From the NCBI RefSeq assembly GCF_009863025.1, contig NZ_WWIR01000645.1:25333-89332 (forward strand): a stretch of 64,000 bases of DNA. The letters run 5' to 3'. The notes under the pieces were generated by a model. The model was not told the origin of the DNA and searched no databases. It saw only the letters and a list, made by a program, of their open reading frames with translations. The position numbers were made by a program, and so were the translations under genes. Shown here one piece after another: positions 1 through 64,000 of the stretch. The stretch is from Streptomyces sp. SID4985. Its GTDB lineage: Bacteria > Actinomycetota > Actinomycetes > Streptomycetales > Streptomycetaceae. How positions within the stretch are numbered: the first letter of the stretch is position 1; each line of letters begins with the position of its first letter.

Positions 1-647
1 GAGACGGCGGCCCGTACGGCGCGGACGATGTCCAGCAGCATCCGGGCCCGGTTCTCCAGCGAGCCGCCCCACTGGTCGGTGCGCTTGTTGACCAGGGGCG
101 AGAGGAACTGCGAGAGCAGATAGCCGTGTGCGGCGTGGATCTCGACGCCGTCGAAGCCCGCCTGCTCGGCGCGCTGGGCGGTCACCGCGTACCGCGTCAC
201 GGTCTCGCCGATCTGCTCGGCCGTCATGGCGACCGGGCGGCCGAAGCGGCCGCTGTGCTTGCCGAGGTCGACACCGACGGCGGACGGGCCCCATACGACG
301 CCGGGCATGTCGGAGCCGATCTGGCGCCCGGGGTGGTTGATCTGCATCCAGATCCTCCCGCCGCCCGCCTGGCCGGCCCTGGCCCACTCGGCGAACGGCT
401 CCAGTGGCGCGGCCTCGTCGAGCACGACACCGGCGGGCCCGGTCAGCGCCTCGGCGTGGACCATGACGTTGCCGGTGATGAGCAGTCCGGCACCGCCCTC
501 GGCCCAGCGCCGGTACAGCCCGAACAGCTCGTGGCCCGGCAATTGGCCGTCGACGGCCATGTTCTCCTCCATGGCCGCCTTGGCGATCCGGTTGCGCAGT
601 ACCTGCCCGGAGCGCAGGGACAACGGCGAGAACAGTTCGCTGGTCAT
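1..647 (-). CDS. NADH:flavin oxidoreductase, old yellow enzyme family (C-terminus outside window)
   Basis: The minus-strand reading frame starts with ATG at 647 after a purine-rich RBS (AGGGGAAAGCAGG just upstream) and runs off the left edge after about 215 codons, so only the N-terminal part is seen. The residues LFSPLSLRSG..LRNRIAKAAM near the start, WMQINHPGRQ and the later GFDGVEIHAAHGYLLSQFLS are hallmarks of FMN-dependent ene-reductases; the latter holds the active-site histidine region. These cytoplasmic TIM-barrel enzymes reduce activated alkenes with NAD(P)H. The gene is divergent from a TetR gene with inverted repeats between them, so TetR control is likely (inference). The substrate is unknown. 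Confidence 0.9.
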   Translation of the reverse strand, partial: MTSELFSPLSLRSGQVLRNRIAKAAMEENMAVDGQLPGHELFGLYRRWAEGGAGLLITGNVMVHAEALTGPAGVVLDEAAPLEPFAEWARAGQAGGGRIWMQINHPGRQIGSDMPGVVWGPSAVGVDLGKHSGRFGRPVAMTAEQIGETVTRYAVTAQRAEQAGFDGVEIHAAHGYLLSQFLSPLVNKRTDQWGGSLENRARMLLDIVRAVRAAV

Positions 648-672
648 CCTGCTTTCCCCTCTCGATCTACAT

Positions 673-718
673 CGCTTACAATGTGTGCAGCGTTCACATT
701 AAGTCAGAGATGTAAGCG
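673..718. promoter_or_regulatory. Nested inverted repeats between OYE and tetR, probable TetR operator
   Basis: CGCTTACA (673-680) and TGTAAGCG (711-718) form a perfect 8-bp inverted repeat. Inside it AATGTG (680-685) and CACATT (695-700) form a second perfect repeat. The whole intergenic region is only 96 bp and lies between divergent starts, the usual place for a TetR autoregulatory operator. Binding is inferred. Confidence 0.45.
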
Positions 719-743
719 CCGTAAACTTCAAGGAGTGTGACCT

Positions 744-1337
744 GTGCCGCAAGCGAGTGGCTCGTACCATCACGGCGATCTGCGCGCCGCCTGTCTGCGT
801 GCCGCGCTGGGGCTGCTGGAGGAGGACGGCAGCGCCGGTCTGTCCCTGCGGGCGGTGGCGCGACGGGCGGGCGTCTCGGCGACGGCCCCCTACCGCCACT
901 ACGCGGACCGCGACGCGCTGGTCTCCGCCGTCGCCGCCGAGGGCTATCGCGAACTCGCCGGGAAGCTGGCGGCCGCGCATCCCGCGCCCACGACGGCGGA
1001 CGAACTCGCGGCCGTCGCCGTGGCGTACGTGCGTTTCGCGCTCGACCGGCCCGCGATGTTCCGGGTGATGTTCGCGGAGCCGTGCGACCCGAGCAGTGAG
1101 GAGCGGGTCGCGGCGACCGCCGCCATCTCGGAGTACGTCCACGGCATCGTGCGCGGCGCCTTCCCGGGTGCCGCCGACCCGGAGGCGCTCGCGACCACGG
1201 TGTGGGCCCTCGTCCACGGGCTGGCCTTCCTGTATCTGGACGGCAAGCTCGACTCCTCGACCCCCGAGGTGGTGGAGGCTCAGGTCCGTGGAGCCGTCCG
1301 GGCGCTGTTCGCCGCGTCGGCGGCGATGGCGCGGTAG
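744..1337 (+). CDS. TetR/AcrR family transcriptional regulator
   Basis: 197 residues, the usual TetR length. The GTG start at 744 follows AAGGAG at 730-735 with 8 nt spacing. The N-terminal helix-turn-helix is clear: a recognition region RAVARRAGVSATAPYRHYADRDALVSAV at about residues 33-60 (two segments, the second starting at YRHY, are diagnostic of TetR). The C-terminal part resembles the WHG domain of TetR regulators that act on OYE and quinone-reductase genes. It sits between a divergent ene-reductase and a downstream quinone oxidoreductase, with inverted repeats on both sides, which suggests it represses both in response to an electrophile or quinone (inference). Confidence 0.93.
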   Translation: MPQASGSYHHGDLRAACLRAALGLLEEDGSAGLSLRAVARRAGVSATAPYRHYADRDALVSAVAAEGYRELAGKLAAAHPAPTTADELAAVAVAYVRFALDRPAMFRVMFAEPCDPSSEERVAATAAISEYVHGIVRGAFPGAADPEALATTVWALVHGLAFLYLDGKLDSSTPEVVEAQVRGAVRALFAASAAMAR

Positions 1338-1366
1338 GGATGGCCGAGGGTGCGGAAGTCGCCCCA

Positions 1367-1412
1367 TGTTGACAGTGCATACACTCGCGACCTAATGTAT
1401 GTGCTGTAAACA
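1367..1412 (+). promoter_or_regulatory. 17-bp imperfect inverted repeat overlapping a sigma-70-type promoter
   Basis: The arms are TGTTGACAGTGCATACA (1367-1383) and TGTATGTGCTGTAAACA (1396-1412); 14 of 17 positions pair, with a 12-nt centre. The left arm contains a perfect -35 box TTGACA (1369-1374). After 18 nt follows TAATGT (1393-1398) as a -10 candidate, so the repeat spans the promoter. This is the geometry of a repressor operator for the quinone oxidoreductase gene at 1475; the upstream TetR is the natural candidate. Confidence 0.6.
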
Positions 1413-1474
1413 TTGAGCTTCCGGGTATGTGCCGATGCGCGCACGGAAGCCCTCAGCATCAGGGACGGAGCATC

Positions 1475-2434
1475 ATGAAGGCAGTGTCGATCAAGGAGCC
1501 TGGCGGCCCCGAGGTCCTGGAGTGGACCGACGTGGAGGAGCCGACGCCCGGCGCCGGAGAGGTCGTCGTCGATGTCGCCGCCAGCGCCCTGAACCGGGCG
1601 GACGTGATGCAGCGCTGGGGTCTCTACCCCGTCCCGCCGGGCACGTCGCCCTACCCCGGACTCGAGGTCTCGGGCCGCATCAGCGCCCTCGGTGACGGCG
1701 TGACCGGCTGGCAGGTGGGCGACGAGGTCTGCGCGCTGCTCACCGGAGGCGGCTACGCGCAGAAGGTCGCCGTACCGGCAGGGCAACTGCTCCCCGTGCC
1801 CGAGGGGATCGACCTGGTCGACGCGGCGGGGCTGCCCGAAGCGGTGGCGACCGTGTGGTCCAACATCGTCATGACCGCCGGGCTGAAGAAGGGCGAGACC
1901 TTCCTCATCCACGGCGGGGCCGGCGGCGTCGGCACCATGGCGATCCAGATCGCCAAGGCGCTCGGAGCCCGGGTCGTCACCACGGTCGGCAGCCCCGAGA
2001 AGGCCGAACGCGCACGGGAGTTGGGTGCCGACGTCACCATCGACCACCGCACCGAGGACTTCGTCGCACACGGCCCCTACGACGTCATCCTGGACGTGGT
2101 CGGCGGCAGCTACCTCGAACGCAACGTGCGCTCCCTCGCCCCCGACGGACGCCTGGTCGTCATCGGCCTCCAGGACGGTCTGGAGGCCAACCTCAACCTC
2201 GCCGAACTGGTCTTCAAGCGCGCGTCCGTGCACGGCACGACCCTGCGGACGCGGTCCAGGGAGCAGAAGGCCGCGATCGTCGCCGAGGTCCGGGACCAGG
2301 TCTGGCCGCTGATCGAGAGCGGCGCCGTGCAGCTCGTCGTCGACCGGCGCCTGCCCATGTCCCAGGCCGCCGAGGCGCACCGGCTCATGGAGGAGGGCGG
2401 CCACATCGGCAAGATCATCCTGGTGAACGAATAG
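1475..2434 (+). CDS. NADPH:quinone oxidoreductase, zinc-independent MDR family
   Basis: 319 residues. The start was set at the ATG at 1475, preceded by GGACGGAG; an in-frame GTG at 1427 would add 16 unlikely residues. The N-terminus MKAVSIKEPGGPEVLEW is characteristic of the quinone reductase/PIG3 branch of medium-chain dehydrogenases. The NADPH motif HGGAGGVGTMAIQIAKALG lies at about residues 145-163. The structural zinc cysteines of alcohol dehydrogenases are absent, as expected. The C-terminal end AAEAHRLMEEGGHIGKIIL is typical. It reduces quinones or enones in the cytoplasm. It is the second gene after tetR on the same strand but has its own promoter/operator. Confidence 0.93.
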   Translation: MKAVSIKEPGGPEVLEWTDVEEPTPGAGEVVVDVAASALNRADVMQRWGLYPVPPGTSPYPGLEVSGRISALGDGVTGWQVGDEVCALLTGGGYAQKVAVPAGQLLPVPEGIDLVDAAGLPEAVATVWSNIVMTAGLKKGETFLIHGGAGGVGTMAIQIAKALGARVVTTVGSPEKAERARELGADVTIDHRTEDFVAHGPYDVILDVVGGSYLERNVRSLAPDGRLVVIGLQDGLEANLNLAELVFKRASVHGTTLRTRSREQKAAIVAEVRDQVWPLIESGAVQLVVDRRLPMSQAAEAHRLMEEGGHIGKIILVNE

Positions 2435-2479
2435 GGGGTGTCACCCGAGGACGAGGGCGCCGGGTTCGTGGAACGCGAC

Positions 2480-2508
2480 GGTGGAGGCCCGGAATCCGGA
2501 CCTCCACC
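2480..2508. terminator. Hairpin terminator between convergent genes
   Basis: A 14-bp stem with one mismatch (GGTGGAGGCCCGGA against TCCGGACCTCCACC, one base between the arms) lies in the 90-bp gap between the convergent quinone reductase and rbsB genes. No T-run follows, as is common in high-GC actinomycetes. It is positioned to serve both strands. Confidence 0.7.
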
Positions 2509-2524
2509 ATGAGACGGGCGGGCG

Positions 2525-3538
2525 CTACTTCCGCAGCGCCGCCGGAACGTCCGCCGAGTCGCCGATGCCGACCAGGTACTGGGCGTACTCCTTCACTGTG
2601 TCCTTGGTGACGAGCTTGCCCTGGAGGGTCTCCGCGGCCGACACCTTCTTGCCGTCGAGGACCTCGCCGGTGAGGCTGACGACCTTCTGGCCGAGGGCGT
2701 ACGGCGACTCCGCGTTGGTGGCGTACATCGTGCCGTCCTGGATCGCGGCGAGGGCGTCGGCGATGCCGTCGTTGCCGACCAGCTTGACCTTCCCGGCGAG
2801 GTGGCGGGACTTGAGGGCGGCCAGGGCGCCCATCGCCATCTCGTCGTTGGCGGCGTAGACGCCGTTGATGTCGGGGTGGGCCTGGAGGATGTTGGTCATG
2901 ACGTCGAGCGCCTTGGCCCGGTCGAAGTCGGCGGCCTGCTTGGTGACGGTCTTGATCTTCGGGTACTTCGCGATCTGCTCCTCGAAGCCCTTGCTGCGGT
3001 CCTGGGCGACGTTGGTGCCGAGGAGACCCTGGATCTCGACGATCGTGCCCTTCTCCCCGAGGGACTTGGCGAGCGCGTCGGCGGCGTTGCGGCCCGCCTG
3101 GATCGCGTCGTAGCCGATGAAGGAGGCCAGTTCGCCGCCCTCGGGCTTGCGGTCGAAGGCCAGGACGGGGATGTTCGCGCCGTTGGCCTGCTTGACGGAC
3201 GCCGTCGCGGAGGTGCTGCTGACCGGGTCGATGATCAGGGCGCCCACCTGCTTGGAGACGGCGGTGGTGGCCAGGTTGAGCGCGGTGGAGTCGGAGTTGT
3301 TGGCGTTCTGCACGCTGAGCTTCACCCCGGACTTGGCCGCCTGGGACTTGGCACCGTTCCCGACACTGACGAAGAACGGGTTGTTCAGGGTGCTCATGAT
3401 CAGCGTGGCGGTCTTCTTGCCGGACGCCTTGCCGGAGGAGGCGGCGTCGGTGGTCGCGCCCCGGCTGCAGCCGGTCAGGGCGAGCGCGGTGACGGCGGTG
3501 AGCGTGGCGGCCGCTCTTACGGTACGGGTGACGGACAT
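2525..3538 (-). CDS. rbsB: Ribose ABC transporter substrate-binding lipoprotein
   Basis: 337 residues. The start is ATG at 3538. The signal peptide ends in a lipobox LTGC, with Cys24 the lipidated residue, so the protein is membrane-anchored outside the cell. The rest is a periplasmic-binding-protein type 1 fold for pentoses: NPFFVSVGNGAKSQAAKSG, FDRKPEGG..ASFIGYD, and VYAANDEMAMGALAAL are RbsB signatures. It delivers ribose or a related sugar to RbsAC. It is the last gene of the rbs operon, 84 bp after rbsC, and that gap carries direct repeats that could allow separate expression. Confidence 0.92.
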   Translation of the reverse strand: MSVTRTVRAAATLTAVTALALTGCSRGATTDAASSGKASGKKTATLIMSTLNNPFFVSVGNGAKSQAAKSGVKLSVQNANNSDSTALNLATTAVSKQVGALIIDPVSSTSATASVKQANGANIPVLAFDRKPEGGELASFIGYDAIQAGRNAADALAKSLGEKGTIVEIQGLLGTNVAQDRSKGFEEQIAKYPKIKTVTKQAADFDRAKALDVMTNILQAHPDINGVYAANDEMAMGALAALKSRHLAGKVKLVGNDGIADALAAIQDGTMYATNAESPYALGQKVVSLTGEVLDGKKVSAAETLQGKLVTKDTVKEYAQYLVGIGDSADVPAALRK

Positions 3539-3577
3539 GGTGCGGCTCCTTCAGGGACGTTCAGGGGACGTTCAGCG

Positions 3578-3629
3578 GTGCTCGGGGATGCTCGGGGGTG
3601 ATCGGAAGGTGCTCGGGGATGCTCAGGGG
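3578..3629. repeat. Pair of 21-bp direct repeats between rbsC and rbsB
   Basis: Copies at 3578-3598 and 3609-3629 differ at one base and are spaced 31 bp apart. They begin GTGCTCGGGGATGCTC. The second copy overlaps the stop codon of rbsC. Further short repeats (ACGTTCAG) lie nearer rbsB. The role is unknown; they may fold in the mRNA upstream of the binding-protein gene. Confidence 0.6.
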
Positions 3630-4651
3630 GTGTGGTGCGCGGTGGGGACGGGCGCGGGGACCGGGTCCGGTGACACCGGCTCTGAGGGCACGGCCGGCTT
3701 GCGCCAGGCGACCATCGCCCGGAGACCGTCCACGTTGCGGTCGAGGAAGACGGCCAGGAGGATGACCACGCCCTTGACCACGCTCTGCAGGAACGGCGAG
3801 ACGTCGAGCAGGTTCATGCCGTTGTCGATGACGCCGAGGACCAGCGCGCCGATCAGGGTGCCGAGCAGCTTGCCCCGGCCACCGGCGAGGCTGGTGCCGC
3901 CGATGATGACGGCGGCGATCGACTCCAGCTCCAGACCGGTACCGGCGGTCGGCTCGGCGGTGGAGAGCCGGGCCGTGAGGATGAAGCCGCCGAGCGCCGC
4001 CAGGACCCCGCTGATCACGAAGGCGAGCACCTTGACCCGCTGGGTGCGGATGCCCGACAGGCGCGCGGCCTCCAGGTTGTCGCCGGTCGCGTAGACGAAG
4101 CGGCCGAAGCCGGTACGGGCGAGCAGCACCCCGAACACCGCGTACCCGGCCACCATCAGCCACACGGGGAGCGGGATGCCGGCGAGGTAGTCCTGTCCGA
4201 TGCCCTGGAAGTCGTAGTCGTCGACGCCGACCGGGTTGCCGTCGGTCAGCTGGAGCGTCAGCCCGGACAGGATGGACATCATCGCCAGCGTGGCGATGAA
4301 GGACGGCATCCGGGTCCGGGTCACCAGCAGTCCGTTGACCAGACCGGCGGCCGCGCCGACGCCGATTCCGGCCGCCAGCGCGGGCAGCAGCCCGTGGTCG
4401 CGCAGGACGAGGGCGGTCACCACGGAGGAGAAGCCGAGGACGGCACCGACGGACAGGTCGATCTCCGCCAGGATGATGACGTACGTCTGGCCGATGGCCA
4501 GCAGCGCGACCACCGAGGTGGCGAGGCCGACGTTCAGCAGGTTCGTGCTGGTCAGGAACACCGGCGACGCGATGCTCAGGACCACGCCCACCAGCAACAG
4601 CATCCATACCGCGCGCAGTTGGCGGGCCACGGATTTCAGTACGGAGGTCAT
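3623..4651 (-). CDS. rbsC: Ribose ABC transporter permease
   Basis: 342 residues. The ATG at 4651 overlaps the rbsA stop by four bases (ATGA), which sets the start; a longer open frame upstream lies inside rbsA and is rejected. The protein is hydrophobic with about ten predicted membrane segments. It carries the BPD_transp_2 signature ILAEIDLSVGAVLGFSSVV followed by the conserved loop SIAAVIIGGTSLAGGRGKLLGTLIGAL, which contacts the ATPase. It forms the channel of the ribose importer with RbsA and RbsB. Confidence 0.93.
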   Translation of the reverse strand: MTSVLKSVARQLRAVWMLLLVGVVLSIASPVFLTSTNLLNVGLATSVVALLAIGQTYVIILAEIDLSVGAVLGFSSVVTALVLRDHGLLPALAAGIGVGAAAGLVNGLLVTRTRMPSFIATLAMMSILSGLTLQLTDGNPVGVDDYDFQGIGQDYLAGIPLPVWLMVAGYAVFGVLLARTGFGRFVYATGDNLEAARLSGIRTQRVKVLAFVISGVLAALGGFILTARLSTAEPTAGTGLELESIAAVIIGGTSLAGGRGKLLGTLIGALVLGVIDNGMNLLDVSPFLQSVVKGVVILLAVFLDRNVDGLRAMVAWRKPAVPSEPVSPDPVPAPVPTAHHTP

Positions 4652-6147
4652 GCGGCACCCACCAATGCGTGTTCCAGGACGGACTGCTCGCTCAGGCGGT
4701 CGCCGGTCATCTCGGCCACCACCCGCCCCTGGCGCATGACGACCGCGCGGTCCGACATGGCGACGAGCTCGGGGAGGTCGGAACTCACCAGGACGACGGC
4801 CACGCCGTCCGCGGTGAGCTGGTTGATGATGCGGTAGATCTCGGTCTTGGCACCGACGTCCACCCCTCGGGTGGGCTCGTCCATGAGCAGGACCCGGGGG
4901 CCGGTCAGGACCCACTTGGCGAACAGCGCCTTCTGCTGGTTGCCGCCGGACAGCGAGGTCACCGCGGCCTCCGGGGAGGCGGTCCGTACGCGCAGCCGGG
5001 ACATGACCTCACCGGCGGCCTCCCGTTCCTTGCCCCGGTGGACGAGGTCGGCGGGGCCGGTGTGCTTGCGCAGCGTGGCCAGGGAGACGTTGGCCTCCAC
5101 CGACAGGTCGGGGCACAGGCCCTCCGCCTGCCGGTCGGGGGTGACGTAGGCGATGCGGGCCGCGATGGCGTCCCGGACGTGCCGCAGCCGTACCGGGCTG
5201 CCGTCGACCTCGACCGTGCCGGAGGTGAGCGGCTCCAGGCCGAACAGCGTGCGCAACAGACTGCTGCGGCCGCAGCCGACCACCCCGCCGATGCCCAGGA
5301 CCTCCCCGGCGCGGACTTCGAGATCGACCCCCTGGAACGCGGCGCCCGAGCCGACGCCCCGCAGCCGCAGGACGGTCTCCTCCCCGGCGTTGCGCTCCTT
5401 CGGGTAGAAGTCGTCCACCGTGTTGCCGACCATGGCCGCGACGACCTGCGCCGGGCCGGTCTCCGCGATCGGTGAGTCCAGGGCGACCAGACCGTCCCGC
5501 AGGACGACGATGCGGTCGGCCAGCTCGAAGATCTCGTCCAGGCGGTGGCTGATGTAGACGATGGACACGCCCTCGTCCCTCAATCGCCGTACCTGCTCGA
5601 AGAGTTGCTCCGACTCACGCTCGTCGAGGGCCGCCGTCGGCTCGTCCAGGATGAGCAGCCGCAGTTCGTGGGAGGTGGCCTTGGCGATCTCCACCATCTG
5701 CTGCTCGGCGACACCCAGCGTGCCGACGGGCGCGAGCACGTCGATGCGGTCCATGCCGAGCGCGGCGAGGGTCGACCGCGCCTCCTCGGCCATCCGCTTC
5801 CGGGAGACCAGGAGCCGTCCGAAACGCCGCTCGCGGTCGAGGACGTGGATGTTCTCGGCGACGCTCAGATGCGGGAAGAGGTTCTGCCGGAACTCCTGGT
5901 AGATGACCTCGATGCCCCGGGCCATCGCCGCCTGCGGGTTCTTGAACGTCACCGGTTCGCCGTCGATGACGACCCGGCCGGAGTCCGGCTGGTGCGCGCC
6001 CGAGATGACCCGGGTGAGCGTGGACTTCCCGGCCCCGTTCTCCCCGGCCAGGGCCACCACCTCGCCCGGACCGACCTCGAAGGTGACACCACGCAGCACA
6101 CTGTTCTCGCCGAAGGACTTGGTGACGTCCTCAAGTCGTAGCCTCAT
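4648..6147 (-). CDS. rbsA: Ribose ABC transporter ATP-binding protein (two ABC domains)
   Basis: 499 residues, the normal RbsA length, with two fused ABC domains. Domain 1 has Walker A GENGAGKSTL (about residue 35-44), signature LGVAEQQMVEIAKA and Walker B LLILDEPTAAL. Domain 2 has a degenerate Walker A GVVGCGRSSLL, signature LSGGNQQKALFAKW and Walker B VLLMDEPTRGVDVGAKTEIY, the last typical of sugar importers of the RbsA/XylG/MglA type. The gene starts at ATG 6147, 10 bp after rbsD, and overlaps rbsC by ATGA. Confidence 0.95.
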   Translation of the reverse strand: MRLRLEDVTKSFGENSVLRGVTFEVGPGEVVALAGENGAGKSTLTRVISGAHQPDSGRVVIDGEPVTFKNPQAAMARGIEVIYQEFRQNLFPHLSVAENIHVLDRERRFGRLLVSRKRMAEEARSTLAALGMDRIDVLAPVGTLGVAEQQMVEIAKATSHELRLLILDEPTAALDERESEQLFEQVRRLRDEGVSIVYISHRLDEIFELADRIVVLRDGLVALDSPIAETGPAQVVAAMVGNTVDDFYPKERNAGEETVLRLRGVGSGAAFQGVDLEVRAGEVLGIGGVVGCGRSSLLRTLFGLEPLTSGTVEVDGSPVRLRHVRDAIAARIAYVTPDRQAEGLCPDLSVEANVSLATLRKHTGPADLVHRGKEREAAGEVMSRLRVRTASPEAAVTSLSGGNQQKALFAKWVLTGPRVLLMDEPTRGVDVGAKTEIYRIINQLTADGVAVVLVSSDLPELVAMSDRAVVMRQGRVVAEMTGDRLSEQSVLEHALVGAA

Positions 6148-6157
6148 GCCTCGCTCC

Positions 6158-6562
6158 TCAGTACACGACGCCCGCCGTGAGCAGCACGTTCGCGTACGGG
6201 GTGAACTCCCCGGAGCGAACGGCGGCCCGTGCGGCGGCGGTCGCCTGCTTGAAGGTGGTGTGGGGTACGAAGCGCAGGGCCACGCCCTGTGCGGCCAGCC
6301 GCTTCTCTATCTCGGCGAGCATCTCGGGGCTCGCCTCCTTGATCTCCTCCGACAGCAGCACGTCCTCCACCGCGACCTCGGCCAGGACCACGTCCAGCAG
6401 CTCCAGGAAGCGCGGCAGGTTCTCGGCTATGGCCAGGTCCACCCGCTCCACACCGGGCGGGATCGGCAGGCCCGCGTCGGTGACGACGAGCTGATCGGTG
6501 TGGCCCAGCTCGGAGATGACCCGGGCCAGCTGCCCGTTGAGCGTTCCGTTGTTGCGCCTCAC
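6158..6562 (-). CDS. rbsD: D-ribose pyranase
   Basis: 134 residues. The GTG start at 6562 overlaps the rbsK stop (GTGA). The family pattern is present: N-terminal NGTLNGQLARVISELGHTDQLVVTDAGLPIP with the catalytic His21 and Asp29 (equivalents of His20 and Asp28 in Bacillus), and the C-terminal YANVLLTAGV. It interconverts the beta-pyranose and furanose forms of ribose so that imported ribose can be used by RbsK, whose gene precedes it. Confidence 0.94.
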   Translation of the reverse strand: MRRNNGTLNGQLARVISELGHTDQLVVTDAGLPIPPGVERVDLAIAENLPRFLELLDVVLAEVAVEDVLLSEEIKEASPEMLAEIEKRLAAQGVALRFVPHTTFKQATAAARAAVRSGEFTPYANVLLTAGVVY

Positions 6563-7548
6563 GAGGCGGCTCCTTCCAGGTCGGTCGCGGCGTCGGCGGA
6601 GGCCGGGCCGGGGGTGGGATCGGTGTCGGCGTCGGCGAGCAGGGCGTCGACCGCGGCCAGGTCGGGGAGCGAGGGGCTCGCTCCGGGACGGGTGGTGGCC
6701 AGGGCGCCGGCCGCCATGCCGCGTCGTACGGCGGTGTCGGTGTCCAGTCCCGCCGCGAGAGCCGCGCCGAACGCGCCGGTGAAGGCGTCCCCGGCCGCCG
6801 TGGTGTCGACGGGGGTGACCGGGAAGGCCGGGAAGTGCCGGACCGCCTCCGCGGTGACCGAGACCGCCCCGGCCCCGCCGAGCGTGATCAGCGCGTGCCG
6901 TACGCCCCGGTCGAGGAACCAGCGGGCCGCCCGCTCGGCGGACTCGGGCCCGTCCACGTCGACGCCGGTCAGCGCGGCCGCCTCGCTCTCGTTCGGGGTG
7001 ACGACGTCCACGTACTGCCAGATGTCGTCCGGCAGCGACTGCGCGGGCGCCGGGTCGAGCACCACGGTGAACCCGGCCTCGGCACCCGCCCGCGCGGCAT
7101 GCCGGGTGACCTCGGCCCGCACCTCCAGCTGAAGCAGCAGGACGCGGGTGCGGTCCCGGGTCGCGGCGATGCTCTCGTCCACCATCTCGGGCGTGAGGGA
7201 GGCGTTGGCCAGCGGCGTGATGACGATGTCGTTCTCACCGGAGGCGTCGACGCGGATGTGGGCGACACCGGTGCGCCCGGGGACCGTACGGACCTCGGAG
7301 GTCTCGACGCCGTGGGTGCGCAGGCCGTCCAGCGCGAGGTCCCGGAAGAGGTCCTCGCCGACGCAGCCGGCCATCCAGGTGGGCGCGCCCGCCCGGGCGG
7401 CGGCGACGGCCTGGTTGGCCCCCTTGCCGCCGAGGACGAGGGTGAAGTCGTCCCCCAGCACGGTTTCACCGGGGCGGGGCAGCCGCCCGGTGAACGCGGT
7501 GACGTCCGCGGTGATGCTGCCGACGACGAGAACACCGGTCCGGGTCAT
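6559..7548 (-). CDS. rbsK: Ribokinase
   Basis: 329 residues, PfkB family. The start is ATG at 7548 with AGGAGG-type RBS (CAGGAGGAAG) upstream. PfkB signature 1 lies at residues 40-46 (GGKGANQ followed by AVAAARAG). Signature 2 is DTTAAGDAFTGAFGAAL, with the catalytic Asp in the GAGD-type loop (AAGDAF). It phosphorylates ribose to ribose-5-phosphate in the cytoplasm. The C-terminus has a short Asp/Pro-rich tail beyond the fold. It lies 133 bp downstream of the regulator gene and is coupled to rbsD. Confidence 0.94.
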   Translation of the reverse strand: MTRTGVLVVGSITADVTAFTGRLPRPGETVLGDDFTLVLGGKGANQAVAAARAGAPTWMAGCVGEDLFRDLALDGLRTHGVETSEVRTVPGRTGVAHIRVDASGENDIVITPLANASLTPEMVDESIAATRDRTRVLLLQLEVRAEVTRHAARAGAEAGFTVVLDPAPAQSLPDDIWQYVDVVTPNESEAAALTGVDVDGPESAERAARWFLDRGVRHALITLGGAGAVSVTAEAVRHFPAFPVTPVDTTAAGDAFTGAFGAALAAGLDTDTAVRRGMAAGALATTRPGASPSLPDLAAVDALLADADTDPTPGPASADAATDLEGAAS

Positions 7549-7681
7549 CGCGGTCTTCCTCCTGTTGGGGGCATGGGTGTTTTTGGCATGGCTGGGGGAG
7601 GGGCACGGCGCAAGTGGCGCTGCCCTGGGGGGTGTTGATGTTTCCGGCTACGGCGGGGGTGTGGCCCGGCGCCGGTGGCGG

Positions 7682-8686
7682 CTAACGCCTCGGCGGAGCC
7701 GTGGAGCCGCGCTGGACGAGCTTGGTGTCGAGCGTGATCCGACGGGAACCGCCGTCCCGGTCCTCGTCCTGGCCGAGCCGCTGGAGCAGCAGGCGCATGG
7801 CGAGCACGCCCTGCTCGACCATGGGGCGGTCGACGACGGTGAGGGGCGGGTTCAGCAGTGGGCCGGTGTCGAGGTCGTCGAAGCCGATGACGCTGATCTG
7901 GCCGGGGATGCCGACGCGCATGTCGTGCAGCGCCTTCAACGCCCCCAGGGTCATGAGGTTGTTGGCGGTGAACAGGGCCGTGGGCGGCTCGGCCGCGGAG
8001 AGCAGGCGCAGCGTGAGCTGGTAGCCGCTCTCCTCCCTGAAGTCACCGATCAGGTCGAACTCCGGCAGGAGTTCCACGCCCGCCTCGGCCAGCGCCTCCA
8101 CGAACCCCTCGCGGCGGTGTCGTCCGGGCGTCGTCTCCTGCTGGCCGCTGATGGCGGCGATCCGGGTGTGTCCGAGCGCGAGCAGATGGGAGGCCGCCTG
8201 CCGGCCGCCCTCGTGGTTGTTCACCAGCACGGCGTCGAAGTGCTCGCCGCCCGCCAGATCACGGTCCACGAACACCAGCGGCACGCCCGCGTCCCGGACA
8301 TGCAGCGGCGTCTCGTCCTGCTCGGTCGCGGGGGCCAGGATCACCCCGTCGACCTGGTGGATCATGTCGGAGAGCACGTCGTCCTCGCGCTCGCCGCTCT
8401 CGTCGCTGTTGGCGAGCAGGATGCGGTACCCGCGGTCGCGGGAGGCCGACTCCATGCCCTTCACGACGGCGGCGAAGTACGGGTTGTTGATGTCGGGAAC
8501 GACGACACCGATCGTCCGCGTCCGCCCGGACTTCAGCGACTGCGCGACGGCGCTGGGCCGGTACCCCAGCGCGTCGATGGCCTCCTGGATCACCTCCGCG
8601 CTCCGCACGCGCTGTCCGCGCAAGTGCCGGGAGACGGTGGCCGCGGAGACCCCGGCGCGGGCAGCCACATCATGGATGGTGCTCAC
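7682..8686 (-). CDS. rbsR: LacI family regulator of the ribose operon
   Basis: 334 residues. The N-terminal LacI helix-turn-helix TIHDVAARAGVSAATVSRHL occupies residues 3-22, with the hinge helix SAVAQSLKSGRTRTIGVVVP after it. The rest is a sugar-binding periplasmic-type fold (IGVVVPDINNPYF, ISVIGFDD). It is the first gene on the minus strand before rbsKDACB, and LacI-type palindromes lie 20-40 bp upstream of it. The context points to ribose-responsive repression of the operon including itself (inference). Confidence 0.9.
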   Translation of the reverse strand: MSTIHDVAARAGVSAATVSRHLRGQRVRSAEVIQEAIDALGYRPSAVAQSLKSGRTRTIGVVVPDINNPYFAAVVKGMESASRDRGYRILLANSDESGEREDDVLSDMIHQVDGVILAPATEQDETPLHVRDAGVPLVFVDRDLAGGEHFDAVLVNNHEGGRQAASHLLALGHTRIAAISGQQETTPGRHRREGFVEALAEAGVELLPEFDLIGDFREESGYQLTLRLLSAAEPPTALFTANNLMTLGALKALHDMRVGIPGQISVIGFDDLDTGPLLNPPLTVVDRPMVEQGVLAMRLLLQRLGQDEDRDGGSRRITLDTKLVQRGSTAPPRR

Positions 8687-8708
8687 AGAGGATCTCCCGT
8701 TTCGTCGC

Positions 8709-8722
8709 TGAAACCGTTGTCA
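8709..8722. promoter_or_regulatory. LacI-type operator upstream of rbsR
   Basis: TGAAACCGTTGTCA lies 23 bp upstream of the rbsR start. It has the central CG and near-palindromic arms (five of seven pairs) expected of LacI-family sites, and a second CG-centred half-site GAACGATTGC follows at 8725-8734. Autoregulation by RbsR is inferred. Confidence 0.45.
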
Positions 8723-8887
8723 GAGAACGATTGCAGTCGGGCGGGGACGCGTCAATGAGCGGTGCGGGGATTTTTCAACCGGTGCCGTTCCGCCGGGTTT
8801 CGGTGGGTTGGTGGGGGGTGGTGCCACCGTGACGGCCGACCGTGGCGGGCCGCACGCTGGTAAAATGTCCGTACGCTTCGAAACACA

Positions 8888-8919
8888 CAGGGCCCGTGCC
8901 GACCAAGGCGCGGGCCCTG
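8888..8919 (+). promoter_or_regulatory. Strong hairpin in the 5' leader of the DEAD-box helicase gene
   Basis: A 13-bp stem with a single G-U pair (arms 8888-8900 and 8907-8919) closes a 6-nt loop GACCAA. It lies 34 bp upstream of the helicase start. A -10 candidate TAAAAT is at 8861-8866, so the hairpin would begin about 15 nt into the transcript. The only upstream gene is divergent, so this is not a terminator of another gene. It could be an attenuator or an RNA target of the helicase itself; neither is shown. Confidence 0.55.
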
Positions 8920-8953
8920 TTCCGTTCGGGGTCACCAGCAGAGGAAGGTCCCC

Positions 8954-10327
8954 ATGAACGCGAAGACGCCGAACCCCGAGCAGAACCCCGAGCAGAACTC
9001 CGGTACGCCGGGCCTGCCGCCGATCGAGGCGTTCGCCGAGCTGGATCTGCCCTCGGAGCTGGCCCGGACGATGACCGAGCTGGCGGTGCGGGAGCCGTTC
9101 CCGATCCAGGCGGCCACCCTGCCGAACGCCCTCGCCGGACGTGACGTCCTCGGCCGGGCGCGCACCGGCTCGGGCAAGACGCTCGCCTTCGGTCTCCCGA
9201 TGCTGGTCCGCACGGCGGGCCGCCGCGCCGACGCGAAGCGGCCCCTCGCGCTGGTCCTCGTACCGACCAGGGAACTCGCGCAGCAGGTGACCGACGCCCT
9301 GACGCCGTACGCGCAGGTTCTCGGGGTCCGGCTGGCGACCGTGGTCGGCGGTCTGTCGATCAGTCGCCAGGCGGCGTCGCTGAAGACCGGGGCCGAGGTC
9401 GTCGTCGCCACCCCGGGACGGCTGACCGACCTGGTCTCGCGCCGGGACTGCCGTCTGGACCGGGTGGAGATCACGGTGCTGGACGAGGCGGACCAGATGT
9501 GCGACATGGGGTTCCTGCCCCAGGTCACGGAACTCCTGGAGCAGGTGCGCCCCGACGGGCAGCGGATGCTGTTCTCCGCCACGCTCGACCGCGATGTCGA
9601 CCAGCTGGTCAAGCGTCATCTGCACGACCCGGTGTACGCCTCCGTCGACCGGCCGTCGGGATCGGTGACCACGATGGAGCACCACGTACTCCTCGTGCAC
9701 CCGGCCGACAAACTCGCCACCGCCACCGAGATCGCCGCCCGCGACGGCCGGGTGCTGATGTTCCTGGACACCAAGGTGGCCGTCGACCGGTTCACCCGCC
9801 ACCTGCGCGACAGCGGCATCAAGGCCGCCGCCCTGCACAGCGGCAAGTCGCAGCCCCAGCGCACCCACACGCTCGGCCAGTTCAAGGACGGCGCGATCAC
9901 GGTGCTGGTCGCCACCAACGTCGCCGCCCGCGGCATCCACGTCGACGCGTTGGACCTCGTCGTCAACGTGGACCCGCCCGCCGATTCCAAGGACTACCTC
10001 CACCGCGGCGGCCGTACGGCCCGCGCGGGCGAGTCGGGCAGCGTGGTCACCCTGGTCACGCCCGGGGAGCGGAGCGAGGTCAACCGCATGATGTCGGGCG
10101 CCGGTATCCGCCCCACGGTCACACCGGTCCGCTCCGGCGAGGCGAAGCTGACCGACATCACCGGCGCCCGCCGCGCACCGTCGGCCGCGCCCGCGAAGAA
10201 CACCAACGCCCCCTTCCGGGGCATGGGCACCCGCCCGGGGCGCCCGGCGAAGGAGACCCGCAAGGAGGCGGAGGCGCGGAAGCTCGCGGAGGCGCGGCGG
10301 GCGGCGCGGGCGCGCAAGTCGCGCTGA
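8954..10327 (+). CDS. DEAD-box ATP-dependent RNA helicase
   Basis: 457 residues. The ATG at 8954 follows GAGGAAGG. All core motifs are present: Q motif FPIQAATLP, motif I ARTGSGKT (residues 69-76), Ia PTRELAQQ, Ib TPGR, II DEAD in VLDEADQM (about 176-179), III SATL, V TNVAARGIH and VI HRGGRTARAG. The C-terminus is a basic tail with repeated Glu-Ala-Arg-Lys residues, likely RNA-binding. It resembles RhlE/CsdA-like helicases of actinomycetes that remodel structured RNA, often in the cold. Gene-level naming (rhlE, deaD) is not secure. Confidence 0.95.
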   Translation: MNAKTPNPEQNPEQNSGTPGLPPIEAFAELDLPSELARTMTELAVREPFPIQAATLPNALAGRDVLGRARTGSGKTLAFGLPMLVRTAGRRADAKRPLALVLVPTRELAQQVTDALTPYAQVLGVRLATVVGGLSISRQAASLKTGAEVVVATPGRLTDLVSRRDCRLDRVEITVLDEADQMCDMGFLPQVTELLEQVRPDGQRMLFSATLDRDVDQLVKRHLHDPVYASVDRPSGSVTTMEHHVLLVHPADKLATATEIAARDGRVLMFLDTKVAVDRFTRHLRDSGIKAAALHSGKSQPQRTHTLGQFKDGAITVLVATNVAARGIHVDALDLVVNVDPPADSKDYLHRGGRTARAGESGSVVTLVTPGERSEVNRMMSGAGIRPTVTPVRSGEAKLTDITGARRAPSAAPAKNTNAPFRGMGTRPGRPAKETRKEAEARKLAEARRAARARKSR

Positions 10328-10427
10328 CGGCACACGCCCGGTGCGGACTGTCGTAACCGACCTTGACCGCCCTGACGCCCCGCTGGTCGAAGGGGCGGCC
10401 GCGTTCCGCTCCGAGGCGTAAGGTGAA

Positions 10428-11480
10428 GTGGCTGAACGTAGCCGACTTCTCGGTGAGGGAGGGGCGTTGGGGTGGAGTCGCGCGGGCTTCTACCAGGTGA
10501 CCGCTGACGGGGTCCAGTGCGTCCTGTGTCCCTTCCGCTGCCGGCTTCGCCCTGGTGAGACCGGGGCCTGCCGGGTACGCCGACGCCGGGACGACACGGT
10601 GGAGACCCTCACTCTCGACACCACCGTGGTCCACCAGGACACCGTCGAACGCAAGCCCTTCTACCATTTCCGGCCGGGCAGCCGGGTCATCACCCTTGCC
10701 CCGCCGGGGTGTTCGTTCCGATGCGACTACTGCGTCAACCACCGCCTCTCGCAGTACGGCCGCGACGACGGTGACACCGACCGGCCCACCACCCCCGTCG
10801 ACGTGGACGACGTGGTGGAGCGGGCCGCCGCCGAACGAGCGGGCATCGCCCTGTCGTACTCCGAGCCCTCGCTCGCCGCGGAGCTGACGCTGCGGCTGGC
10901 GGACGTGGCGGCGACGCGAGGGGTGCCGGTGCTGTGGAAGTCCAACGGCTTCGTCACCCCGGAGGCCCTCGACGTGCTCGCCCCGGGACTGGCCGCCGTC
11001 AACATCGACATCAAGGCCGCCGACGACACCGCCCACCGGCGGCTCACCGGCGCACCCCTCGCCCCCGTCCTGGAGACGGTGCGAGCGCTGCACCGGGCCG
11101 GAGTGTGGGTGGAGGTCAGCACTCCGCTGATCCCGGGAACCAGCGCCTCGGACACCCAACTGGACTTCATCGCAGGGTTCCTGGCCTCGGTCGGCCGGGA
11201 GATCCCCTGGCATCTCCTGCGCTTCACACCCACCTACCGCATGGCGGACGAGGTCCCCACCACACCGGAGCGACTCGCCCGAGCCGTGCGGATCGGCCGT
11301 TCGGCCGGACTCGCGCACGTCTACGTGGAGCGGGCGCTCGGTGCGAAGGGCCGGGCGACGCACTGCCCTCGGTGCTCCGCCGAGGTGATCGGCCGGGAGG
11401 TGTGGGGCGCCGTCGAAGTGAGCCTCGTGGACGGTGCGTGCCCCGTCTGCGGAACCGTGATTCCAGGAGTGTGGTCGTGA
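10428..11480 (+). CDS. Radical SAM enzyme, pyruvate-formate-lyase-activase-like (AmmeMemoRadiSam type)
   Basis: 350 residues from the GTG at 10428; a TTG at 10467 preceded by GGAGGGG is an alternative start. The radical SAM motif CSFRCDYC (Cys95, Cys99, Cys102) would bind the 4Fe-4S cluster. It is preceded by an extra cysteine group (Cys31, 34, 38, 48; CVLCPFRC) seen in the AmmeMemoRadiSam/PflA-like branch. A C-terminal zinc ribbon with CPRC (313-316) and CPVC (338-341) is added. Its substrate is unknown. It is translationally coupled to the 77-residue protein downstream (GTGA overlap), which may be its partner or substrate. Confidence 0.88.
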   Translation: MAERSRLLGEGGALGWSRAGFYQVTADGVQCVLCPFRCRLRPGETGACRVRRRRDDTVETLTLDTTVVHQDTVERKPFYHFRPGSRVITLAPPGCSFRCDYCVNHRLSQYGRDDGDTDRPTTPVDVDDVVERAAAERAGIALSYSEPSLAAELTLRLADVAATRGVPVLWKSNGFVTPEALDVLAPGLAAVNIDIKAADDTAHRRLTGAPLAPVLETVRALHRAGVWVEVSTPLIPGTSASDTQLDFIAGFLASVGREIPWHLLRFTPTYRMADEVPTTPERLARAVRIGRSAGLAHVYVERALGAKGRATHCPRCSAEVIGREVWGAVEVSLVDGACPVCGTVIPGVWS

Positions 11481-11710
11481 ACGAAGAGCCCGGCACACCG
11501 GCCCCGCGCTACCGGTTCGTACCCGAGCTGCCGGACCTGATCGACGCGAGTGAGTACCCGGAGCATCCGCGCGGCCGCCTCGTCCGGCTGCGGCTCACCT
11601 GGTCGCCGGGCGGCGTGGAGATCCTCGGCGACGCGTTCCGGCCCGACATGCTGGAGGCGCTCCTCGAACGGCTGGACCCGGACGGGATCGAGCAGATGAT
11701 GTGCGGCTGA
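11477..11710 (+). CDS. 77-residue protein of unknown function ending Met-Met-Cys-Gly
   Basis: The GTG at 11477 overlaps the radical SAM stop codon and has AGGAG at 11465-11469 with 7 nt spacing, which is convincing. The protein is acidic, with no signal peptide or membrane segment. A proline-rich N-terminal third is followed by a strand-helix-like stretch (GRLVRLRLTWSPGGVEILG, then DMLEALLERLDPDGIEQMMCG). Coupling to a radical SAM gene and the terminal Cys-Gly make it a candidate peptide substrate or partner. It is convergent with the end of the island operon; whether it belongs to that system is open. I do not recognise the family with certainty. Confidence 0.75.
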   Translation: MNEEPGTPAPRYRFVPELPDLIDASEYPEHPRGRLVRLRLTWSPGGVEILGDAFRPDMLEALLERLDPDGIEQMMCG

Positions 11711-11731
11711 CAGTCGACAACTGACCGGCGG

Positions 11732-11747
11732 CGTCAATGCGTTGACG
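11732..11747. terminator. Short hairpin between convergent operons
   Basis: CGTCAA-TGCG-TTGACG is a perfect 6-bp stem with a 4-nt loop in the 46-bp gap between the 77-residue gene and the WD40 gene. It is weak and has no T-run, but is the only symmetric element there. Confidence 0.35.
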
Positions 11748-11756
11748 GTGGGCCCG

Positions 11757-14700
11757 TCAAAGGTGGGACAGCACACCCGCCAGCACCGCGCGCAGCCGTT
11801 CCGGAGCCACGTCCGGATCGATCGTCCAGCTGTGCGGTTCCGTCGCCAGGACCGGATGCCCCGGGTAGTGGGCGCGCAGCGTCAGTGACTCGGGCAGCTC
11901 CAGACGCGGCTGGTAGGGGTGCGTCAGCAGCAGGACGCGGGGCATGCCCGCCGTGGGATGGATGAGCCGCCCCGCCGCCGCCGAGGCCAGCGCCGTCGCG
12001 CGTGCCGGGTCGGGCGGGGTGGGCGGCTGCGGCTCCCAGAGCCGCACCAGGTCCGCCTGCCGCATCAGCGGCAACGGACCGGACCGCCCGTCGAGACGCA
12101 CCAGCTCCAGTGCCCGTCCCGCACGCAGCAGCGCCTCCGCCAGCAGATGCGCGCAGACCCGCAGACAGCTGCCGACCCGGCCGTGCGCCGCCGCCCCGGT
12201 GTCCAGGACGAGCACGGCGTTGCGCACGGCGACCGGAGCGGTGGCGAGGCGGGTCCGGTACAGCAGCGCGTCGTCGACCCGGAGCGCCTCGCGCACGTCC
12301 TCGGGCAGCGCCAGCTGACTGGGTACGAGACGGTCGGGGGGCCCGTGCCGCACCAGTTCGGCGGGGGCGCCCGCGGCCGTGGGACCGGTCAGGTCGTCGC
12401 CGATCGCGTTCGGAAGGCGCAGGGTGGTGAGGGGCGGCCTGCGCCGGGTCCGTGCGTCGCCGTCGTACTGCCCGCGCAGGAACCGCCGTACGATGCCGGG
12501 GTCCTGGCGGATCGCGTCGGGCCCGAGCATGCGCAGCGTGGGCAGCACCTCGGCGCGCACCCGCTCCAGCGACGCGGCGAACACCTCGGGTGACAGCGGT
12601 GCCGGAGAGGGCTCCTCGGTTCCGCCCCGCAGTCCTCGCTCGACGGCGGCCCGTAGATCGGCGGTCGGCACACCGGGCGGCGGGGCGAAGCGCGGGTCCG
12701 CCGGGAAACAGGACGCCACCACCGCCGCCAGCGCCGGATGGGCCGCCAACGGCCAGGCGAGAGAACGCAGTTCGGCCGCCACCCGGCCCCGGTGCGCCAG
12801 TTCGGCCCCTGGTGGGGGAGTGGTCCGCAGCAGCCGCGTCACGGAGACCAGCGTGGACAGCGGCACCGCCGCCTCCGCGGCCGCCGCGGCTCCGGCCAGC
12901 TCGGTCAGCGCGGCGAGGGGCAGCGGCAGCGGCGCGTCCGGAGCCGAGGGGGTGGCGCCCGTCCGCAGGTCCCACAGGAGTGTGGTGCCGCCGCCGTACG
13001 TGGTCGCGATCCGGTCCCCGGCGGGGGACCACGCCACGGACCACACATGGCCGACCGGAACACCGGTCGGCTCCAGGACCAGCACACGCTCCCCGCGTAC
13101 GACGTCCCAGACCTCCACCGCCCTGGTGTCCTGGCCGGGGCCCGGCGCGGCCAGCATGGTGCTGTCCGGCGACCAGGCCAGCGCGGGAGCCCAGCCGCGA
13201 CCGCCCGGACGGCCCAGCTCCCGGTGGACCTGCCAGGTCGCGGTGTCCCACACGACGGTCGGCCCCTGCCCCGCGACCGGAGTCGCCGCGAGGAGCCCGC
13301 CGTCGGGCGACCAGGCGACCCGTGCCACGAAGGTGTCCGAGGGCAGCGCGAGCCGGGGGCTGGTGCGCCGGAAGCCGGGCATGCGCCACAGCAGCACGCC
13401 GCCCTGCGTACCGGCCGCGACCAGACCGCCGTCCGGCGACCAGGCCGGGCGACCGGTCCCGCGCGCCACCGGGCGGCTTCGCGGACGGGCTTCCGGCTGC
13501 CGCAGGTCGTACAGGTACAAGTGAGTCGGTACGTCACCCGGTTCGGGCACCAGCAGCTCACGGGTGCCGAACGGGGACCACACGGGAGCCTGGCCACCCG
13601 GGAGCGAGGCGAGGAGAGCCCCGGTCGAGCGGTCGAGCACGGTCAGCGCGGCGCCGCCCGACCTGGTGGCGACCACGACAGGGCCGTCCGCGCCGGGGGC
13701 GACGGCGAGATCGTGGGCTCCGTCCCGCCCGGTCGGCACGGCGGAGGCCCACACCGCGCCCTCCTCGCCCGGAGTGCGCAGACCGATCAGCCCGGGGCGC
13801 AGTTCGGCCACGTGACGGTCGTCGTCGCCGGTCCAGGCGAACGCGGGTGCGGCCAGGGCCGGGCCCGCGTCGTGCAGCAGCCGGGGCGGCGACGCCGCGA
13901 GGGCCCGGGTGCGCGGCGCCGGTACGCTGCGCCCGATCGAGCGGCACATGGCCGCGGTCCAGCGGCGCAGCCCCGCGGCGGAACGGCGGCGGGGCGCGGG
14001 CGCGGTGGCGTCCGGCAGCTCCCACAGGGCCAGGACATCTCCGGCCCTGTCCGTGTCCCGCGCGAGCGGAACACGCACCAGCACCCGGCCGTACGCGGAC
14101 ATGCTCACGTCGTGCGGCTCGTGGACGTCGGCCGGGATCCGCGCCACCGGCTCCAGCGCCCGGTCGTACACCGTCACCGGGGCACCCCGCTCGGCACACA
14201 CGAGGAACTGTCCGGTCCGGCTGAACGCCAACGCCAGCACCTCGCCCGCGACCAGGGGCGACGTGGCGGTCACCGTGCCGGAGTCGCGGGTCAGCAGATG
14301 CACGCCGTCGGCGTCCGCACAGGCCAGCAGGGACCGGTCCGGCGACCAGGCGACCGCCGTGATGCCGGGGCGCCCCCCGGCGGGGGAGAAGTCCAGCCGC
14401 TGCGCGCGGACGTTCCACAACTGGAGCGAGCTGTGCGTCGCCAGGCACAACTGGCGCCCCAGCGGATCCCACGCCAGATCCGCCACCGGATCGGCGGTGC
14501 GCAGCAGCCTGTCCTCGCCGGAGCCGCGGTGATGCACCGTCACGCCTCCGCCGGAACGGGGGAACGCCACCCACAGCCCGTCCGGCGAGACGGCGGCCGC
14601 CCGCGCGCCCCGAGCCGTGGCGAGGCCCTCCGGCGGCGTACGGAGGGCACCGGTGTCCGCGTCGTGGACGTCCAGGCGGCCGTCCCCCAGGACGAGGAAC

Positions 14701-15032
14701 TCGCCGCCGTCCAGGCCCCAGACGATCCGGGCGGGCGGCCCGGACGGCGTTGCGGCTCCCCGGTCGCCGAACGGGGTCGTGGTCTCCCGGCCGCCGGACG
14801 GCGTTCCCGCCTCCCGCTCGCCGGACGGCGTCCCCGCATCCCGGTCGGCCGACCAGACACCGTGCCCCAGATCGTCGGTGCAGGACAGCCGCTGCCCGTC
14901 GACGGTCACGAGCAGGGTGCCGTCGGCGGAGAGCCCGGTGACGGCACGGGCGCCGTCGGCGCCGCCGCCCGGAAGATCCCGCAGATGCCGCGGCCCCCCG
15001 TGTACGACGGCCTCCCTCTCGGCAGCCGTCAC
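11757..15032 (-). CDS. WD40 beta-propeller protein with degenerate vWA-like C-terminus
   Basis: 1091 residues. The GTG at 15032 overlaps the stop of the preceding gene (GTGA), so a longer open frame upstream is rejected. Residues 100-740 hold at least ten WD40-like repeats of the form AWSPDG.LLA....GV.LWD, giving one or two propellers. A helical segment follows. From residue 938 AVLVLDTGAAAHG and the helix after it look like the first strand and MIDAS region of a von Willebrand A domain, but DxSxS is replaced by Asp944-Thr-Gly-Ala-Ala, so metal binding is probably lost. In MoxR ternary systems a vWA protein and a propeller accompany MoxR; here they appear fused. It is the last gene of the minus operon. 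Confidence 0.85.
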   Translation of the reverse strand: MTAAEREAVVHGGPRHLRDLPGGGADGARAVTGLSADGTLLVTVDGQRLSCTDDLGHGVWSADRDAGTPSGEREAGTPSGGRETTTPFGDRGAATPSGPPARIVWGLDGGEFLVLGDGRLDVHDADTGALRTPPEGLATARGARAAAVSPDGLWVAFPRSGGGVTVHHRGSGEDRLLRTADPVADLAWDPLGRQLCLATHSSLQLWNVRAQRLDFSPAGGRPGITAVAWSPDRSLLACADADGVHLLTRDSGTVTATSPLVAGEVLALAFSRTGQFLVCAERGAPVTVYDRALEPVARIPADVHEPHDVSMSAYGRVLVRVPLARDTDRAGDVLALWELPDATAPAPRRRSAAGLRRWTAAMCRSIGRSVPAPRTRALAASPPRLLHDAGPALAAPAFAWTGDDDRHVAELRPGLIGLRTPGEEGAVWASAVPTGRDGAHDLAVAPGADGPVVVATRSGGAALTVLDRSTGALLASLPGGQAPVWSPFGTRELLVPEPGDVPTHLYLYDLRQPEARPRSRPVARGTGRPAWSPDGGLVAAGTQGGVLLWRMPGFRRTSPRLALPSDTFVARVAWSPDGGLLAATPVAGQGPTVVWDTATWQVHRELGRPGGRGWAPALAWSPDSTMLAAPGPGQDTRAVEVWDVVRGERVLVLEPTGVPVGHVWSVAWSPAGDRIATTYGGGTTLLWDLRTGATPSAPDAPLPLPLAALTELAGAAAAAEAAVPLSTLVSVTRLLRTTPPPGAELAHRGRVAAELRSLAWPLAAHPALAAVVASCFPADPRFAPPPGVPTADLRAAVERGLRGGTEEPSPAPLSPEVFAASLERVRAEVLPTLRMLGPDAIRQDPGIVRRFLRGQYDGDARTRRRPPLTTLRLPNAIGDDLTGPTAAGAPAELVRHGPPDRLVPSQLALPEDVREALRVDDALLYRTRLATAPVAVRNAVLVLDTGAAAHGRVGSCLRVCAHLLAEALLRAGRALELVRLDGRSGPLPLMRQADLVRLWEPQPPTPPDPARATALASAAAGRLIHPTAGMPRVLLLTHPYQPRLELPESLTLRAHYPGHPVLATEPHSWTIDPDVAPERLRAVLAGVLSHL
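14742..14849. repeat. Four imperfect 27-bp tandem repeats inside the WD40 gene
   Basis: Four in-frame units start at 14742, 14769, 14796 and 14823. They encode nine-residue repeats of the form GTPSGxREA near the N-terminus of the WD40 protein (about residues 62-97). Composition suggests a flexible linker between the first and second blades. Copy number could vary between strains. Confidence 0.75.
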
Positions 15033-16771
15033 CGCTCCTCCATCAGACGCAGCGCGGCCTGCTCGTACAGCCTCCCGGCCTCCAGCGGATCGCCCGCGCT
15101 GCGGTAGGCCTCCGCCGCCTCGACGAGGTGGCCCTGCGCGTACAGACGCGCGGCCCGGGCCAGCGTCTCGGTGGGGTCGGTCACGTCCGGCAGTTCGAGC
15201 CCGCTGCCCTTGCTGTCCTCGCCGACGAGACCGTCCAGGGCGGACAAGAGCTGTCGGCCCGTCTCCGACACACCCGCCGGGGTGGAGGGGGCACGTACCG
15301 ACGCCCACAAAGTCCAGACCGGGACGAGCCCGTCCAGGTCGAAGCGGTGCACGGCCCCCGGCACACAGGCGACCGCCGTACTCGGGGTCACCCCGAGGGA
15401 ACGCACTCGCGCCCCCGGCGGCAGAGCGGGGACGAGGTCATGGCCGGAGCGCACGTAACAACTGCCGGGCCCCACCCGGCGCAGGGGAGTGCCGAAGGGG
15501 AGCGACGCGGCCAGGTCCGCCGGGTCCAGGAGGAGATGACACCCGGCCCCCGGAACGAGGAACGCCGACTCCGCCAGAGGACGCCCCCGCAGATACCGGC
15601 GCACCGCGCCCAGGTCGTCGTCCGTGAGCAGCACCGCGTCCACCCGGGTGTCCGCCACGGCGCTCGGCCGGACCTCGACCCGTGTCTCGGGCGCCGGTGG
15701 CAGGCCCGTCGCCCCGGCACCCGGTGACGGGGGACGACACCGGAGGTCCGAGCCCGGCGGCTGGATCACCAGCGGTGCGGGGCTGCCGAGGACCGACAGG
15801 CGCGCGGCGGGCTGCTCGGAGCTTCCGCTCAGCAGCCAGAACTCGTCCTCCGCCAGCCCGGGTTGGAGCAGCTCCTCGTCGACCGGCAGGCGCAGACGTA
15901 CGTCGATCAGGAGCTGTGGGCAGTGGGCGGCCGGTCGGCACACCGCCGTTCGCGGAAGCGAGACGACGGCGTGGACGAGGGAGTCGGGAACCATGCGCGC
16001 GGCATCCGCCGCGTCGGGCTCGTACGGTCCGCCCAGGATCAGCAACAGCCTTTCACGCGGCGGCTCCTGGCCCGGCGGGAACAGACCGCAGACTCCGACC
16101 GGGACCACGGCCGTCTCGACGACCGCCGCCATCGTGTGACGCGCCACCGCGGGAAGCAGCTCCGGGGCGGTGAGGACGTACAGCAGATGGTGACCGGGCT
16201 CCGGGCCGTGAACGGCGGGAAAGGCGGTGGCCAGTTCGACCGGAGTGACCTCGGGCCAGGTGAGCACCTCGTCCAGGTGGGCAGGTCCGGTGGTCCCCTT
16301 GGGGCCGGTCAGGGAGCCGTCGGCGAGCACGTGCCACGCCCGTCCGCCGTGGAGGGCCACCAGGTCCGTACCCGTCGCCGTGCCCGCGCCGCTCAGCAGC
16401 CAGTAGCCGCCGGAACCGGGCTGCCGTCGGCACGTCCAGGTGTGCGCGCCGACGCCGTGGAAGGTGCCGAGCGCGGCGAGCGTCTGCCGTGCGGAGTGGA
16501 AGACGCCCGCGCTCCGCCAGAGCGGGGGGTCGGCGCTGTCCGGTGGGGCGGTGACCGGTTGTGCCTCGTCGGGGGGACTCGCGTGATCCGCCGTCCGCTC
16601 CCCGGGCTCCCGGGCCGGGCGCACGAGGAAGGGAACCCCCCGGGCGTCGTCGGTTTCCGGGTCCGCCGCGGGCCGGATCGTGAACGGCCCGGTGGCGAAC
16701 GGCGGAGGATGCGGCGTCGAGCGCGGGGAGCGGCCGAAGAGCTGTCGCAGCCGCCGGAGGGAGGAGGGCAC
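15029..16771 (-). CDS. Large unknown protein with C-terminal TPR-like repeats (ternary-system component)
   Basis: 580 residues from the GTG at 16771, four bases after the TPR gene stop. I do not recognise the main domain. The N-terminal 85 residues are Pro-, Arg- and Asp-rich and probably disordered. The middle is beta-rich with repeated Trp/Gly motifs (THTWTCRR, WHVLADGSLTG) and may be one of the uncharacterised domains that accompany MoxR-vWA-propeller systems. The last 60 residues form helical hairpins with TPR spacing (ARLYAQGHLVEAAEAYRSAG, then EAGRLYEQAALRL). It overlaps the WD40 gene by GTGA, so the two are probably made in equal amounts. Confidence 0.7.
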   Translation of the reverse strand: MPSSLRRLRQLFGRSPRSTPHPPPFATGPFTIRPAADPETDDARGVPFLVRPAREPGERTADHASPPDEAQPVTAPPDSADPPLWRSAGVFHSARQTLAALGTFHGVGAHTWTCRRQPGSGGYWLLSGAGTATGTDLVALHGGRAWHVLADGSLTGPKGTTGPAHLDEVLTWPEVTPVELATAFPAVHGPEPGHHLLYVLTAPELLPAVARHTMAAVVETAVVPVGVCGLFPPGQEPPRERLLLILGGPYEPDAADAARMVPDSLVHAVVSLPRTAVCRPAAHCPQLLIDVRLRLPVDEELLQPGLAEDEFWLLSGSSEQPAARLSVLGSPAPLVIQPPGSDLRCRPPSPGAGATGLPPAPETRVEVRPSAVADTRVDAVLLTDDDLGAVRRYLRGRPLAESAFLVPGAGCHLLLDPADLAASLPFGTPLRRVGPGSCYVRSGHDLVPALPPGARVRSLGVTPSTAVACVPGAVHRFDLDGLVPVWTLWASVRAPSTPAGVSETGRQLLSALDGLVGEDSKGSGLELPDVTDPTETLARAARLYAQGHLVEAAEAYRSAGDPLEAGRLYEQAALRLMEER

Positions 16772-16774
16772 CGC

Positions 16775-17467
16775 TCACCCCGCGCGGACGTTCAGGGGCG
16801 GCAGCCACGCGTTGCCGCCCAGGTGCAGGCCCGCCCATTGGTGCCACCGTTCGAGAATCTCGTCCGGACCCTCGTCCTCACCGTGCGGTCGGTGCGCCGC
16901 GCCGAACAACCGTGCCCCCCAGTCGAACCGTTCCAGTCGGTCGGCCGCCTCGACGCCCCACTCCAGCAGCGCGATCCGCTCCCCGCGCGAGGACAGCGCC
17001 CCCAGGTGCACTTCGAGGCGGCCGAGCGCGGCGAGGAGCGGTTCCGGCGGACCGCCGCCGATACGGGCCCGCAACGCGCGGGCGAGTTCGAGACGCAGTG
17101 GGGAGGAACCGCCCCCGGCGGTCTGCCCGGAGAGCCGGTCCGCCGCCGCGAGCAGGGAGTCGGTCCGGTGCGTGTGCCCCGCGAGCAACAGCTCCCAGGC
17201 GGCCTCCAACGGCCGGTTCCGGTCCAGCCAGCACTGCGCGGCGCGTTCGGGACGGCCCAGCAGGCGGTAACAGTGCGCGGCCTGGGCCGCGTGCCCGGCC
17301 CTGCGGTACGTCTCCGCCGCGTGCTCCAGGTCGCCCGCGCGCTCGTACGCCTCCGCCGCCGTCCACCGCCAGCCGACGGCGTCGTAGCAGCGGGCGGCGT
17401 CCGTGTGCGCGCCCGCCTCGGCGTAGGACCGGGCGGCCTTGACGAGCAGGTGGGCATGTCGGCTCAC
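16775..17467 (-). CDS. TPR-like alpha-solenoid protein
   Basis: 230 residues. The GTG at 17467 overlaps the stop of the 92-residue gene (GTGA). Residues 1-100 contain at least four short helical hairpins with A-x-x-Y/C and G-x-x-x-x-A spacing (AARSYAEAGAHTDAARCYDA, TAAEAYERAGDLEHAAETYR, AQAAHCYRLLGRPERAAQCW), close to TPR/SEL1-like repeats. The second half is helical without a recognised domain. No signal peptide or membrane segment is seen. It is likely a cytoplasmic scaffold between the ATPases and the propeller protein (inference). Confidence 0.75.
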   Translation of the reverse strand: MSRHAHLLVKAARSYAEAGAHTDAARCYDAVGWRWTAAEAYERAGDLEHAAETYRRAGHAAQAAHCYRLLGRPERAAQCWLDRNRPLEAAWELLLAGHTHRTDSLLAAADRLSGQTAGGGSSPLRLELARALRARIGGGPPEPLLAALGRLEVHLGALSSRGERIALLEWGVEAADRLERFDWGARLFGAAHRPHGEDEGPDEILERWHQWAGLHLGGNAWLPPLNVRAG

Positions 17468-17742
17468 CAGGTCTCACGCTCGCCGTCGTCCGCCGTGTCC
17501 GCCGCGAGGTCGTCGGCGGTCTCCGCGTGCACCACGCGCGGAGCGGGCCAACCGGTCGGCGGGGCCTGCCGGATCTCCTCCACTTCGGGCCGGCGGGCCG
17601 CCACCGCTCCGAGCTCGGCGCTGATCCGGTCGTGTTCCGCGTCGTGATCGGCGCCGACGGAGGAGCCCCCGAGGTCGTCGACACGGAACAGCTCGACCTC
17701 GCCGGTCTCGGCGTTGAAACGGAACCGCACGCGCACCCGCAT
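17464..17742 (-). CDS. 92-residue acidic protein of unknown function
   Basis: The ATG at 17742 lies four bases after the preceding stop; a longer frame upstream overlaps the coiled-coil gene and is rejected. The first 20 residues (VRVRFRFNAETGEVELFRVD) look like a beta-hairpin. The remainder is acidic, with a Pro/Trp stretch PPTGWPAP and many Ala, Asp and Glu. It overlaps the TPR gene start by GTGA. I do not recognise the family; the N-terminal hairpin pattern is reminiscent of small DUF2997-type partners of AAA systems, but that is a guess. Confidence 0.65.
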   Translation of the reverse strand: MRVRVRFRFNAETGEVELFRVDDLGGSSVGADHDAEHDRISAELGAVAARRPEVEEIRQAPPTGWPAPRVVHAETADDLAADTADDGERETW

Positions 17743-17746
17743 CGGG

Positions 17747-18541
17747 TCAGGCCTCCATCTCGAACTCGATGTCGATGACATGGTCCGATTCCTCGACCTG
17801 GATGCCGGTGGCGCCGTGCTCGCGGGCGTACGCCAGAATCGCCTGACGGTAGGAAGCGGCCAGCACCTCGTTGACGGCACCGAGCCCGTCGCTCGCGAGC
17901 TGCTGCAGCCGCTCACGGTTCCGCGACTCCAACTCGCCCTGGAGACGCTCCCGTTCGCTCGCCAGGCGGGCCTCCGCGTCCGCCCCCGCGGCCGCGCGCA
18001 ACCGCTCGTCGGCCGCCGCCGCTGCCGCGTCGGAGGCGTCCCGGGCCTGTCGGCGCACCTCTTCCAACAGCCTCATGGCCTGCGACTCGGCGGCGTGTTC
18101 GGCCTGTCGCCGCGCGTCCGCCTCGGCGCTCGCGTAGGTGACGCCGCCGTAGTCGTCGTCGTAGTAACGGCCTTCGCCCGCGCCCTGCGCCGTGTCGGAC
18201 ACGGTCCCGCTCAGTACGTCGCTCGCGCGACCCTCCGCACGGGCCTCCTCCTCCAGGCGGGCGGTCACGAGGAGTTCGCCCGTCGACGGCCGGTACGTCA
18301 CCCGTCCGTCGGGCAGGTCGAGGACGAAGACGCCGTCGGCCTCCTGCCAGCCGGGAGCGGAGGCGAGCGCGTGCTCGAACGCCTCGCGGGTGCGGGCGCC
18401 CAGGGTGCCGCCGAAGGGGTAGGCGACCTCAACTTCGCTGACCACGGTGTCGGTTCGGCTGACCCGGCGCTCGACCTCCACCTGCCAGGCCTCCACCACC
18501 TCCCGGGTCGCCGTGATGTTGACCCTGCGTGGGTTGCACAT
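17747..18541 (-). CDS. Coiled-coil protein of the MoxR operon
   Basis: 264 residues from the ATG at 18541 (MCNPRRV); a GTG four codons upstream at 18553 is an alternative. The N-terminal MCNPRRVNITATREVVEAW motif recurs, to my recollection, in unnamed actinobacterial proteins. A mid-section with Gly/Tyr/Asp residues (GEGRYYDDDYGG) leads into a long Ala/Glu/Arg-rich coiled coil at about residues 135-225. The C-terminus ends in a short strand-like acidic segment HVIDIEFEMEA. It probably links to MoxR, whose gene ends 62 bp upstream, the largest gap in the operon. Confidence 0.7.
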   Translation of the reverse strand: MCNPRRVNITATREVVEAWQVEVERRVSRTDTVVSEVEVAYPFGGTLGARTREAFEHALASAPGWQEADGVFVLDLPDGRVTYRPSTGELLVTARLEEEARAEGRASDVLSGTVSDTAQGAGEGRYYDDDYGGVTYASAEADARRQAEHAAESQAMRLLEEVRRQARDASDAAAAAADERLRAAAGADAEARLASERERLQGELESRNRERLQQLASDGLGAVNEVLAASYRQAILAYAREHGATGIQVEESDHVIDIEFEMEA

Positions 18542-18603
18542 ACGCCCCGTCACCCCCAGTACGCCACCGGCTCCCCCGGAGCGGTGTGGAATCGGTCGGT
18601 CTC

Positions 18604-19767
18604 CTACACCCGCAGCAGCGCGAGGGTGTTGTCGATGATAGTGGTCAGTTCGTCACGGGCGGTGAGATTGGCGGGCTCCACGCTCTCCAGCTCCAGGCGG
18701 AGCTTGTTCAGTCCGCGCAGCACGTTCTCGACGGCCGCGTCGGACGCACCGGCGGAGACCTGACGGCTCGTCAATTTGGCCTCGCCGAGGATGTGGTGTG
18801 CCGCTCGCAGGGTGGTGGAGGCCGACGGACCCCCGTCGGCCTCCACCACACGTTGCACCGACTCCTGGACGAGCCGCTCGTGCGCGGGATCGGTCCAGAT
18901 GTGCCGCAACGGCCACAGATCGCGGGGCTCGGCACGCACACTCTCCCGGCGCATCGCCGCGGCGGCCACCAGCCGCAGACCGCGCACGATCCTGCGGTCC
19001 GACAACACGACTCCCTGCGCCAGCAGTTCGCGGATCAGGGAGCGGTACACGGCGGTCACCCGGTTCAGGTCGACCCGGTCGACCTGGCGGCCCAGCCGCT
19101 CCAGGGACTCGTGATCGACCCAGGTGTGGCCCGCGCCCTCCGCCGGGTGCGGAGCGAAGGACTTCTCGAGCAGCTCCTCGAGATGGCTGTCCGCCACGGG
19201 CGACACGTTCACCCGCAGCAGGAAACGGTCGGCGAAGGCGACGAGCGCCGGGTCCTGCGGGAGGGTGTTCGACGCACCGATCAGGCTGATCAGCGGCACC
19301 GGCTGGGACTCCCTGCCGTGATGGAACACCCGCTCGTTCATCACGGTCAGAAGGGTGTTGAGGATCGGGCTGCCGCACTGGAAGATCTCGTCAAGGAAGG
19401 CGATGAGAGCCTCGGGCAGCATGCCCTCCGTGCGGATCGCGTGCCTGCCGTCCCGGAACGCGGCGACGTCGACGGGTCCGAACACCTCGGACGGCTCGGT
19501 GAACCGCGTCAGCAGCCGGACGAACGGCCGGGTGCCCAGACCGGCGGCGAACCGGGTCACGAGGTCCGTCTTACCGGTTCCCGGCGGCCCCAGCAACAGC
19601 ACGTGCTCACGGGCGATGACCGCGACCTCCAGGAGGTCGAGCGCGAGCCGCCGCCCCACGAAGTGGTGCCCCACACTGCGCCCGAGCGCCTGCAGCCGGT
19701 GGATCGCCGCCAGATCGTCCGGGCTCCACGGCGGGAGTTCCCCGTACCGGTGCGCCGCGGTCGTCAC
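18604..19767 (-). CDS. MoxR family AAA+ ATPase
   Basis: 387 residues. The GTG at 19767 overlaps the stop of the AAA ATPase gene (GTGA). Walker A is GPPGTGKT at residues 60-67 and Walker B is AFLDEIFQ around 123-130; GASNTLP acts as sensor 1 and an Arg finger is expected in FADRF. Other MoxR/RavA marks are FVGRR, EVFGPVD and the lid region. MoxR ATPases act as chaperones that work with vWA proteins; here the candidate vWA is the degenerate domain in the WD40 protein four genes later. The C-terminal 120 residues are helical and extended relative to minimal MoxR. Confidence 0.92.
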   Translation of the reverse strand: MTTAAHRYGELPPWSPDDLAAIHRLQALGRSVGHHFVGRRLALDLLEVAVIAREHVLLLGPPGTGKTDLVTRFAAGLGTRPFVRLLTRFTEPSEVFGPVDVAAFRDGRHAIRTEGMLPEALIAFLDEIFQCGSPILNTLLTVMNERVFHHGRESQPVPLISLIGASNTLPQDPALVAFADRFLLRVNVSPVADSHLEELLEKSFAPHPAEGAGHTWVDHESLERLGRQVDRVDLNRVTAVYRSLIRELLAQGVVLSDRRIVRGLRLVAAAAMRRESVRAEPRDLWPLRHIWTDPAHERLVQESVQRVVEADGGPSASTTLRAAHHILGEAKLTSRQVSAGASDAAVENVLRGLNKLRLELESVEPANLTARDELTTIIDNTLALLRV

Positions 19768-21569
19768 TGGCGCTCCGCGGCGCGCTGGCGGCGGTCCTGC
19801 TGCAGCTTGCCCACGAGCCAGCCCATGCGGCGCGGGCTGGGCGGGGTCTTGCGCAGATACAGGTCGACGAACGCCTCACTCATGATGGAGCGCAGCTCGT
19901 CGCCGTTGCGGTTCTCGCTCGCCTCGGCGATGAGTTCCAACAGCTCCTCCTGCAGATCGATGGAGTAACGACGGGCATGGTGACGCAGGATCGCCCGGCG
20001 CGCGGGAAGGTCCGGCAGCCCGACGGCCAGGCTGCGGAAGCGGCTGGGGCGCAGAAGGGCCTCGTCGATGATGTCGATGCGGTTGGTGGTGCCGATGACC
20101 AGCATCGGCACCTCCGGCCGGAAGCCGTCCATCTCCGTGAGGATCTGGGCGACGACGCTGTTGCCGACCCGGGTGCCCCCGTCACCGCGTCCGGAGCGCT
20201 GCATGGTGATGGCGTCGATCTCGTCGAAGACGATCACCGAGGGCGCGCTGCGCCGGGCCGCGGCGAACAGCTCGCGCACCTTGCGCTCGCTCTCGCCGAC
20301 GTACATGTCGATCACCTCGGGCCCGGAGACCACCTGGATGGTCGCGTTGAGCTCGTTGGCGATGGCCTTGGCGAAGAGGGTCTTCCCGGTGCCGGGCGGG
20401 CCGTGGAAGATGAAGCCGCGCGGCACCAGTTCGTTGCGCACCTCCTCCATCGACGCGGGCAGCTCCTGCGCGCCGCTCACGAGGGACAGCGCCTGGCGGA
20501 TCTCCGCCTTGACCTCCTCGTAGCCGCCGATGTCCTGCAGGGTCACCTGTGGGATCTCGAAGCCCGAGTACTGCTGGGCCTTGAAGGTGAGCAGTGTCCT
20601 GCGCAGGTCCGAGACGGTGGCGCGGTCGGACTCCGCGTGCACCTGGCGTGCGTAGCGCATGGCCTGCCGCAGCCGCACCGGGTTCATGCCCGCGATGTGC
20701 TTGTAGAACTCCCGTGGCTGGAAGCCCTCGAAGGTCGCCGCCTCGGCCGAGGTCACCAGGGCCTGCCCGAGCGGGACTTCACCGCCTCCGGGCGGGGTGA
20801 CGTTGGGGGGCAGACCGGTGAGCGAGAGCCGCGCGCTGAACCGCTCGGCGAGCACCTCGGGCAGGGAGAGCGAGGTGTCGGCGAAGGCCAGCACGAGGCT
20901 GTCCGGATACTCGTAGAGCAGTTCGACCAGTTCCCGGGCCTCGGTGTGCCGGCTGACGTCGGCGCCTCCGCACAGCAGGTCGAGGTGGGGCAGCACGATG
21001 ACGTCCCCCTCTTTCAGCCCTTCGAGCTGCGTACGCAGCTGGGCGAGCCGCCGCTGACGCGGGTTGGCCGAGAGGTCGGCCACCGGGTCGTCCGCCGGGT
21101 CGGGCTCGGCGAGCAGGATCCCGCGCCGCTGGGCGAGCGAGGTCATGTCGGGCCACAGATGGGCGACGACGAGCTTCTCGGTGATCACGAGCACGGGGAG
21201 GTCCGCGCGCAGCAGGGAGGCGACACGCTCGATGCTGTCCCAGTACGCCAGCCGTACGGCCTCCTCGTCGGAGACGGACTCGGGATGGCCGGACGGATCC
21301 GCCGGAGGCGGGCCGGGCGACTTCTCGATCACGGGGGCAGGGCGGGCGGCGGGCATGAAGACGTGGGCGCCCGGGGTGACTTCCGCGCGCAGCAGGCACG
21401 TCACGGCGAAGTCCGACCAGGGGCGGTCCGCGTACTCCGGGGGCAGCTCTTCGAGCAGCAGGAAGTCTCCGGACGCCAGCGCCTCGCGCAGCGGCAGGGA
21501 GCCGGAGGACGAGAGCAGCCGGAGGCGGTCGTCGTCGCCGCCTGCGACGACGGTCAGCGGGAAGGTCAC
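19764..21569 (-). CDS. AAA ATPase, Cdc48/FtsH/Ycf46-like, with inactive first module
   Basis: 601 residues from the GTG at 21569, which overlaps the preceding stop (GTGA). The C-terminal AAA domain (about 335-575) is complete: IGGYEEVKAEIRQAL, Walker A GPPGTGKT (390-397), Walker B VIVFDE (445-450), sensor 1 GTTNR and second-region-of-homology arginines in LLRPSRFRSLAVGLP. The N-terminal half (110-260) has a Walker-B-like strand (GDVIVLPHLDLLCG) and an ATPase-like order of secondary structure but no P-loop, so it looks like a degenerate AAA module. By analogy with Cdc48, it could unfold tagged substrates next to the E1/E2/JAB genes. Confidence 0.92.
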   Translation of the reverse strand: MTFPLTVVAGGDDDRLRLLSSSGSLPLREALASGDFLLLEELPPEYADRPWSDFAVTCLLRAEVTPGAHVFMPAARPAPVIEKSPGPPPADPSGHPESVSDEEAVRLAYWDSIERVASLLRADLPVLVITEKLVVAHLWPDMTSLAQRRGILLAEPDPADDPVADLSANPRQRRLAQLRTQLEGLKEGDVIVLPHLDLLCGGADVSRHTEARELVELLYEYPDSLVLAFADTSLSLPEVLAERFSARLSLTGLPPNVTPPGGGEVPLGQALVTSAEAATFEGFQPREFYKHIAGMNPVRLRQAMRYARQVHAESDRATVSDLRRTLLTFKAQQYSGFEIPQVTLQDIGGYEEVKAEIRQALSLVSGAQELPASMEEVRNELVPRGFIFHGPPGTGKTLFAKAIANELNATIQVVSGPEVIDMYVGESERKVRELFAAARRSAPSVIVFDEIDAITMQRSGRGDGGTRVGNSVVAQILTEMDGFRPEVPMLVIGTTNRIDIIDEALLRPSRFRSLAVGLPDLPARRAILRHHARRYSIDLQEELLELIAEASENRNGDELRSIMSEAFVDLYLRKTPPSPRRMGWLVGKLQQDRRQRAAERQ

Positions 21570-22468
21570 CGGGCCGTCACCGCCCGCAGCTCCCGCAGGG
21601 CCTCGGCCCGCGCGCGCAGCCGGGACAGCCGGAGTCCGCCCTCGTGTCCCCGGAGCATCCTGCGGGCGCGGAGCTCGGCGGGGAAGCGCGTTACGAGCAC
21701 GTCGAGCGGCCGCCACCAGTCGGACGTCGCATCCGCCCACGCTGCCGCCGCCCGGTCGGTGTCCGGGGCACCCGAGGTCTCCCCGGTGAGCACCGCCACC
21801 GCCTCGCGGGTGCGCCGCATGTAGTACGGCCCGTGGTGGAGCAGCGCCGTCTCGTACACGTCGTAGACCCACTGTCGCTCGGCCGGGTCGAACCGGTAGC
21901 GGCTCAGCAGCCCGGAGCGCCAGAGCATGGCGTCGGGCGTGCGCGGGGGAGCGGACAGCGCGGCGGTCACGGTGCGGCGGCCCTCCGGGTGGTCCAGGAG
22001 CCGGTCGAGGAGCTGGCGGCACGGCTCGTCGTCGCCCGGCGCGGGCGCGTCGAACAGGCCGGTCAGGGGAGAGTGGCGCAGCAGCGCGGTACCCAGCGAG
22101 GTGCCGACGGACCGCGATCCCGCCGTGAGCACGGGGTGGACGAGGCCGTGCCGGGCGAGCAGGTCGCGGGCGGACCCGGGCGCGGACACCGAGTCCAGGG
22201 TCCGTTCCGCCAGGGAGCCCTCGCGCAGCGCCACGGCCGCGGCCAGCAGAAGCGTGGGGAGGCCCGCCGGACCCGGGTCGCCCAGCGGCGGGTCCGACAG
22301 GCGCATCCTCGCCGCCGTCACCGCCGCGAGCCGCTCCACCAGGAGCGCCGGATCCTGCTCCGGTGACGTAGGTCCGGCCGTGCGGCCGGGCAGCGGTGCC
22401 CCGGTCTCCGGCTCACTGGCGGCCCAGCGAAGAAGCCGCGGGACGGTATCTGTCACTGTTGTCATCAC
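21566..22468 (-). CDS. 300-residue helical protein of unknown function
   Basis: The start is GTG at 22468 followed directly by ATG; the gene overlaps the end of the JAB gene by about 55 bp and ends in a GTGA overlap with the AAA gene. The product is Ala-, Leu- and Arg-rich, probably all helical, without signal peptide or membrane segment. The most distinctive stretch is around FDPAERQWVYDVYETALLHH and YYMRRTREA in the second half. I recognise no domain. Its position between the JAB peptidase and the AAA ATPase suggests an adaptor role. Confidence 0.75.
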   Translation of the reverse strand: MMTTVTDTVPRLLRWAASEPETGAPLPGRTAGPTSPEQDPALLVERLAAVTAARMRLSDPPLGDPGPAGLPTLLLAAAVALREGSLAERTLDSVSAPGSARDLLARHGLVHPVLTAGSRSVGTSLGTALLRHSPLTGLFDAPAPGDDEPCRQLLDRLLDHPEGRRTVTAALSAPPRTPDAMLWRSGLLSRYRFDPAERQWVYDVYETALLHHGPYYMRRTREAVAVLTGETSGAPDTDRAAAAWADATSDWWRPLDVLVTRFPAELRARRMLRGHEGGLRLSRLRARAEALRELRAVTAR

Positions 22469-23450
22469 GGCTCCACAGGGAACTGGCCTCCATGGTGGCG
22501 TCGGACCGCGCGTAGCAGCGCAGTACCCGGTTGCCTTCGGAGTAGTTGATCAGTGCGGCCACCTGCCAGGGACGGCGGAAGGTGGCCCGGTGCAGATCGA
22601 TGTCGGTGCCCGACAGCCCCATCCTTCCGACCGCCGGGAAAAGGTGGGTGTGGTACCAGCCGACCAGCCGGGCTCCGGGGTGTCGGTCCCTGAGAGCACG
22701 GCTCATGGCGCCGAAGGAGTCGCCGGTGAACGTGAAGTGCATCAAGGACGCCCCGGTGTGCTCCGCCGGCAGAACGTGCTCCACCACCACGACGTAGCGC
22801 TCCTCGGCCTCCGGGCGCCGGTATGCCTTGCCGAACAGGAAGCCGCCCTCCTCGACCCGGTCGGACAAGGGGAGTTCACGTGTCAGGAGCCGCTCGATGC
22901 CCGGGGCCAGGACCACGGTCACACGCTGGTCCTCCGTCGAGGGCGGAAGAACCGATTCCACCAGGTCGAACTCCGGCAGCTCCGGCTCGGCGGCGGGGCG
23001 CACCCCGAAGGAGAGCCGGGCGGACCGGGAGATGTCCACGTCCATGGCTCCCGAGACAGGCGGAGGAAGCCGCCGTACGGGGGCGTCGTCCATGCCCGGT
23101 GCGTCGATGCGGAACGACCAGTACTCCTCGGACGCGTCGATCTCCCGCGCGAGCGCGGTGAGCGCGGGGCCCAGGAGACCCTTGACGGAGTGCGGATGAC
23201 GGTAGATCACTCGACCCTCCACCTGTGCCATGACGTTCAGATAGCCGTAACCGGACTGGCGGTTCTTCAGAAGAGGCGGCCCGGGGTAGTCCTCCGGGTC
23301 CTCGATCGGCTGGAACCTGAGATTGAAGGCGGCCCGGCGCCGGTCGGCGGCCAGTTCGTCCGCGAGGACGGCCTTGAGCAGCGCGATGAGGCCGACCCTG
23401 CGCTCGGGCACGTGGGCGTCGCCGCGGTACAGCTCGACTTCAACCCGCAT
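22413..23450 (-). CDS. JAB/JAMM-domain metallopeptidase (candidate deconjugase)
   Basis: 345 residues from the ATG at 23450, overlapping the E2 gene by 11 bp. The C-terminal half is a JAB/MPN domain: Glu200/201 in VEEGGFLFGK, zinc histidines His267 and His269 in GWYHTHLF, then Ser280 and Asp283 in LSGTDIDLH. The spacing between second His and Asp is 13 instead of the usual 10, an insertion in the loop. The N-terminal 165 residues are mixed alpha/beta and unrecognised. JAMM enzymes cleave isopeptide bonds to ubiquitin-like proteins or trim their C-termini; the adjacent E1 and E2 genes support this role here. Confidence 0.9.
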   Translation of the reverse strand: MRVEVELYRGDAHVPERRVGLIALLKAVLADELAADRRRAAFNLRFQPIEDPEDYPGPPLLKNRQSGYGYLNVMAQVEGRVIYRHPHSVKGLLGPALTALAREIDASEEYWSFRIDAPGMDDAPVRRLPPPVSGAMDVDISRSARLSFGVRPAAEPELPEFDLVESVLPPSTEDQRVTVVLAPGIERLLTRELPLSDRVEEGGFLFGKAYRRPEAEERYVVVVEHVLPAEHTGASLMHFTFTGDSFGAMSRALRDRHPGARLVGWYHTHLFPAVGRMGLSGTDIDLHRATFRRPWQVAALINYSEGNRVLRCYARSDATMEASSLWSRDDNSDRYRPAASSLGRQ

Positions 23451-25071
23451 CGCCGACCTCGTCCGACGGCCGCACACGCAGGGCCCTGTGGCGCAGACCC
23501 TCGTCACCCGCGGGGTCGGCCGATCCGGCGGCGGCCCCTCTGATCGCTGCGATCATCGCCTGTCCCCTCTCGGACCTCGCCCAGATGGCGGCCTGCCTGT
23601 CGACCGTTCCGCCGCCGCCCTCGTTCTCCGTACGTACGTCGTAGTTCCGGTACCTCGCCATGTCCACCAGGATCTGGCACAGCTGGCCGAAGTCGAGCGT
23701 GGGGCGGTAGGAGCCCTGCAGCGCGCCGAGGCAGACCAGACCGTCCGGGGCCGCCGTCAGATTGCGCGCGATGTTCGGGTGGAAGATCGGCGTGAGCCAG
23801 ATCGCGGCCGGAGCCTGCAGCGGGAAGCCCGCTCCCAGGGCGATGAGCACGGTGTGCTCCTGCTGCGCCGAGGGATCCGCGTCATGGGGCTCACCGGCGC
23901 CGGGCGGCCGGAACCCCGGCGCCCGGAAGCCCACTTCGTACTCGGTGGGGAAGTCCGGGTCGTCCATCTCCAGCACCGTGAAGTTCTCGTGCCGCTTCTC
24001 GTATCTGCGGATCTCCTCGCGCACGCGCAGGATGGCCTGGAGCTTCAGCTGGCCGATGCCCGCCGTGCTCTCCGGATAGACGTTGAGGGTGTCGCCGTCC
24101 CCGACGCCCGCGTCGTGCAGGGACTGGCTCGGGTCGAGGCGCAGGAAGCTGCCGTCGGGCTGGAGATGGTCCACGACCGTGCGCCTGCGGTGGCCGACCC
24201 TGTCATGGGTGGTGTCCGAGCCGTACTGGGACAGGATCGCCACGGCGATGTCCCGCACCGTGGTGATCGACGGAACTCCCGCGAAGTCGAACGGCTGATG
24301 GTCCGGCCCGCGCACCAGCAACTTCTCCAGCAGATAGGGGCGATGCTCGTACGCGTCCTGGATGATCTCGAGGTCGGGCGCCGCTCCGTCCTGCACGAGC
24401 CGTCGGCGCAGCGCCTCGATACGGTCCTCGGCCAGCTCGTGCCGTACGGACACGGCGACCTGGCCGAAGTCGACGCCGTCGTTCGCGCTCACGTACAGGA
24501 CCTGGGCGGACGGGTCCTCCGTCTCGCGCACCGCCTGGATGAACTCGGGGTGGTGGCCGCGCCCCACGAAGATCAGCACGACGTGCGGGCCCTGCGGTTC
24601 GGGCGACGGACGCGTGGGCGTGGGCTGTCCGTGAAACGGCGCCCCGGAGCCGTGACCGGTCCCGGGCGACGGACGGGCGGAGGGCTGCGTCCACCGGACA
24701 CCGGGCTCCGGTTCGGGCGGAGACTCCCGCGCCGTGGTGGGGGGCCGCGTCGGCGTTTCCCGCTGGGGGGCGGCGGACGCCTGATCGGGTCCGTCGGCTG
24801 TGCCCGCCGACTCGGGGGACAGGGACTCGCGGGCCCTGCGCAGGACCGGGTTGCCCGGATACTCGGTGGACGTGATGAGGATCAGTTCACGCTCGCCGTC
24901 GAGCATCACTCCCGCGTCCACGAGACGGCGTACCTCCGACCAGAAGAGCTTCGCGTTGAGCTCCGTGGACGGGATCCGCTGGGCCGGGAAGCCGGTCTGC
25001 GTCCGCAGGATGATCACCGCTTCCTGCGGTGGGATGATGCGCGCCAGCTCCGCGTAGATCTCGTCCTTCAC
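23440..25071 (-). CDS. EAD-like / ubiquitin-like / E2 (UBC) fusion protein
   Basis: 543 residues from the GTG at 25071, overlapping the E1 stop (GTGA). Residues 1-85 form an effector-associated-type helical domain (EIYAELARIIPPQEAVIILR..FWSEVRR..YPGN). A Pro-rich linker follows to 160. Residues 160-250 are an alpha/beta segment (HVVLIFVG). Residues 250-335 look like a ubiquitin/YukD-type beta-grasp ending LHDAGVGDGDTLNVYP. Residues 340-515 are an E2 fold: HPNI at 431-434 and the catalytic Cys447 in DGLVCLG, followed by YRPTLDFGQLCQIL. Segments 1-335 are homologous to the N-terminus of the CHAT protein at 33922-36276. It would take a modifier from the E1 encoded upstream. Confidence 0.9.
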   Translation of the reverse strand: MKDEIYAELARIIPPQEAVIILRTQTGFPAQRIPSTELNAKLFWSEVRRLVDAGVMLDGERELILITSTEYPGNPVLRRARESLSPESAGTADGPDQASAAPQRETPTRPPTTARESPPEPEPGVRWTQPSARPSPGTGHGSGAPFHGQPTPTRPSPEPQGPHVVLIFVGRGHHPEFIQAVRETEDPSAQVLYVSANDGVDFGQVAVSVRHELAEDRIEALRRRLVQDGAAPDLEIIQDAYEHRPYLLEKLLVRGPDHQPFDFAGVPSITTVRDIAVAILSQYGSDTTHDRVGHRRRTVVDHLQPDGSFLRLDPSQSLHDAGVGDGDTLNVYPESTAGIGQLKLQAILRVREEIRRYEKRHENFTVLEMDDPDFPTEYEVGFRAPGFRPPGAGEPHDADPSAQQEHTVLIALGAGFPLQAPAAIWLTPIFHPNIARNLTAAPDGLVCLGALQGSYRPTLDFGQLCQILVDMARYRNYDVRTENEGGGGTVDRQAAIWARSERGQAMIAAIRGAAAGSADPAGDEGLRHRALRVRPSDEVGDAG

Positions 25072-26129
25072 CGGCCCACCTCCGCCGCGGCAGCCGTTTC
25101 GCCGGTCAGTTCGACATAGCGCAGACCGGACGTGCGCGGGTGCATCACAGTCAGTATCTCCCTTGGAGCGACGCCCAGTCGGGCCAGGCGGGTGTCGGGT
25201 GACGCCGCCCGCAGCCGCGTCCCGGTGGCCAGCGGCGACCGTACGGACCCGGCCTCGCGGAACCCGGTCCACGTCAGCGGTTCCTCGTCGGCGTCGACCC
25301 GGAGCAGCAGCTCGCCGACCGTGTCCCGTGCGGACAACGGCAGCCGCGTCACGTCGGCGTCCTCGATGCGCTCGTGCAGGGGGCACCCCGGGTCGGGGTG
25401 TTCCGCGAGACTCCGTCCGGCCACCGGTACGGCTCCGCCGGCCGCGTCCACGCGCAGCAGCCGTGAGCCCACCGGGAGTCCGAGCAGGAGCCTGACCGCG
25501 TAGTTCGCCAGCCACGCGCCGACCAGGAGGGAAACCGGCGCGGAGGCGCCCTCGGGCAGGGTGCGCACGGGTGCGGCGCACGAGTGGGGACTGTCCGGTA
25601 CGAACAGCGACGACCGGTCGTGACCGCACGCCCAGCAGCGGCCGCCCGGGGGGTGGACGGAGACCTGGCCGCCCCATTCGTGGGTACCGCCGTCGAGCAT
25701 GGTCGCCGAGGCCAGATTGCAGCGCGTGGCGAGCTCGACGCGTGCCGCCCGGCTGTCGAGGCAGCTCACCACCAGGTCGGCGTCGCGCAGTTCGGCCAGA
25801 CCGACACCGGACACCAGCGGGGCCACGCGTGCCGACGTCGCGGTGTCCGGGGCCAGTCGGCTGAGCGCGCGGGCGACCGTCTCCGCCTTCGGCCGCCCCA
25901 CGTCGGAGGGGAGGAACAGCGGGCAGCGGCTGAGATTGCTGACGGCGACCACATCGGGATCGCAGACCAGGAGACGGCCCACACCCGCGAGGGCGAGCGC
26001 CTGGACGACCGCGTTGCCCAGGGCGCCCGCGCCGACGACCACGACGGTGGCGGCGGAGAGGCGGTCCTGGTTCCAGCCGGGAATCAGGCGGTGCCGCGCG
26101 AAGCGGCCCTCGTCGGTGGGGGTGGCCAT
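25068..26129 (-). CDS. ThiF/E1-like ubiquitin-activating-type enzyme
   Basis: 353 residues from the ATG at 26129, overlapping the preceding stop by one base (TGATG). Residues 28-70 are the adenylation Rossmann motif: VVVVGAGALG, acidic Asp57 and SNLSR with the conserved Arg68. Zinc ligands are CWAC (Cys165, Cys168) and probably Cys249/His252. Cys184 in DSPHSCAAPV sits where ThiF/MoeB-type enzymes keep a functional cysteine. About 90 C-terminal residues form an additional domain of unknown fold. It would adenylate the C-terminus of a ubiquitin-like modifier and pass it to the E2 encoded next. The modifier itself is not obvious in the operon. Confidence 0.92.
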   Translation of the reverse strand: MATPTDEGRFARHRLIPGWNQDRLSAATVVVVGAGALGNAVVQALALAGVGRLLVCDPDVVAVSNLSRCPLFLPSDVGRPKAETVARALSRLAPDTATSARVAPLVSGVGLAELRDADLVVSCLDSRAARVELATRCNLASATMLDGGTHEWGGQVSVHPPGGRCWACGHDRSSLFVPDSPHSCAAPVRTLPEGASAPVSLLVGAWLANYAVRLLLGLPVGSRLLRVDAAGGAVPVAGRSLAEHPDPGCPLHERIEDADVTRLPLSARDTVGELLLRVDADEEPLTWTGFREAGSVRSPLATGTRLRAASPDTRLARLGVAPREILTVMHPRTSGLRYVELTGETAAAAEVGR

Positions 26130-26845
26130 CAGGAACCCTTCGGAGCGTTCCGCATGAGGCAGGGCACCGTGCCTCCGTGCGCGCTCTTCCAGTCGTCGAA
26201 GCACATGCGGCCGCGGTCGGGGTCCAGATGGACGGCGCACTTGCACTGCGGGTCGTGGGGTGAGCAGGTGCAGTGGATGACCAGTTCCTTGGGGCGCAGG
26301 GAGTCCCCGCAGACCCAGCATCGGTACCGGGAGGCGGACCCCGACGCGGTGCCCGGGTGCAGCCTGAGCAGCTCGTGACCGGGGTCGAGCCGTACGGGGT
26401 GGAGGTCGGGCGGCGGCGGGTTGGCGTCGTCCAGACCCTCGTGGAACTCGGCCGCCATGCGGGTCAGTTCCTGTGATCCGTCGGGATTGCGGCACCCGAG
26501 CAGCTGGTTGCGGTGCCGGATCAGGAACTCGTCGCCGGTGCCGGTGTGTTCGACGGTGACTTCCTCGCCCAGCCGGAAGGTGTGGTGGCACTCGGGGCAC
26601 GAACGGGTGAGAGCGCCCAGTTTCTCCAGCAGTTGGGGGGTGACGACGCTGACGTCGTCCTCGGGCTCGTCCGCGCGGCCGGTGTCCGCTCCGGCGCGCC
26701 CTCCGGCCAGCCCGAGCCTGAACTCCTGTGCCATTCCCGCCGGTTCGGCCGAGTCCGCTGCCGTGGGCGTGCCGCCGCCGTCCTGGTAGCGGCGCCTGCG
26801 GGCCTCCAGGTCGACGCCGCTCCACGCGGGACGTGTCTGGCTCAT
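26129..26845 (-). CDS. RING-like zinc-finger protein, candidate E3
   Basis: 238 residues from the ATG at 26845, overlapping the CHAT stop (ATGA). Residues 1-75 are disordered-looking. Two zinc sites are visible: CPECHH (83-88) with later His100 and Cys118; and CWVC (176-179), HCTC (191-194), CKCAVH (201-206) and Cys215. The order resembles binuclear treble-clef fingers such as RING or FYVE, though the spacing is not canonical RING. In prokaryotic operons with E1, E2 and JAB genes such fingers are predicted E3 ligases. Here it stands immediately before E1 and E2, which supports that reading. Ligase activity is inference. Confidence 0.8.
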   Translation of the reverse strand: MSQTRPAWSGVDLEARRRRYQDGGGTPTAADSAEPAGMAQEFRLGLAGGRAGADTGRADEPEDDVSVVTPQLLEKLGALTRSCPECHHTFRLGEEVTVEHTGTGDEFLIRHRNQLLGCRNPDGSQELTRMAAEFHEGLDDANPPPPDLHPVRLDPGHELLRLHPGTASGSASRYRCWVCGDSLRPKELVIHCTCSPHDPQCKCAVHLDPDRGRMCFDDWKSAHGGTVPCLMRNAPKGS

Positions 26846-27771
26846 GCCCTGTCCTCCGTGGTGCCGTCGGACGGGGGCTGAAGAAGCATGTCCTGGGGAT
26901 CGGCGCCGGTCAGGCTCAACTCGGCCTGCCCGTAACGGAACGCCTCCGCCGGGCTCTGGCCGAAACCCAGGGCGGTGTAGAAGCCGCGCGTGAACGCGAG
27001 CGCGTCGTCGTCGCGCAAGGGGTGTACGGCGCCGACGGAGACGGCCGCACAGTCGGAGAAGTGCTCGAGATGGCGGCCCAGGTGGCAGGAGCTCAGCACC
27101 AGGGTGCGCAGCTTCCCGTACGCCTTCAGCGCGGCCGCCAGCCGGGCCGCGTGCACCGGGGCCACCACTCCTTGCTCGTCCTCCAGGAGCAGATAGCCGT
27201 TGGGCGAACCGTGCCCCGCCACATGCAGGACGTGCGGGCGGTGTTCCAGCAGGGCCGGCATGACGTCGCGTACGCGCGTCGCCGCGCACAACTGGACGTC
27301 CACCGTCCGTCCGGTCGCCGTCCGGGCCGCCTCCTGCACCGTCCGGTACTCGGCGCGCAGGCGCAGCGGGCGGGGGGTTCCGGCCGGTTCGGCCAGCAGG
27401 CACAGGATGCGCACGGCCGACGGGAGGGCGGGCTCGCCGCCGCCCGGGTCCTGGCCGCCTTCGCCGCCGGGGGCGCCCCGGCCGCCGTGGGAGGCCAGGA
27501 AGGCGCGGATACGGTCCTGGCCCGGGTACTCCTCCAGGACCTCGGCCAGCAGCTCCTCCAGGCCGAAGCGGAAGGCGCCGTACTCGATGCGGGTGCAGAC
27601 CTGGTCCCAGTAGTGCAGCGGGGTCAGCCCGCCGCCGAACGAGGGCAGCCGGGTGCTGTCCGCCCCGAGCGAGTCCAGCAGGAACCCGGCACTCGCCGAA
27701 TCCGGGTACAGCCCGGCGAGGGTCGTCAACACCCCCTCACGCCGCAGCAGTCGCGTGCTGAATGCGGTCAA
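26842..27771 (-). CDS. EAD1-CHAT caspase-like protease
   Basis: 309 residues from a TTG at 27771 (GAGGGG five bases upstream); in-frame ATGs at 27817 and 27909 are alternatives. Residues 1-92 match an effector-associated domain 1: FSTRLLRREGV, YWDQVCTRIEYG and LLAEVLEEYPGQ. Residues 118-285 are a CHAT protease domain: catalytic His187 in HVAGHG and Cys229 in LVLSSCHLG. CHAT proteins are caspase relatives used in prokaryotic cell death and defence. EAD1 domains are thought to recruit effectors to sensors by homotypic contacts. This is the first gene of the minus operon, coupled to the RING-like gene by ATGA. Confidence 0.88.
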   Translation of the reverse strand: MTAFSTRLLRREGVLTTLAGLYPDSASAGFLLDSLGADSTRLPSFGGGLTPLHYWDQVCTRIEYGAFRFGLEELLAEVLEEYPGQDRIRAFLASHGGRGAPGGEGGQDPGGGEPALPSAVRILCLLAEPAGTPRPLRLRAEYRTVQEAARTATGRTVDVQLCAATRVRDVMPALLEHRPHVLHVAGHGSPNGYLLLEDEQGVVAPVHAARLAAALKAYGKLRTLVLSSCHLGRHLEHFSDCAAVSVGAVHPLRDDDALAFTRGFYTALGFGQSPAEAFRYGQAELSLTGADPQDMLLQPPSDGTTEDRA

Positions 27772-27977
27772 GCCTCCCCCTCGGCACCACGGCTCGTTCC
27801 GGGGGACTCTACCCATGGCGTGCGTCTGATCAATCCGCTTTTGCCGTAAGAAGGTTGAGCGTACGTCAGTTAGCACGCGACTGGGTGAAAGCGCGGACAA
27901 CACAGGCATTATCTGTGATAGAGAGTCCCTTCCGGGACGTGCGCGGTGCGCCGACCCGTGGAAAGGAACGCCGGGCT
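27772..27977. promoter_or_regulatory. Divergent promoter region between the two island operons
   Basis: The 206 bp between the chosen starts must contain both promoters. No convincing -35/-10 pair stands out on either strand. CACAG-7 nt-CTGTG (27901-27917) is the only inverted repeat noticed. If the CHAT protein starts at 27909, the region shrinks to 68 bp. Lower GC (AT-rich stretch 27835-27920) fits a promoter. Confidence 0.4.
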
Positions 27978-30242
27978 GTGGGGGAGGGCACGGGGTTGGC
28001 AGCAGAGTTCCCAGAGGCGTGGCCGGAGGAGTTCCGAGGGCGCGGTCCGGGGTCGTCCGAGGGCGCCGAGGAGAGTTTCCGGCTCGTCCCCGAAACGGGC
28101 ACGGGTGCCCGCTTCACCCGGGGGAGTTTCCAGTTCGTCCGCTACCGCCTCCATCCCACGGGCAAGCGCGTCGTGGTGAAGTCCGCCCTCGACGAGCCGT
28201 CGGGCGGAGCACTCGAGCGCGAGTACGAGAACAACAGGCTGGTCCGCCGCACGCTGCGGCACGACATGCCGCATCAACTCGCCCATGTGATCGCCCGGGA
28301 CGCGCGCCGGGGAGCCCCGCGTCTGCTGCTGTCCTGGCACGGCGAGTGCCTCGACGGCTGGACGGACCCGGACCGGCTGCACGGCCCCGGTCTCACCGAC
28401 GTCGTCCACGACCTGTTCACCGCCGTCGACGCGCTCCACACCTGCGGCCTGGTGCATGGCGCGATCAGCCCGGAGCACCTGTGGTGGTCCGAGGGGGACG
28501 GGCTCCAGCTGAGCGGCCTGGAGGGCGCGGTCCGCGTCGGGGACCCCCTCGGACCGGGGCCCGGCCCCGACTGGACCCCGCCGGGCCGCAGAACCGGTGG
28601 CCGAGCCCTGGCCGAGTACGACGTCCACGCCGCCGGACTGGTGGCGCTGTGGATGCTGACGGGCGAGACGGCACCGGACGCCGGACGGCGCGAGATCCGG
28701 GACCTGATCCTCAGCCACGAGACACCGGTCCAGGAACTCCTGCTGCCGGTCTTCCCGTCCGCCGGGCCGCTGCCGTCCGCCCAGGCGATCAGCACCAGGA
28801 TCGGCCCGGGAGTCACCCTCAGGTTCCGGCGCGCGCTCTCCGTGCGGCACACCGCACGCCTTGAGGACGCGGCGGAAGCCTTCACCGAACTGCGCCGCCG
28901 CCAGGAGCACTTCCGGGCGCGGCACGCCCGCACGACGAGCCGTACACACCCCGCGACCGCGCGTCGGGGAGACACCTACGGCGGCGCCGGAGAGCGCCGC
29001 GGCGGCCTGTGGTCGAGGATCACCGCGGCGTTCGGCACGTCCGGTACGGCCACGCGCACCGCGCCCCCGCCCCCCGTACCGCCGACAGCCGTGTCACGCT
29101 CCACGGTCGAGTGCCCGGTCTGTCTGAACGAACTCGACTGGGACAGCCTCCCCCGCACCCACAACAACGGCTCGGGAAGCCTCGTCCCACTGCGGCCGGA
29201 GTCGGTTCCCGCCGACGCCGAGGGCCGGCTGCGCCTGGAGCAGCACGCGTACCGGACCTGCCCCGGCAACGCGGCGGTGCAGAGCCACAACCTCCCCGAG
29301 CGGTACCCGGCGTTCGGGACGGAGCCCGTCCGCGTAGGGGTCGTCGGCGCCACCAGCACCGGCAAGTCCCATCTGCTGGCCGCGATGATCCACCAGGTCA
29401 CCAGCGACGTCGACGCCATGAACCGGGTCGGCCTCCAGGTGCAGCCGCTCGACCTGATGCAGTACTCGGCCTACATGTCGACGATCGTCCACCCCCTGGT
29501 CCAGGACCGGCAGCAACTCGAACCCACCAGGGTCAGGGCCGACCTGCACTTCGCGATCGGCCTCGTCGTCACGGACGTGCGGACGCGCCGCTCGCACACC
29601 GTGGTCTTCTTCGACATCGCGGGCGAGCGGCTCCAGGACACGGGCCCCGAGACCGACTTCCTCAGCGGGCTGAACGCGCTCCTGTGCGTCGTCGACCCCA
29701 ACACCGTACGAGGGCTCGCCGCGTTCGGGCGCCGTGAGAACGGGCAGTCCGGCGGCGAACCGAACGACGCGGGCGACCCCGCGGTGCACACCGTGTTCCA
29801 GCGCCTGCGCGTGCACAAGGCGCGTCCCGCGGACCCGTTCCTCCGGCTGCCCTGCGCCCTGGTCGTCGGCAAGTCCGACCTGCTCAGGCACCGCGGCTTC
29901 GACGAGGTCGAGCAGTGGCTGTCCAGACGGCGCGACCCCCGCGAGACCGGTGACCTCACCCGCGTCGAGGAGGAGAGCCGGGACGTGTACGCGATGCTGG
30001 CGGCACGCGGCGGGGAACAGTGGCTGACGCCGGTGAAGGAGTGCGAGGACGCGACGCTGCACCTGGCTTCCGCGACCGGGACCGCGGCGCTTCCCGTGCC
30101 GGACGCGGACGGCGTGCTGCGCTTTCCCCCCGAGTCGTTCGGACAGCAGCGGGTGCTCATGCCCCTGCTCTCGTTGCTGGCGATGAAGGGGGTCATCACC
30201 ACTGACGCCGGTCGGTTCGGCCGGACGGAGGAGGGTTCGTGA
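27978..30242 (+). CDS. Pseudokinase / zinc-ribbon / GTPase fusion protein
   Basis: 754 residues from the GTG at 27978 (GAAAGGAA upstream); a TTG at 27996 with GGGGGAGGG is an alternative. Residues 45-310 resemble a protein kinase: VVVK with Lys68 and a Glu-rich helix C. The catalytic loop reads LVHGAISPEHL, with HRD changed to HGA, and no DFG is seen, so it is a predicted pseudokinase. A CPVC zinc knuckle lies at 379-382. Residues 450-754 are a P-loop GTPase: GATSTGKS (457-464), switch-2-like FFDIAGE (544-550) and GKSD (631-634) in place of NKxD. It heads the plus operon and is joined to the GAP1-like gene by a GTGA overlap, which fits a GTPase and its partner. Confidence 0.87.
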   Translation: MGEGTGLAAEFPEAWPEEFRGRGPGSSEGAEESFRLVPETGTGARFTRGSFQFVRYRLHPTGKRVVVKSALDEPSGGALEREYENNRLVRRTLRHDMPHQLAHVIARDARRGAPRLLLSWHGECLDGWTDPDRLHGPGLTDVVHDLFTAVDALHTCGLVHGAISPEHLWWSEGDGLQLSGLEGAVRVGDPLGPGPGPDWTPPGRRTGGRALAEYDVHAAGLVALWMLTGETAPDAGRREIRDLILSHETPVQELLLPVFPSAGPLPSAQAISTRIGPGVTLRFRRALSVRHTARLEDAAEAFTELRRRQEHFRARHARTTSRTHPATARRGDTYGGAGERRGGLWSRITAAFGTSGTATRTAPPPPVPPTAVSRSTVECPVCLNELDWDSLPRTHNNGSGSLVPLRPESVPADAEGRLRLEQHAYRTCPGNAAVQSHNLPERYPAFGTEPVRVGVVGATSTGKSHLLAAMIHQVTSDVDAMNRVGLQVQPLDLMQYSAYMSTIVHPLVQDRQQLEPTRVRADLHFAIGLVVTDVRTRRSHTVVFFDIAGERLQDTGPETDFLSGLNALLCVVDPNTVRGLAAFGRRENGQSGGEPNDAGDPAVHTVFQRLRVHKARPADPFLRLPCALVVGKSDLLRHRGFDEVEQWLSRRRDPRETGDLTRVEEESRDVYAMLAARGGEQWLTPVKECEDATLHLASATGTAALPVPDADGVLRFPPESFGQQRVLMPLLSLLAMKGVITTDAGRFGRTEEGS

Positions 30243-32065
30243 CCCTTGCTCTCCCGCCGTCCGTGCGGGCGCGCCCCCGCGCGGACCTGAGCGTCTACCG
30301 CTGGTCCGAGCACTCCCTCACCGGGCGCAACGGAGTCGGCCCCGTGGCGACGTCGCTGAACCGCGACGACCTGCACCTGTGGGACGGCCGGGTCGCCCCG
30401 TTCGTGTGGGCGGTCACCGGGCCGGGCAACGCGGGCGCGAGCGAACCGGGCTCCGGCTTCCTCTATCTGCGGTTCGGTGCCGAGGCGGCGATGATCCGCA
30501 AACGGCCGGTCCGCGACGCGCGCGGCCGCGCCGGATCGACCCTCACCCACGTCCTGACCGCCCCCGCCGACTGGCTGGACCTCGGCCTGGCCCTCGCGCT
30601 GTGCCGCAGCGAATGGGACGAGTGGCTGCCCGCGGGCGCGTTGCAGGACGGCGGGCGGAGCGAGCTGCCGACCGTCCCGCTGGACAAGCTCAGACAACAT
30701 CTGACCGGCGCTGTCGCGGAGTTGGCCAGTGCCGCCGACACCGTACCCGCCCGTCTGCTCGCCCCGGTCGCGCAGGCGGTCATGGCGACCCCGAAGTCAC
30801 CCGTGACCGTCATCGGGTCGCCCGTTCCCCCCGTGGAAGTGGTGCGGGTGCTGCACGACGTGCTCGCCCCGCTCGTCGCGGGGGAGTGGACCTTCGCCAC
30901 CCGGGAGGAGTCCGACCGGGGCACCGGACTGCCGCGTTTCGTCTTCCTGGAGGAACCGGAACAGGGCTCCCTCTACGGCCAGAGCGACCGCGTCACCGTC
31001 GTGATGAACACGGAGCCGGACGACCCCGAGGCCCTCGCCCGCGCCGAGCAGCTCATCGAGTACCACCGGCGTCGCGGCCCGGACGCGGTGCGCAGACTGC
31101 TGCCGGACGGCCCGCTGGCCACGGCCGAGGACGTACGCGAGTGGCAGCGCCACCACTACATCGCGCCCGGTGTCATCGCCGACGTGACGAGCCTCCTGCA
31201 CGACGCCGTGGCCCGGGACATCGATCCGCAGGCCGCGGAATTCCTCGCCCGCCCGGCGAGCCGTCCGACCATCGAACTGCATCTGCGCCGTGCCTCGTTG
31301 CCCGAGCTGGAGACGCTCGTGGAGGCGTGGGCGCCGCATCGCGGGGACCTGGACGCGTACGGTCACGTACGGACGGCCCTGCACACCGAGGCGCTCCGGC
31401 GCGCGCTCCGGGTGAGCGACGGCTGGAATCCCGAGGCGCGCAGCGAACTCCTGGCCCGGCTGAAGCAGGCGCGGCCGGACACCGGCCTGGTCGTCGAGGC
31501 CGTCCGGGGTGCGCTGAGCACGGTCGGCGGCCGGGGCGAGAGCCTCGATGTGCTGCACGTCCTGATGGTGGCGCGCGCGGTGGGCATCGCGGGACGGGAG
31601 TTCGACGAGGTCCGCAACGACGCCGTCGAGCGGCTGGCCACACACCAGTTGATCACGGCCGTCGACCGCATCAGCGCCCTCGACCCGCTCCTCGGCCGCG
31701 AACTCCTCGCCCACTGCGCACGCCGCAAGGACCGGCGGGACGACCGGATACAGACCTGCCGGACACTGCGTCAGCGGGTGTACCTCGGCCGCGCGGTACG
31801 GCTCATGGCCCTCGGTGGATTCCGGGACGCCGTCGATCTCTACTGCCTCCTCGTCACGTGCGCGGTGGGCAGCGCGCCGGGGCGGACCGGCGTGGTCACG
31901 GTGCTCGCGGATGCCGGACAACGCCCCGACGCGGCCCTGCTCATGGCGCTGTCGCGCCTGGCACGCGGCCGCATGGCCCGGTACGAGGTGCTGACCGCCA
32001 TCGAAAGCGCCTACTTCCGCGACCAGTTGAGCAGCAGAAAGTCCGGGGGAGAGCACCAGGAATGA
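30239..32065 (+). CDS. GTPase-associated protein 1 (GAP1)-like
   Basis: 608 residues from the GTG at 30239, overlapping the GTPase stop. The N-terminus VYRWSEHSLTGRNGVGPVATSL resembles the N-terminal domain of GAP1-type proteins that sit next to such GTPases in conflict operons; I rely on memory for this family. The middle region (FATREESDRGTGLPRFVFLEE) and a helical C-terminal half with many Arg/Ala/Leu repeats follow. No signal peptide or membrane segment is seen. It probably binds or regulates the GTPase (inference). Confidence 0.75.
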   Translation: MTLALPPSVRARPRADLSVYRWSEHSLTGRNGVGPVATSLNRDDLHLWDGRVAPFVWAVTGPGNAGASEPGSGFLYLRFGAEAAMIRKRPVRDARGRAGSTLTHVLTAPADWLDLGLALALCRSEWDEWLPAGALQDGGRSELPTVPLDKLRQHLTGAVAELASAADTVPARLLAPVAQAVMATPKSPVTVIGSPVPPVEVVRVLHDVLAPLVAGEWTFATREESDRGTGLPRFVFLEEPEQGSLYGQSDRVTVVMNTEPDDPEALARAEQLIEYHRRRGPDAVRRLLPDGPLATAEDVREWQRHHYIAPGVIADVTSLLHDAVARDIDPQAAEFLARPASRPTIELHLRRASLPELETLVEAWAPHRGDLDAYGHVRTALHTEALRRALRVSDGWNPEARSELLARLKQARPDTGLVVEAVRGALSTVGGRGESLDVLHVLMVARAVGIAGREFDEVRNDAVERLATHQLITAVDRISALDPLLGRELLAHCARRKDRRDDRIQTCRTLRQRVYLGRAVRLMALGGFRDAVDLYCLLVTCAVGSAPGRTGVVTVLADAGQRPDAALLMALSRLARGRMARYEVLTAIESAYFRDQLSSRKSGGEHQE

Positions 32066-32075
32066 GAGGCGCCAC

Positions 32076-33350
32076 GTGACCCCAGAGGAGACGACCCCCA
32101 CGGCCCCCGCGGCCTCCACGGCCGCCGTGCTGCGTGCGGCGGCCCGGCTCGACGAGCTCGCCGCGCGCGGCCCCAGTGCGCAGGGATCGCAGCTCCTGCA
32201 CCGGATAGCCGCGGAGGCCAAGGCCGGCGGTTCCTCCCTGGCCGGGATCGACCTCGTACGGGCCTATCCGCCCGAGCTTCTGATGCCGGATCAGCCCGCG
32301 GGCCGGGGTGCGGTGGAAGCCGTACTCGGCGGTGTCCGGGACGCGGCCGTGTTCGTGCCCATCGCGGTCACCTGGTTCTCGCTGTGGAAGGCCTTCGAGG
32401 ACTTCGAGGACAGCCCGAAGGGCACCAACTTCCTCCGGCTGTGGATCTCCGGCCTGGGCGGCACGGCCGTCCTCGCGGTCATCGCCCTGATCGTCGTGGT
32501 CGTCGTCCTCACCGCCGTGCTGCAGCGGCGGGAATGGACGGCCGAGCGGCACGGGTCGCGGGAGTGGGAGCGCCAGGAGGTCGCGGGACAACTCATGCTG
32601 ATCAACCTTGAGTTGTCGACCTCGACCGCGGCACAGGCCGCCACCCTTCCGGCGGCCAAGCTGGTGCGCGCGGCCAGGGACATCTCGGCGGCCGCCGTGA
32701 CCCTCGCCGCGACGATGAAAGGAAGCACCGAGCGCCTGGCGAAGATCTTCGAGCCCGGTCCGGAGAGCTCCTTCACGACCGCGCTCGACCGGTGGACGGC
32801 CTCCGCCGGAGAGCTGCGGGAGATGGGGCGCTCGCTCACTGTCCCCCACGACCTCATCCGCCGGTTCACCGCTCTGCGCGCCGAGCTGGCCGCCGAGGAG
32901 CAGGCCGCGCGCGCCGCGCTGAAGGAGCTCCTCACGGAGCTGGGCGAGGCCAGCCAGTCCTCGCGGGACGCCGATGTCGCCCACACCCGGGTGGCTGCCT
33001 CGGTGGTCGAGGGCACCCGTCAAGTGGCTCTGGGAATGGAGCTGTTCGTCGATCACAGCGAGCGGCTCTACGAGTACATGGACGTTCTGGCGCGTGTGCT
33101 CGCCGTGCTCGACGGGGGCCGTATGCCGACCCCGTCCGTGGCCTCGGGCATGACCAACGCGACGACGGCCAACGGCGCGGGCGACGGACCGATGGGCCGC
33201 CAGGTGCCGCGACAGGACACGGGGCAGGGACACGACGGCGGAACGCCGCCCCGCACACCCCCCGCCGGGCCCGGGAGCACCGACAGTCGCAAGGACACGG
33301 GCGACGACGGGGGCGTGGCCGACGGCTGGTATCCGGAGCAGGACGGATGA
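32076..33350 (+). CDS. Two-TM protein with long helical tail, MotA/ZorA-like in plan
   Basis: 424 residues from the GTG at 32076 after GAGAGG. Hydrophobic segments lie at about residues 93-110 (DAAVFVPIAVTWFSLW) and 128-150 (ISGLGGTAVLAVIALIVVVV). A helical cytoplasmic tail of some 200 residues follows, rich in Ala, Glu and Arg, then a disordered C-terminus. The plan (membrane part plus long helical tail) and the overlapping downstream gene recall ZorA/MotA-type stator subunits, but only two membrane segments are evident, against four in MotA. It overlaps the next gene by ATGA. Confidence 0.7.
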   Translation: MTPEETTPTAPAASTAAVLRAAARLDELAARGPSAQGSQLLHRIAAEAKAGGSSLAGIDLVRAYPPELLMPDQPAGRGAVEAVLGGVRDAAVFVPIAVTWFSLWKAFEDFEDSPKGTNFLRLWISGLGGTAVLAVIALIVVVVVLTAVLQRREWTAERHGSREWERQEVAGQLMLINLELSTSTAAQAATLPAAKLVRAARDISAAAVTLAATMKGSTERLAKIFEPGPESSFTTALDRWTASAGELREMGRSLTVPHDLIRRFTALRAELAAEEQAARAALKELLTELGEASQSSRDADVAHTRVAASVVEGTRQVALGMELFVDHSERLYEYMDVLARVLAVLDGGRMPTPSVASGMTNATTANGAGDGPMGRQVPRQDTGQGHDGGTPPRTPPAGPGSTDSRKDTGDDGGVADGWYPEQDG

Positions 33351-33925
33351 GCCGTGACCGAGCGGGGCGGGGGAAGGGCATCGCGCCGAGGTACCTGGCG
33401 GGCTGGCTCTTCGCCGATCTCTTCCTGGCCCTGTTCGTCATCGCCCTGGCGCTCGGACTCGCGTCGTCCGGCGGCCCGAGGCCGAGTGAGGCCGTACCGC
33501 CTGCTCCGGGCACCGGGGAGTCCGAGCCGCCCAAGAACGCCGGGCCGGGCGGCATCGATCCGCACTACCGCACCATAGAAGTCACCCTGGGGCGCGGTGC
33601 GACCGGCCGTGCGCCGGGGCCCTCCGCGCTGAGGAAGGACGACGTCCGCAAGGTGGTCGCCGCCGTGGACAAGGAGATGAACAAGTCCGGCCGGGGACGG
33701 CGGATCGGCATGGTGATCACGTTCGGCAGCGCGCCCAAGGCAAGCCTCGAAAACGGTGAGGCGCTCGCCCAGGACATCAACGAAGCGCTGAAGAACGGGC
33801 GACGGGGCGCGTTCTGCGGGAAGAACGTGGGCCTGCGCAACTTCTGGTCCGGCGGCGCGGACGACCATGCCACGATCGAGATCTACTACATCAACCGCTG
33901 CGATGCCCCGAAGGCCGGCTCATGA
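33347..33925 (+). CDS. Single-TM protein with MotB/TolR/ZorB-like membrane segment
   Basis: 192 residues from the ATG at 33347 (ATGA overlap). One membrane segment at about residues 18-40 reads WLFADLFLALFVIALALGL. An Asp at its start followed by Leu/Phe matches the ion-carrying Asp of MotB, TolR, ExbD and ZorB. The C-terminal domain (110-190) has an OmpA-like order (IGMVITFGSAPKASLENGEALAQDINEAL) but lacks the classic peptidoglycan-binding residues I would look for. It may be a stator partner of the preceding membrane protein. It overlaps the CHAT gene by ATGA. Confidence 0.72.
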   Translation: MSRDRAGRGKGIAPRYLAGWLFADLFLALFVIALALGLASSGGPRPSEAVPPAPGTGESEPPKNAGPGGIDPHYRTIEVTLGRGATGRAPGPSALRKDDVRKVVAAVDKEMNKSGRGRRIGMVITFGSAPKASLENGEALAQDINEALKNGRRGAFCGKNVGLRNFWSGGADDHATIEIYYINRCDAPKAGS

Positions 33926-36276
33926 GCTGGCGCGACGCCCTCTACGCCGAGCTGAGGCGGGTGATCACCCCCGTCGAGGCCACGATCCTGCTGCGCGCCG
34001 AGCTGGCCGAGGACACCCGCTGGCTTCCCGACGCCGAACTCACGGCCGACGTCTTCTGGCACGAGTTGAGGCGCCAGGTCGGACAGCGGCCCTCGGACGA
34101 CGCCGAACGCGCACTGGTCGGCTGCGCCGCGCGGGAGTATCCGGGCAACGCCGTCTTCCGTGAGACGCTCAGCCGGATCAGGGGCCCGGGCGGGACGAGG
34201 GACGCGGGGCAGCCCTCCGGCTCCGTCGTCGCGCTGGTCCTGGTGAGCGCGAGCCATCACACCGAGTTCCTGAACATCGTCCGCGATATCCACGACTCCG
34301 GCGCCGACTTCATCTACGTCCGCAAGGCGGAGGGGGCGTGGGACGGCGAGGCCGCCGTCGAGATCGCGCGAGCGCTCGCGGACCGGGAGGTCGCATCGCT
34401 GCGCGGGCTGCTCGTCGCGGCGGGCGCCTCCGAACGGGTGGTGGTCCGCCAGGAGACGTACCGGCATCGCCCCTACCTCATCGGTGAGTTCACCGTCCAG
34501 GGGCCCGACGGGCAGCCGTTCCAGGTCGAGGGGGCGCCCTCCAGCCTGCGGCTGCGCGACCTGGTCAGGCCGGTGCTCGACTCGTACGGAACCGCCTCAC
34601 CGTGGGGCTCGCCGGGCCGCCCGGCGGCCGCGCTCTCCTTCTGGAGCGGCGACCGCAGGCTCATCATGAGCGACCGTCTCCACGACGCCGGCGTGGGCGA
34701 GGGCGACGAACTGCACCTCAGGACCGTCGACCGTTACTACGTGGACGAGCCCGCACGCGAGCGGCCGACGGCCGTCGGGATACCCGAGCAGCCCGTCGCG
34801 GGCTGGGAGTTGCGTGCCTCGGTCGCGGGGACGGCGCGGCTCGAACAGACCGTGGTGATCACGGTGTACCTGTGGCATCCCGGGACCTCCGCCGCCGGTT
34901 TCGGCGGTCGCGGCGCCCCGGCACGAGGGGATGCCACGGCCGGGCACCCGTTCGACGTGTCGACGGGCAGCCTGCGCATCAGGCTCTCGGCCATCCTGCC
35001 CAACGGCGTGAGCGCGCCGGACGGCGCGGACCGGGAGATCGTCGTACGGCCCGGCCAGGAGCCCTCGCCGGTCGGACTGCCGGTCCGCGTGCACGGACTC
35101 CACACCTACTCCGTGGTCCTCAACGCCTGGGCGGGCGGCACCTACTTGGGCAGACTGCGCCTGCCGGTGCGGGGCACGCTCGAAGCGACGCAGACATGGA
35201 CCGTCGGCGACGCGATCCGCGTCGACACGCTCGCGCCGGAGCGCGGCCATGTGACCCTTCAGGTCTTCCCGATCGGACGCGGGCGCCTCCAGTTCCAGCT
35301 GCTGTGCGATGCCAACGGAGCCCCGGTCGAGGTCGAACTCGACGACTACGTGCGGTACTTCGAGAAACTGCGTACGCGGTTGCAGAAGATCGCCTCCATG
35401 AGGTCCCCGAGCGAACTGGTCCTGGCCCGCAAGGAGATCCAGGACTACGGGATCGACATGTGGCGCAAGCTCGTCCCGCAGACCGTCAAGGAGCAGTTCC
35501 TGGAGATCAGGGACTCCGTGGACAGCTTCAGTCTCGCGGCGACCAAGGACGCCCAGCGAATACCGTGGGAACTTCTCTACCCGATCACCGGCAGCCCCGC
35601 CGACGACCGGGGTTTCCTCGTCGACTCGATCGCCTTCTCCAGGAATCCGTTCCAGCCGCATCCGAAGGACCGTCAGATCTCCTTGCGCAGGCCCGCGTTC
35701 GTACTCGGCAGCGAAGGTCCGCAGGAGGAACTGGCTCACGCTCGTGCGGAGTTGGAGCACCTGCGGCGCAAGATGGGCGGTGAACCCCGGTTGTTCGGGC
35801 GGATCGGGCAGGTCGTCGAATGGGTGGAGGGCGGCGAGGGCGGCCTGCTGCACCTCGCGTGCCACAACGGCGTGGACGAGGCCGGTCTGTCCGCACTCCC
35901 GATGCGGGACGGGATGTTCCGGCCCGTACACCTGGGCAGGTCGGAAGAGGCACGCACGCTGGCCGACCGGGCCGCCCTGGTGTTCCTCAACGCCTGCGGA
36001 AGCGCCTGCCTCGGCGACGGGCTCGTCGAGCTGGCCGGCTGGGCCAACAGCTTCATGGCCGCGGGGGCCCGCAACTTCATCGGTACGCAATGGCCGGTCG
36101 CTGGGGACACCGCCCGCCGCTTCGCCGAAGTCTTCTACGAGGCACTGGTGGGCGCACGCCAGCCGGTCGGCCACGCACTCCACACCGCGAGAACCACCCT
36201 GCGGGAGGGCACGGACGACGCGTCCAGACTCGCCTACGCCCTCTACGGCGAACCCTGGGGCTGCGCGGCCGAATGA
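33922..36276 (+). CDS. EAD-like / ubiquitin-like / CHAT protease
   Basis: 784 residues from the ATG at 33922 (ATGA overlap). Residues 1-92 are an EAD-like helical domain (LYAELRRVITPVEATILLR..FWHELRR..YPGN); about 105-200 an alpha/beta segment; about 190-275 a ubiquitin-like beta-grasp ending LHDAGVGEGDELHL. All three are homologous to the start of the E2 fusion at 25071. A beta-rich section (280-430) and a helical bridge follow. The C-terminal CHAT domain (about 595-784) has catalytic His648 in HLACHNG and Cys692 in VFLNACGSA, with the GTQWPV motif typical of CHAT. It is the probable proteolytic effector of the plus operon. The shared module suggests it is recruited or modified by the E2 pathway (inference). 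Confidence 0.9.
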   Translation: MSWRDALYAELRRVITPVEATILLRAELAEDTRWLPDAELTADVFWHELRRQVGQRPSDDAERALVGCAAREYPGNAVFRETLSRIRGPGGTRDAGQPSGSVVALVLVSASHHTEFLNIVRDIHDSGADFIYVRKAEGAWDGEAAVEIARALADREVASLRGLLVAAGASERVVVRQETYRHRPYLIGEFTVQGPDGQPFQVEGAPSSLRLRDLVRPVLDSYGTASPWGSPGRPAAALSFWSGDRRLIMSDRLHDAGVGEGDELHLRTVDRYYVDEPARERPTAVGIPEQPVAGWELRASVAGTARLEQTVVITVYLWHPGTSAAGFGGRGAPARGDATAGHPFDVSTGSLRIRLSAILPNGVSAPDGADREIVVRPGQEPSPVGLPVRVHGLHTYSVVLNAWAGGTYLGRLRLPVRGTLEATQTWTVGDAIRVDTLAPERGHVTLQVFPIGRGRLQFQLLCDANGAPVEVELDDYVRYFEKLRTRLQKIASMRSPSELVLARKEIQDYGIDMWRKLVPQTVKEQFLEIRDSVDSFSLAATKDAQRIPWELLYPITGSPADDRGFLVDSIAFSRNPFQPHPKDRQISLRRPAFVLGSEGPQEELAHARAELEHLRRKMGGEPRLFGRIGQVVEWVEGGEGGLLHLACHNGVDEAGLSALPMRDGMFRPVHLGRSEEARTLADRAALVFLNACGSACLGDGLVELAGWANSFMAAGARNFIGTQWPVAGDTARRFAEVFYEALVGARQPVGHALHTARTTLREGTDDASRLAYALYGEPWGCAAE

Positions 36277-36350
36277 CCGCCCTGGCCCCCGGACCCAACC
36301 CCGGACCGAATCCCGGACAGCGGATCCAGCTCAACAAGGAGGAACACAGG

Positions 36351-36539
36351 ATGGGCACAGAGGAACAGCCGGAAGTCCACGACATCCGCTTCGGCGACGA
36401 CGGCCGCGTCGAGGAGTACGACGGCGCGGACTGGCAGCCCTACGGACGCGAGCCCGACGAGGGGGAGGAGCCGCTCTTCCGCGACGGCGAAGGCCCGTCC
36501 GGCGGAACCGAGGAGCAGCGGGACGGGACCGGTCGGTGA
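36351..36539 (+). CDS. 62-residue acidic protein of unknown function
   Basis: The ATG at 36351 has AAGGAGG at 36336-36342, a strong RBS that decides the start. An in-frame ATG at 36273, overlapping the CHAT stop, would add 26 residues. The product is strongly acidic, with EVHDIRFGDDGRVEEYDG near the start forming a likely beta-hairpin and a disordered Gly/Glu tail. It ends in a GTGA overlap with the membrane protein gene. No family recognised. Confidence 0.7.
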   Translation: MGTEEQPEVHDIRFGDDGRVEEYDGADWQPYGREPDEGEEPLFRDGEGPSGGTEEQRDGTGR

Positions 36540-37192
36540 GCGACGCCTCCGCGTCCCCCGCCGAATCCGGGCAGCCGGTGCTGAGTTCGGCGCAGACGGC
36601 GGTGGCCGACATGAGGGCCACCGCCCGCTGGACCATCGGGGCCACGGCCGCCGTGGGCGGCGTGCTCCTCGCCGGGGTCCCGCTGGCCGCGATCGGGAAA
36701 GTGCACGGTGCCCGTGACATCGCCCTCGCGGCCGGCGGTCTGCTGCTCGCCCTGGCGGGAGTGGCCTGGGCGATCTGGCAGACCGGCGAGGCGCTGTCCC
36801 CGAGGTTCGTCACGCTCGCCTCTCTGGACGAGCCCGGACTCGACGACCTGCGCGCCAGGATCGCCGCACAGCCGCGCGCCTTCCTCGGCCCCTTCGGCAC
36901 CAGCGCCGCGGAACTCGCGGCCGCCTGTACGCGGCACAGCACCGTCGCCGCGCGCCTGGAGGACCTGCTGGCGAGGGAGGAGGACCCACGCCGCCGCGCG
37001 GAGGCGACCCATCGCCTGGCACAGGCCCGCGCCAACTTCGCGGAGGCGGCGGCACGGCGCCGGAGCCTCCTGGAGCTGATCCACGCCTGGGAGGTGCGGA
37101 ACGTGCTGCGGCGGGCGCGGCTGCACACCCTGATCGCCGCGGTCGTCGTGGTGGCGGGGGCGGTTCTGTTCATCACGGCGACCCGGAAGTGA
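36536..37192 (+). CDS. Three-TM membrane protein with cytoplasmic helical domain
   Basis: 218 residues from the GTG at 36536 (GTGA overlap). Two membrane segments at about residues 33-52 (IGATAAVGGVLLAGVPLAAI) and 60-80, and a third at the C-terminus (IAAVVVVAGAVLFITA), bracket a helical region rich in Ala, Arg and Glu (about 90-190). The plan resembles small membrane partners of death-domain-like systems, but no specific family is recognised. It is the last gene of the plus operon and closes the island. Confidence 0.78.
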   Translation: MSDASASPAESGQPVLSSAQTAVADMRATARWTIGATAAVGGVLLAGVPLAAIGKVHGARDIALAAGGLLLALAGVAWAIWQTGEALSPRFVTLASLDEPGLDDLRARIAAQPRAFLGPFGTSAAELAAACTRHSTVAARLEDLLAREEDPRRRAEATHRLAQARANFAEAAARRRSLLELIHAWEVRNVLRRARLHTLIAAVVVVAGAVLFITATRK

Positions 37193-37217
37193 GGCCCTGA
37201 CACCTCGATCTTCTCGA

Positions 37218-37233
37218 TGTGACCGGCATCACA
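37218..37233. promoter_or_regulatory. Crp-like palindrome upstream of the sugar-acid operon
   Basis: TGTGACCGGCATCACA is a perfect TGTGA-N6-TCACA palindrome, the consensus of cyclic-AMP receptor proteins and compatible with the GTG-N6-CAC core of Streptomyces Crp. It lies 121 bp upstream of the operon start and 18 bp before the larger operator. Function is inferred. Confidence 0.5.
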
Positions 37234-37250
37234 GTGCGTCAACTCGCGTC

Positions 37251-37273
37251 GTCAGGTCATCATATGACCTGAC
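37251..37273. promoter_or_regulatory. Perfect 10-bp-arm palindrome, probable GntR/FCD operator
   Basis: GTCAGGTCAT (37251-37260), CAT, ATGACCTGAC (37264-37273) are perfect arms around three bases. The inner GGTCAT..ATGACC resembles sites of FadR-subfamily regulators. It lies 66 bp upstream of the first gene of an operon that ends with an FCD-type GntR gene, so autoregulated repression is the simple model. Confidence 0.65.
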
Positions 37274-37338
37274 CGTTGGCGAAGGGGCCCGGCAGGGAAG
37301 GGCGCCCGGGCGGCCACAGCGAGACAAGGATGTTGCGC

Positions 37339-38256
37339 GTGAACGACCAGGAAAGGTCCGCCCTGCCCCGTGTGGGCGTGGTGGGACTCGGGGCCATGGG
37401 GCTCGGGATGGCACGGAGCCTGCGGAACGCGGGGTACGACGTCGGGGTCCACGACCTGCGCCCCGACGTGGCCGCCGACTTCGCCCGCGAGGGCGGCACC
37501 GCCTTCCCGACGGCCGGTGAACTCGCCGCGACCGTCGATGTCCTGGTCGGTGTGGTCGTCAACTCGGCCCAGATCGAACAGGTGTTGTTCGGTGCGGGTG
37601 GGGCCGCCGGACGGCTGCGGCAGGGTGCCGTGTTCGTGATGTGCTCCACCGTCGACCCTGCCTGGTCGGCCGAACTGGAAGGCCGACTGGCCGAGTCGGG
37701 CGTGCTCTACCTGGACGCTCCCGTCTCCGGCGGCGCCGTGCGCGCGGCGGCCGGAGAGCTGACCATGATGACGTCCGGCTCCCCGGAGGCGTACGCCGTC
37801 GCCGGTCCGGTGCTGGACGCGATGAGCGCGACCGTGCACCGGCTGGGCGCGAGCGCCGGGCTCGGTTCCAAGGTCAAGGTCGTCAACCAGCTGCTCGCGG
37901 GCGTCCACATCGCGGCCGCCGCCGAGGCGATGGCGCTGGGCATCAAGGCCGGTGTACCGGCCGAGACGCTCTACAAGGTCATCACCCACAGCGCGGGCAA
38001 CTCGTGGATGTTCGAGAACCGTATGGCGCATGTGCTCGCCGGTGACTACACGCCCCTGTCCGCCGTCGACATCTTCGTCAAGGACCTCGGGATCGTGCTC
38101 GACTCCGCCCGCCCCGAGCGCTTCCCGCTGCCGCTCGCCGCCACCGCCCACCAGATGTTCCTCCAGGCCGCGGCCTCGGGCCTGGGCGGCGAGGACGACA
38201 GCGCGGTCATCAAGATCTTCCCCGGGATCGACCTGCCGAAGCCGGAGGACGACTGA
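37339..38256 (+). CDS. ltnD: NAD-dependent beta-hydroxyacid dehydrogenase, L-threonate dehydrogenase-like
   Basis: 305 residues from the GTG at 37339, with AAGGA 8 bases upstream; an ATG at 37330 has no RBS. The N-terminal Rossmann motif is VGVVGLGAMGLGMARSL and the substrate motif DAPVSGGAVRAAAG is that of 3-hydroxyisobutyrate/tartronate-semialdehyde-type dehydrogenases. The catalytic Lys is in GLGSKVKVVNQLL. In the OtnK/OtnC pathway this family oxidises L-threonate at C2. It is the first gene of the operon, two bases before otnK. Confidence 0.87.
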   Translation: MNDQERSALPRVGVVGLGAMGLGMARSLRNAGYDVGVHDLRPDVAADFAREGGTAFPTAGELAATVDVLVGVVVNSAQIEQVLFGAGGAAGRLRQGAVFVMCSTVDPAWSAELEGRLAESGVLYLDAPVSGGAVRAAAGELTMMTSGSPEAYAVAGPVLDAMSATVHRLGASAGLGSKVKVVNQLLAGVHIAAAAEAMALGIKAGVPAETLYKVITHSAGNSWMFENRMAHVLAGDYTPLSAVDIFVKDLGIVLDSARPERFPLPLAATAHQMFLQAAASGLGGEDDSAVIKIFPGIDLPKPEDD

Positions 38257-38257
38257 C

Positions 38258-39535
38258 ATGGGCATCCGACTCGGCGCCATCGCCGACGACTTCACCGGCG
38301 CCACCGACCTGGCGAACAACCTGGTGCGCGCGGGCATGCGCGTGGTCCAGCTCATGGAGGTACCCGAAGCCGGTGCCGAGGCTGTCGCGCGGGACGCGGA
38401 CGCCGTCGTGATCGCGCTCAAGTCCCGTACCGTTCCCGTCGCGGAGGCGGTCGACGCCTCCCTGCGCGCGCTGGCGTGGCTGCGGGGCGCGGGCGCCGAG
38501 CAGATCTACTTCAAGTACTGCTCGACCTTCGACTCCACCCCCGCCGGGAACATCGGGCCGGTCACCGAGGCCCTGATGGACGCGCTGGGCGCAGACTTCA
38601 CGGTGGCCACCCCGGCGTTCCCGGACAACGGGCGCACGGTCTTCAAGGGCCATCTCTTCGTGGGCGACGTGCTGTTGAGCGAGAGCGGCATGCGGAACCA
38701 CCCGCTGACGCCGATGACCGACTCCAACCTGGTCAACGTGCTCGGCGCCCAGACCACCCGTCCCGTCGGACTCATCGACCACACGGTCCTCGCGGCCGGT
38801 GCGGACGCGGTGCGGGCCCGTATCGCCGAACTCCGGTCCGCAGGAGTCGCGTTCGCCGTCGTGGACGCCGTCTCCAACGACGACCTGGTCCGCCTCGGCG
38901 AGGCTGTGAGCGAACTGCCGCTGGTGACCGCCGGTTCGGGCCTGGCCATCGGACTCCCCGCGAACTGGGGTGTCCAACCCTCCACGGCCGCAGCCCAGTT
39001 GCCACCCGCCGGTGGACACCGGGCCATCGTCTCCGGCTCGGTCTCCGTGGCCACGAACGGCCAGGTCCGGGCGTTCGTGGACAGCGGACGCCCCGCGTTC
39101 AGCGTGGACCCGCTGCGGATCGCCGCGGGTGAGGACGTGGCCGCCGAGGCGCTCGCCTTCGCCGACGCTCATCTGGCTGACGGACCCGTGCTGATCTACT
39201 CCACCGAGGCACCCGACGCCGTACGCGGGGTGCAGAGCAGGCTCGGCGCCGCCGAGGCCGGTGAGCTGGTGGAACGTACCCTGGCCGAGGTGGCGCGCGG
39301 GCTCGTGGCACACGGGGTTCGACAGCTCGTCGTCGCCGGGGGCGAGACCTCGGGTGCCGTCGTCCAGGCGCTCGGCGTCACCGGCCTCCGGATCGGCCCG
39401 CAGATCGACCCCGGCGTGCCGTGGTGCGCGGCCGTCCTGCCCGACGGGGAGACGCTCCATCTCACCCTGAAGTCGGGGAACTTCGGAAGCCCGGACTTCT
39501 TCTCCGCCGCGTTCGCCCTGCTGGACAAGTCATGA
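38258..39535 (+). CDS. otnK: Four-carbon acid sugar kinase (3-oxo-tetronate kinase)
   Basis: 425 residues from the ATG at 38258, almost abutting the upstream stop. The N-terminal IADDFTGATDLANNLVRAGM is the signature of the four-carbon acid sugar kinase family (formerly DUF1537); KYCSTFDSTPAGNIGPV and the C-terminal VVAGGETSGAVVQALGV confirm it, the latter being the nucleotide site. It phosphorylates 3-oxo-tetronates made by the dehydrogenases. The gene overlaps otnC by ATGA. Confidence 0.93.
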   Translation: MGIRLGAIADDFTGATDLANNLVRAGMRVVQLMEVPEAGAEAVARDADAVVIALKSRTVPVAEAVDASLRALAWLRGAGAEQIYFKYCSTFDSTPAGNIGPVTEALMDALGADFTVATPAFPDNGRTVFKGHLFVGDVLLSESGMRNHPLTPMTDSNLVNVLGAQTTRPVGLIDHTVLAAGADAVRARIAELRSAGVAFAVVDAVSNDDLVRLGEAVSELPLVTAGSGLAIGLPANWGVQPSTAAAQLPPAGGHRAIVSGSVSVATNGQVRAFVDSGRPAFSVDPLRIAAGEDVAAEALAFADAHLADGPVLIYSTEAPDAVRGVQSRLGAAEAGELVERTLAEVARGLVAHGVRQLVVAGGETSGAVVQALGVTGLRIGPQIDPGVPWCAAVLPDGETLHLTLKSGNFGSPDFFSAAFALLDKS

Positions 39536-40212
39536 CGGACGCCATGACCGACCCCGTTGAAATCGAAGAGGCCCGGCGCGAGATCGTGCGGGTGGGCACG
39601 AGCCTGTTCGCGCGCGGCTATGTCCACGCCAGCGCGGGCAACATCAGCGCCCAGGTGGGCGACTCGCACCTGATCACCCCGACCGACGCGGCCCTGGGCT
39701 TCCTCGACCCCGACCGGCTGGCCCTCGTCGACGCGCGGGGCGAACAAGTCGCGGGCGACCGCGCCAGCAAGACCCTCACCCTGCACCGCCGTATCTACGC
39801 CGCCGACCCCACCGCCCGCTTCGTCGTCCACACCCACTCCACGCACCTGGTCGGGCTGACCCTGGCCGGAGTGTGGAGCCAGGACGACGTGCTCCCGCCG
39901 ATCACGCCGTACTACGTGATGAAGGTCGGGCACGTTCCGCTCGTCCCCTACCACCGGCCCGGCGACCCACGCGTGGCCGACCTCGTGACCGCCCGCATCG
40001 CCGAACGCGCCGCGAGCGGTACGCCGATCAGGGCCGTGCTGCTCGACCGGCTCGGCCCGGTCGTCTGGGGGCCCGACGCGGCCTCCGCCCTAGCCGTCCT
40101 CGAAGAACTCGAGGAGACGGCACGCCTGTGGCTGCTCACCGACCGCCGGCCCGCACCACTCACCGAACCCGAACTCGCCGAACTGCGCTCCGTGTTCGGC
40201 GCCCGCTGGTGA
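39532..40212 (+). CDS. otnC: Class II aldolase, 3-oxo-tetronate 4-phosphate decarboxylase
   Basis: 226 residues from the ATG at 39532 (ATGA overlap with otnK). Class II aldolase/adducin marks are HASAGNISAQ, the metal pair His-x-His in VVHTHSTHLVGL, and the third metal His is expected further on (GHVPLVPYHRPG). With OtnK upstream, the family member is the decarboxylating aldolase that converts 3-oxo-tetronate 4-phosphate to dihydroxyacetone phosphate and CO2. Confidence 0.92.
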   Translation: MTDAMTDPVEIEEARREIVRVGTSLFARGYVHASAGNISAQVGDSHLITPTDAALGFLDPDRLALVDARGEQVAGDRASKTLTLHRRIYAADPTARFVVHTHSTHLVGLTLAGVWSQDDVLPPITPYYVMKVGHVPLVPYHRPGDPRVADLVTARIAERAASGTPIRAVLLDRLGPVVWGPDAASALAVLEELEETARLWLLTDRRPAPLTEPELAELRSVFGARW

Positions 40213-40257
40213 AACCCCCGTCCCGAGAATCCCCCTGAGCCGCTCCAAGGATTCGCC

Positions 40258-41562
40258 ATGTCGCTCCCCACGGTCGCCACCGAAGTCGACCTCACCCACG
40301 AGAACGCCGTCTTCCGCAAGGTGGTCCGGCGCATCGTCCCCTTCCTCGTCCTCTGTTACATCGTCTCCTACCTCGACCGCGTCAACGTCGGCTTCGCCAA
40401 GCTCCAGATGTCGGACGACCTGGGGTTCAGCGAGGCGTCGTACGGTCTGGGCGCCGGGCTGTTCTTCATCGGGTACTTCTTCTTCGAGGTCCCTTCGAAT
40501 TTGCTGCTCCAGCGCGTCGGCGCCCGTACCTGGATCGCCCGGATCATGATCAGCTGGGGCGTGGTCTCGGCGGCGTTCGTGTTCGTCACCAGCGAGGCGA
40601 CGTTCTACCTGCTCCGGTTCCTGCTCGGCGCGGCCGAGGCCGGGTTCTACCCCGGCGTCATCCTGTACTGCACCTACTGGTTCCCGTCCCACCGCAGGGC
40701 CCGCGTCATCGCGATGTTCATGTCGGCGATCCCCGTGGCGGGCATCTTCGGCAACCCGCTCTCCGGCTGGATCCTGGACGCCTTCCACGGCACGGGCGGC
40801 TGGCAGGGCTGGCAGTGGATGTTCGCGCTGGAGGCGCTCCCGGCGCTCGCCGTCGGTGTGGCCACGCTGTTCTACCTCGACAACGGGGTGCGGGACGCGA
40901 AGTGGCTCAGCGACGAGGAGAAGACCGTCGTGGAGCGGGCGCTCGCCGAGGACGCCGCGCACCGGACCGTCCACGGCAAGGTCTGGGACGGCTTCCGCGA
41001 CCCCAAGGTGTGGCTGATGAGCCTCATCTACTTCTGCTTCGTGATGGGCCAGTACGCGCTGACGTTCTGGATGCCGACCTTCGTGGAATCCACCGGCATC
41101 AAGGGCAACCTGGCCATCGGCGTGCTCAGTTCGGTGCCGTTCCTGGCCGCCCTCGTCGCCATGAACCTCTTCGGGCGCTCGGCCGACCGGCGCCGGGAGC
41201 GCCGCTGGCATCTGGTGATCCCGAGCCTCATGGGCGCCGTCGGCTTCACCCTGGCCGCCTCCTGGTCGGGTTCGACCGTACTGTCCCTGATCGCCCTGTC
41301 CTTCGCGGCGGCCGGAGTGCTGACCTGCGCCCCGCTGTTCTGGTCGCTGCCCACCGCCTTCCTCGGCGGCACGGCGGCCGCGGCCGGGCTCGCGCTGATC
41401 AACTCGGTCGGAAACCTGGCCGGTTTCGTCAGCCCGTACATGATCGGCGCGCTCAAGGACAGCACCGGCTCGGCGTCGATACCGATGTACGTGCTGGCGC
41501 TGAGCCTCGTCGTGGGCGCCGCCGCCGTACTGACCACCAAGAAGGACGTCGTCAACCGCTGA
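40258..41562 (+). CDS. MFS transporter, anion:cation symporter family (sugar-acid importer)
   Basis: 434 residues, about 12 membrane segments. The start is ATG at 40258. IVPFLVLCYIVSYLDRVNVGFAKLQM is the helix-1 signature of ACS-type MFS carriers for organic anions such as hexuronates and tartrate; the GAAEAGFYPGVILYCTYWFP loop is equally typical. Placed between otnC and otnI, it most likely imports the sugar acid degraded by this operon. Confidence 0.92.
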   Translation: MSLPTVATEVDLTHENAVFRKVVRRIVPFLVLCYIVSYLDRVNVGFAKLQMSDDLGFSEASYGLGAGLFFIGYFFFEVPSNLLLQRVGARTWIARIMISWGVVSAAFVFVTSEATFYLLRFLLGAAEAGFYPGVILYCTYWFPSHRRARVIAMFMSAIPVAGIFGNPLSGWILDAFHGTGGWQGWQWMFALEALPALAVGVATLFYLDNGVRDAKWLSDEEKTVVERALAEDAAHRTVHGKVWDGFRDPKVWLMSLIYFCFVMGQYALTFWMPTFVESTGIKGNLAIGVLSSVPFLAALVAMNLFGRSADRRRERRWHLVIPSLMGAVGFTLAASWSGSTVLSLIALSFAAAGVLTCAPLFWSLPTAFLGGTAAAAGLALINSVGNLAGFVSPYMIGALKDSTGSASIPMYVLALSLVVGAAAVLTTKKDVVNR

Positions 41563-41592
41563 CCGGCGCCCACCGGCGTCATGGGAGTGACC

Positions 41593-42375
41593 ATGCCGAG
41601 GTTCGCAGCGAACCTGTCCATGATGTACACCGAGCACCCGTTCCCGGCCCGCTTCGCCGCGGCCTCGGCGGACGGCTTCGAAGCCGTCGAGTATCTGTTC
41701 CCGTACGCGTACGACGCCGCCGAGCTGCGCCGTCTGCTGGACGACCACGGGCTGCGCCAGGTGCTGTTCAACGCCCCACCCGGCGACTGGGATGCGGGCG
41801 AGCGGGGGACCGCCGCACTGCCCGGACGTGAGGCGGAGACGCGGGCCGGGATCGACCGGGCCCTGGAGTACGCGGCCGCCCTGGACTGCCCGCGCGTACA
41901 TGTGATGGCCGGACTGGCGACGGCCGGAGCGGCCCGCGAGACCTACCTGGGCAACCTCGGATGGGCCGCCGAGCGGGCCGGGGCGGTCGGGGTGGACCTC
42001 CTGATCGAGCCGATCAACCACCGTGACATGCCGGGCTACTTCCTGAACCGCCAGGCGGAGGCGCACGCTGTCGTACGGGAGTTGGGCGCCGAAAATCTCA
42101 AGGTCCAACTGGACCTCTACCACTGCCAGATCACCGAGGGCGACCTCAGCACGGCCCTGCGCCGGGACCTGCCGACCGGCCGGGTCGGGCATCTCCAGAT
42201 CGCGGGCGTGCCCGACCGGCACGAGCCCGACGCGGGCGAACTGAACATCGGCCATCTCTTCGACGTCATCGACGAGTTGGCCTTCGAGGGGTGGATCGGC
42301 TGCGAGTACCGCCCCCGCGCCGGGACGAGCGAGGGGCTCGGCTGGCTGCGCGACTACCGAGGAGCACACGCATGA
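41593..42375 (+). CDS. otnI: 2-oxo-tetronate isomerase, hydroxypyruvate isomerase family
   Basis: 260 residues. The ATG at 41593 ([17 protein letters not shown]) is preferred because family members start there and GGGAG precedes it; the ATG at 41581 adds four residues. It is a xylose-isomerase-like TIM barrel with the metal-site segments [41 protein letters not shown] and GCEYRP. In this pathway it isomerises 2-oxo-tetronate to 3-oxo-tetronate for OtnK. It ends in an ATGA overlap with the next gene. Confidence 0.92.
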
Positions 42376-43418
42376 GGATCGTCATCACCGGTGGCTTCGG
42401 CTTCCTGGGCCGCCAGGTGGCCGAACGGCTCCTGGAGACACGGACGTTCGACGGCGTGCCCGTGGACCGGCTGGTGCTGGCCGACCTGTTCGTGCCGGAG
42501 GCGTCACCGCTCGCCGCCGACCCGCTCGTGCAGGTGGTCCAGGGTGATCTGACCGAGCGGCTGGGCGAGTTGTTCGCCGAGCCGGTGGACACGGTGATCC
42601 ATCTGGCGTCCGCCGTGTCGGCCGAGTGCGAGGCGGACTTCGACCTCGGCATGGCCGCCAACGTGGACACCACCCGCGCCCTGCTCGAAGCGGCCCGCGC
42701 GCAGTCCGCCGCCGGGGGGCCGGTCGTACGGCTGCTGTTCTCCAGCAGTGTCGCGGTGTACGGCTCGGACCCGGCGCTGCCGCTGCCCGAGGTGGTCAGC
42801 GAGGCGACCCTGCCGACCCCGCGTTCCAGCTACGGGGTGCAGAAGTTCGTCTGCGAGCAGCTCGTCGCCGAGTACACGCGCCGGGGCTTCGTGGACGGGC
42901 GCGTGGCCCGGCTGATGACCGTGTCGGTGCGGCCGGGCAGGCCCAACGCGGCCGCGTCCGGTTTCCTGTCCGGCATCGTCCGCGAGCCGCTGGCCGGGCT
43001 GCCCGCCGTCTGCCCGGTCGACCCCGCCCTGCGGGTGGCCCTGGCCTCGCCGCGGCGCACGGTCGCGGGCATCCTGCGGGTCGCGGAGCTGGAGCGCGGC
43101 GAGGGTCCCGGTCAGCTGAGCGGGCGGCTCCCGGTCAACCTGCCCGCGCTGACGGTCTCCGTCGCCGAGATGCTCCGGACCTTGCGCCGGGTGGCCGGGG
43201 ACGCGGTCGCCGACCTGGTGACGGTGGCCCCCGAGCCCGCCGTGGAGGCCATCGTGGGCTCCTGGCCCGCCGACTTCGACAACGCGCGCGCCGCCACGCT
43301 CGGCCTGGCGGCGGACCCGGACTTCGAGTCGGTCGTCCGGGAGTACCTGGCCGACCACACCGACGCGGTGACCGCCGTCACCGCGCTCGGGGCCGGGCCG
43401 CAGAGCGCAGGTCGATAG
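42372..43418 (+). CDS. denD: NAD-dependent epimerase/dehydratase family, D-erythronate dehydrogenase
   Basis: 348 residues from the ATG at 42372 (ATGA overlap). The SDR Rossmann motif is [17 protein letters not shown] and the catalytic YxxxK is Tyr in [13 protein letters not shown]. This extended-SDR family next to OtnI and OtnK is D-erythronate dehydrogenase (DenD). Its presence together with the LtnD-like gene suggests the operon handles both D-erythronate and a threonate. Confidence 0.9.
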
Positions 43419-43428
43419 ACTGAAAAGC

Positions 43429-44181
43429 ATGTTTTCCAAGGTGAGCGGTCCGATACGGCTCGCGGACCGGGTCGCCGCGATCCTCGCGGAGGAGATCGAG
43501 TCCGGGCGGCTCGCCGAGGGCGACAGACTGCCGACCGAGGTCGCGCTGGTCAAACAGCTCGGCGTGAGCCGTACGGTCATCCGCGAGGCGGTGTCCCGGC
43601 TGCGCAACGCGGGCCTGGTCGAGCCGCGCCAGGGCCTCGGCGTCTTCGTCCTGCCCCGGCGCACCAGGCCGCTCGACCTGGAGGGCGAGTCCCCGGGCAC
43701 CAAGTCCAAGGTGCTCCAGATCGTCGAGGTCCGCACCGCCCTGGAGGGGGAGGCGGCGGCCCTGGCGGCGACCCGTGCCACACCGGACGACATCGCCCGG
43801 ATGCGGCTGGCGCTGGCCGCGCTGGACACGGCGGTCGCCGCCGACGGTGACGGCGTCGACGAGGACCTGGCCTTCCACCGCACCATCGCGGAGTCCACCG
43901 GCAACCCGGTCCTCGTCCAGACGGTGCGCTATCTGGGCGAGGTGGCCCGCGACGGCATCCGCGTCACCCGTGCCAACGAGGCCCGCCGCACCGACTTCAT
44001 CGAGGCGGTCCGCCAGGAGCACCACGCCATCCTGGCCGCCATCGAGTCCCACGACCCCGAAGCCGCCCAGGCCGCCGCCCGCCTCCACCTCCGCCACGCC
44101 GCCGCCCGCCTGCAGGACGCGGACGACCGCTTCTGGACGGAGACCGACGGGCTGGACGTGCGGCTGGGATCGCCCTCCTGA
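43429..44181 (+). CDS. GntR/FadR-family (FCD) regulator of the sugar-acid operon
   Basis: 250 residues from the ATG at 43429. The N-terminal winged helix includes GDRLPTEVALVKQLGVSRTVIREAVSRLRNAGLVE, and the C-terminal FCD domain has metal-site residues (EDLAFHRTIAESTGNP, then EEHHAI-type QEHHAIL and HLRHA). No clear RBS precedes the start; a TAGACT at 43416-43421 is placed as a -10 box for a leaderless transcript. It probably represses the operon through the palindrome at 37251-37273 and responds to a tetronate or phosphorylated intermediate (inference). Confidence 0.93.
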   Translation: MFSKVSGPIRLADRVAAILAEEIESGRLAEGDRLPTEVALVKQLGVSRTVIREAVSRLRNAGLVEPRQGLGVFVLPRRTRPLDLEGESPGTKSKVLQIVEVRTALEGEAAALAATRATPDDIARMRLALAALDTAVAADGDGVDEDLAFHRTIAESTGNPVLVQTVRYLGEVARDGIRVTRANEARRTDFIEAVRQEHHAILAAIESHDPEAAQAAARLHLRHAAARLQDADDRFWTETDGLDVRLGSPS

Positions 44182-44203
44182 CGGCCGGGGCCTGTTCAGC
44201 ACG

Positions 44204-44235
44204 GACCGGTCAGACATGTCCGTGTCTCACCGGTC
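44204..44235 (+). terminator. Hairpin terminator after the sugar-acid operon
   Basis: The arms GACCGGTCAGACA (44204-44216) and TGTCTCACCGGTC (44223-44235) pair with one mismatch around a 6-nt loop, 22 bp after the gntR stop. It separates the operon from the secreted-protein gene downstream. Confidence 0.7.
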
Positions 44236-44305
44236 TGGATCATGGTTGACTTCACCTCGCGTTCACCTCCGTGCACGGGCGCGGAGAGTTCATGAGGGAT
44301 GACAC

Positions 44306-45760
44306 ATGCTCAAACGAATACGGCTCCTGCTGGCGGCGGTTCTCACCGCGCTCAGCACCGTCGTGGCACTGGCCGCGCCGTCAGCCGCGGCCGACACCCC
44401 GGTGCCCCCGTCGTCGGCGGGCCAGAGGTGGGCACTGAAGGTGGCCGGTCACTTCGTGACCGTCTCCGCCGGAACGGGCGGTGACAGCAAGCTCAGGGCC
44501 AACCTGACCGCCACCGCACCCGGACCCACCGAGCAGTTCACGCTGCACACCGACTGGGTCACGGACAAAGGTTTCGGCAGCGCGGTGAGCTTCCGCTCCG
44601 AGGCGACCGGCAACTACGTCACGACCGAGGACGACGCCAGCGCCTCCATGCTGCGGACCCGGGCGACGACGATCGGGGCCTGGGAGCGCTTCACCCTCAG
44701 CAAACTGTCCGACGGCACCTTCGGCCTGCTGGCGTCCAATGGCAAGTACGTCGCGGCGGAGCTGGGCACCTACCCGGACACGGGCCTGCTGCGGGCGCGT
44801 ACGGGTGCGCCCATCGATCCGAACAGCCTCGGCTCCTGGGAGCGCTTCACCCTGGTGAAGGTCGGCGGACAGGGTTCCACCAGTCCCGCGCCCGCGCCCA
44901 CCGCGCAGGCGCCGGTCGCGCGTGACGTCGTCTCCTGGAACGTCTGCGCCAACAACAACGGCTCGTGCTCCCTGAACAAAGCCCCGTCCACGACCGTCGC
45001 CACCAACGTGTCGAACGCGCTCCACCAGGCCATGGGCACCCGGCGCCCCGACGCGATCTTCTTCCAGGAGATCTGCGAGAAGGCGGCCAAGCCTCTGGAG
45101 CTGGCGCTCGAAAGCTGGGCCGGTCCCATGGACGTGCGTTTCATGCCGACATCCTTCAAGGTCGGCGACACGGACATCGAGGCCCAGAAGGACTGCGACG
45201 ACTCCAACGACGGTGTCAGCCGGGGTTCCTTCGGCATCGCCCTCGCCGTGCCCGACAGCAACACCTGGTACCAGGGCACCGTCCTTCCGTCGCCGCCCAA
45301 GAAGAAGTCGACGGACTTCGCGAAGGAGCAGCGGCCCATGCTCTGCGCGGTCATGCCGGCCGAGGGCACCGCGTACTGCAACGCCCACTTCAGCAGCGGG
45401 CCGTACACGGACCCGAACGGCAAACCCGCGGGCGACGACACCGACCCGTCGGACCTGTACCGCCCCAAGCAGGCCCAGACGATGCGCGACACCGTCGACG
45501 GCCTGACGCCGCTCGGCTACACCACCTACTACGGCGGTGACCTCAACACCACGCAGAACGACGTCGGTTACCTCGACCCCCTCTACCCGGGCCACCAGGA
45601 GTGCGGGCAGCCGACCCCGTCCTCGCCGCACACCGGCGCACCCACGGACGGCAACAACAAGATCGACTACATCTTCGGCCCGCAGGGACCCACGTACACG
45701 TGCCGGGTCGTGGACGGCACGCTGTCCGACCACCGGATGATCAACCTGACCACTTCCTGA
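44306..45760 (+). CDS. Secreted endonuclease/exonuclease/phosphatase-fold protein with beta-trefoil-like domain
   Basis: 484 residues from the ATG at 44306. A Sec signal peptide (Lys/Arg, then LLLAAVLTALSTVVALAAPSAAA) covers about residues 1-29. Residues 38-180 are a fascin/trefoil-like beta domain with repeated WERFTL and GNYVTTE/GKYVAAE elements. Residues 195-484 are the EEP fold: DVVSWNVCAN, catalytic Glu in FFQEIC, YYGGDLN and LSDHRMI. It is exported and may cleave nucleic acid or a phosphoester; the specificity is not determinable. Several cysteines suggest disulfides. Confidence 0.9.
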   Translation: MLKRIRLLLAAVLTALSTVVALAAPSAAADTPVPPSSAGQRWALKVAGHFVTVSAGTGGDSKLRANLTATAPGPTEQFTLHTDWVTDKGFGSAVSFRSEATGNYVTTEDDASASMLRTRATTIGAWERFTLSKLSDGTFGLLASNGKYVAAELGTYPDTGLLRARTGAPIDPNSLGSWERFTLVKVGGQGSTSPAPAPTAQAPVARDVVSWNVCANNNGSCSLNKAPSTTVATNVSNALHQAMGTRRPDAIFFQEICEKAAKPLELALESWAGPMDVRFMPTSFKVGDTDIEAQKDCDDSNDGVSRGSFGIALAVPDSNTWYQGTVLPSPPKKKSTDFAKEQRPMLCAVMPAEGTAYCNAHFSSGPYTDPNGKPAGDDTDPSDLYRPKQAQTMRDTVDGLTPLGYTTYYGGDLNTTQNDVGYLDPLYPGHQECGQPTPSSPHTGAPTDGNNKIDYIFGPQGPTYTCRVVDGTLSDHRMINLTTS

Positions 45761-45780
45761 GCCACCGCGAGAGCCACCGA

Positions 45781-45812
45781 GGGCCGTTCCGGATCATCCG
45801 GGGCGGCCCTTT
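45781..45812 (+). terminator. Intrinsic terminator with short T-run
   Basis: GGGCCG..CCGGA-TCA-TCCGG..CGGCCC forms a 13-bp stem (two G-U pairs) at 45781-45809 followed by TTT, 20 bp after the stop of the secreted EEP gene. Confidence 0.85.
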
Positions 45813-45916
45813 CGCGTACGCGCCGTGATCTACGTCATTCCGGGCAATCCGTGGAATTTTCTCGACCGTCTGAAAGGTTGGTGTTTACATCTGATCGTCG
45901 AGGACGCGAGGCACCC

Positions 45917-47239
45917 GTGAACCACGCCCCCACCGAGCAGCCCGCCGACACCGTCGCCCGGCTGCGCAGCACGTTCCGCAGCGGCCGCACCAAGTCCGTC
46001 GAGTGGCGCACCGAGCAGCTGCGCCGCCTGCGCGCGATGCTCACCGAGCATGGCGCCGACCTCGCCGCCGCCCTCCACGCCGACCTGGGCAAGAGCGCCA
46101 CCGAGGCCCACCGTACGGAGATCGACTTCACGATCCGCGAGATCGACCACACGCTGGAACACCTGGAGGAGTGGCTGCGCCCCGAGCCGGCCCCGGTTCC
46201 CGCGCACCTCGGCGACGACGCGACGGCCTGGACGCAGTACGACCCGCTCGGCGTCGTCCTCGTCATCGCCCCCTGGAACTACCCGGCCCAGCTCCTCCTC
46301 GCCCCCATGGTCGGCGCGCTGGCCTCCGGCAACGCGGTCGTGGCGAAGCCGAGCGAGCTGGCACCGGCGACCTCCGCCGCGCTGGCCGAGCTGATCCCGG
46401 CTTACCTCGACACCGACGCGGTCGCCGTGGTCGAGGGCGGCATCCCGGAGACCACGGCCCTGCTGGCCGAGCGCTTCGACCACATCTTCTACACCGGCAA
46501 CGGCACGGTGGGCCGTGTCGTCATGCGCGCGGCGGCCGAGCACCTCACTCCGGTCACCCTCGAACTCGGCGGCAAGTCACCGGCGTTCGTCGACCGGGAC
46601 ACCGACCTCGACGTGGTCGCCGACCGGCTGGCCCGGGGCAAGTTCCTCAACGCCGGGCAGACCTGCGTCGCCCCCGACTACGTCCTCACCGACCCGGAGA
46701 CCGCCCCCGCCCTGGAGGCCGCGCTCGTCCGAGCGGTCGAGGGCATCTACGGCACCGACCCGGCGGCCTCGCCGGAGTACGGCCGGATCATCAACGAGCG
46801 TCACTTCGACCGGCTTTCGGGCCTGCTCGACTCCGGCAGGGTGGCGGTCGGCGGGGAGAGCGACCGTACGGACAAGTACATCGCGCCGACCATCCTTGCT
46901 GATGTCGCCCCCGACGCGCCCGTGATGCGGGAGGAGATCTTCGGCCCCATCCTCCCGATCGTCACCGTGCCGGACCTGGACGCCGCGATCGACTTCATCA
47001 ACGACCGCGACAAGCCCCTCGCGCTCTACGTCTTCACCGACTCGGGCACCACCCGCGACCGCATCGCCGCCGAGACCTCCTCCGGCGGCCTCGGCCACGG
47101 CCTGCCCCTCGCCCACCTGACCGTCTCCGACCTTCCCTTCGGCGGCGTGGGGGAGAGCGGCATGGGCAACTACCACGGCCGCTACTCGATGGACACCTTC
47201 AGCCACCGCAAGGCGGTGCTGTCCAAGCCGCTGGGCTGA
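45917..47239 (+). CDS. Aldehyde dehydrogenase, class 3-like
   Basis: 440 residues from the GTG at 45917; a further upstream ATG at 45851 lacks family similarity. The catalytic Cys is about residue 253 in NAGQTCVAPDY, with the general base Glu in TLELGGKSPAF. VIAPWNYPAQLLLAPMVGALA and the short C-terminus place it in the ALDH3 group (fatty/aromatic aldehydes, coniferyl-aldehyde-like). Membrane anchoring seen in some ALDH3 enzymes is not evident. It stands alone between terminators. Confidence 0.93.
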   Translation: MNHAPTEQPADTVARLRSTFRSGRTKSVEWRTEQLRRLRAMLTEHGADLAAALHADLGKSATEAHRTEIDFTIREIDHTLEHLEEWLRPEPAPVPAHLGDDATAWTQYDPLGVVLVIAPWNYPAQLLLAPMVGALASGNAVVAKPSELAPATSAALAELIPAYLDTDAVAVVEGGIPETTALLAERFDHIFYTGNGTVGRVVMRAAAEHLTPVTLELGGKSPAFVDRDTDLDVVADRLARGKFLNAGQTCVAPDYVLTDPETAPALEAALVRAVEGIYGTDPAASPEYGRIINERHFDRLSGLLDSGRVAVGGESDRTDKYIAPTILADVAPDAPVMREEIFGPILPIVTVPDLDAAIDFINDRDKPLALYVFTDSGTTRDRIAAETSSGGLGHGLPLAHLTVSDLPFGGVGESGMGNYHGRYSMDTFSHRKAVLSKPLG

Positions 47240-47275
47240 GCGGCTGAGCGGCAATTTCACAGGGGTGCCGATGAG

Positions 47276-47333
47276 CTGACAGCACCCGTGAATGACACTA
47301 GCTTCCCTCCTGAGCCCATGCCCAAGCATGGGC
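47276..47333 (+). promoter_or_regulatory. Promoter and leader hairpin of the small secreted protein gene
   Basis: CTGACA (47276-47281), 17 nt, TAGCTT (47299-47304) is a good sigma-70-type promoter. The transcript would start near 47311 and begin directly with a perfect 8-bp hairpin GCCCATGC-CCAA-GCATGGGC (47314-47333). The RBS GGGGAGGAA follows at 47338-47346. A 5'-terminal hairpin may protect the mRNA. Confidence 0.55.
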
Positions 47334-47352
47334 GAAAGGGGAGGAACTGATC

Positions 47353-47832
47353 ATGGCATCCAAGAAATCGCTGCCCACAAGACTGGGCAGGGCGGCGGCC
47401 GCGGTGACCGCCATGGCGTTCATCGCGGTCCTGGGCTCGGCCACCACGGCCAGCGCCGGGGCGAGTTGCAGCATCGCGGGCTGCTCGTCCTCGGTGAACG
47501 ACACCTCTCTGGGCGCCACGGCGCTGAAGAACTGGTGTCGCGGCGGGGACAGCACCGGCGCCTGGACGGCCACCCAGCCCACCTGCAAGAGCGACAACGT
47601 CGCCCAGACCACGTACTACCTCTCCTCCGGCGGCGGCCACACCCCCTACAGCGAGGACTGGGACACGCTGCGGATCGACGCCGGCTGGTGCTACAAGGTC
47701 AAGTTCGTCATCGACCTGGCCCCCGACTTCACCAAGACCTACGACCGCCGCGGCACGACGGCCGCCTGGGTGAAGGCGGCCGACAACGCGGACGCCCACG
47801 TCATCGGCCAGAGCTCCAGCTCCTGCCCGTGA
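47353..47832 (+). CDS. Small secreted protein of unknown function
   Basis: 159 residues from the ATG at 47353 with a good RBS. A Sec signal peptide (RLGRAAAAVTAMAFIAVLGSATTASAGA, split here only by its n- and h-regions) ends around residue 36. The mature protein has six cysteines (CSIAGC, WCRGGD, PTCKSD, WCYKVK and CP at the end), likely three disulfides, and several Trp/Tyr residues. No family recognised. It resembles other small disulfide-rich exported proteins of streptomycetes. Confidence 0.82.
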   Translation: MASKKSLPTRLGRAAAAVTAMAFIAVLGSATTASAGASCSIAGCSSSVNDTSLGATALKNWCRGGDSTGAWTATQPTCKSDNVAQTTYYLSSGGGHTPYSEDWDTLRIDAGWCYKVKFVIDLAPDFTKTYDRRGTTAAWVKAADNADAHVIGQSSSSCP

Positions 47833-47846
47833 CCTGGCGAATCCGG

Positions 47847-47877
47847 GGTACGACCGGCTCATCGCGGCGGTCGTACC
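47847..47877. terminator. Bidirectional hairpin between convergent genes
   Basis: GGTACGACCG (47847-47856) and CGGTCGTACC (47868-47877) are perfect 10-bp arms around an 11-nt loop, in the 58-bp gap between the small secreted protein gene and the P450 gene. Confidence 0.8.
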
Positions 47878-47890
47878 GCCGTCGCGGTGA

Positions 47891-49132
47891 TCAGCCGCGC
47901 AGCCGGACCGGTACCTCCTGCCACCCGAGGGCGATGAAAGACGCGACCTGCCGCAGCTCGTCCCGTCGGTAGTCCGGCGTCAGGCCGGGGAAGCGGTCGA
48001 ACAGCGCGGGGAGTGCCGTGCGGGCCTCCAGACGGGCCAGGGGTGCGCCGATGCAGCGGTGGACGCCGATGCCGAACGCCATGTGGTCGTCGGCCCCGCG
48101 TGCCGCATCGAAGAGATGGGCGTCGTCGCCGTAGTGGGCCGGGTCGAGGCCCGCGGCGGCGTACGTCGTGATGATGGCGTCGCCCGCCGGGATGGTGACG
48201 TCGCCGACCGTCAGGTCATCGACCGCGTAGCGCAACGGCAGTGAGGCGATGGAGGGTTGTACCCGGAGCGTCTCGTCGATCACCGCGTCCCAGGAGATCT
48301 CGCCCGCGTGTACGGCGGTCAGTTGCGCGGGGTCGTCCAGCAGGGCGACGACCGCGTTGCCGATGAGGTTGACCGTCGTCTCGAATCCGGCACCGATCAC
48401 CAACAGCAGTGTGTACAGCAGCTCTTCGTCGCTGAGCCGGTCGCCGTCCTCGTCGCGGACCCGGATCAGCTCCGTGGTCATGTCGTCGCCCGGATGCCCG
48501 GTCTTGTACGCGATCAGGCCGCCCAGGACGGTGCCGATCCGCTCCTGTACGAACGCGGTGTGCTCGGGGCCCGGGTTGGAGGTGTCCATGATGGCCGCGA
48601 TGAGACCGGCGGTGTCCGCCCGCAACTCCGGCGGCACGCCGAACAGTTCGCAGATCATCCGCAGCGGCAGCTCGTGCGCGAACATCCGCTTGATGTCCAC
48701 GGTCCGGCCGTCCGCACCCGCGTCCGCCAGGGCGTCGAGGAGCTCGGCCGTGATCGACTCCACGCGCGGGCGCATCGCCTCGGTCCGCTTGTGCGTGAAG
48801 CTCGGCGCCACCAGCTTGCGCAGACGCGCGTGTTCGGGGCCGTAGGTGGTGAACATGTTGACGACGCCCACCCAGCCCAGGATCCAGCCCCAGGAGGGGT
48901 GTTCACCGAGTTCGGGCCACAGCCGCCAGTGCCGCCGGGGGTCCTTGCTGACCCGTGGGTCCAGGATCAGGTCCTTGAGGACGTCGTAGCCGGTCGGGGC
49001 CCAGGCGGGTATACCGCCGGGCAGTTCGACGGGGACGACCGGGCCGAGGGCGCGCAGCTTGGCGATCTCGGCGGGTATGTCGGCGCCGAAGGGGTCGATG
49101 GCGACGCGGTCGACGGAATCGCTGATGGTCAC
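47891..49132 (-). CDS. Cytochrome P450
   Basis: 413 residues, the normal soluble bacterial CYP length. The GTG at 49132 has GGAGAG five bases upstream, which sets the start; a longer frame to 49210 is rejected. The I-helix motif is GAGFETT, the K-helix ExxR is ETLR, and the heme-binding loop [10 protein letters not shown] has the thiolate ligand at Cys360. No ferredoxin gene is adjacent. Similar enzymes hydroxylate secondary metabolites or xenobiotics; the substrate is unknown. Confidence 0.95.
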
Positions 49133-49257
49133 GGTGACTCTCCAGAAGGCGGGGACGTCGGCACAGCGACTGTCGTTCTCGGGGTGCGGAGCGAACAGGG
49201 TATGCGCCAACTCCGGCTTGCCACAGGCCCCTTACAGATCTTGCACATCCGGAAACG

Positions 49258-49294
49258 CCTTCGCCCTGTCCTCTCGGAGAGGACAGGGCGAAGG
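49258..49294 (-). terminator. Very strong hairpin terminator after the GH92 gene
   Basis: The arms 49258-49273 and 49279-49294 are perfectly complementary over 16 bp with a 5-nt loop, 30 bp beyond the stop of the GH92 gene (minus strand). It also insulates the P450 promoter region. Confidence 0.85.
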
Positions 49295-49324
49295 AGATGT
49301 GCCGCGTGGGCCGCCGCAGGTCGG

Positions 49325-52150
49325 CTACGCCGCCGGAAGCGTCCACTTCTGTGCCGCGGTGCCGTTGCAGCCGTAGATCTGCAGCCGCGTGCCCTCCGCC
49401 GTGGCGGAGTTCGGATCGTCCAGGCACAGCCCGGAGTTGGTGTTCTTCAGCGAGCCGTCCGAGCCGATCGTCCACGCCTGCGCGCCGGTGCCGTTGCAGG
49501 CGTAGAGCTGGACGAGGGTGCCGTTGGTCGTCCCGCTGTTCGACACGTCGAGGCACTTGCCGAGCGTGCGCAGGGTGCCGTCCGAGGCGACCGTCCAGTC
49601 CTGCGCGTACGTGCCGTTGCAGGACCAGAGCTGGATCGCCGTGTGGTCGGCCGTACCGGAGTTGGCGTCATCCACGCAGAGCGAGGAACTGACACCCGAC
49701 TTCACCGGGCCCACTCGCGGCTTGGCCGGTGCGGAGGTGTCGCCGGGGTAGGACGGGGGAGCAGCCGAAGTCCCGCTCGCCCAGCCGGTGTTGGCGGTGG
49801 TGCCCAGAGTGAAGTCGAGGGTGCCGCCCGAAGTGAGCGCGGACGTAGGGGCGTAGGCGTTGTTCCACGCCGAGCCGTTGAACGTCGCGGACTGGACGTA
49901 GGGCGCGTTGTCCGCCGCACCGGTGCCGTTGACCGTGAGCGTCTTGCCCGAGGGCAGCGTGACCTGGGCCTGCGGGAACAGCGGTGAACCGAGGGCGAGA
50001 TCGGACGTGCCCGGTGTCATCGGGAACATGCCGAGCGCCGACCAGACGTACCACGCGCTCATCGCGCCCAGGTCGTCGTTGCCGTCGGCCAGGCCCGCGG
50101 GGGAGTTGGACCAGATCTGGTCCTGGACCGCGCGCACGGTGGCCTGGGTCTTGTACGGCATGCCGATGTAGTCGTACTCCCAGGGCAGTTCGATGCTCGG
50201 CTCGTTGCCGACCCAGGCATAGCCGTTCGCGCCGGTGTAGCTGCGCAGGACGGTGTCGAGGTAGTCGCCCATCACCTTGTTGCCGCCCTTGGCGGTGGCG
50301 AGTCCCGCCACGTTGAACGGCACCATGCCCGTGTAGATCCAGGAGTCGGCCTCCACCATGTCCGTCCCGCTGGTCGGGTCGAACCCGCCGGTCCAGCTGC
50401 CGTTGAGGTTGCGCGGCTGGACGAAACCGGAGGCGGGGTTGAGGACGTTGCGCCAGTCCTGCGCCCGGTGCGCGTACGTCTTCTGGCTCTGGCTGTCGCC
50501 GAGGGCACCGGCGAAGGCGGAGAGGGCGAAGTCGGCGGTGTCGTACTCCAGCGTCGTGGCGACGGGACCGTAGAAGTTGCAGCAGCCATAGCTGCCGTCG
50601 TGCGGCTCATAACCCGGACTGTCAAGGTAATTGAGGCCCGGCCGGTCGTTGTTGGCGGTGCTCGCCTGCCTCAGCAGACCTGAGAGTGCCGCCGAGGTGT
50701 CGAAGTCCCGTGCGCCGAAGGCGTAGTAGTCGGCGATGATCGCGGCGGCCGGGTCGCCAACCATCACATAGGACTCACCGTTGTTCTCCGACCACTTGGG
50801 GAAGACCCCGGTCTGCTGGTAGTCGTCGACCATCGACTGGGCGGTGTCGGAGGCCACTTGGGGGCTCACCAGCGCCTCCAGCTGGGCCTGGGAGCGGTAG
50901 ATGTCCCAGCCCGAGTAGTTGGCGTAGGCCGCCCTGTGCCCGGAGTCCACCTGGTGCGTCCTGCCGTCGAAGCCGAAATACTGGCCGTTGGTGTCGCTGA
51001 TGACGTTCGGGTGCAGGAGTGAGTGGTAGAGCGCGGTGTAGAAGATCTTCTGCTGGTCCGAGGTCCCGCCGCCGATCAGCACCTTGCCGAGCGCCGCGTC
51101 CCAGGCGTCGTGCGCCGAGGTGCGGACGGCGTCGAAGTTCCAATTCGGGTTCTCCGACGCACGGTTGGCGCTCGCGTTGGCGACGGACACGTAGGACACG
51201 CCCACCTTGGCCTGGACGACCTGGTTCGAGCTGGTGTCGAAGGTGACATGGGCGTTGGACGCGGCGGCCCGGGGAGTGGCGTCGTCCTTGACGGCCGTCT
51301 TCGGCCCGGTGCCGTGCAGACGCGGGTGGTTGGGCTGGTCCGCCGCGTTCTTGCCCGCCCGCTCCGTGCTCGGATTCGGCTGCTTCGACTGCGGCGCGAG
51401 AGAGCTGCCGCTGCCGGCGAACGGCCGGTCGAAGACCATGTCGAAGTAGACGGTGTAGCTGTTCCCGGCCCCGCAGAACCTGCCGCTCGTGACCTGACCG
51501 CTGACCTCGGTGCTGGAGACGACGTTGAACTGCGTCGAACTCGCGCCGTTCTGGCTGCCGTTCAGCTTGAACAGCAGGTTCGCCTGAGTGGTCGCGGGGA
51601 ACGTGAACCGCGCCATGCCGCTGCGCGTGGTGGTGGTCAGCTCTGTGGTCACCTTGTTGTCGAGGGCGACCTTGTACGACTCCGCCGTGGCGGACTCGTT
51701 GGCGTGCGAGAAGGAGTCGGTGGCCGAGTTGCTGACGGCGCCGACCGTGGGCAGCACCGGCACGTCCCCCGCCGCGCCGCAGCCCGGCCCGGCGATGTGC
51801 GTGAGGCTGAACCCGGTGATCGAGGAGTCCTTGTACTCGTACCCGCCGCCGGGCGGCCGGGAGGAGGTGTCCGGACTCCACTGCACCATGCCGAAGGGCA
51901 CGTCCGCGCCGGGGAAGTCGTTGGCGTCGTTGGACGTACCGATGAAGGGGTTGACCAGGTCGGCCGGGTGGGCGACGAGGTCGGCGGGGTGGGCGACCGC
52001 GGCCACCGCGGCGGGCGCGGGCAGCGCGTACGCACCGAACAACGCGGCCCCGGCCACGGCCCCGAGGACGGCGTACCCCCGGCCCGGCCGACCCGACCGC
52101 CACCCGGGCGGGCCGCTCTGACGTCTGCCTGATGACGAGATCCCGAACAT
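49325..52150 (-). CDS. Secreted GH92 alpha-mannosidase with ricin-type lectin domain
   Basis: 941 residues. The ATG at 52150 follows AGGAGG by 10 bases. A signal peptide (YAVLGAVAGAALFGAYALPA) spans about residues 20-55 and is followed by a duplicated AHPADLV. GH92 signatures are NPFIGTSND, FPGADVPFGMVQWSPDT, HIAGPGCG, GWDIYRSQ and GNDDLGAMSAWYVWSALGMFP, the last with the catalytic acids. Residues 815-941 are a ricin-B trefoil with three QxW repeats (AQDW, AQAW, AQKW). GH92 enzymes remove mannose from N-glycans and yeast mannan with calcium. Regulation by a LacI-type protein is suggested by the palindrome upstream. Confidence 0.95.
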   Translation of the reverse strand: MFGISSSGRRQSGPPGWRSGRPGRGYAVLGAVAGAALFGAYALPAPAAVAAVAHPADLVAHPADLVNPFIGTSNDANDFPGADVPFGMVQWSPDTSSRPPGGGYEYKDSSITGFSLTHIAGPGCGAAGDVPVLPTVGAVSNSATDSFSHANESATAESYKVALDNKVTTELTTTTRSGMARFTFPATTQANLLFKLNGSQNGASSTQFNVVSSTEVSGQVTSGRFCGAGNSYTVYFDMVFDRPFAGSGSSLAPQSKQPNPSTERAGKNAADQPNHPRLHGTGPKTAVKDDATPRAAASNAHVTFDTSSNQVVQAKVGVSYVSVANASANRASENPNWNFDAVRTSAHDAWDAALGKVLIGGGTSDQQKIFYTALYHSLLHPNVISDTNGQYFGFDGRTHQVDSGHRAAYANYSGWDIYRSQAQLEALVSPQVASDTAQSMVDDYQQTGVFPKWSENNGESYVMVGDPAAAIIADYYAFGARDFDTSAALSGLLRQASTANNDRPGLNYLDSPGYEPHDGSYGCCNFYGPVATTLEYDTADFALSAFAGALGDSQSQKTYAHRAQDWRNVLNPASGFVQPRNLNGSWTGGFDPTSGTDMVEADSWIYTGMVPFNVAGLATAKGGNKVMGDYLDTVLRSYTGANGYAWVGNEPSIELPWEYDYIGMPYKTQATVRAVQDQIWSNSPAGLADGNDDLGAMSAWYVWSALGMFPMTPGTSDLALGSPLFPQAQVTLPSGKTLTVNGTGAADNAPYVQSATFNGSAWNNAYAPTSALTSGGTLDFTLGTTANTGWASGTSAAPPSYPGDTSAPAKPRVGPVKSGVSSSLCVDDANSGTADHTAIQLWSCNGTYAQDWTVASDGTLRTLGKCLDVSNSGTTNGTLVQLYACNGTGAQAWTIGSDGSLKNTNSGLCLDDPNSATAEGTRLQIYGCNGTAAQKWTLPAA

Positions 52151-52229
52151 CGCGATTGCGCCTCCTGTGGGAGTGGGGGAGGGGGAGGACTCGATGTGGT
52201 TCCTTGAGCGGGGTGACAACGAGCGGGGT

Positions 52230-52241
52230 GACAACGTTGTC
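52230..52241. promoter_or_regulatory. Perfect LacI-type palindrome upstream of the GH92 gene
   Basis: GACAACGTTGTC is a perfect 12-bp palindrome with central CG, 80 bp upstream of the GH92 start. A half-copy TGACAACGAGC lies at 52214-52224. This sequence is a familiar operator for LacI-family sugar regulators in streptomycetes, controlling extracellular glycosidases. The cognate regulator is not in the window unless RbsR cross-binds. Confidence 0.65.
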
Positions 52242-52461
52242 TTGGGGTGGACGAGGCTTCCTGGTCAAGGGTGTTGGAGCCATGCGGGGTGCACGTGGTG
52301 ACGTCTTGTCGTGGCGGAGGACAAGGCGGCTCGTGCGGAGAACGCCGGTGGGGCTGAAACGCTGTCGCAACGTAGCGATGGGGCGTGGACACGTCAATGC
52401 TTGGCGTGACGGGTGGGGCTACTTCGGGCCGTCCCGCCGATCCGCCTGCGCCCGGGGGCCG

Positions 52462-52806
52462 TTACTCGTCCTCGTCCGCGCGCAGCGTCAGGTCGAGCAG
52501 GCCGGGGAAGCGGGCGTCGAACTCCTCGCGGCGGAGCCGGTTGAGGCGTTTGGGGCCCTGGTCGCGCTGTTCGACCAGACCGGCGTCGCGCAGGACCGAG
52601 AAGTGGTGGCTCTTCGCCGCCCGGCCGACCGGCACGTCGAAGTTGCTGCAGCTGAGCGTCCAGTCGGCGTGGCCGGCCAGGTCGCGGATCAGCTGGAGCC
52701 GGACAGGGTCCGCGAGTGCGCAGAGGGCGGTGAGGAGTGGGACATCGTCCGGGTGCGTGTGCACGGGCGGCTGACGATGGCTCGTGCCTTGAGTCCGGTC
52801 CGGCAT
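52462..52806 (-). CDS. ArsR-family transcriptional regulator
   Basis: 114 residues. The ATG at 52806 has GGAGGAGGG seven bases upstream; the ATG at 52824 would start inside this RBS region and is less likely. The winged helix is LTALCALADPVRLQLIRDL then GRAAKSHHFSVLRDAGLVEQ. The usual metal-binding CxC of helix 3 is absent, though Cys is present in LSCSNF, so it may sense redox or an organic ligand. It is divergent from a quinone oxidoreductase with a 24-bp palindrome between them. Confidence 0.9.
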   Translation of the reverse strand: MPDRTQGTSHRQPPVHTHPDDVPLLTALCALADPVRLQLIRDLAGHADWTLSCSNFDVPVGRAAKSHHFSVLRDAGLVEQRDQGPKRLNRLRREEFDARFPGLLDLTLRADEDE

Positions 52807-52826
52807 TCCCATGCCCTCCTCCATCT

Positions 52827-52850
52827 ACTGTTCGATGGCCATCGTACAGT
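52827..52850. promoter_or_regulatory. 24-bp near-perfect palindrome, probable ArsR operator
   Basis: The arms ACTGTTCGATGG (52827-52838) and CCATCGTACAGT (52839-52850) pair at 11 of 12 positions without a spacer. The site lies between the divergent arsR and quinone oxidoreductase starts and would overlap both promoters. Autoregulation and control of the oxidoreductase by the ArsR protein are inferred. Confidence 0.7.
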
Positions 52851-52898
52851 GCTAGTGTTCGCCTCCGGTTGAACACTCAGGGGAGGGTGGTCTTGCGC

Positions 52899-53876
52899 AT
52901 GCGTGCGGTCGAATTCCAGGAGTACGGCGGTCCCGAGGTGCTGCGGGTCGTACAGACGGCGGCGCCCGAGCCGGGCCCCGGTCAGGTGACCGTCGAGGCC
53001 GTCTGGGCAGGGGTCAACTTCGCGGACGTCAAGGCGCGTTCCGAGGGGTACCGGGTGGCGTCGCTGCCCTACCGGCCGGGCCTGGAGGTCTCCGGGCGCG
53101 TCCGGGCCGTCGGGGCGGGCGTCGAGGAGCTGCGGGTGGGTCAGGAAGTCGCCGCGCTCGTCGACGGAGGCGGCTACGCCGAGGTCGTGCTTGCCGAGGC
53201 CGCGAGGGTCTTCCCGCTGCCCGACGGGCTGGACCTGCGGACCGCCGCCACGCTGCCGACCGTGCTCCCGACCGCGCACGCCCTGGTCCACGAGGTGGGG
53301 CGGCTGCGGGCCGGGGAGAGCGTGCTGGTGCACGGCGCGGCGGGCGGTATCGGTACGGCGGTCGGCCAGTTGGCCAGGGCGGCGGGCGCGGGCGCGGTCT
53401 ACGGGGTGGCCTCCAGCGACGCCAAGGCCGACTACGCGCTCAAGCACGGCTACGACCACGTGTTCCGGCCCGACACCTTCGAGACGGACGTCCGCCGGGC
53501 CACCGGCGGCAGGGGCGTCGATCTGGTCCTGGACCCGGTCGGCGGCGACACGCTGCGGCGCGGCCTGGAGGCGCTGGCCGACTTCGGGCGCCTGGTGTCC
53601 TTCGGCAACGCGAGCGGTGCCGACCCCTGGCGGGTGGGTCAGGCCGAGCTGTACGCGCGGGGCCTCTCCGTCGCGGGCTTCTCCGTACTCGGCCTCGCCC
53701 AGACCGCCCCCGGCGCCCTGCGCGCGCTGACCGAACGCGCCCTGCGCACCGTCCACGACGGGACGGTCGTCCTTCCCGTCACGGCCGAGTTCCCCCTGGC
53801 GGACGCGGCCGAGGCACACCGGCTCATCGGCGGACGGGCGTCCATGGGCAAGCTGCTGCTGCGCGTCTCCGACTGA
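52899..53876 (+). CDS. NADPH:quinone oxidoreductase, MDR family
   Basis: 325 residues from the ATG at 52899; a TTG at 52893 is possible with the RBS GGGGAGGG. The start MRAVEFQEYGGPEVLRV and the NADPH motif VHGAAGGIGTAVGQLARAAG mark it as a quinone/enone reductase. No structural zinc cysteines. It is divergent from the ArsR regulator, which probably represses it. It is a distinct paralogue of the enzyme at 1475-2434, controlled by a different regulator family. Confidence 0.93.
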   Translation: MRAVEFQEYGGPEVLRVVQTAAPEPGPGQVTVEAVWAGVNFADVKARSEGYRVASLPYRPGLEVSGRVRAVGAGVEELRVGQEVAALVDGGGYAEVVLAEAARVFPLPDGLDLRTAATLPTVLPTAHALVHEVGRLRAGESVLVHGAAGGIGTAVGQLARAAGAGAVYGVASSDAKADYALKHGYDHVFRPDTFETDVRRATGGRGVDLVLDPVGGDTLRRGLEALADFGRLVSFGNASGADPWRVGQAELYARGLSVAGFSVLGLAQTAPGALRALTERALRTVHDGTVVLPVTAEFPLADAAEAHRLIGGRASMGKLLLRVSD

Positions 53877-53954
53877 GAGCGCGCCCCCGCCGTGCGCGAC
53901 GGCCCGATTCGCCACTACGGGCCGATCACAGAGTCCCCCTGCTTTGGAGCGTGG

Positions 53955-54383
53955 ATGTCGTCGATCAAACAGTTCCAAGTCACCTTCGACTGCGCGGAAC
54001 CCGAGCGCGTCGCTCGCTTCTGGTGCGAGGTGCTGGGGTACGTCGTCCCGCCGCCACCGGCCGGGTTCGCCACGTGGGACGACTTCGAGCGCTCCCGGTC
54101 TCCCGAGGACCGGGGCTCGTGGTTCGCCTGCGGTGATCCCTCGGGGGTGGGCCCGCGACTGTACTTTCAGCGTGTTCCCGAGGCCAAGATCGTCAAGAAC
54201 CGCGTGCATCTCTGTGTGCGCGTCGGCACCGGCCTCGTGGGTGAAGAGCGCCTGGCCGCCCTCGAAGCGGAGTGCGCGCGGCTGATCCCGCTCGGGGCGG
54301 TGCGCGTGCGGCTGCTGTACGACGGCAACGATTCGTGCATCGTCATGCAGGACGTCGAGGGCAACGAGTTCTGCATCGACTGA
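53955..54383 (+). CDS. VOC (glyoxalase-like) family protein
   Basis: 142 residues from the ATG at 53955 (GGAGCG upstream); a longer frame from 53892 lacks similarity. FQVTFDCAEPERVARFWCEVLGYVVPPPP is the beta-alpha-beta start of the glyoxalase/bleomycin-resistance fold, and VMQDVEGNEFCI is the typical C-terminal strand. Such proteins bind a metal or small ligand; specific function unknown. It is convergent with the hemC remnant. Confidence 0.88.
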   Translation: MSSIKQFQVTFDCAEPERVARFWCEVLGYVVPPPPAGFATWDDFERSRSPEDRGSWFACGDPSGVGPRLYFQRVPEAKIVKNRVHLCVRVGTGLVGEERLAALEAECARLIPLGAVRVRLLYDGNDSCIVMQDVEGNEFCID

Positions 54384-54427
54384 GGTTGCCGCGCGGGGCG
54401 GTGTGGTTCTGCGGCGCGGGTGGCGTC

Positions 54428-55140
54428 TCAGGTGCGCCGGGAGGCAGCGAGAACCTCGTTCGCGCCCTGGCTGATGAGGTCCTCGGCCGCGGCGCGCCCG
54501 ACCTCTTCCGGGAGTCCTCCCACGCGCTCGGCGCCGAGAACGACGGAGCCGTCCGGGGCGTACACCCGGGCCGCGAGGCGGACTTCGCCCGAGGCGCCGA
54601 CGGCGGCGTGCCCGGCGATCGGCGCATGACAGTGTCCGGCGAGCGCCCGCAGCAGCGTCCGCTCCGCGACCGCCGCACGGGTCGCGTCGGCGTCGACGAG
54701 CGGGGCCAGCACCGCGCGGGTGGCCTCGTCGGACTCCCAGGTCTGCATGGCCAGTTGACCGGCGCCGAGACCGGGCATCATCCGGTGCGCGTCGAGGACC
54801 TCCGTGGCCTCGGCTTCCCGGCCGATCCTCCGCAGGCCCGCCCCGGCGAGCACCACGGCATCGACGGTCTCGCCCGTACGGGCCAGGGCCAGGCGGGTGT
54901 CCGCGTTGCCGCGCACGGGGATCAGCGCCAAGTGCGGCTGAGAAACGGTGAGTTGAGCGATCCGGTGCGGGGCGGAGGTGCCCACGCGGGTGCCCGCCGG
55001 AGGGTCGTCCAACCGGCGCCCGCCGGGGTCGACCAGGACGTCACGGACATCGTCCCGCCGTGGGTGCAGGCACATCATCCCCTCCGGCTCCGGACTGTCC
55101 CCGGGCATGTCCTTCGAGCAGTGCAGCGCGAGGTCGGCCC
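54428..55140 (-). pseudogene. hemC: Truncated hydroxymethylbilane synthase (hemC) remnant
   Basis: The minus frame matches HemC from DLALHCSKDMPGD (around 55110-55140) to the C-terminus: RRDDVRDVLV, GTRVGTS, HRIAQL, GLRRIGR and GHCHAPIAGHA with the cofactor cysteine. About 70 N-terminal residues are missing. The conserved KD of the first domain now lies upstream of the only plausible start, the ATG at 55078, which overlaps the MFS stop by ATGA and would give a 216-residue product. The upstream part is read out of frame as the C-terminus of the MFS gene, so a deletion appears to have joined the two genes. A truncated product may still be made but could not work as a normal deaminase. Confidence 0.75.
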
Positions 55141-56325
55141 GGCCGCGCGCAGGACCCCGGCGCCCACGGCGGTGGTCGCGCACAGCAGGGTCAGCAGGAC
55201 GAAGGCGTGGTTGAGGGCGACGACGTGGGTCGACCAGCCGATGACGGCGGGTCCGGCGAGCATGCCGACGTAGCCGAGGCCCGCGACGCGCGAGACGTTG
55301 GCACCGGCGGCGGAGGGGTCGGCGTGCCCGGCCGCGCTGAACAGCTGGGGCACGCACCCGGACAGGCCCAGACCGAACAGCGCCCAGCCGGTGAACGCGG
55401 CCCACATCCACGGCCCGAGGGCCACGAGCGTGATGCCCACGGCCGCCGTGGCCGCGCCGTGGCGCAGGATCGCCCTGGAGCCGAACCGGGCGACGAAGCG
55501 GTCCGCGAGCAGGCGCCCGAGGGTCATGGCCGCGGCGAAGGTGCCGTACGCGAAGGCCGCCGTCCCGACGGACGCACCGAGGATGTCCTTGAGATGCAGG
55601 GCGCTCCAGTCGTTGGCGGCGCCCTCGCACAGCATGACCATCAGCGCCAGGACGGCCAGCAGCCAGACCCGGCCCTTGGTACGGCGCCGCTCGACGGCCG
55701 GGGACGCCACGGAGCCGGAGCCGGAGTTGGCGTCGGAGCTGGATTCGGAAGGGCGCTCCGCGACGGGCTCGGCAGGCAGCAGAGCACGCGCCGCGACCAG
55801 GGAGATCACGACTCCCGCGACCCCCATGGCTGCCATGTCCGCGACCGGGCTCAGGCCCGCGCTCGCCGCGCCCGCCCCGACGAGCGAGGCGAGGACGCCG
55901 CCGACCGAGAACGTGGCGTGGAAGCCGGACATGACGGGCCGCCCGTACGCCTTCTCCACATGCACGGCGTGGGCGTTCATGGCCACGTCCAGGCAGCCGT
56001 TGCAGAACCCGAAGACCAGCAGCGCCCCGGCCAGGGTCCACGGCTCCTGAGCGAGACCGGGCAGGACCAGGGCCGCGCCGCAGAGTGCGCCGCTGACGGG
56101 CACCACGACACGGGCGCCGAGACGGTCGGCCAGCGGACCGGCCACCTGCATGCCGACGAAGGCCCCGAGCCCGAGCAGCACCAGCAGACCGCCGAGCGTG
56201 GCGTGGCTGATGCCGACGCGTTCCTCGATCGCGGGGATGTGGACCACCCAGGCGCCCATCAAGGTGCCGCACAGGACGAAGTAGACGTAGGTCGCCACAC
56301 GGGCGGCTCGAAGCGAACGTTCCAT
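55075..56325 (-). CDS. MFS transporter with a rearranged C-terminus
   Basis: 416 residues from the ATG at 56325; about 12 membrane segments. GAWVVHIPAIEERVGISHATLGGLLVLLGLG and FGFCNGCLDVAMNAHAV are typical of a YcaD/fucose-permease-like MFS group of actinomycetes. A cytoplasmic Ser/Glu-rich loop separates the halves. The last 21 or so residues (after GAGVLRAAG) are read from hemC sequence in another frame, so the natural end is replaced; the membrane part seems complete. It is divergent from a DeoR regulator and shares the inverted repeats between them. Confidence 0.85.
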   Translation of the reverse strand: MERSLRAARVATYVYFVLCGTLMGAWVVHIPAIEERVGISHATLGGLLVLLGLGAFVGMQVAGPLADRLGARVVVPVSGALCGAALVLPGLAQEPWTLAGALLVFGFCNGCLDVAMNAHAVHVEKAYGRPVMSGFHATFSVGGVLASLVGAGAASAGLSPVADMAAMGVAGVVISLVAARALLPAEPVAERPSESSSDANSGSGSVASPAVERRRTKGRVWLLAVLALMVMLCEGAANDWSALHLKDILGASVGTAAFAYGTFAAAMTLGRLLADRFVARFGSRAILRHGAATAAVGITLVALGPWMWAAFTGWALFGLGLSGCVPQLFSAAGHADPSAAGANVSRVAGLGYVGMLAGPAVIGWSTHVVALNHAFVLLTLLCATTAVGAGVLRAAGPTSRCTARRTCPGTVRSRRG

Positions 56326-56339
56326 GCCGCCCACCGTAA

Positions 56340-56389
56340 CGAACATGAGGCATGTTCGAAATACGCGTGAACGAACAAGTTGATTGTTC
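56340..56389. promoter_or_regulatory. Cluster of GAACA/TGTTC inverted repeats between MFS and DeoR genes
   Basis: CGAACATG-AGG-CATGTTCG (56340-56358) is a perfect 8-bp inverted repeat. GAACAA-GTTGA-TTGTTC (56373-56389) is a second, and TGTTCG (56353-56358) also pairs with CGAACA (56372-56377). Repeated TGTTC half-sites are usual for DeoR-family regulators. It lies between divergent starts, so joint control of the transporter and regulator is likely. Confidence 0.65.
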
Positions 56390-56416
56390 ATTTCGGGGTG
56401 GTGTTCAATCCCGGGT

Positions 56417-57178
56417 ATGAGCAACGCAGACCGGCACGGGCTGATCACGAAGGTCGTCAGGGACTCGGGCGGCGCCACCGTCCAGGAGCTCGCGGCGCTG
56501 ACCGGCGCCTCGGAGATGACCATCCGGCGCGACCTCGACACCCTCGCCGCCCAGGGCGTCCTCGAACGCGTCCGCGGCGGGGCACGCACCCTTCTGCTGC
56601 GCGGCGAGGAACCCCCCTTCGCCCTGCGCGCCCACGAGGCGGTCGACACCAAGCGGCGGATCGCGGCCGGGATCTCCGCACTCATCGCCGACGGCGAGAG
56701 CGTCCTGCTGGACAGCGGCACCACCTGCCTGGAGGTGGCCCGCCTGCTGCGCGAGCGGCCCGTGACCGTGATGCCCCTGTCCCTGCAGGCCATCCACCTG
56801 CTCGGCGAGACACCGGGCCCGGCCACACTGATGGTGCCCGGCGGCCGGCCCCGCGCCGCCGAAGGGGCCCTCACCGGCCCCCTCACCCTCGCCTCCCTCG
56901 CGGCCGTGCGCTTCGACACCGCCGTCATCGGCTGCTGCGGGCTGTCCGCGGCCGACGGTCTGACCGCCTACGACCTCGACGACGCCGCGGTGAAGAAGGC
57001 GGCCATCGCCTCCTCCCGCCGCGTCATCGTCGCCGCCGACGGCAGCAAACTCGGCCACACCGCCTACGCCCACGTCGCCCCTGCCGCCCTCCTGCAGACC
57101 CTCGTCACCGACACCGCCGCGCCCGCCGACGAGGTCGCCGCGCTCGAAGACGCGGGCGCTGTCGTCCGGGCCGTCTGA
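56417..57178 (+). CDS. DeoR/GlpR-family transcriptional regulator
   Basis: 253 residues from the ATG at 56417 (MSNADRHGLI); no strong RBS is seen and an ATG at 56384 is less family-like. The N-terminal DeoR helix-turn-helix is TVQELAALTGASEMTIRRDLDTLAAQGVLERVRGGA. The sensor domain has the phosphosugar-binding pattern LLDSGTTCLEVARLL, GGRPR and AADGSKLG. It most likely responds to a sugar phosphate and controls the divergent MFS gene (inference). Confidence 0.93.
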   Translation: MSNADRHGLITKVVRDSGGATVQELAALTGASEMTIRRDLDTLAAQGVLERVRGGARTLLLRGEEPPFALRAHEAVDTKRRIAAGISALIADGESVLLDSGTTCLEVARLLRERPVTVMPLSLQAIHLLGETPGPATLMVPGGRPRAAEGALTGPLTLASLAAVRFDTAVIGCCGLSAADGLTAYDLDDAAVKKAAIASSRRVIVAADGSKLGHTAYAHVAPAALLQTLVTDTAAPADEVAALEDAGAVVRAV

Positions 57179-57199
57179 CCGTGTCCGGGCACGCGACCC

Positions 57200-58516
57200 T
57201 TACTCAGACCAGCGCTCGGACCAGGTCTCCCGCTCGGCGAGACGCCCGATGAGGTACGCCCGCTCGGCCTCGTTGCCGGTCAGCTCCAGCGCCTGCCGGT
57301 ACGCCACCCCCGCCTCGTCCATGCGCCCGAGGCGCCGCAGCAGCTCGGCCTTGACCGCCGGCAGGTACTGATACCCGGAGAGCCGTCCGTCCTGCTCCAG
57401 CGCCTCGACCTGAACCAGGGCGACGGCGGCCCCTTGGGCCATCGACAGCGGCACGGTCCGGTTCAGCGCGACGACCGGCGAGGGCCACAGCGACAGCAGC
57501 CTGTCGTAGAGCGCCACGATCTGAGGCCAGTCCGTTGCGGCGTACGTCGGCGCCTCCGCGTACAGCGAGGCGATCGCCGCCTGCACCAGGTAGCGCCCCG
57601 CGCGGCCGCCGCGCAGCCCGGCGACGATCAGCTCCCGCGCCTCGGTCAGCGCGGTACGGTCCCACAGCGAGCGGTCCTGCTCGGCGAGCCGCAGCAGCCG
57701 TCCTTCAGAGCTGGTCCGGGTGGCGCGCCGGGCGTCGGTGACCAGGAGCAGCGCCAGCAGTCCCCGGACCTCGGGCTCGTCGGGCATGAGATCCCGCAGG
57801 GTGCGGGCCAGGTGCAGCGAACGGTCGGTCAGGTCGGTGCGCATGAGCTCGGGGCCCGAGGGAGCCGTGTGCCCGGCGGTGAACAGCAGATGGATCACGC
57901 CGAGTACGGCCGTCAGCCGGTTCGGCAGCTCGGCCGCGCGCGGGAGCCGCCAGGGGATGCGGGCGGCGGCGATCTTCCTCTTGGCCCGGGTGATCCGGGC
58001 GGCCATCGTCGGTTCCGGCACGAGCAGCGCCTTGGCGACGTCCGCCGTGCGCAGCCCGCACACCAGCCGCAGCGTGAGCGCGAGTTGGGCCTCCTGCGCG
58101 AGCGCGGGATGGCAGCAGGTGAAGATGAGCCTCAGGCGTTCGTCGGGGACGACGTCCTCCGGGTCCACGGCCTGTTCGTCCACGGCCTGTTCGTCCGGCC
58201 CGTCCAGGGCGAGTTCGTCGACGGTCGATTCCGGCTCCACCAGCAGCGGAAGCTTCGAGCGGAACGTCCGCTCCCGGCGAATCGCGTCCACCGCTCTGCG
58301 CCTGGCCGCGGTGGTGAGCCACGCCGCGGGGCTGCGCGGGATCCCGTCGCGTTCCCAGGCCGACAGGGCCGCGGCGTACGCCTCCTGTACACACTCCTCG
58401 GCCAGGTCCAGATCGCGGGCGACACGCACCGTCGCGGCGAGTACGAAGGCCCACTCGCGCCGATGCGCGTCGGCGACCGCCCGCCCCGCGTCCGCCGCGT
58501 CCGCCGCGGCCCTCAT
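57200..58516 (-). CDS. ECF-type RNA polymerase sigma factor with C-terminal TPR extension (ECF42-like)
   Basis: 438 residues from the ATG at 58516, which overlaps the YCII gene stop (ATGA). Region 2 is LDLAEECVQEAYAAALSAW; region 4 is LTLRLVCGLRTADVAKALLVPEPTMAARITRAKRKIAAA. A C-terminal helical domain of about 230 residues ends in TPR-like repeats (AGVAYRQALELTGNEAERAYL). This architecture plus an upstream YCII/DGPF gene is the hallmark of the ECF42 group, which lacks a dedicated anti-sigma factor. A 15-bp tandem repeat duplicates EQAVD in the linker. Confidence 0.92.
   Translation of the reverse strand: MRAAADAADAGRAVADAHRREWAFVLAATVRVARDLDLAEECVQEAYAAALSAWERDGIPRSPAAWLTTAARRRAVDAIRRERTFRSKLPLLVEPESTVDELALDGPDEQAVDEQAVDPEDVVPDERLRLIFTCCHPALAQEAQLALTLRLVCGLRTADVAKALLVPEPTMAARITRAKRKIAAARIPWRLPRAAELPNRLTAVLGVIHLLFTAGHTAPSGPELMRTDLTDRSLHLARTLRDLMPDEPEVRGLLALLLVTDARRATRTSSEGRLLRLAEQDRSLWDRTALTEARELIVAGLRGGRAGRYLVQAAIASLYAEAPTYAATDWPQIVALYDRLLSLWPSPVVALNRTVPLSMAQGAAVALVQVEALEQDGRLSGYQYLPAVKAELLRRLGRMDEAGVAYRQALELTGNEAERAYLIGRLAERETWSERWSE
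58164..58193. repeat. 15-bp tandem duplication in the sigma factor gene
   Basis: TCCACGGCCTGTTCG occurs twice in tandem (58164-58178, 58179-58193), in frame, duplicating five residues in the acidic linker between sigma regions 2 and 4. It is probably a recent slippage event. Confidence 0.8.
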
Positions 58517-58860
58517 CGGGCGAGGGGAGGGATGCCGCCCGCGACGGGCCGCACCTCGACACCGCCACGGCCCCACTGGACGGCGGGGTTACGCCGCGCC
58601 AACTCCAGCGCGGCGTCCAGGTCGGGAGCCTCGACGACGCAGATGCCCGCGACGACTTCCTTGGCGTCGATGAAGGGGCCGTCGGTGACCACGTCGCCGC
58701 GCAGCGACGTCGCGGTGTCGGCGGACCGCAGCGCGTACGCCGTGATCAGGGCGCCGGAGTCGACCAGGTCGTCGGCGTGCCGCTGGCTCGCCGCCCGCTG
58801 CTCGGGCGTGTAGTCGTCGGCGTCGAGCGTGTCGTAGATGAGGATCGCGTACTGGGCCAT
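58513..58860 (-). CDS. YCII-related (DGPF-domain) protein
   Basis: 115 residues from the ATG at 58860; open sequence upstream is not similar to the family. The fold is a ferredoxin-like YCII barrel: AQYAILIYDT, LVDSGALITAYAL, the DGPF motif VVTDGPFIDAKEVVAGICVVEA and DAALELARRNPA. DGPF proteins accompany ECF42-type sigma factors, and the genes overlap by ATGA. The biochemical role is unknown; it is a candidate partner that modulates sigma activity. Confidence 0.92.
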   Translation of the reverse strand: MAQYAILIYDTLDADDYTPEQRAASQRHADDLVDSGALITAYALRSADTATSLRGDVVTDGPFIDAKEVVAGICVVEAPDLDAALELARRNPAVQWGRGGVEVRPVAGGIPPLAR

Positions 58861-59189
58861 GGCGGGTCTCCTCGGCTGTGTCTCCGGTCGGTACGCCTCT
58901 ACGTCGGACGGGCGACGCGAATTCGACAGACGGTACGCGAACTTTCCTCGACTGCTTTTGGGGAGGCCGGGGCCGGGGCCGGGGCCGGGGCGGCGGCGAC
59001 GCGGACGCGTGACCGGCAACCGTCGCCCGCGCCCCCGGCCCGGCGTGACCATGTCACCAGTCTGCGACAGCGTTGTCATGGAACGAAGGTCTGGTGTCTC
59101 CTCGGCTCGCGGACCCCTCATAGTGATCATGCGACCACGGGGAGCCGAAACGGCATCGGTCGCAACTGCTGATGACCAAAGGGGATTTC

Positions 59190-59894
59190 ATGTTCGGCAA
59201 CCGTCGCAAGGCCCTTCTCGTCTCCGCCGCGCTCGTCGGCGGAGCCATGCTGATGACCGCATGTCAGAACGGCGACGCGACCACGGACACGGGCGCCGCA
59301 CAGGGCTCCTCGTCCGCCACTCCCACCGGCGGGACGACCAACCCGTCCGGGGCGGCGACCGCGGGAGGCGGCCAGAGCACCGGCAAGGGCTCCGGCACCA
59401 CGGGCCAGGGAACCGGGGGATCGGCCGGTGGCTCCGGATCCAACTCCGCCGCCGGTTCCGGCGCCGACACCGGCGGCGGCAAGCGAGAGCCGGTCGAGCA
59501 GGGCTGCGGTGCCAACGACATCTCCTGGAGCACCAAGTCCGAGACCCAGGGCGGCGGATACATCCTGATCACCGCCAAGGCGAAGCCCGGGATCACCTGC
59601 TACCTGCCCGCCGCGCTCCCGACCGTGGCGTTCGGTTCCGACGGCACCGAGGCGCGTCCCGCGGAGCAGAGCGTCGGCAAGCAGATCAAGCTGAGCGGGA
59701 GCACTGCCGCCTACGCGGGGGTCAACCCGAAGACCACCAAGGAGAACGGCGGCAAGGAACTCGACTCCATCATCGTCGCCATCGGTGACGACGACCCCAA
59801 CCCGGTCTCCCTGTCCGTCGGCACCATCACCGTCGATGCCCCGATCGTCACCAACTGGCACACCGCCCCGGGCGACGCCGTTCCGCTCGGCTGA
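59190..59894 (+). CDS. DUF4232 lipoprotein
   Basis: 234 residues from the ATG at 59190 with AAGGGG upstream. The signal peptide ends in a lipobox LMTAC with Cys25. A Gly/Ser/Thr-rich linker (30-105) leads to a DUF4232 domain with cysteines in GCGANDISW and GITCYLPAALPTVAFG, likely a disulfide, and the C-terminal APIVTNW. It is anchored on the outer face of the membrane. Function unknown; such proteins are abundant in streptomycetes. Confidence 0.88.
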   Translation: MFGNRRKALLVSAALVGGAMLMTACQNGDATTDTGAAQGSSSATPTGGTTNPSGAATAGGGQSTGKGSGTTGQGTGGSAGGSGSNSAAGSGADTGGGKREPVEQGCGANDISWSTKSETQGGGYILITAKAKPGITCYLPAALPTVAFGSDGTEARPAEQSVGKQIKLSGSTAAYAGVNPKTTKENGGKELDSIIVAIGDDDPNPVSLSVGTITVDAPIVTNWHTAPGDAVPLG

Positions 59895-59957
59895 ACCCGT
59901 GCCCTGAACTCGTGCCCTGAATTCGGGCCCGCCTGAACGGCGTTGCCCGGAAACACC

Positions 59958-60000
59958 GCGGGGACGGCCATGACACTCCCCAGTGATCGGCCGTCCCCGC
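59958..60000 (+). terminator. Hairpin terminator after the DUF4232 gene
   Basis: GCGGGGACGGCC (59958-59969) and GGCCGTCCCCGC (59989-60000) are perfect 12-bp arms around a 19-nt loop, 64 bp after the stop. It begins the 341-bp gap before the TNT gene. Confidence 0.75.
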
Positions 60001-60168
60001 AGTACATCCGGCACCTTGCTATCCCGGCTCCCCGGAGGCAACACGGTTCCCTACGTGAGTCCGCTCACACGGTTGCGCCGCCCGGGTTCCTTTTCTGCGC
60101 CGTTCGGAGGTCTTTCCGGCCGCACCATCCCGGTACCCCGTTCTCCCGCCCGCCACTAATGGCTCCGT

Positions 60169-60208
60169 CACGGGCATCGCCCGTGTGTCCGGTGCCGTGC
60201 GGCACCGG
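60169..60208 (+). promoter_or_regulatory. Two tandem perfect hairpins in the leader of the TNT-domain gene
   Basis: CACGGGC-ATC-GCCCGTG (60169-60185) and CCGGTGCC-GTGC-GGCACCGG (60189-60208) lie three bases apart, 28 bp before the start codon. Both stems are perfect. A TAATGG at about 60157 could be the -10 box, which would put the first hairpin at the 5' end of the mRNA. They could act as an attenuator, a translation block or a protein site. Confidence 0.55.
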
Positions 60209-60235
60209 CTGATAAGGGACAGGGAAGAGACTCGG

Positions 60236-60946
60236 ATGAAGCTACTGCGTCGCCTCGTGGTGAGCGCGCTCACATCGCCGCTCCTGCTGATCGGCCTCGC
60301 ACCGGCCCCCGTCGAGGCCGTCGGCGCCCGCGCCGGGGCAACCGGCGTCGCCGGTGTCGCCGGTCAGAGCTGCCCGACCACCCACCGGTCGGCAGGCTCG
60401 ACCACGGCACCGCCGGTCGGCCTGGAGACGTACTACCGCGAGGACTGGCGGCTGGGCCCCAGCCATCTGCCCCGCACCGGCCCGATCGCCCGGATGCTGC
60501 GCGGCTGGAAGCCGCAGGACAGCACCTCGCCGTACTGGTTCCTCGGCTGCTACTGGCAGACCGACCAGCAGAACAAGTCCGGCTGGTGGTACCCGGACAA
60601 CAACGGGTTCGTCCTGCGTGACGGCCGCCCGGTGCACGAGACCAAGACCCTGAGGGTGGGCCAGATGGTCGACCTGTTCGGCAGCGGCCGGGGCAACTTC
60701 CTCGCCCCGCAGGGCACCCCGTACATCCGGCGCGCGATCCCCCCGACCAACCTCGACGAGTACAACGCCTCGGACCCGGCGTACAACTACCACCTCTACA
60801 AGGTGGTCAAGGCGTTCAAGGTGGAGGCCGGACCGATCCGGCCCTGGTTCGGCCAGCCCGGACTCGGCACGCAGTACGTGACGAACACGACGATCCCGAA
60901 CCTGGTGAACGCCGGAAACCTGAAGGAGGTCACCCCGGCGACCTGA
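60236..60946 (+). CDS. Secreted TNT-domain protein, predicted NAD+ glycohydrolase
   Basis: 236 residues from the ATG at 60236 (GGAAGAGA upstream). A Sec signal peptide (LLRRLVVSALTSPLLLIGLAPAP) covers about 1-29. The C-terminal 110 residues match the TNT (tuberculosis necrotizing toxin) fold: DLFGSGRGNFLAPQGTP, RRAIPPTNL, YHLYKVVKAF and GPIRPWFGQPGLGTQYV, which retains the conserved Arg and Gln regions of the NADase site. The N-terminal part has two cysteines and a Trp-rich segment. It would hydrolyse NAD+ outside the cell or in a target. The convergent neighbour is SUKH-like, a known immunity family. Confidence 0.88.
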   Translation: MKLLRRLVVSALTSPLLLIGLAPAPVEAVGARAGATGVAGVAGQSCPTTHRSAGSTTAPPVGLETYYREDWRLGPSHLPRTGPIARMLRGWKPQDSTSPYWFLGCYWQTDQQNKSGWWYPDNNGFVLRDGRPVHETKTLRVGQMVDLFGSGRGNFLAPQGTPYIRRAIPPTNLDEYNASDPAYNYHLYKVVKAFKVEAGPIRPWFGQPGLGTQYVTNTTIPNLVNAGNLKEVTPAT

Positions 60947-60968
60947 CCCCGCTCTGCCCCGCCCCGAC

Positions 60969-60996
60969 CGCCCCGCGCCGATCTAGGCGCGGGGCG
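60969..60996. terminator. Bidirectional hairpin between TNT and SUKH genes
   Basis: CGCCCCGCGCC and GGCGCGGGGCG are perfect 11-bp arms around GATCTA, in the 67-bp gap between the convergent genes. Confidence 0.8.
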
Positions 60997-61013
60997 TCGC
61001 GCTGCCGGCCTTC

Positions 61014-61328
61014 CTACATGCCCCGGGCAGGGCGGAACTCATGTGGATCCATCTCGGTGGGCTTGTCCTCATACCGCCACAGCGCGTCGTTGGCCTCCTC
61101 ACGCTCGGCCGAGATCTTGAGCTGGTCGTAGACGTCGTTGGCGCACCTCGGCTCCAGGAGCAGCAGGAAACCGTCGACGAAGCCGCCTCCGTAGGTGCTG
61201 ATGAGCTCTTTGTAGTCCCCGGGCAGCGTCGTGTTGAGGGTGGCTTCGGCGGCGTTCCAGTCGGGGGCGTGTGCGGGTGGGGAGGGCCTGGGCATGACTT
61301 CGGCCAGTCGACCGAGGTCGGGAGTCAT
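61014..61328 (-). CDS. SMI1/KNR4 (SUKH) family protein, C-terminally short
   Basis: 104 residues from the ATG at 61328. DWNAAEATLNTTLPGDYKELISTYGGGFVDGFLLLL is the core of SUKH domains: Trp, LPxDYK, the YGxG turn and the following strand. Family members of this type usually have 150 or more residues, with a later Pro-Trp-Gly and G-x-x-x-x-W section. Here the frame stops after DPHEFRPARGM, so the second half is missing. SUKH proteins are immunity proteins of polymorphic toxins; it may have protected against the TNT protein next door and be decaying. Confidence 0.75.
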   Translation of the reverse strand: MTPDLGRLAEVMPRPSPPAHAPDWNAAEATLNTTLPGDYKELISTYGGGFVDGFLLLLEPRCANDVYDQLKISAEREEANDALWRYEDKPTEMDPHEFRPARGM

Positions 61329-61747
61329 CGGGCGGTTTCTCGCTTCAGCGTTTGTGGTTCCGGATGGTGGCGATGTTGGCTCCGCCGCCGTCTACGCACG
61401 CTCGACTGTCGTGGCCCCTACGGCTATCTGAGTCTGAGGGGGCGCTCGGTCATGCTGGGCTGATTACCGTGAGCGAGCGCAAGCCTTGTAACGCCGACCT
61501 GTCCACGCCCGAACCATCCAACTCACGCGCAGCCTGCCTGCGGCGCGGCCACCAACCCAGGCGGTCCTGTCGGTATGCCCTGGGCGGCGGTCCGGGGCCC
61601 CGGGACAGCCCGCATCCTGGATGTCGGCAGCTGCGTGGGAACTATCGGCCCCGGACGACCGCAAGACCAGGCACCCCGAACGGAACCGCAGGTCGCACGG
61701 CTCGATCAGGGCGCCCTCGGCGTGAGTGGACCACCGGGGTTCCACGC
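61329..61747. other. 419-bp stretch without a recognisable gene
   Basis: Open frames here have no start/RBS or family match and composition is less regular than in the genes around it. A short minus-strand peptide (GGGANIATIRNHKR at about 61333-61375) loosely resembles the tail of an ISAs1-type transposase, too short to call. The region is probably eroded mobile or neighbour sequence. Confidence 0.5.
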
Positions 61748-62824
61748 TCAGACGCGGGCCTCGTAAACGATGTTGAACGGGGTTTGTGCCGCCCGGCGGA
61801 ATTGGGTCAGGCCCGCCTCCGAGGCGACCTGGCGGGTGCGCTCCTCGCCCGCCTGGGCGCCCAGGGCGCGGCCGACCTCCTGTGACTGCGAGGCCGGTGT
61901 GCAGATCAGACTCGAGGCGCTGTAGAACGCGCGGCCGAGCGGGGTGAGGTTCTCCTCCAGCCGGTCGCCCGCCATCGGCTCCACGAGCATGATGCTGCCG
62001 CCGTCAGCCAGTTGCTCCCTGCTGTGCGCCAAGGCGCCGACCGGGTCACCCATGTCGTGCAGGCAGTCGAAGAACGCGATCAGATCGTACGGCCCGCCGG
62101 CGAAGTCCTGGGCGCCTGCCACCTCGAACGAGACCCGGCCCTCGACACCACTCTCCGCGGCCAACTCCCGGGCCCCCTCGACGGACGGACCGTGATTGTC
62201 GAAGCCGGTCACCAGCGCGTCCGGGAAGGCCGCGCCGATCATCACGGTGGAGTGGCCCAGTCCACAGCCGACGTCGGCCGCCCTGCCCCCGCCGCGCAGC
62301 TTCTCCACCACACCGGTCAGCGCAGGCAGCCACTCGTCCACCAGATGGGCGGCGTAGCCGGGACGGAAGAAGCGGGCCGTACCCGCGAACAAGTCCGGGT
62401 GGTGCTCGTGCCAGCCGACGCCGTTGCCGTCCCGGAAGGCGCGCTCCAGCCGGTCGCGCTCCTCGGCCGAGCCGCAGGACAGGAACGACTGGTACCCGCC
62501 CAGCGCGAAGGCCGGGCTGTTCTCGTCGGCGAACACCGCGCTCTGTTCCGGCGTCATACGGAATCGGTCGTCGCCCTCGTAGGCCAGGTATCCACTGGCG
62601 GCCATCGCGCCCAGCCATTCGCGGACGTTGCGCTCGTGGGTGCCGGTGCGCTCCGCGAGCTGCCCCGGGGTGACGGCTTCGCCGTCCACGAGGGCCCGGA
62701 AGAGCCCCAGCCTCTCCCCGAGCAGTGCCAGGGGCGCCGCCGCGACCGCACCCAGATCGGTCACGACCTTCCCGAGCAGTTCGTTCAACTTCGCTTCGTC
62801 CACCGTGCTCATGTCCACCGACAC
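61748..62824 (-). CDS. SAM-dependent methyltransferase with N-terminal winged helix
   Basis: 358 residues from the GTG at 62824 with GGAGG seven bases upstream; an ATG at 62812 is an alternative. Residues 15-100 are a winged-helix dimerisation domain (LALLGERLGLFRAL, TPGQLAERTGTHERNVREWLGAMAASGYL). The Rossmann methyltransferase domain has motif I ADVGCGLGHSTVMIG, acidic loop TGFDNHGPSVEGA and motif DLIAFFDCLHDMGDP. The layout is that of transcription-factor-like or O-methyltransferases of the UbiE/rhizobial type. Substrate unknown. Confidence 0.9.
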   Translation of the reverse strand: MSVDMSTVDEAKLNELLGKVVTDLGAVAAAPLALLGERLGLFRALVDGEAVTPGQLAERTGTHERNVREWLGAMAASGYLAYEGDDRFRMTPEQSAVFADENSPAFALGGYQSFLSCGSAEERDRLERAFRDGNGVGWHEHHPDLFAGTARFFRPGYAAHLVDEWLPALTGVVEKLRGGGRAADVGCGLGHSTVMIGAAFPDALVTGFDNHGPSVEGARELAAESGVEGRVSFEVAGAQDFAGGPYDLIAFFDCLHDMGDPVGALAHSREQLADGGSIMLVEPMAGDRLEENLTPLGRAFYSASSLICTPASQSQEVGRALGAQAGEERTRQVASEAGLTQFRRAAQTPFNIVYEARV

Positions 62825-62929
62825 GACCACACCTCCGATCGATCCGGCCGGACCCACAGTTCGCGGCGGAGGGAACCTCCTCTCGCCCTTCGTGCGCCTG
62901 ACGCTACCTCGGACCTATGGGAGACAGTC

Positions 62930-63113
62930 GTGCAAAACACCACATATCGCGGGCGGGCGAGCAGCGCGTTACCCATCCGCACCGCACCCGGTACACGGCA
63001 CCGTCGAACCGGGGCACGTCCGTACGACCTGCGCCGCGCGGGCACCTCCTTCTGGTCGGCCCCCGGAGTCGACCCCGCCGGGAGAACCGCGACGAGACGA
63101 TCCCGGGCGCGTA
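62930..63113 (+). pseudogene. Fragment of a tyrosine recombinase (phage-type integrase)
   Basis: The plus frame from about 62930 reads RPYDLRRAGTSFWSAPGVDPA, close to the box II motif RPYDLRHA..S.WL.AGV.P of actinobacterial tyrosine integrases. Nothing upstream in any frame continues it, and the IS begins at 63114, so only about 60 codons remain. No catalytic Tyr region is present. It hints that an integrated element once lay here. Confidence 0.5.
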
Positions 63114-64000
63114 AGAGGTCCTAACAAAGGCGTTGGATGTGTCGGTGAGTGATCAGGCAGGTGGCGAGACCGAGGAAGGCCTCGTGGATGTCGTCGCGTC
63201 GCTCCCAGCGGATCCGCAGGCGGCGAAAGCCGTGCAGCCAGGCGATGGTGCGCTCGACGACCCAGCGGAAAATGCCCAGGCCAGAGCCGTGTTGCACGCC
63301 TCGCTCAGCGATGACCGGGCGGATGCCGCGCTGCCACAGTAGGCGCCGGTATTTGTCGTGGTCGTAGCCGCGGTCGGCAAGCAGCGTGTCGGGTCGATGT
63401 CTGGGGCGGCCGACGACGCCGGCAACCGCCGGGATCTTGTCGAGCAGGGGCATCAGCTGGGTGACGTCGTTGCGGTTTCCACCGGTCAGCGACACCGCGA
63501 GCGGGATGCCCTGGCCGTCGGTGAGAACGTGGTGCTTGCTGCCCGGCCGTGCGCGATCGACCGGGCTGGGACCGCTTTTGGGCCCCGTCGAGCGGCCCGG
63601 ACGTGGGAGGAGTCGATCACCGCCCGGGACCAGTCCAGCTTGTTCGCCGCCCGCAGCTTCTTCAGGAGCACCAGGTGCAGTTCGTCCCACACGCCGGCCT
63701 CGTTCCACGCGGCGAGGCGCCGCCAGCAGGTCATGCCCGAGCCGAAGCCCAGTTCCTGCGGCAGGTACTCCCACTGGATGCCCGTGTGCAGGACGAACAG
63801 GATCCCGCACAGCGCCTGCCGGTCCGGGACTCGCGGTCTGCCCTCGACCAGCTTCGGACCCGGCACGGGCAGCAACGGCTCGATGAGCGACCACAGTTCG
63901 TCCGAGACGATCCAGGGCCGCGACTGACGTTTCCCCACGATCGGACCAACGACCAGCCAATCCGAAAGTCACATGATCAACGGCTTCTGTTAGGACCTCT
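63114..64000. mobile_element. IS5-family insertion sequence (IS427-group-like)
   Basis: The left end reads AGAGGTCCTAACAAAGGC from 63114. The right end, read inward from 64000, is AGAGGTCCTAACAGAAGCC. The first 13 bases of the terminal repeats are identical and the match continues imperfectly to GTTG. The element is 887 bp, typical for the group, and carries one transposase split over two frames. The right terminus is the last base of the window, so the target-site duplication cannot be checked; TA precedes the left end. Confidence 0.85.
63121..63938 (-). CDS. IS5-family DDE transposase, two frames joined by predicted -1 frameshift
   Basis: The first frame starts with GTG at 63938 (MGKRQSRPWIVSDELW) and alone would end at 63486. 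The family match continues in the second frame to TAG at 63121. The shift falls at CCCAAAAG; A4 is at 63576-63579 on the complement. The -1 change there gives GPKSGPSPVDRARPGSKHHVL. DDE elements are VIDSSHV in the first frame, then LADRGYDHD and VVERTIAWLHGFRRL with the Glu in the second. The joined product is about 272 residues. Programmed frameshifting is known in this IS group; a decayed copy is possible but both frames are otherwise intact. Confidence 0.85.

What the first reader, a model, noticed from the sequence alone, without database searches (positions are those of the whole stretch)
11757..37192. Composite 25 kb island: bacterial ubiquitin-like cascade, AAA/MoxR/beta-propeller machinery and a GTPase-stator-CHAT arm
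Seen directly: two divergent, tightly overlapped operons. Minus arm: EAD-CHAT, RING-like, E1, EAD-Ubl-E2, JAB, unknown, AAA, MoxR, coiled coil, 92 aa, TPR, unknown, WD40-vWA-like. Plus arm: pseudokinase-GTPase, GAP1-like, two membrane proteins, EAD-Ubl-CHAT, 62 aa, three-TM protein. Known: each family occurs in predicted prokaryotic conflict systems (ubiquitin-like operons; FtsH/MoxR/vWA/propeller ternary systems; EAD-CHAT and GAP1/GTPase systems). Inference: here they form one two-armed defence or programmed-death system with two caspase-like effectors. I know of no experimental description of this combination.
Basis: partly seen in the sequence, partly recalled or inferred. Interest (0 to 1): 0.95.

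Follow-up and report, generated by a model that had tools for sequence, protein, structure and literature searches.

The report
Two-switch bacterial ubiquitin-like death island
A soil bacterium carries a gene island in which a predicted ubiquitin-like protein-tagging pathway and a predicted membrane-linked molecular switch, described in print as separate systems, have been inherited together in a group of related species, and together they are predicted to trigger self-destruction of infected cells; here the part that carries the tag has also been fused to a second likely protein-cutting enzyme.

Summary
The minus arm is not new: it matches the "complex" FtsH/MoxR/vWA ternary system with a ubiquitin-like (Ubl) tri-ligase cascade that Kaur et al. 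predicted in 2020 (PMC7159879), and Pfam already names most of its families.

What is new is the plus arm. A pseudokinase-DO-GTPase, a GAP1-like protein and two membrane proteins accompany the minus arm throughout one actinobacterial clade: 20 loci with both arms linked and a 21st split by a contig break. Trees of the two arms match (patristic r = 0.987; 0 of 5000 permutations reach it). The same paper says MoxR-vWA and DO-GTPase-GAP1 cores "are not exchanged". The nearest relatives of the arm's GTPase sit in tubulin-type gene clusters (8 of 8 checked).

In my samples only this genome has a chimera: the EAD1-Ubl head of the E2 joined to a second CHAT protease, without the Ala-Gly junction where the Ubl is probably cut.

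Most likely a dual-switch abortive-defence or programmed-death system. Function is untested; the "stator" and vWA labels are unproven.

The parts
10428..11480 (+).
   Evidence: PF04055 9.7e-20; TIGR04337 219.8 bits against a cut-off of 220; homologues in 13 of the 40 related loci and contigs searched (in many of the others the stretch held stops before this end)
11477..11710 (+). 77 aa peptide, start overlapping the radical SAM stop; ends in EQMMCG
   Evidence: PF20007 fvmRadSAM-pep 4.3e-31; C-terminal QM[LM]CG in the 10 peptides recovered at 13 loci looked at
11757..15032 (-). Beta-propeller protein with divergent vWA-like C-terminus
   Evidence: WD40 1.1e-15; no vWA hit; LVLDTGAAA at 12186-12212
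15029..16771 (-). fvmX7 protein
   Evidence: PF20005 2.2e-47
16775..17467 (-). TPR-like protein
   Evidence: TPR hits, all below cut-off; conserved in the three related loci
17464..17742 (-). fvmX3 protein, 92 aa
   Evidence: PF19999 3.7e-25
17747..18541 (-). fvmX2 coiled-coil protein
   Evidence: PF20000 2.6e-87
18604..19767 (-). MoxR AAA+ ATPase
   Evidence: PF20030 bpMoxR 2e-70; Walker A at 19564-19590
19764..21569 (-). FtsH/Cdc48-like AAA ATPase
   Evidence: PF00004 2e-41; Walker A at 20376-20402
21566..22468 (-). fvmX1 protein
   Evidence: PF19998 5.4e-64
22413..23450 (-). JAB/JAMM peptidase with fvmJAB_N
   Evidence: PF20011 7.9e-38; E200, H267, H269, S280, D283 in 38 of 38 rows
23440..25071 (-). 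EAD1 - YukD-like N - Ubl - E2 fusion; Ala-Gly junction (ESTAG) 24058-24072, catalytic Cys motif 23725-23742
   Evidence: PF20006 over cut-off; PF08817, PF00179, PF19955 below; E2 His, Asn and Cys in 36 of 36 rows; junction
25068..26129 (-). E1 (ThiF family)
   Evidence: PF00899 7.4e-41
26129..26845 (-). RING-like E3 candidate
   Evidence: no Pfam hit; 13 conserved Cys/His
26842..27732 (-). EAD1-CHAT protease effector; His motif 27205-27225, Cys motif 27076-27093
   Evidence: PF19955, PF12770; H170 and C216 in 29 of 29 rows aligned there, 33 rows in all
27978..30242 (+). Pseudokinase - zinc ribbon - DO-GTPase fusion (separate genes in G687 and G711); P-loop 29346-29369
30239..32065 (+). GAP1-like protein (divergent GAP1-N2)
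   Evidence: profile-profile score 28.4 over 194 columns, 0 of 248 shuffles; models built on it hit a gene in 7 of 8 tubulin-type loci
32076..33350 (+). Membrane coiled-coil protein
   Evidence: one strong TM segment at residues 131-149; helical model of low confidence
33347..33925 (+). Single-TM protein with invariant LAGWLFADL and an alpha/beta domain
33922..36276 (+). Chimera: EAD1 - YukD-like N - Ubl head (about residues 1-275) on a CHAT protease; His motif 35851-35871, Cys motif 35989-36006; no Ala-Gly junction after the Ubl
36351..36539 (+). 62 aa acidic protein, unknown
   Evidence: no Pfam hit; no relative in the loci searched
36536..37192 (+). Three-TM protein, unknown; possible membrane effector
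   Evidence: three TM segments; no relative in the loci searched

Best explanation
In one actinobacterial clade a predicted Ubl-conjugation conflict system (minus arm) is inherited together with a GTPase-GAP1-like membrane cassette (plus arm), and the pair is predicted to act as one dual-switch abortive-defence system. Proposed order of events, each step inferred. The membrane arm (pseudokinase-GTPase, GAP1-like protein, two membrane proteins) would sense or threshold an envelope or infection signal by GTP turnover. This would license the ATP-driven soluble machine (MoxR, FtsH-like AAA, propeller protein, fvmX proteins). The JAB would cut the EAD1-Ubl head off the E2 after the conserved Ala-Gly junction. 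E1, E2 and the RING-like protein would conjugate EAD1-Ubl to targets. EAD1-EAD1 contact would bring the EAD1-CHAT protease to the tagged targets, and its cleavage would stop or kill the cell. In this genome the 33922-36276 chimera would carry the EAD1-Ubl head permanently on a second CHAT protease, so that protease would join the same assemblies without conjugation. Shown by sequence: linkage, co-inheritance, conserved catalytic motifs, the shared head, the missing Ala-Gly in the chimera.
For: Pfam families match the published system (paper section read). Catalytic motifs are conserved: E2 His/Asn and Cys 36/36, JAB E/HxH/S/D 38/38, CHAT His and Cys 29/29. Linkage: PF20006 in 4 of 392 genus genomes and the close form of p3 (633-714 bits, next best 73) in the same 4. 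Plus arm (at least kinase, GTPase and GAP1-like genes) in view in 18 of 36 FtsH-core loci, divergent in 17 and co-oriented in L021; L019's left half on another contig also has it. Minus-arm tree, 34 rows: the 20 two-armed rows plus L019 are split from the 13 one-armed rows with support 100/99.9; plus- and minus-arm distances r = 0.987, 0 of 5000 permutations, n = 20. Close-form GTPase (458-526 bits) only in the same 4 of 392 genomes. The three strongest hydrophobic segments are in plus-arm proteins. The Ubl-E2 junction ends in AG in 32 of 36 rows (TAG in 24); the chimera lacks it. Chimera head matches the window's own E2 head at 32% over 330 columns (E 1e-42), its C-terminal part a Streptomyces CHAT protein at 34% over 427.
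Against: No experiment on any member was found in the searches made (open-licence library only). 17 of 36 FtsH-core loci have no plus arm in view and work, if at all, without it. Shared inheritance shows one unit, not a direction of signalling, and the permutation test does not remove shared species history. No phage link was looked for; the one plasmid search (JAB) found a single match covering 37%. The ten flank genes scanned are metabolic, a DEAD helicase and the radical SAM, not known defence genes. The GAP1 match is weak by the program's own probability (2% full length, 8% N-terminal part). Four of 36 junctions read AA or VA, so cutting there is a prediction. Four minus-arm proteins also have hydrophobic stretches above my threshold (1.63-1.87), which I take as enzyme cores.
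Confidence: 0.45

Rival explanations
1. Two independent conflict systems that merely sit side by side and share a promoter region, as conflict operons often cluster.
For: Minus arm without plus arm in 17 of 36 FtsH-core loci. Relatives of the plus-arm cassette exist alone: GTPases of 228-280 bits in 63 of 392 genus genomes, 8 of 8 checked beside a tubulin-like gene; in two Acrocarpospora genomes an unlinked cassette coexists with a one-armed system.
Against: In the 392-genome sample the close form of p3 and of the GTPase occurred only with the minus arm (only the 4 or 5 best candidates per genome were scored). One clade, 21 of 21 rows with the plus arm, matched trees. Gene order re-arranged to one strand in L021 without loss of linkage. 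The chimera in the plus operon has a head like that of the minus arm's E2.
Confidence: 0.15
2. A developmental or envelope quality-control machine rather than defence: the GTPase-membrane arm reports envelope state, and Ubl tagging with CHAT cleavage removes or remodels proteins during differentiation of filamentous actinobacteria.
For: Kaur et al. tie these systems to multicellular habit (abstract); by record titles the two-armed loci are all from actinomycetes; flanks are mostly metabolic genes; only one partial plasmid match for the JAB.
Against: Patchy: 4 of 392 genomes of the genus and 1 of 396 of the phylum sample, the window's own, unlike a developmental gene set; EAD1-effector architecture is that of predicted conflict systems.
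Confidence: 0.25
3. Signalling runs the other way: Ubl conjugation tags plus-arm membrane proteins and so switches the GTPase arm, which is the effector (membrane disruption).
For: The strongest TM segments are in plus-arm proteins, including the three-TM protein found only here; GTPase systems of this kind often have membrane components in print (passages of PMC7159879).
Against: EAD1-CHAT-like genes are kept with the minus arm with or without the plus arm.
Confidence: 0.15

Closest known systems
FtsH (fvm) MoxR-vWA ternary system, complex variant with Ubl tri-ligase (Kaur et al. 2020, PMC7159879; abstract, section 3 parts 7 and 8, and passages seen)
   Same: Propeller protein, MoxR, FtsH-like AAA, JAB, E1, RING-like, EAD1-Ubl-E2, EAD1-caspase-like effector, radical SAM and PF20007 peptide
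   Different: The parts of the paper I read mention no GTPase arm for it and no joining of the EAD1-Ubl head to CHAT. Its supplementary gene lists could not be opened.
Tubulin-type DO-GTPase/GAP1-N2 system (same paper, passages)
   Same: Kinase, zinc-ribbon GTPase and GAP1-like genes in the same order; closest GTPases (8 of 8 loci checked carry the tubulin-like gene; kinase seen in 6, GAP1-like in 7)
   Different: No tubulin-like gene and no FNIII protein in the plus arm; it has a pair of membrane proteins
GAP1-N2/HSP70 loci of the genus
   Same: Distant versions of the p3-p4 membrane pair (p3 hits up to 73 bits; p4 of L119 and L120 keeps LAGWLFADL)
   Different: HSP70 gene (Pfam in L120; seen by its first residues in L119; other three not checked) instead of the kinase-GTPase; no Ubl system seen
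Bil / 6A and other bacterial Ubl operons (PADLOC E1-E2 and BilD models)
   Same: E1, E2, JAB chemistry (E1 hits an E1-E2 model at 68 bits, BilD at 24)
   Different: The Ubl is fused to the E2 behind an EAD1, and a RING-like protein, AAA machines and a CHAT effector are present (make-up of the Bil systems recalled)

Membership tests
FtsH ternary system with Ubl tri-ligase | MoxR ATPase of the ternary type | tested here: met
   PF20030 2e-70
FtsH ternary system with Ubl tri-ligase | FtsH-type AAA protein, inactive first and active second AAA domain | tested here: inconclusive
   Active AAA found (PF00004 2e-41); Pfam shows no first domain
FtsH ternary system with Ubl tri-ligase | Beta-propeller fused to a (divergent) vWA | tested here: inconclusive
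   WD40 1e-15, no vWA hit
FtsH ternary system with Ubl tri-ligase | EAD1-Ubl-E2, E1, JAB, EAD1-effector | tested here: met
   Pfam and conserved catalytic residues; EAD1, YukD and UQ_con are below their cut-offs in the window's E2 fusion
FtsH ternary system with Ubl tri-ligase | RING-type E3 | tested here: inconclusive
   No Pfam hit; 13 conserved Cys/His
FtsH ternary system with Ubl tri-ligase | Radical SAM and associated peptide | tested here: met
   PF04055 9.7e-20, PF20007 4.3e-31
FtsH ternary system with Ubl tri-ligase | Metallopeptidase of the peptide-processing set | not tested
   No row for one in the Pfam scans of the island and ten flank genes; not searched for elsewhere
DO-GTPase/GAP1-N2 system | DO-GTPase with zinc ribbon | tested here: met
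   Homologues in L029 and L041 above cut-off, L021 below; window protein itself 16.1 bits; invariant Cys and P-loop residues
DO-GTPase/GAP1-N2 system | GAP1 with GAP1-N2 domain downstream | tested here: inconclusive
   No Pfam hit; collinear profile match, 0 of 248 shuffles, low probability
DO-GTPase/GAP1-N2 system | FNIII-repeat protein | tested here: not met
   No FNIII row for any of the seven plus-arm proteins at E up to 0.05, so the arm is filed as a derived cassette, not a member
Zorya (ZorAB stator) | ZorA and ZorB | tested here: inconclusive
   No PADLOC hit for the window's p3 and p4; one 15.7-bit ZorA hit in a coiled-coil part of L041 p3; p4 fold comparison not discriminating

The most novel reading that the evidence does not exclude
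The two published bacterial threshold switches, MoxR-vWA and GTPase-GAP1, have been wired in series into one unit: the GTPase arm at the membrane is the obligate trigger of a ubiquitin-like tagging cascade, and in this genome evolution has made a protease that is born carrying the tag, with the tag's carrier swapped from the E2 to a second CHAT protease and its cleavage site removed, so that it enters tagged assemblies without any conjugation.
Probability: 0.3. Interest if true: 0.82.

Novelty: new variant of a known kind. Interest (0 to 1): 0.6.

Why it matters
The 2020 classification treats MoxR-vWA and DO-GTPase-GAP1 as alternative switches whose core pairs are not exchanged (passage). A clade that keeps both in one locus suggests that they can be combined, and gives deletable arms with which to ask what each switch does. 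The chimera makes the untested idea that EAD1-Ubl recruits caspase-like effectors directly testable: in it, nature has covalently joined the two. The Ubl-E2 junction motif gives a predicted JAB cut site that can be checked in a tube.

Tried and rejected

GAP1 by Pfam: no GAP1 row in the window or in four homologues. Two profile comparisons are void because my script read some loci on the wrong strand (61) or past a frame error (63). One search stopped on failed shuffles; of the 250 shuffles, 2 failed and were dropped.

In some searches the single-sequence models (p5 parts, p6, p7) were mislabelled WIN, so the 'p5parts' column is void; one search replaces it. The support of 0.36 printed belongs to another node: it was read after midpoint rooting. 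Read on the unrooted trees, the same split has 1.0 in FastTree, 100 in the quick and 100/99.9 in the careful IQ-TREE run.

Limits of the surveys. The scan of 84,980 genomes used two peptide patterns of the JAB, so relatives without them are missed (86 stretches, 72 confirmed). Whole-genome searches scored only the best candidates of a first look (4 per genome, 5).

Paper searches: one search listed 4 papers; one search found 103 holding a term, 20 shown, most about animal facial coding; one search listed 2 and one search listed 1. Of the papers listed, only PMC7159879 was opened; PMC8195603 was seen as a listing. None of the listings describes this combination.

Chance neighbours rejected because. 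Mobile-element origin not shown: I searched both flank proteins in 31 genomes (own included), but they belong to large families and I did not pursue an empty site.

Full report
Place and gene content. The window is part of contig C625 of genome G000. Two genomes called 'same genus' (G687, G680) have contigs of exactly the lengths of Streptomyces monashensis and S. griseus records (66,427 and 275,758 bases), so the genus is very probably Streptomyces. Thirteen genes run leftwards from about 27732 to 11757 and seven run rightwards from about 27978 to 37192, many overlapping by a few bases.

Minus arm. Pfam carries a named model for most of it: fvmX1, fvmX2, fvmX3, fvmX7, fvmJAB_N, fvmYukDl_N and bpMoxR, with ThiF, AAA, EAD1 and CHAT. 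I take these names to come from the FtsH-vWA-MoxR ternary systems of Kaur et al. 2020 (origin of the names recalled; the paper text does not use 'fvm'). I read the FtsH part of that paper in full. Its complex variant has a beta-propeller-vWA protein, JAB, E1, RING, an EAD1-Ubl-E2 fusion and an EAD1-caspase-like effector. The paper also proposes that EAD1-Ubl recruits the effector to conjugated targets and that JAB frees it (passages). The minus arm is therefore a known, predicted system. The peptide ends in QM[LM]CG in all 10 copies recovered; at 3 of 13 radical SAM loci (L033, L035, L048) I recovered none next to the gene.

Activity of the minus arm. Alignments across the related loci keep the E2 His, Asn and Cys (36 of 36 rows), the JAB Glu, HxH, Ser and Asp (38 of 38), the CHAT His and Cys (29 of 29 rows aligned there, 33 in all) and 13 Cys/His of the RING-like protein (at least 31 of 32, or 34 of 34). 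The junction between Ubl and E2 ends in Ala-Gly in 32 of 36 rows, 24 of them TAG (the others are L033, L035, L048 with AA and L049 with VA). I take it as the likely JAB cut site; this is inference.

Plus arm. The GTPase half is a zinc-ribbon DO-GTPase: DO-GTPase2 scores 16.1 bits in the window and 17.7 in L021, below cut-off, but 29.5 and 39.8 in L029 and L041. None of 19 rows keeps all of the kinase Lys, HRD Asp and DFG Asp, so I call it a pseudokinase. It is fused to the GTPase in the window and in G680 but separate in G687 and G711. The next protein has no Pfam hit, but its N-terminal part aligns collinearly over 194 columns with GAP1-N2 proteins from 26 loci; the score of 28.4 was reached by 0 of 248 column shuffles (maximum 26.4). 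The profile program's own probability is low (2% full length, 8% for the N-terminal part). The two membrane proteins follow. p4 carries an invariant LAGWLFADL (11 of 11 rows).

Do the arms belong together? PF20006, which marks the E2 fusion, is in 4 of 392 genomes of the genus at E up to 0.001 (3 over the cut-off) and in 1 of 396 of a phylum sample, the window's own. All four carry both arms in divergent order. p3 at 633-714 bits is in the same four; 30 further genomes have only distant hits of 73 bits or less. The GTPase at 458-526 bits is again in the same four, 63 genomes have 228-280 bits and 27 have 63 bits or less. A scan of a collection of 84,980 species genomes with two JAB patterns gave 72 loci; 36 carry at least one FtsH-core gene. 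Of these, 18 show the plus arm (at least kinase, GTPase and GAP1-like; p3 in 16, p4 in 12, the rest cut by the ends held or not matched), 17 show none, and L019 breaks off at the RING gene. L019's genome has a contig with p3-p2-GTPase-kinase-CHAT, the missing half. Two of the 18 (L044, L047) are the same genomes as G687 and G680, so with the window and G711 there are 20 linked cases. Of the 17 without, several have short upstream sequence, so I searched 16 of the 17 whole genomes for p2 (L045 left out): none has a close copy; two Acrocarpospora genomes have 77-85 bits and one Frankia genome 19.6. In L021 (Rhizocola) the plus arm lies on the same strand just upstream of the minus arm.

Inheritance. 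A tree of five minus-arm proteins from 34 rows splits the 20 two-armed rows and L019 from the 13 one-armed rows with support 100/99.9 (IQ-TREE, careful; FastTree 1.0). Distances in plus- and minus-arm trees correlate at 0.987 over 20 rows; 0 of 5000 permutations reach it. Shared species history adds to this value, but the spread over Streptomyces, Pseudonocardiaceae, Micromonosporaceae and Streptosporangiaceae (names, families recalled) without a seen loss of the plus arm inside the clade points to one unit. Loss of the minus arm alone could be seen only in the 392 genomes of the genus, where none was found.

Where the plus arm came from. All 8 mid-scoring GTPase loci that I fetched, out of 63 genomes, lie near a tubulin-like gene; kinase seen in 6 of 8 and GAP1-like in 7 of 8. 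A like cassette stands in the two Acrocarpospora genomes beside a tubulin-like gene (Pfam Tubulin_2 in L180; same first residues in L182), on other contigs than their one-armed FtsH systems as far as the handles show. Distant p4 genes were in 5 of 5 fetched loci with distant p3 hits, p3 itself in 4 of 5 with my model, and GAP1-N2 proteins nearby in 3 of 5; HSP70 is confirmed in L120 only. So the arm looks assembled from parts of GTPase systems and then fixed beside the Ubl system. Kaur et al. write that MoxR-vWA and DO-GTPase-GAP1 core pairs are not exchanged (passage); this clade is an exception in the sense that one locus holds relatives of both.

The chimera. The protein at 33922-36276 starts with EAD1, YukD-like N and Ubl like the E2 fusion: 32% identity to the window's own E2 head over 330 columns, 36-38% to heads of L017-L020, while its C-terminal part matches a Streptomyces griseochromogenes CHAT protein at 34% over 427 columns. 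In a search of 5.8 billion proteins only itself and that CHAT protein scored, though only the 7993 candidates sharing most words were tested. In 17 of the other two-armed genomes (L044, L019 and G711 not searched) no listed frame joins an EAD-Ubl head to a CHAT. Its Ubl lacks the Ala-Gly junction (ELHLRTVDRYY stands there instead). Its CHAT His and Cys are present.

Reading. I read the island as one dual-switch system whose output is CHAT proteolysis at Ubl-tagged, EAD1-marked sites, probably ending growth of an infected or damaged cell. Linkage, co-inheritance, motifs and the chimera are shown; sensing, order of events, cut site and outcome are inferred. The three strongest hydrophobic segments lie in plus-arm proteins (3.38, 2.57, 2.47; weaker ones of 1.63-1.87 in four minus-arm proteins), which is why I place the trigger there.

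Novelty. Minus arm: known prediction. GTPase cassette: derived from a known kind. New: their stable union and the tag-bearing protease. Paper searches in an open-licence library found no description; the 2020 supplement could not be opened. Hence 'new variant of a known kind', interest 0.6.

Noticed in passing
L026:7659-11071 (Streptosporangium violaceochromogenes): Three-gene set EAD1-CHAT, EAD1-Ubl (with TAG and a short tail, no E2) and JAB; no E1, E2, AAA or MoxR match within the locus: a stripped or decayed version that hints at the Ubl's natural end.
   Followed up: partly
L042:4981-9960 (Dactylosporangium aurantiacum): E1 and EAD-Ubl-E2 genes duplicated in tandem inside a two-armed system.
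   Followed up: no
L024:3486-9441 (Acidobacteriia MAG): Eight matches to the EAD-Ubl module between E1 and E2, so the head seems to be multiplied or put on several proteins.
   Followed up: no
   Followed up: no
window:11477-11710 and nine related loci: The radical SAM-associated peptide ends in a conserved Met-Leu/Met-Cys-Gly; what the enzyme does to it is unknown.
   Followed up: partly
L054-L075 (mostly Chloroflexi/Anaerolineae): E1, E2, JAB gene sets without FtsH-core matches; in four rows (L063, L064, L065, L072) ITAG precedes the E2, like the junction here.
   Followed up: no
L190-L197: Tubulin-like, kinase, GTPase, GAP1-like clusters in the genus (63 of 392 genomes by GTPase score, 8 looked at).
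   Followed up: partly
window:6559-8686 and 37324-42375: Flanks are mostly sugar-metabolism genes (PfkB, LacI, 3-hydroxyisobutyrate dehydrogenase-like, sugar kinase, aldolase, MFS), not known defence genes.
   Followed up: yes
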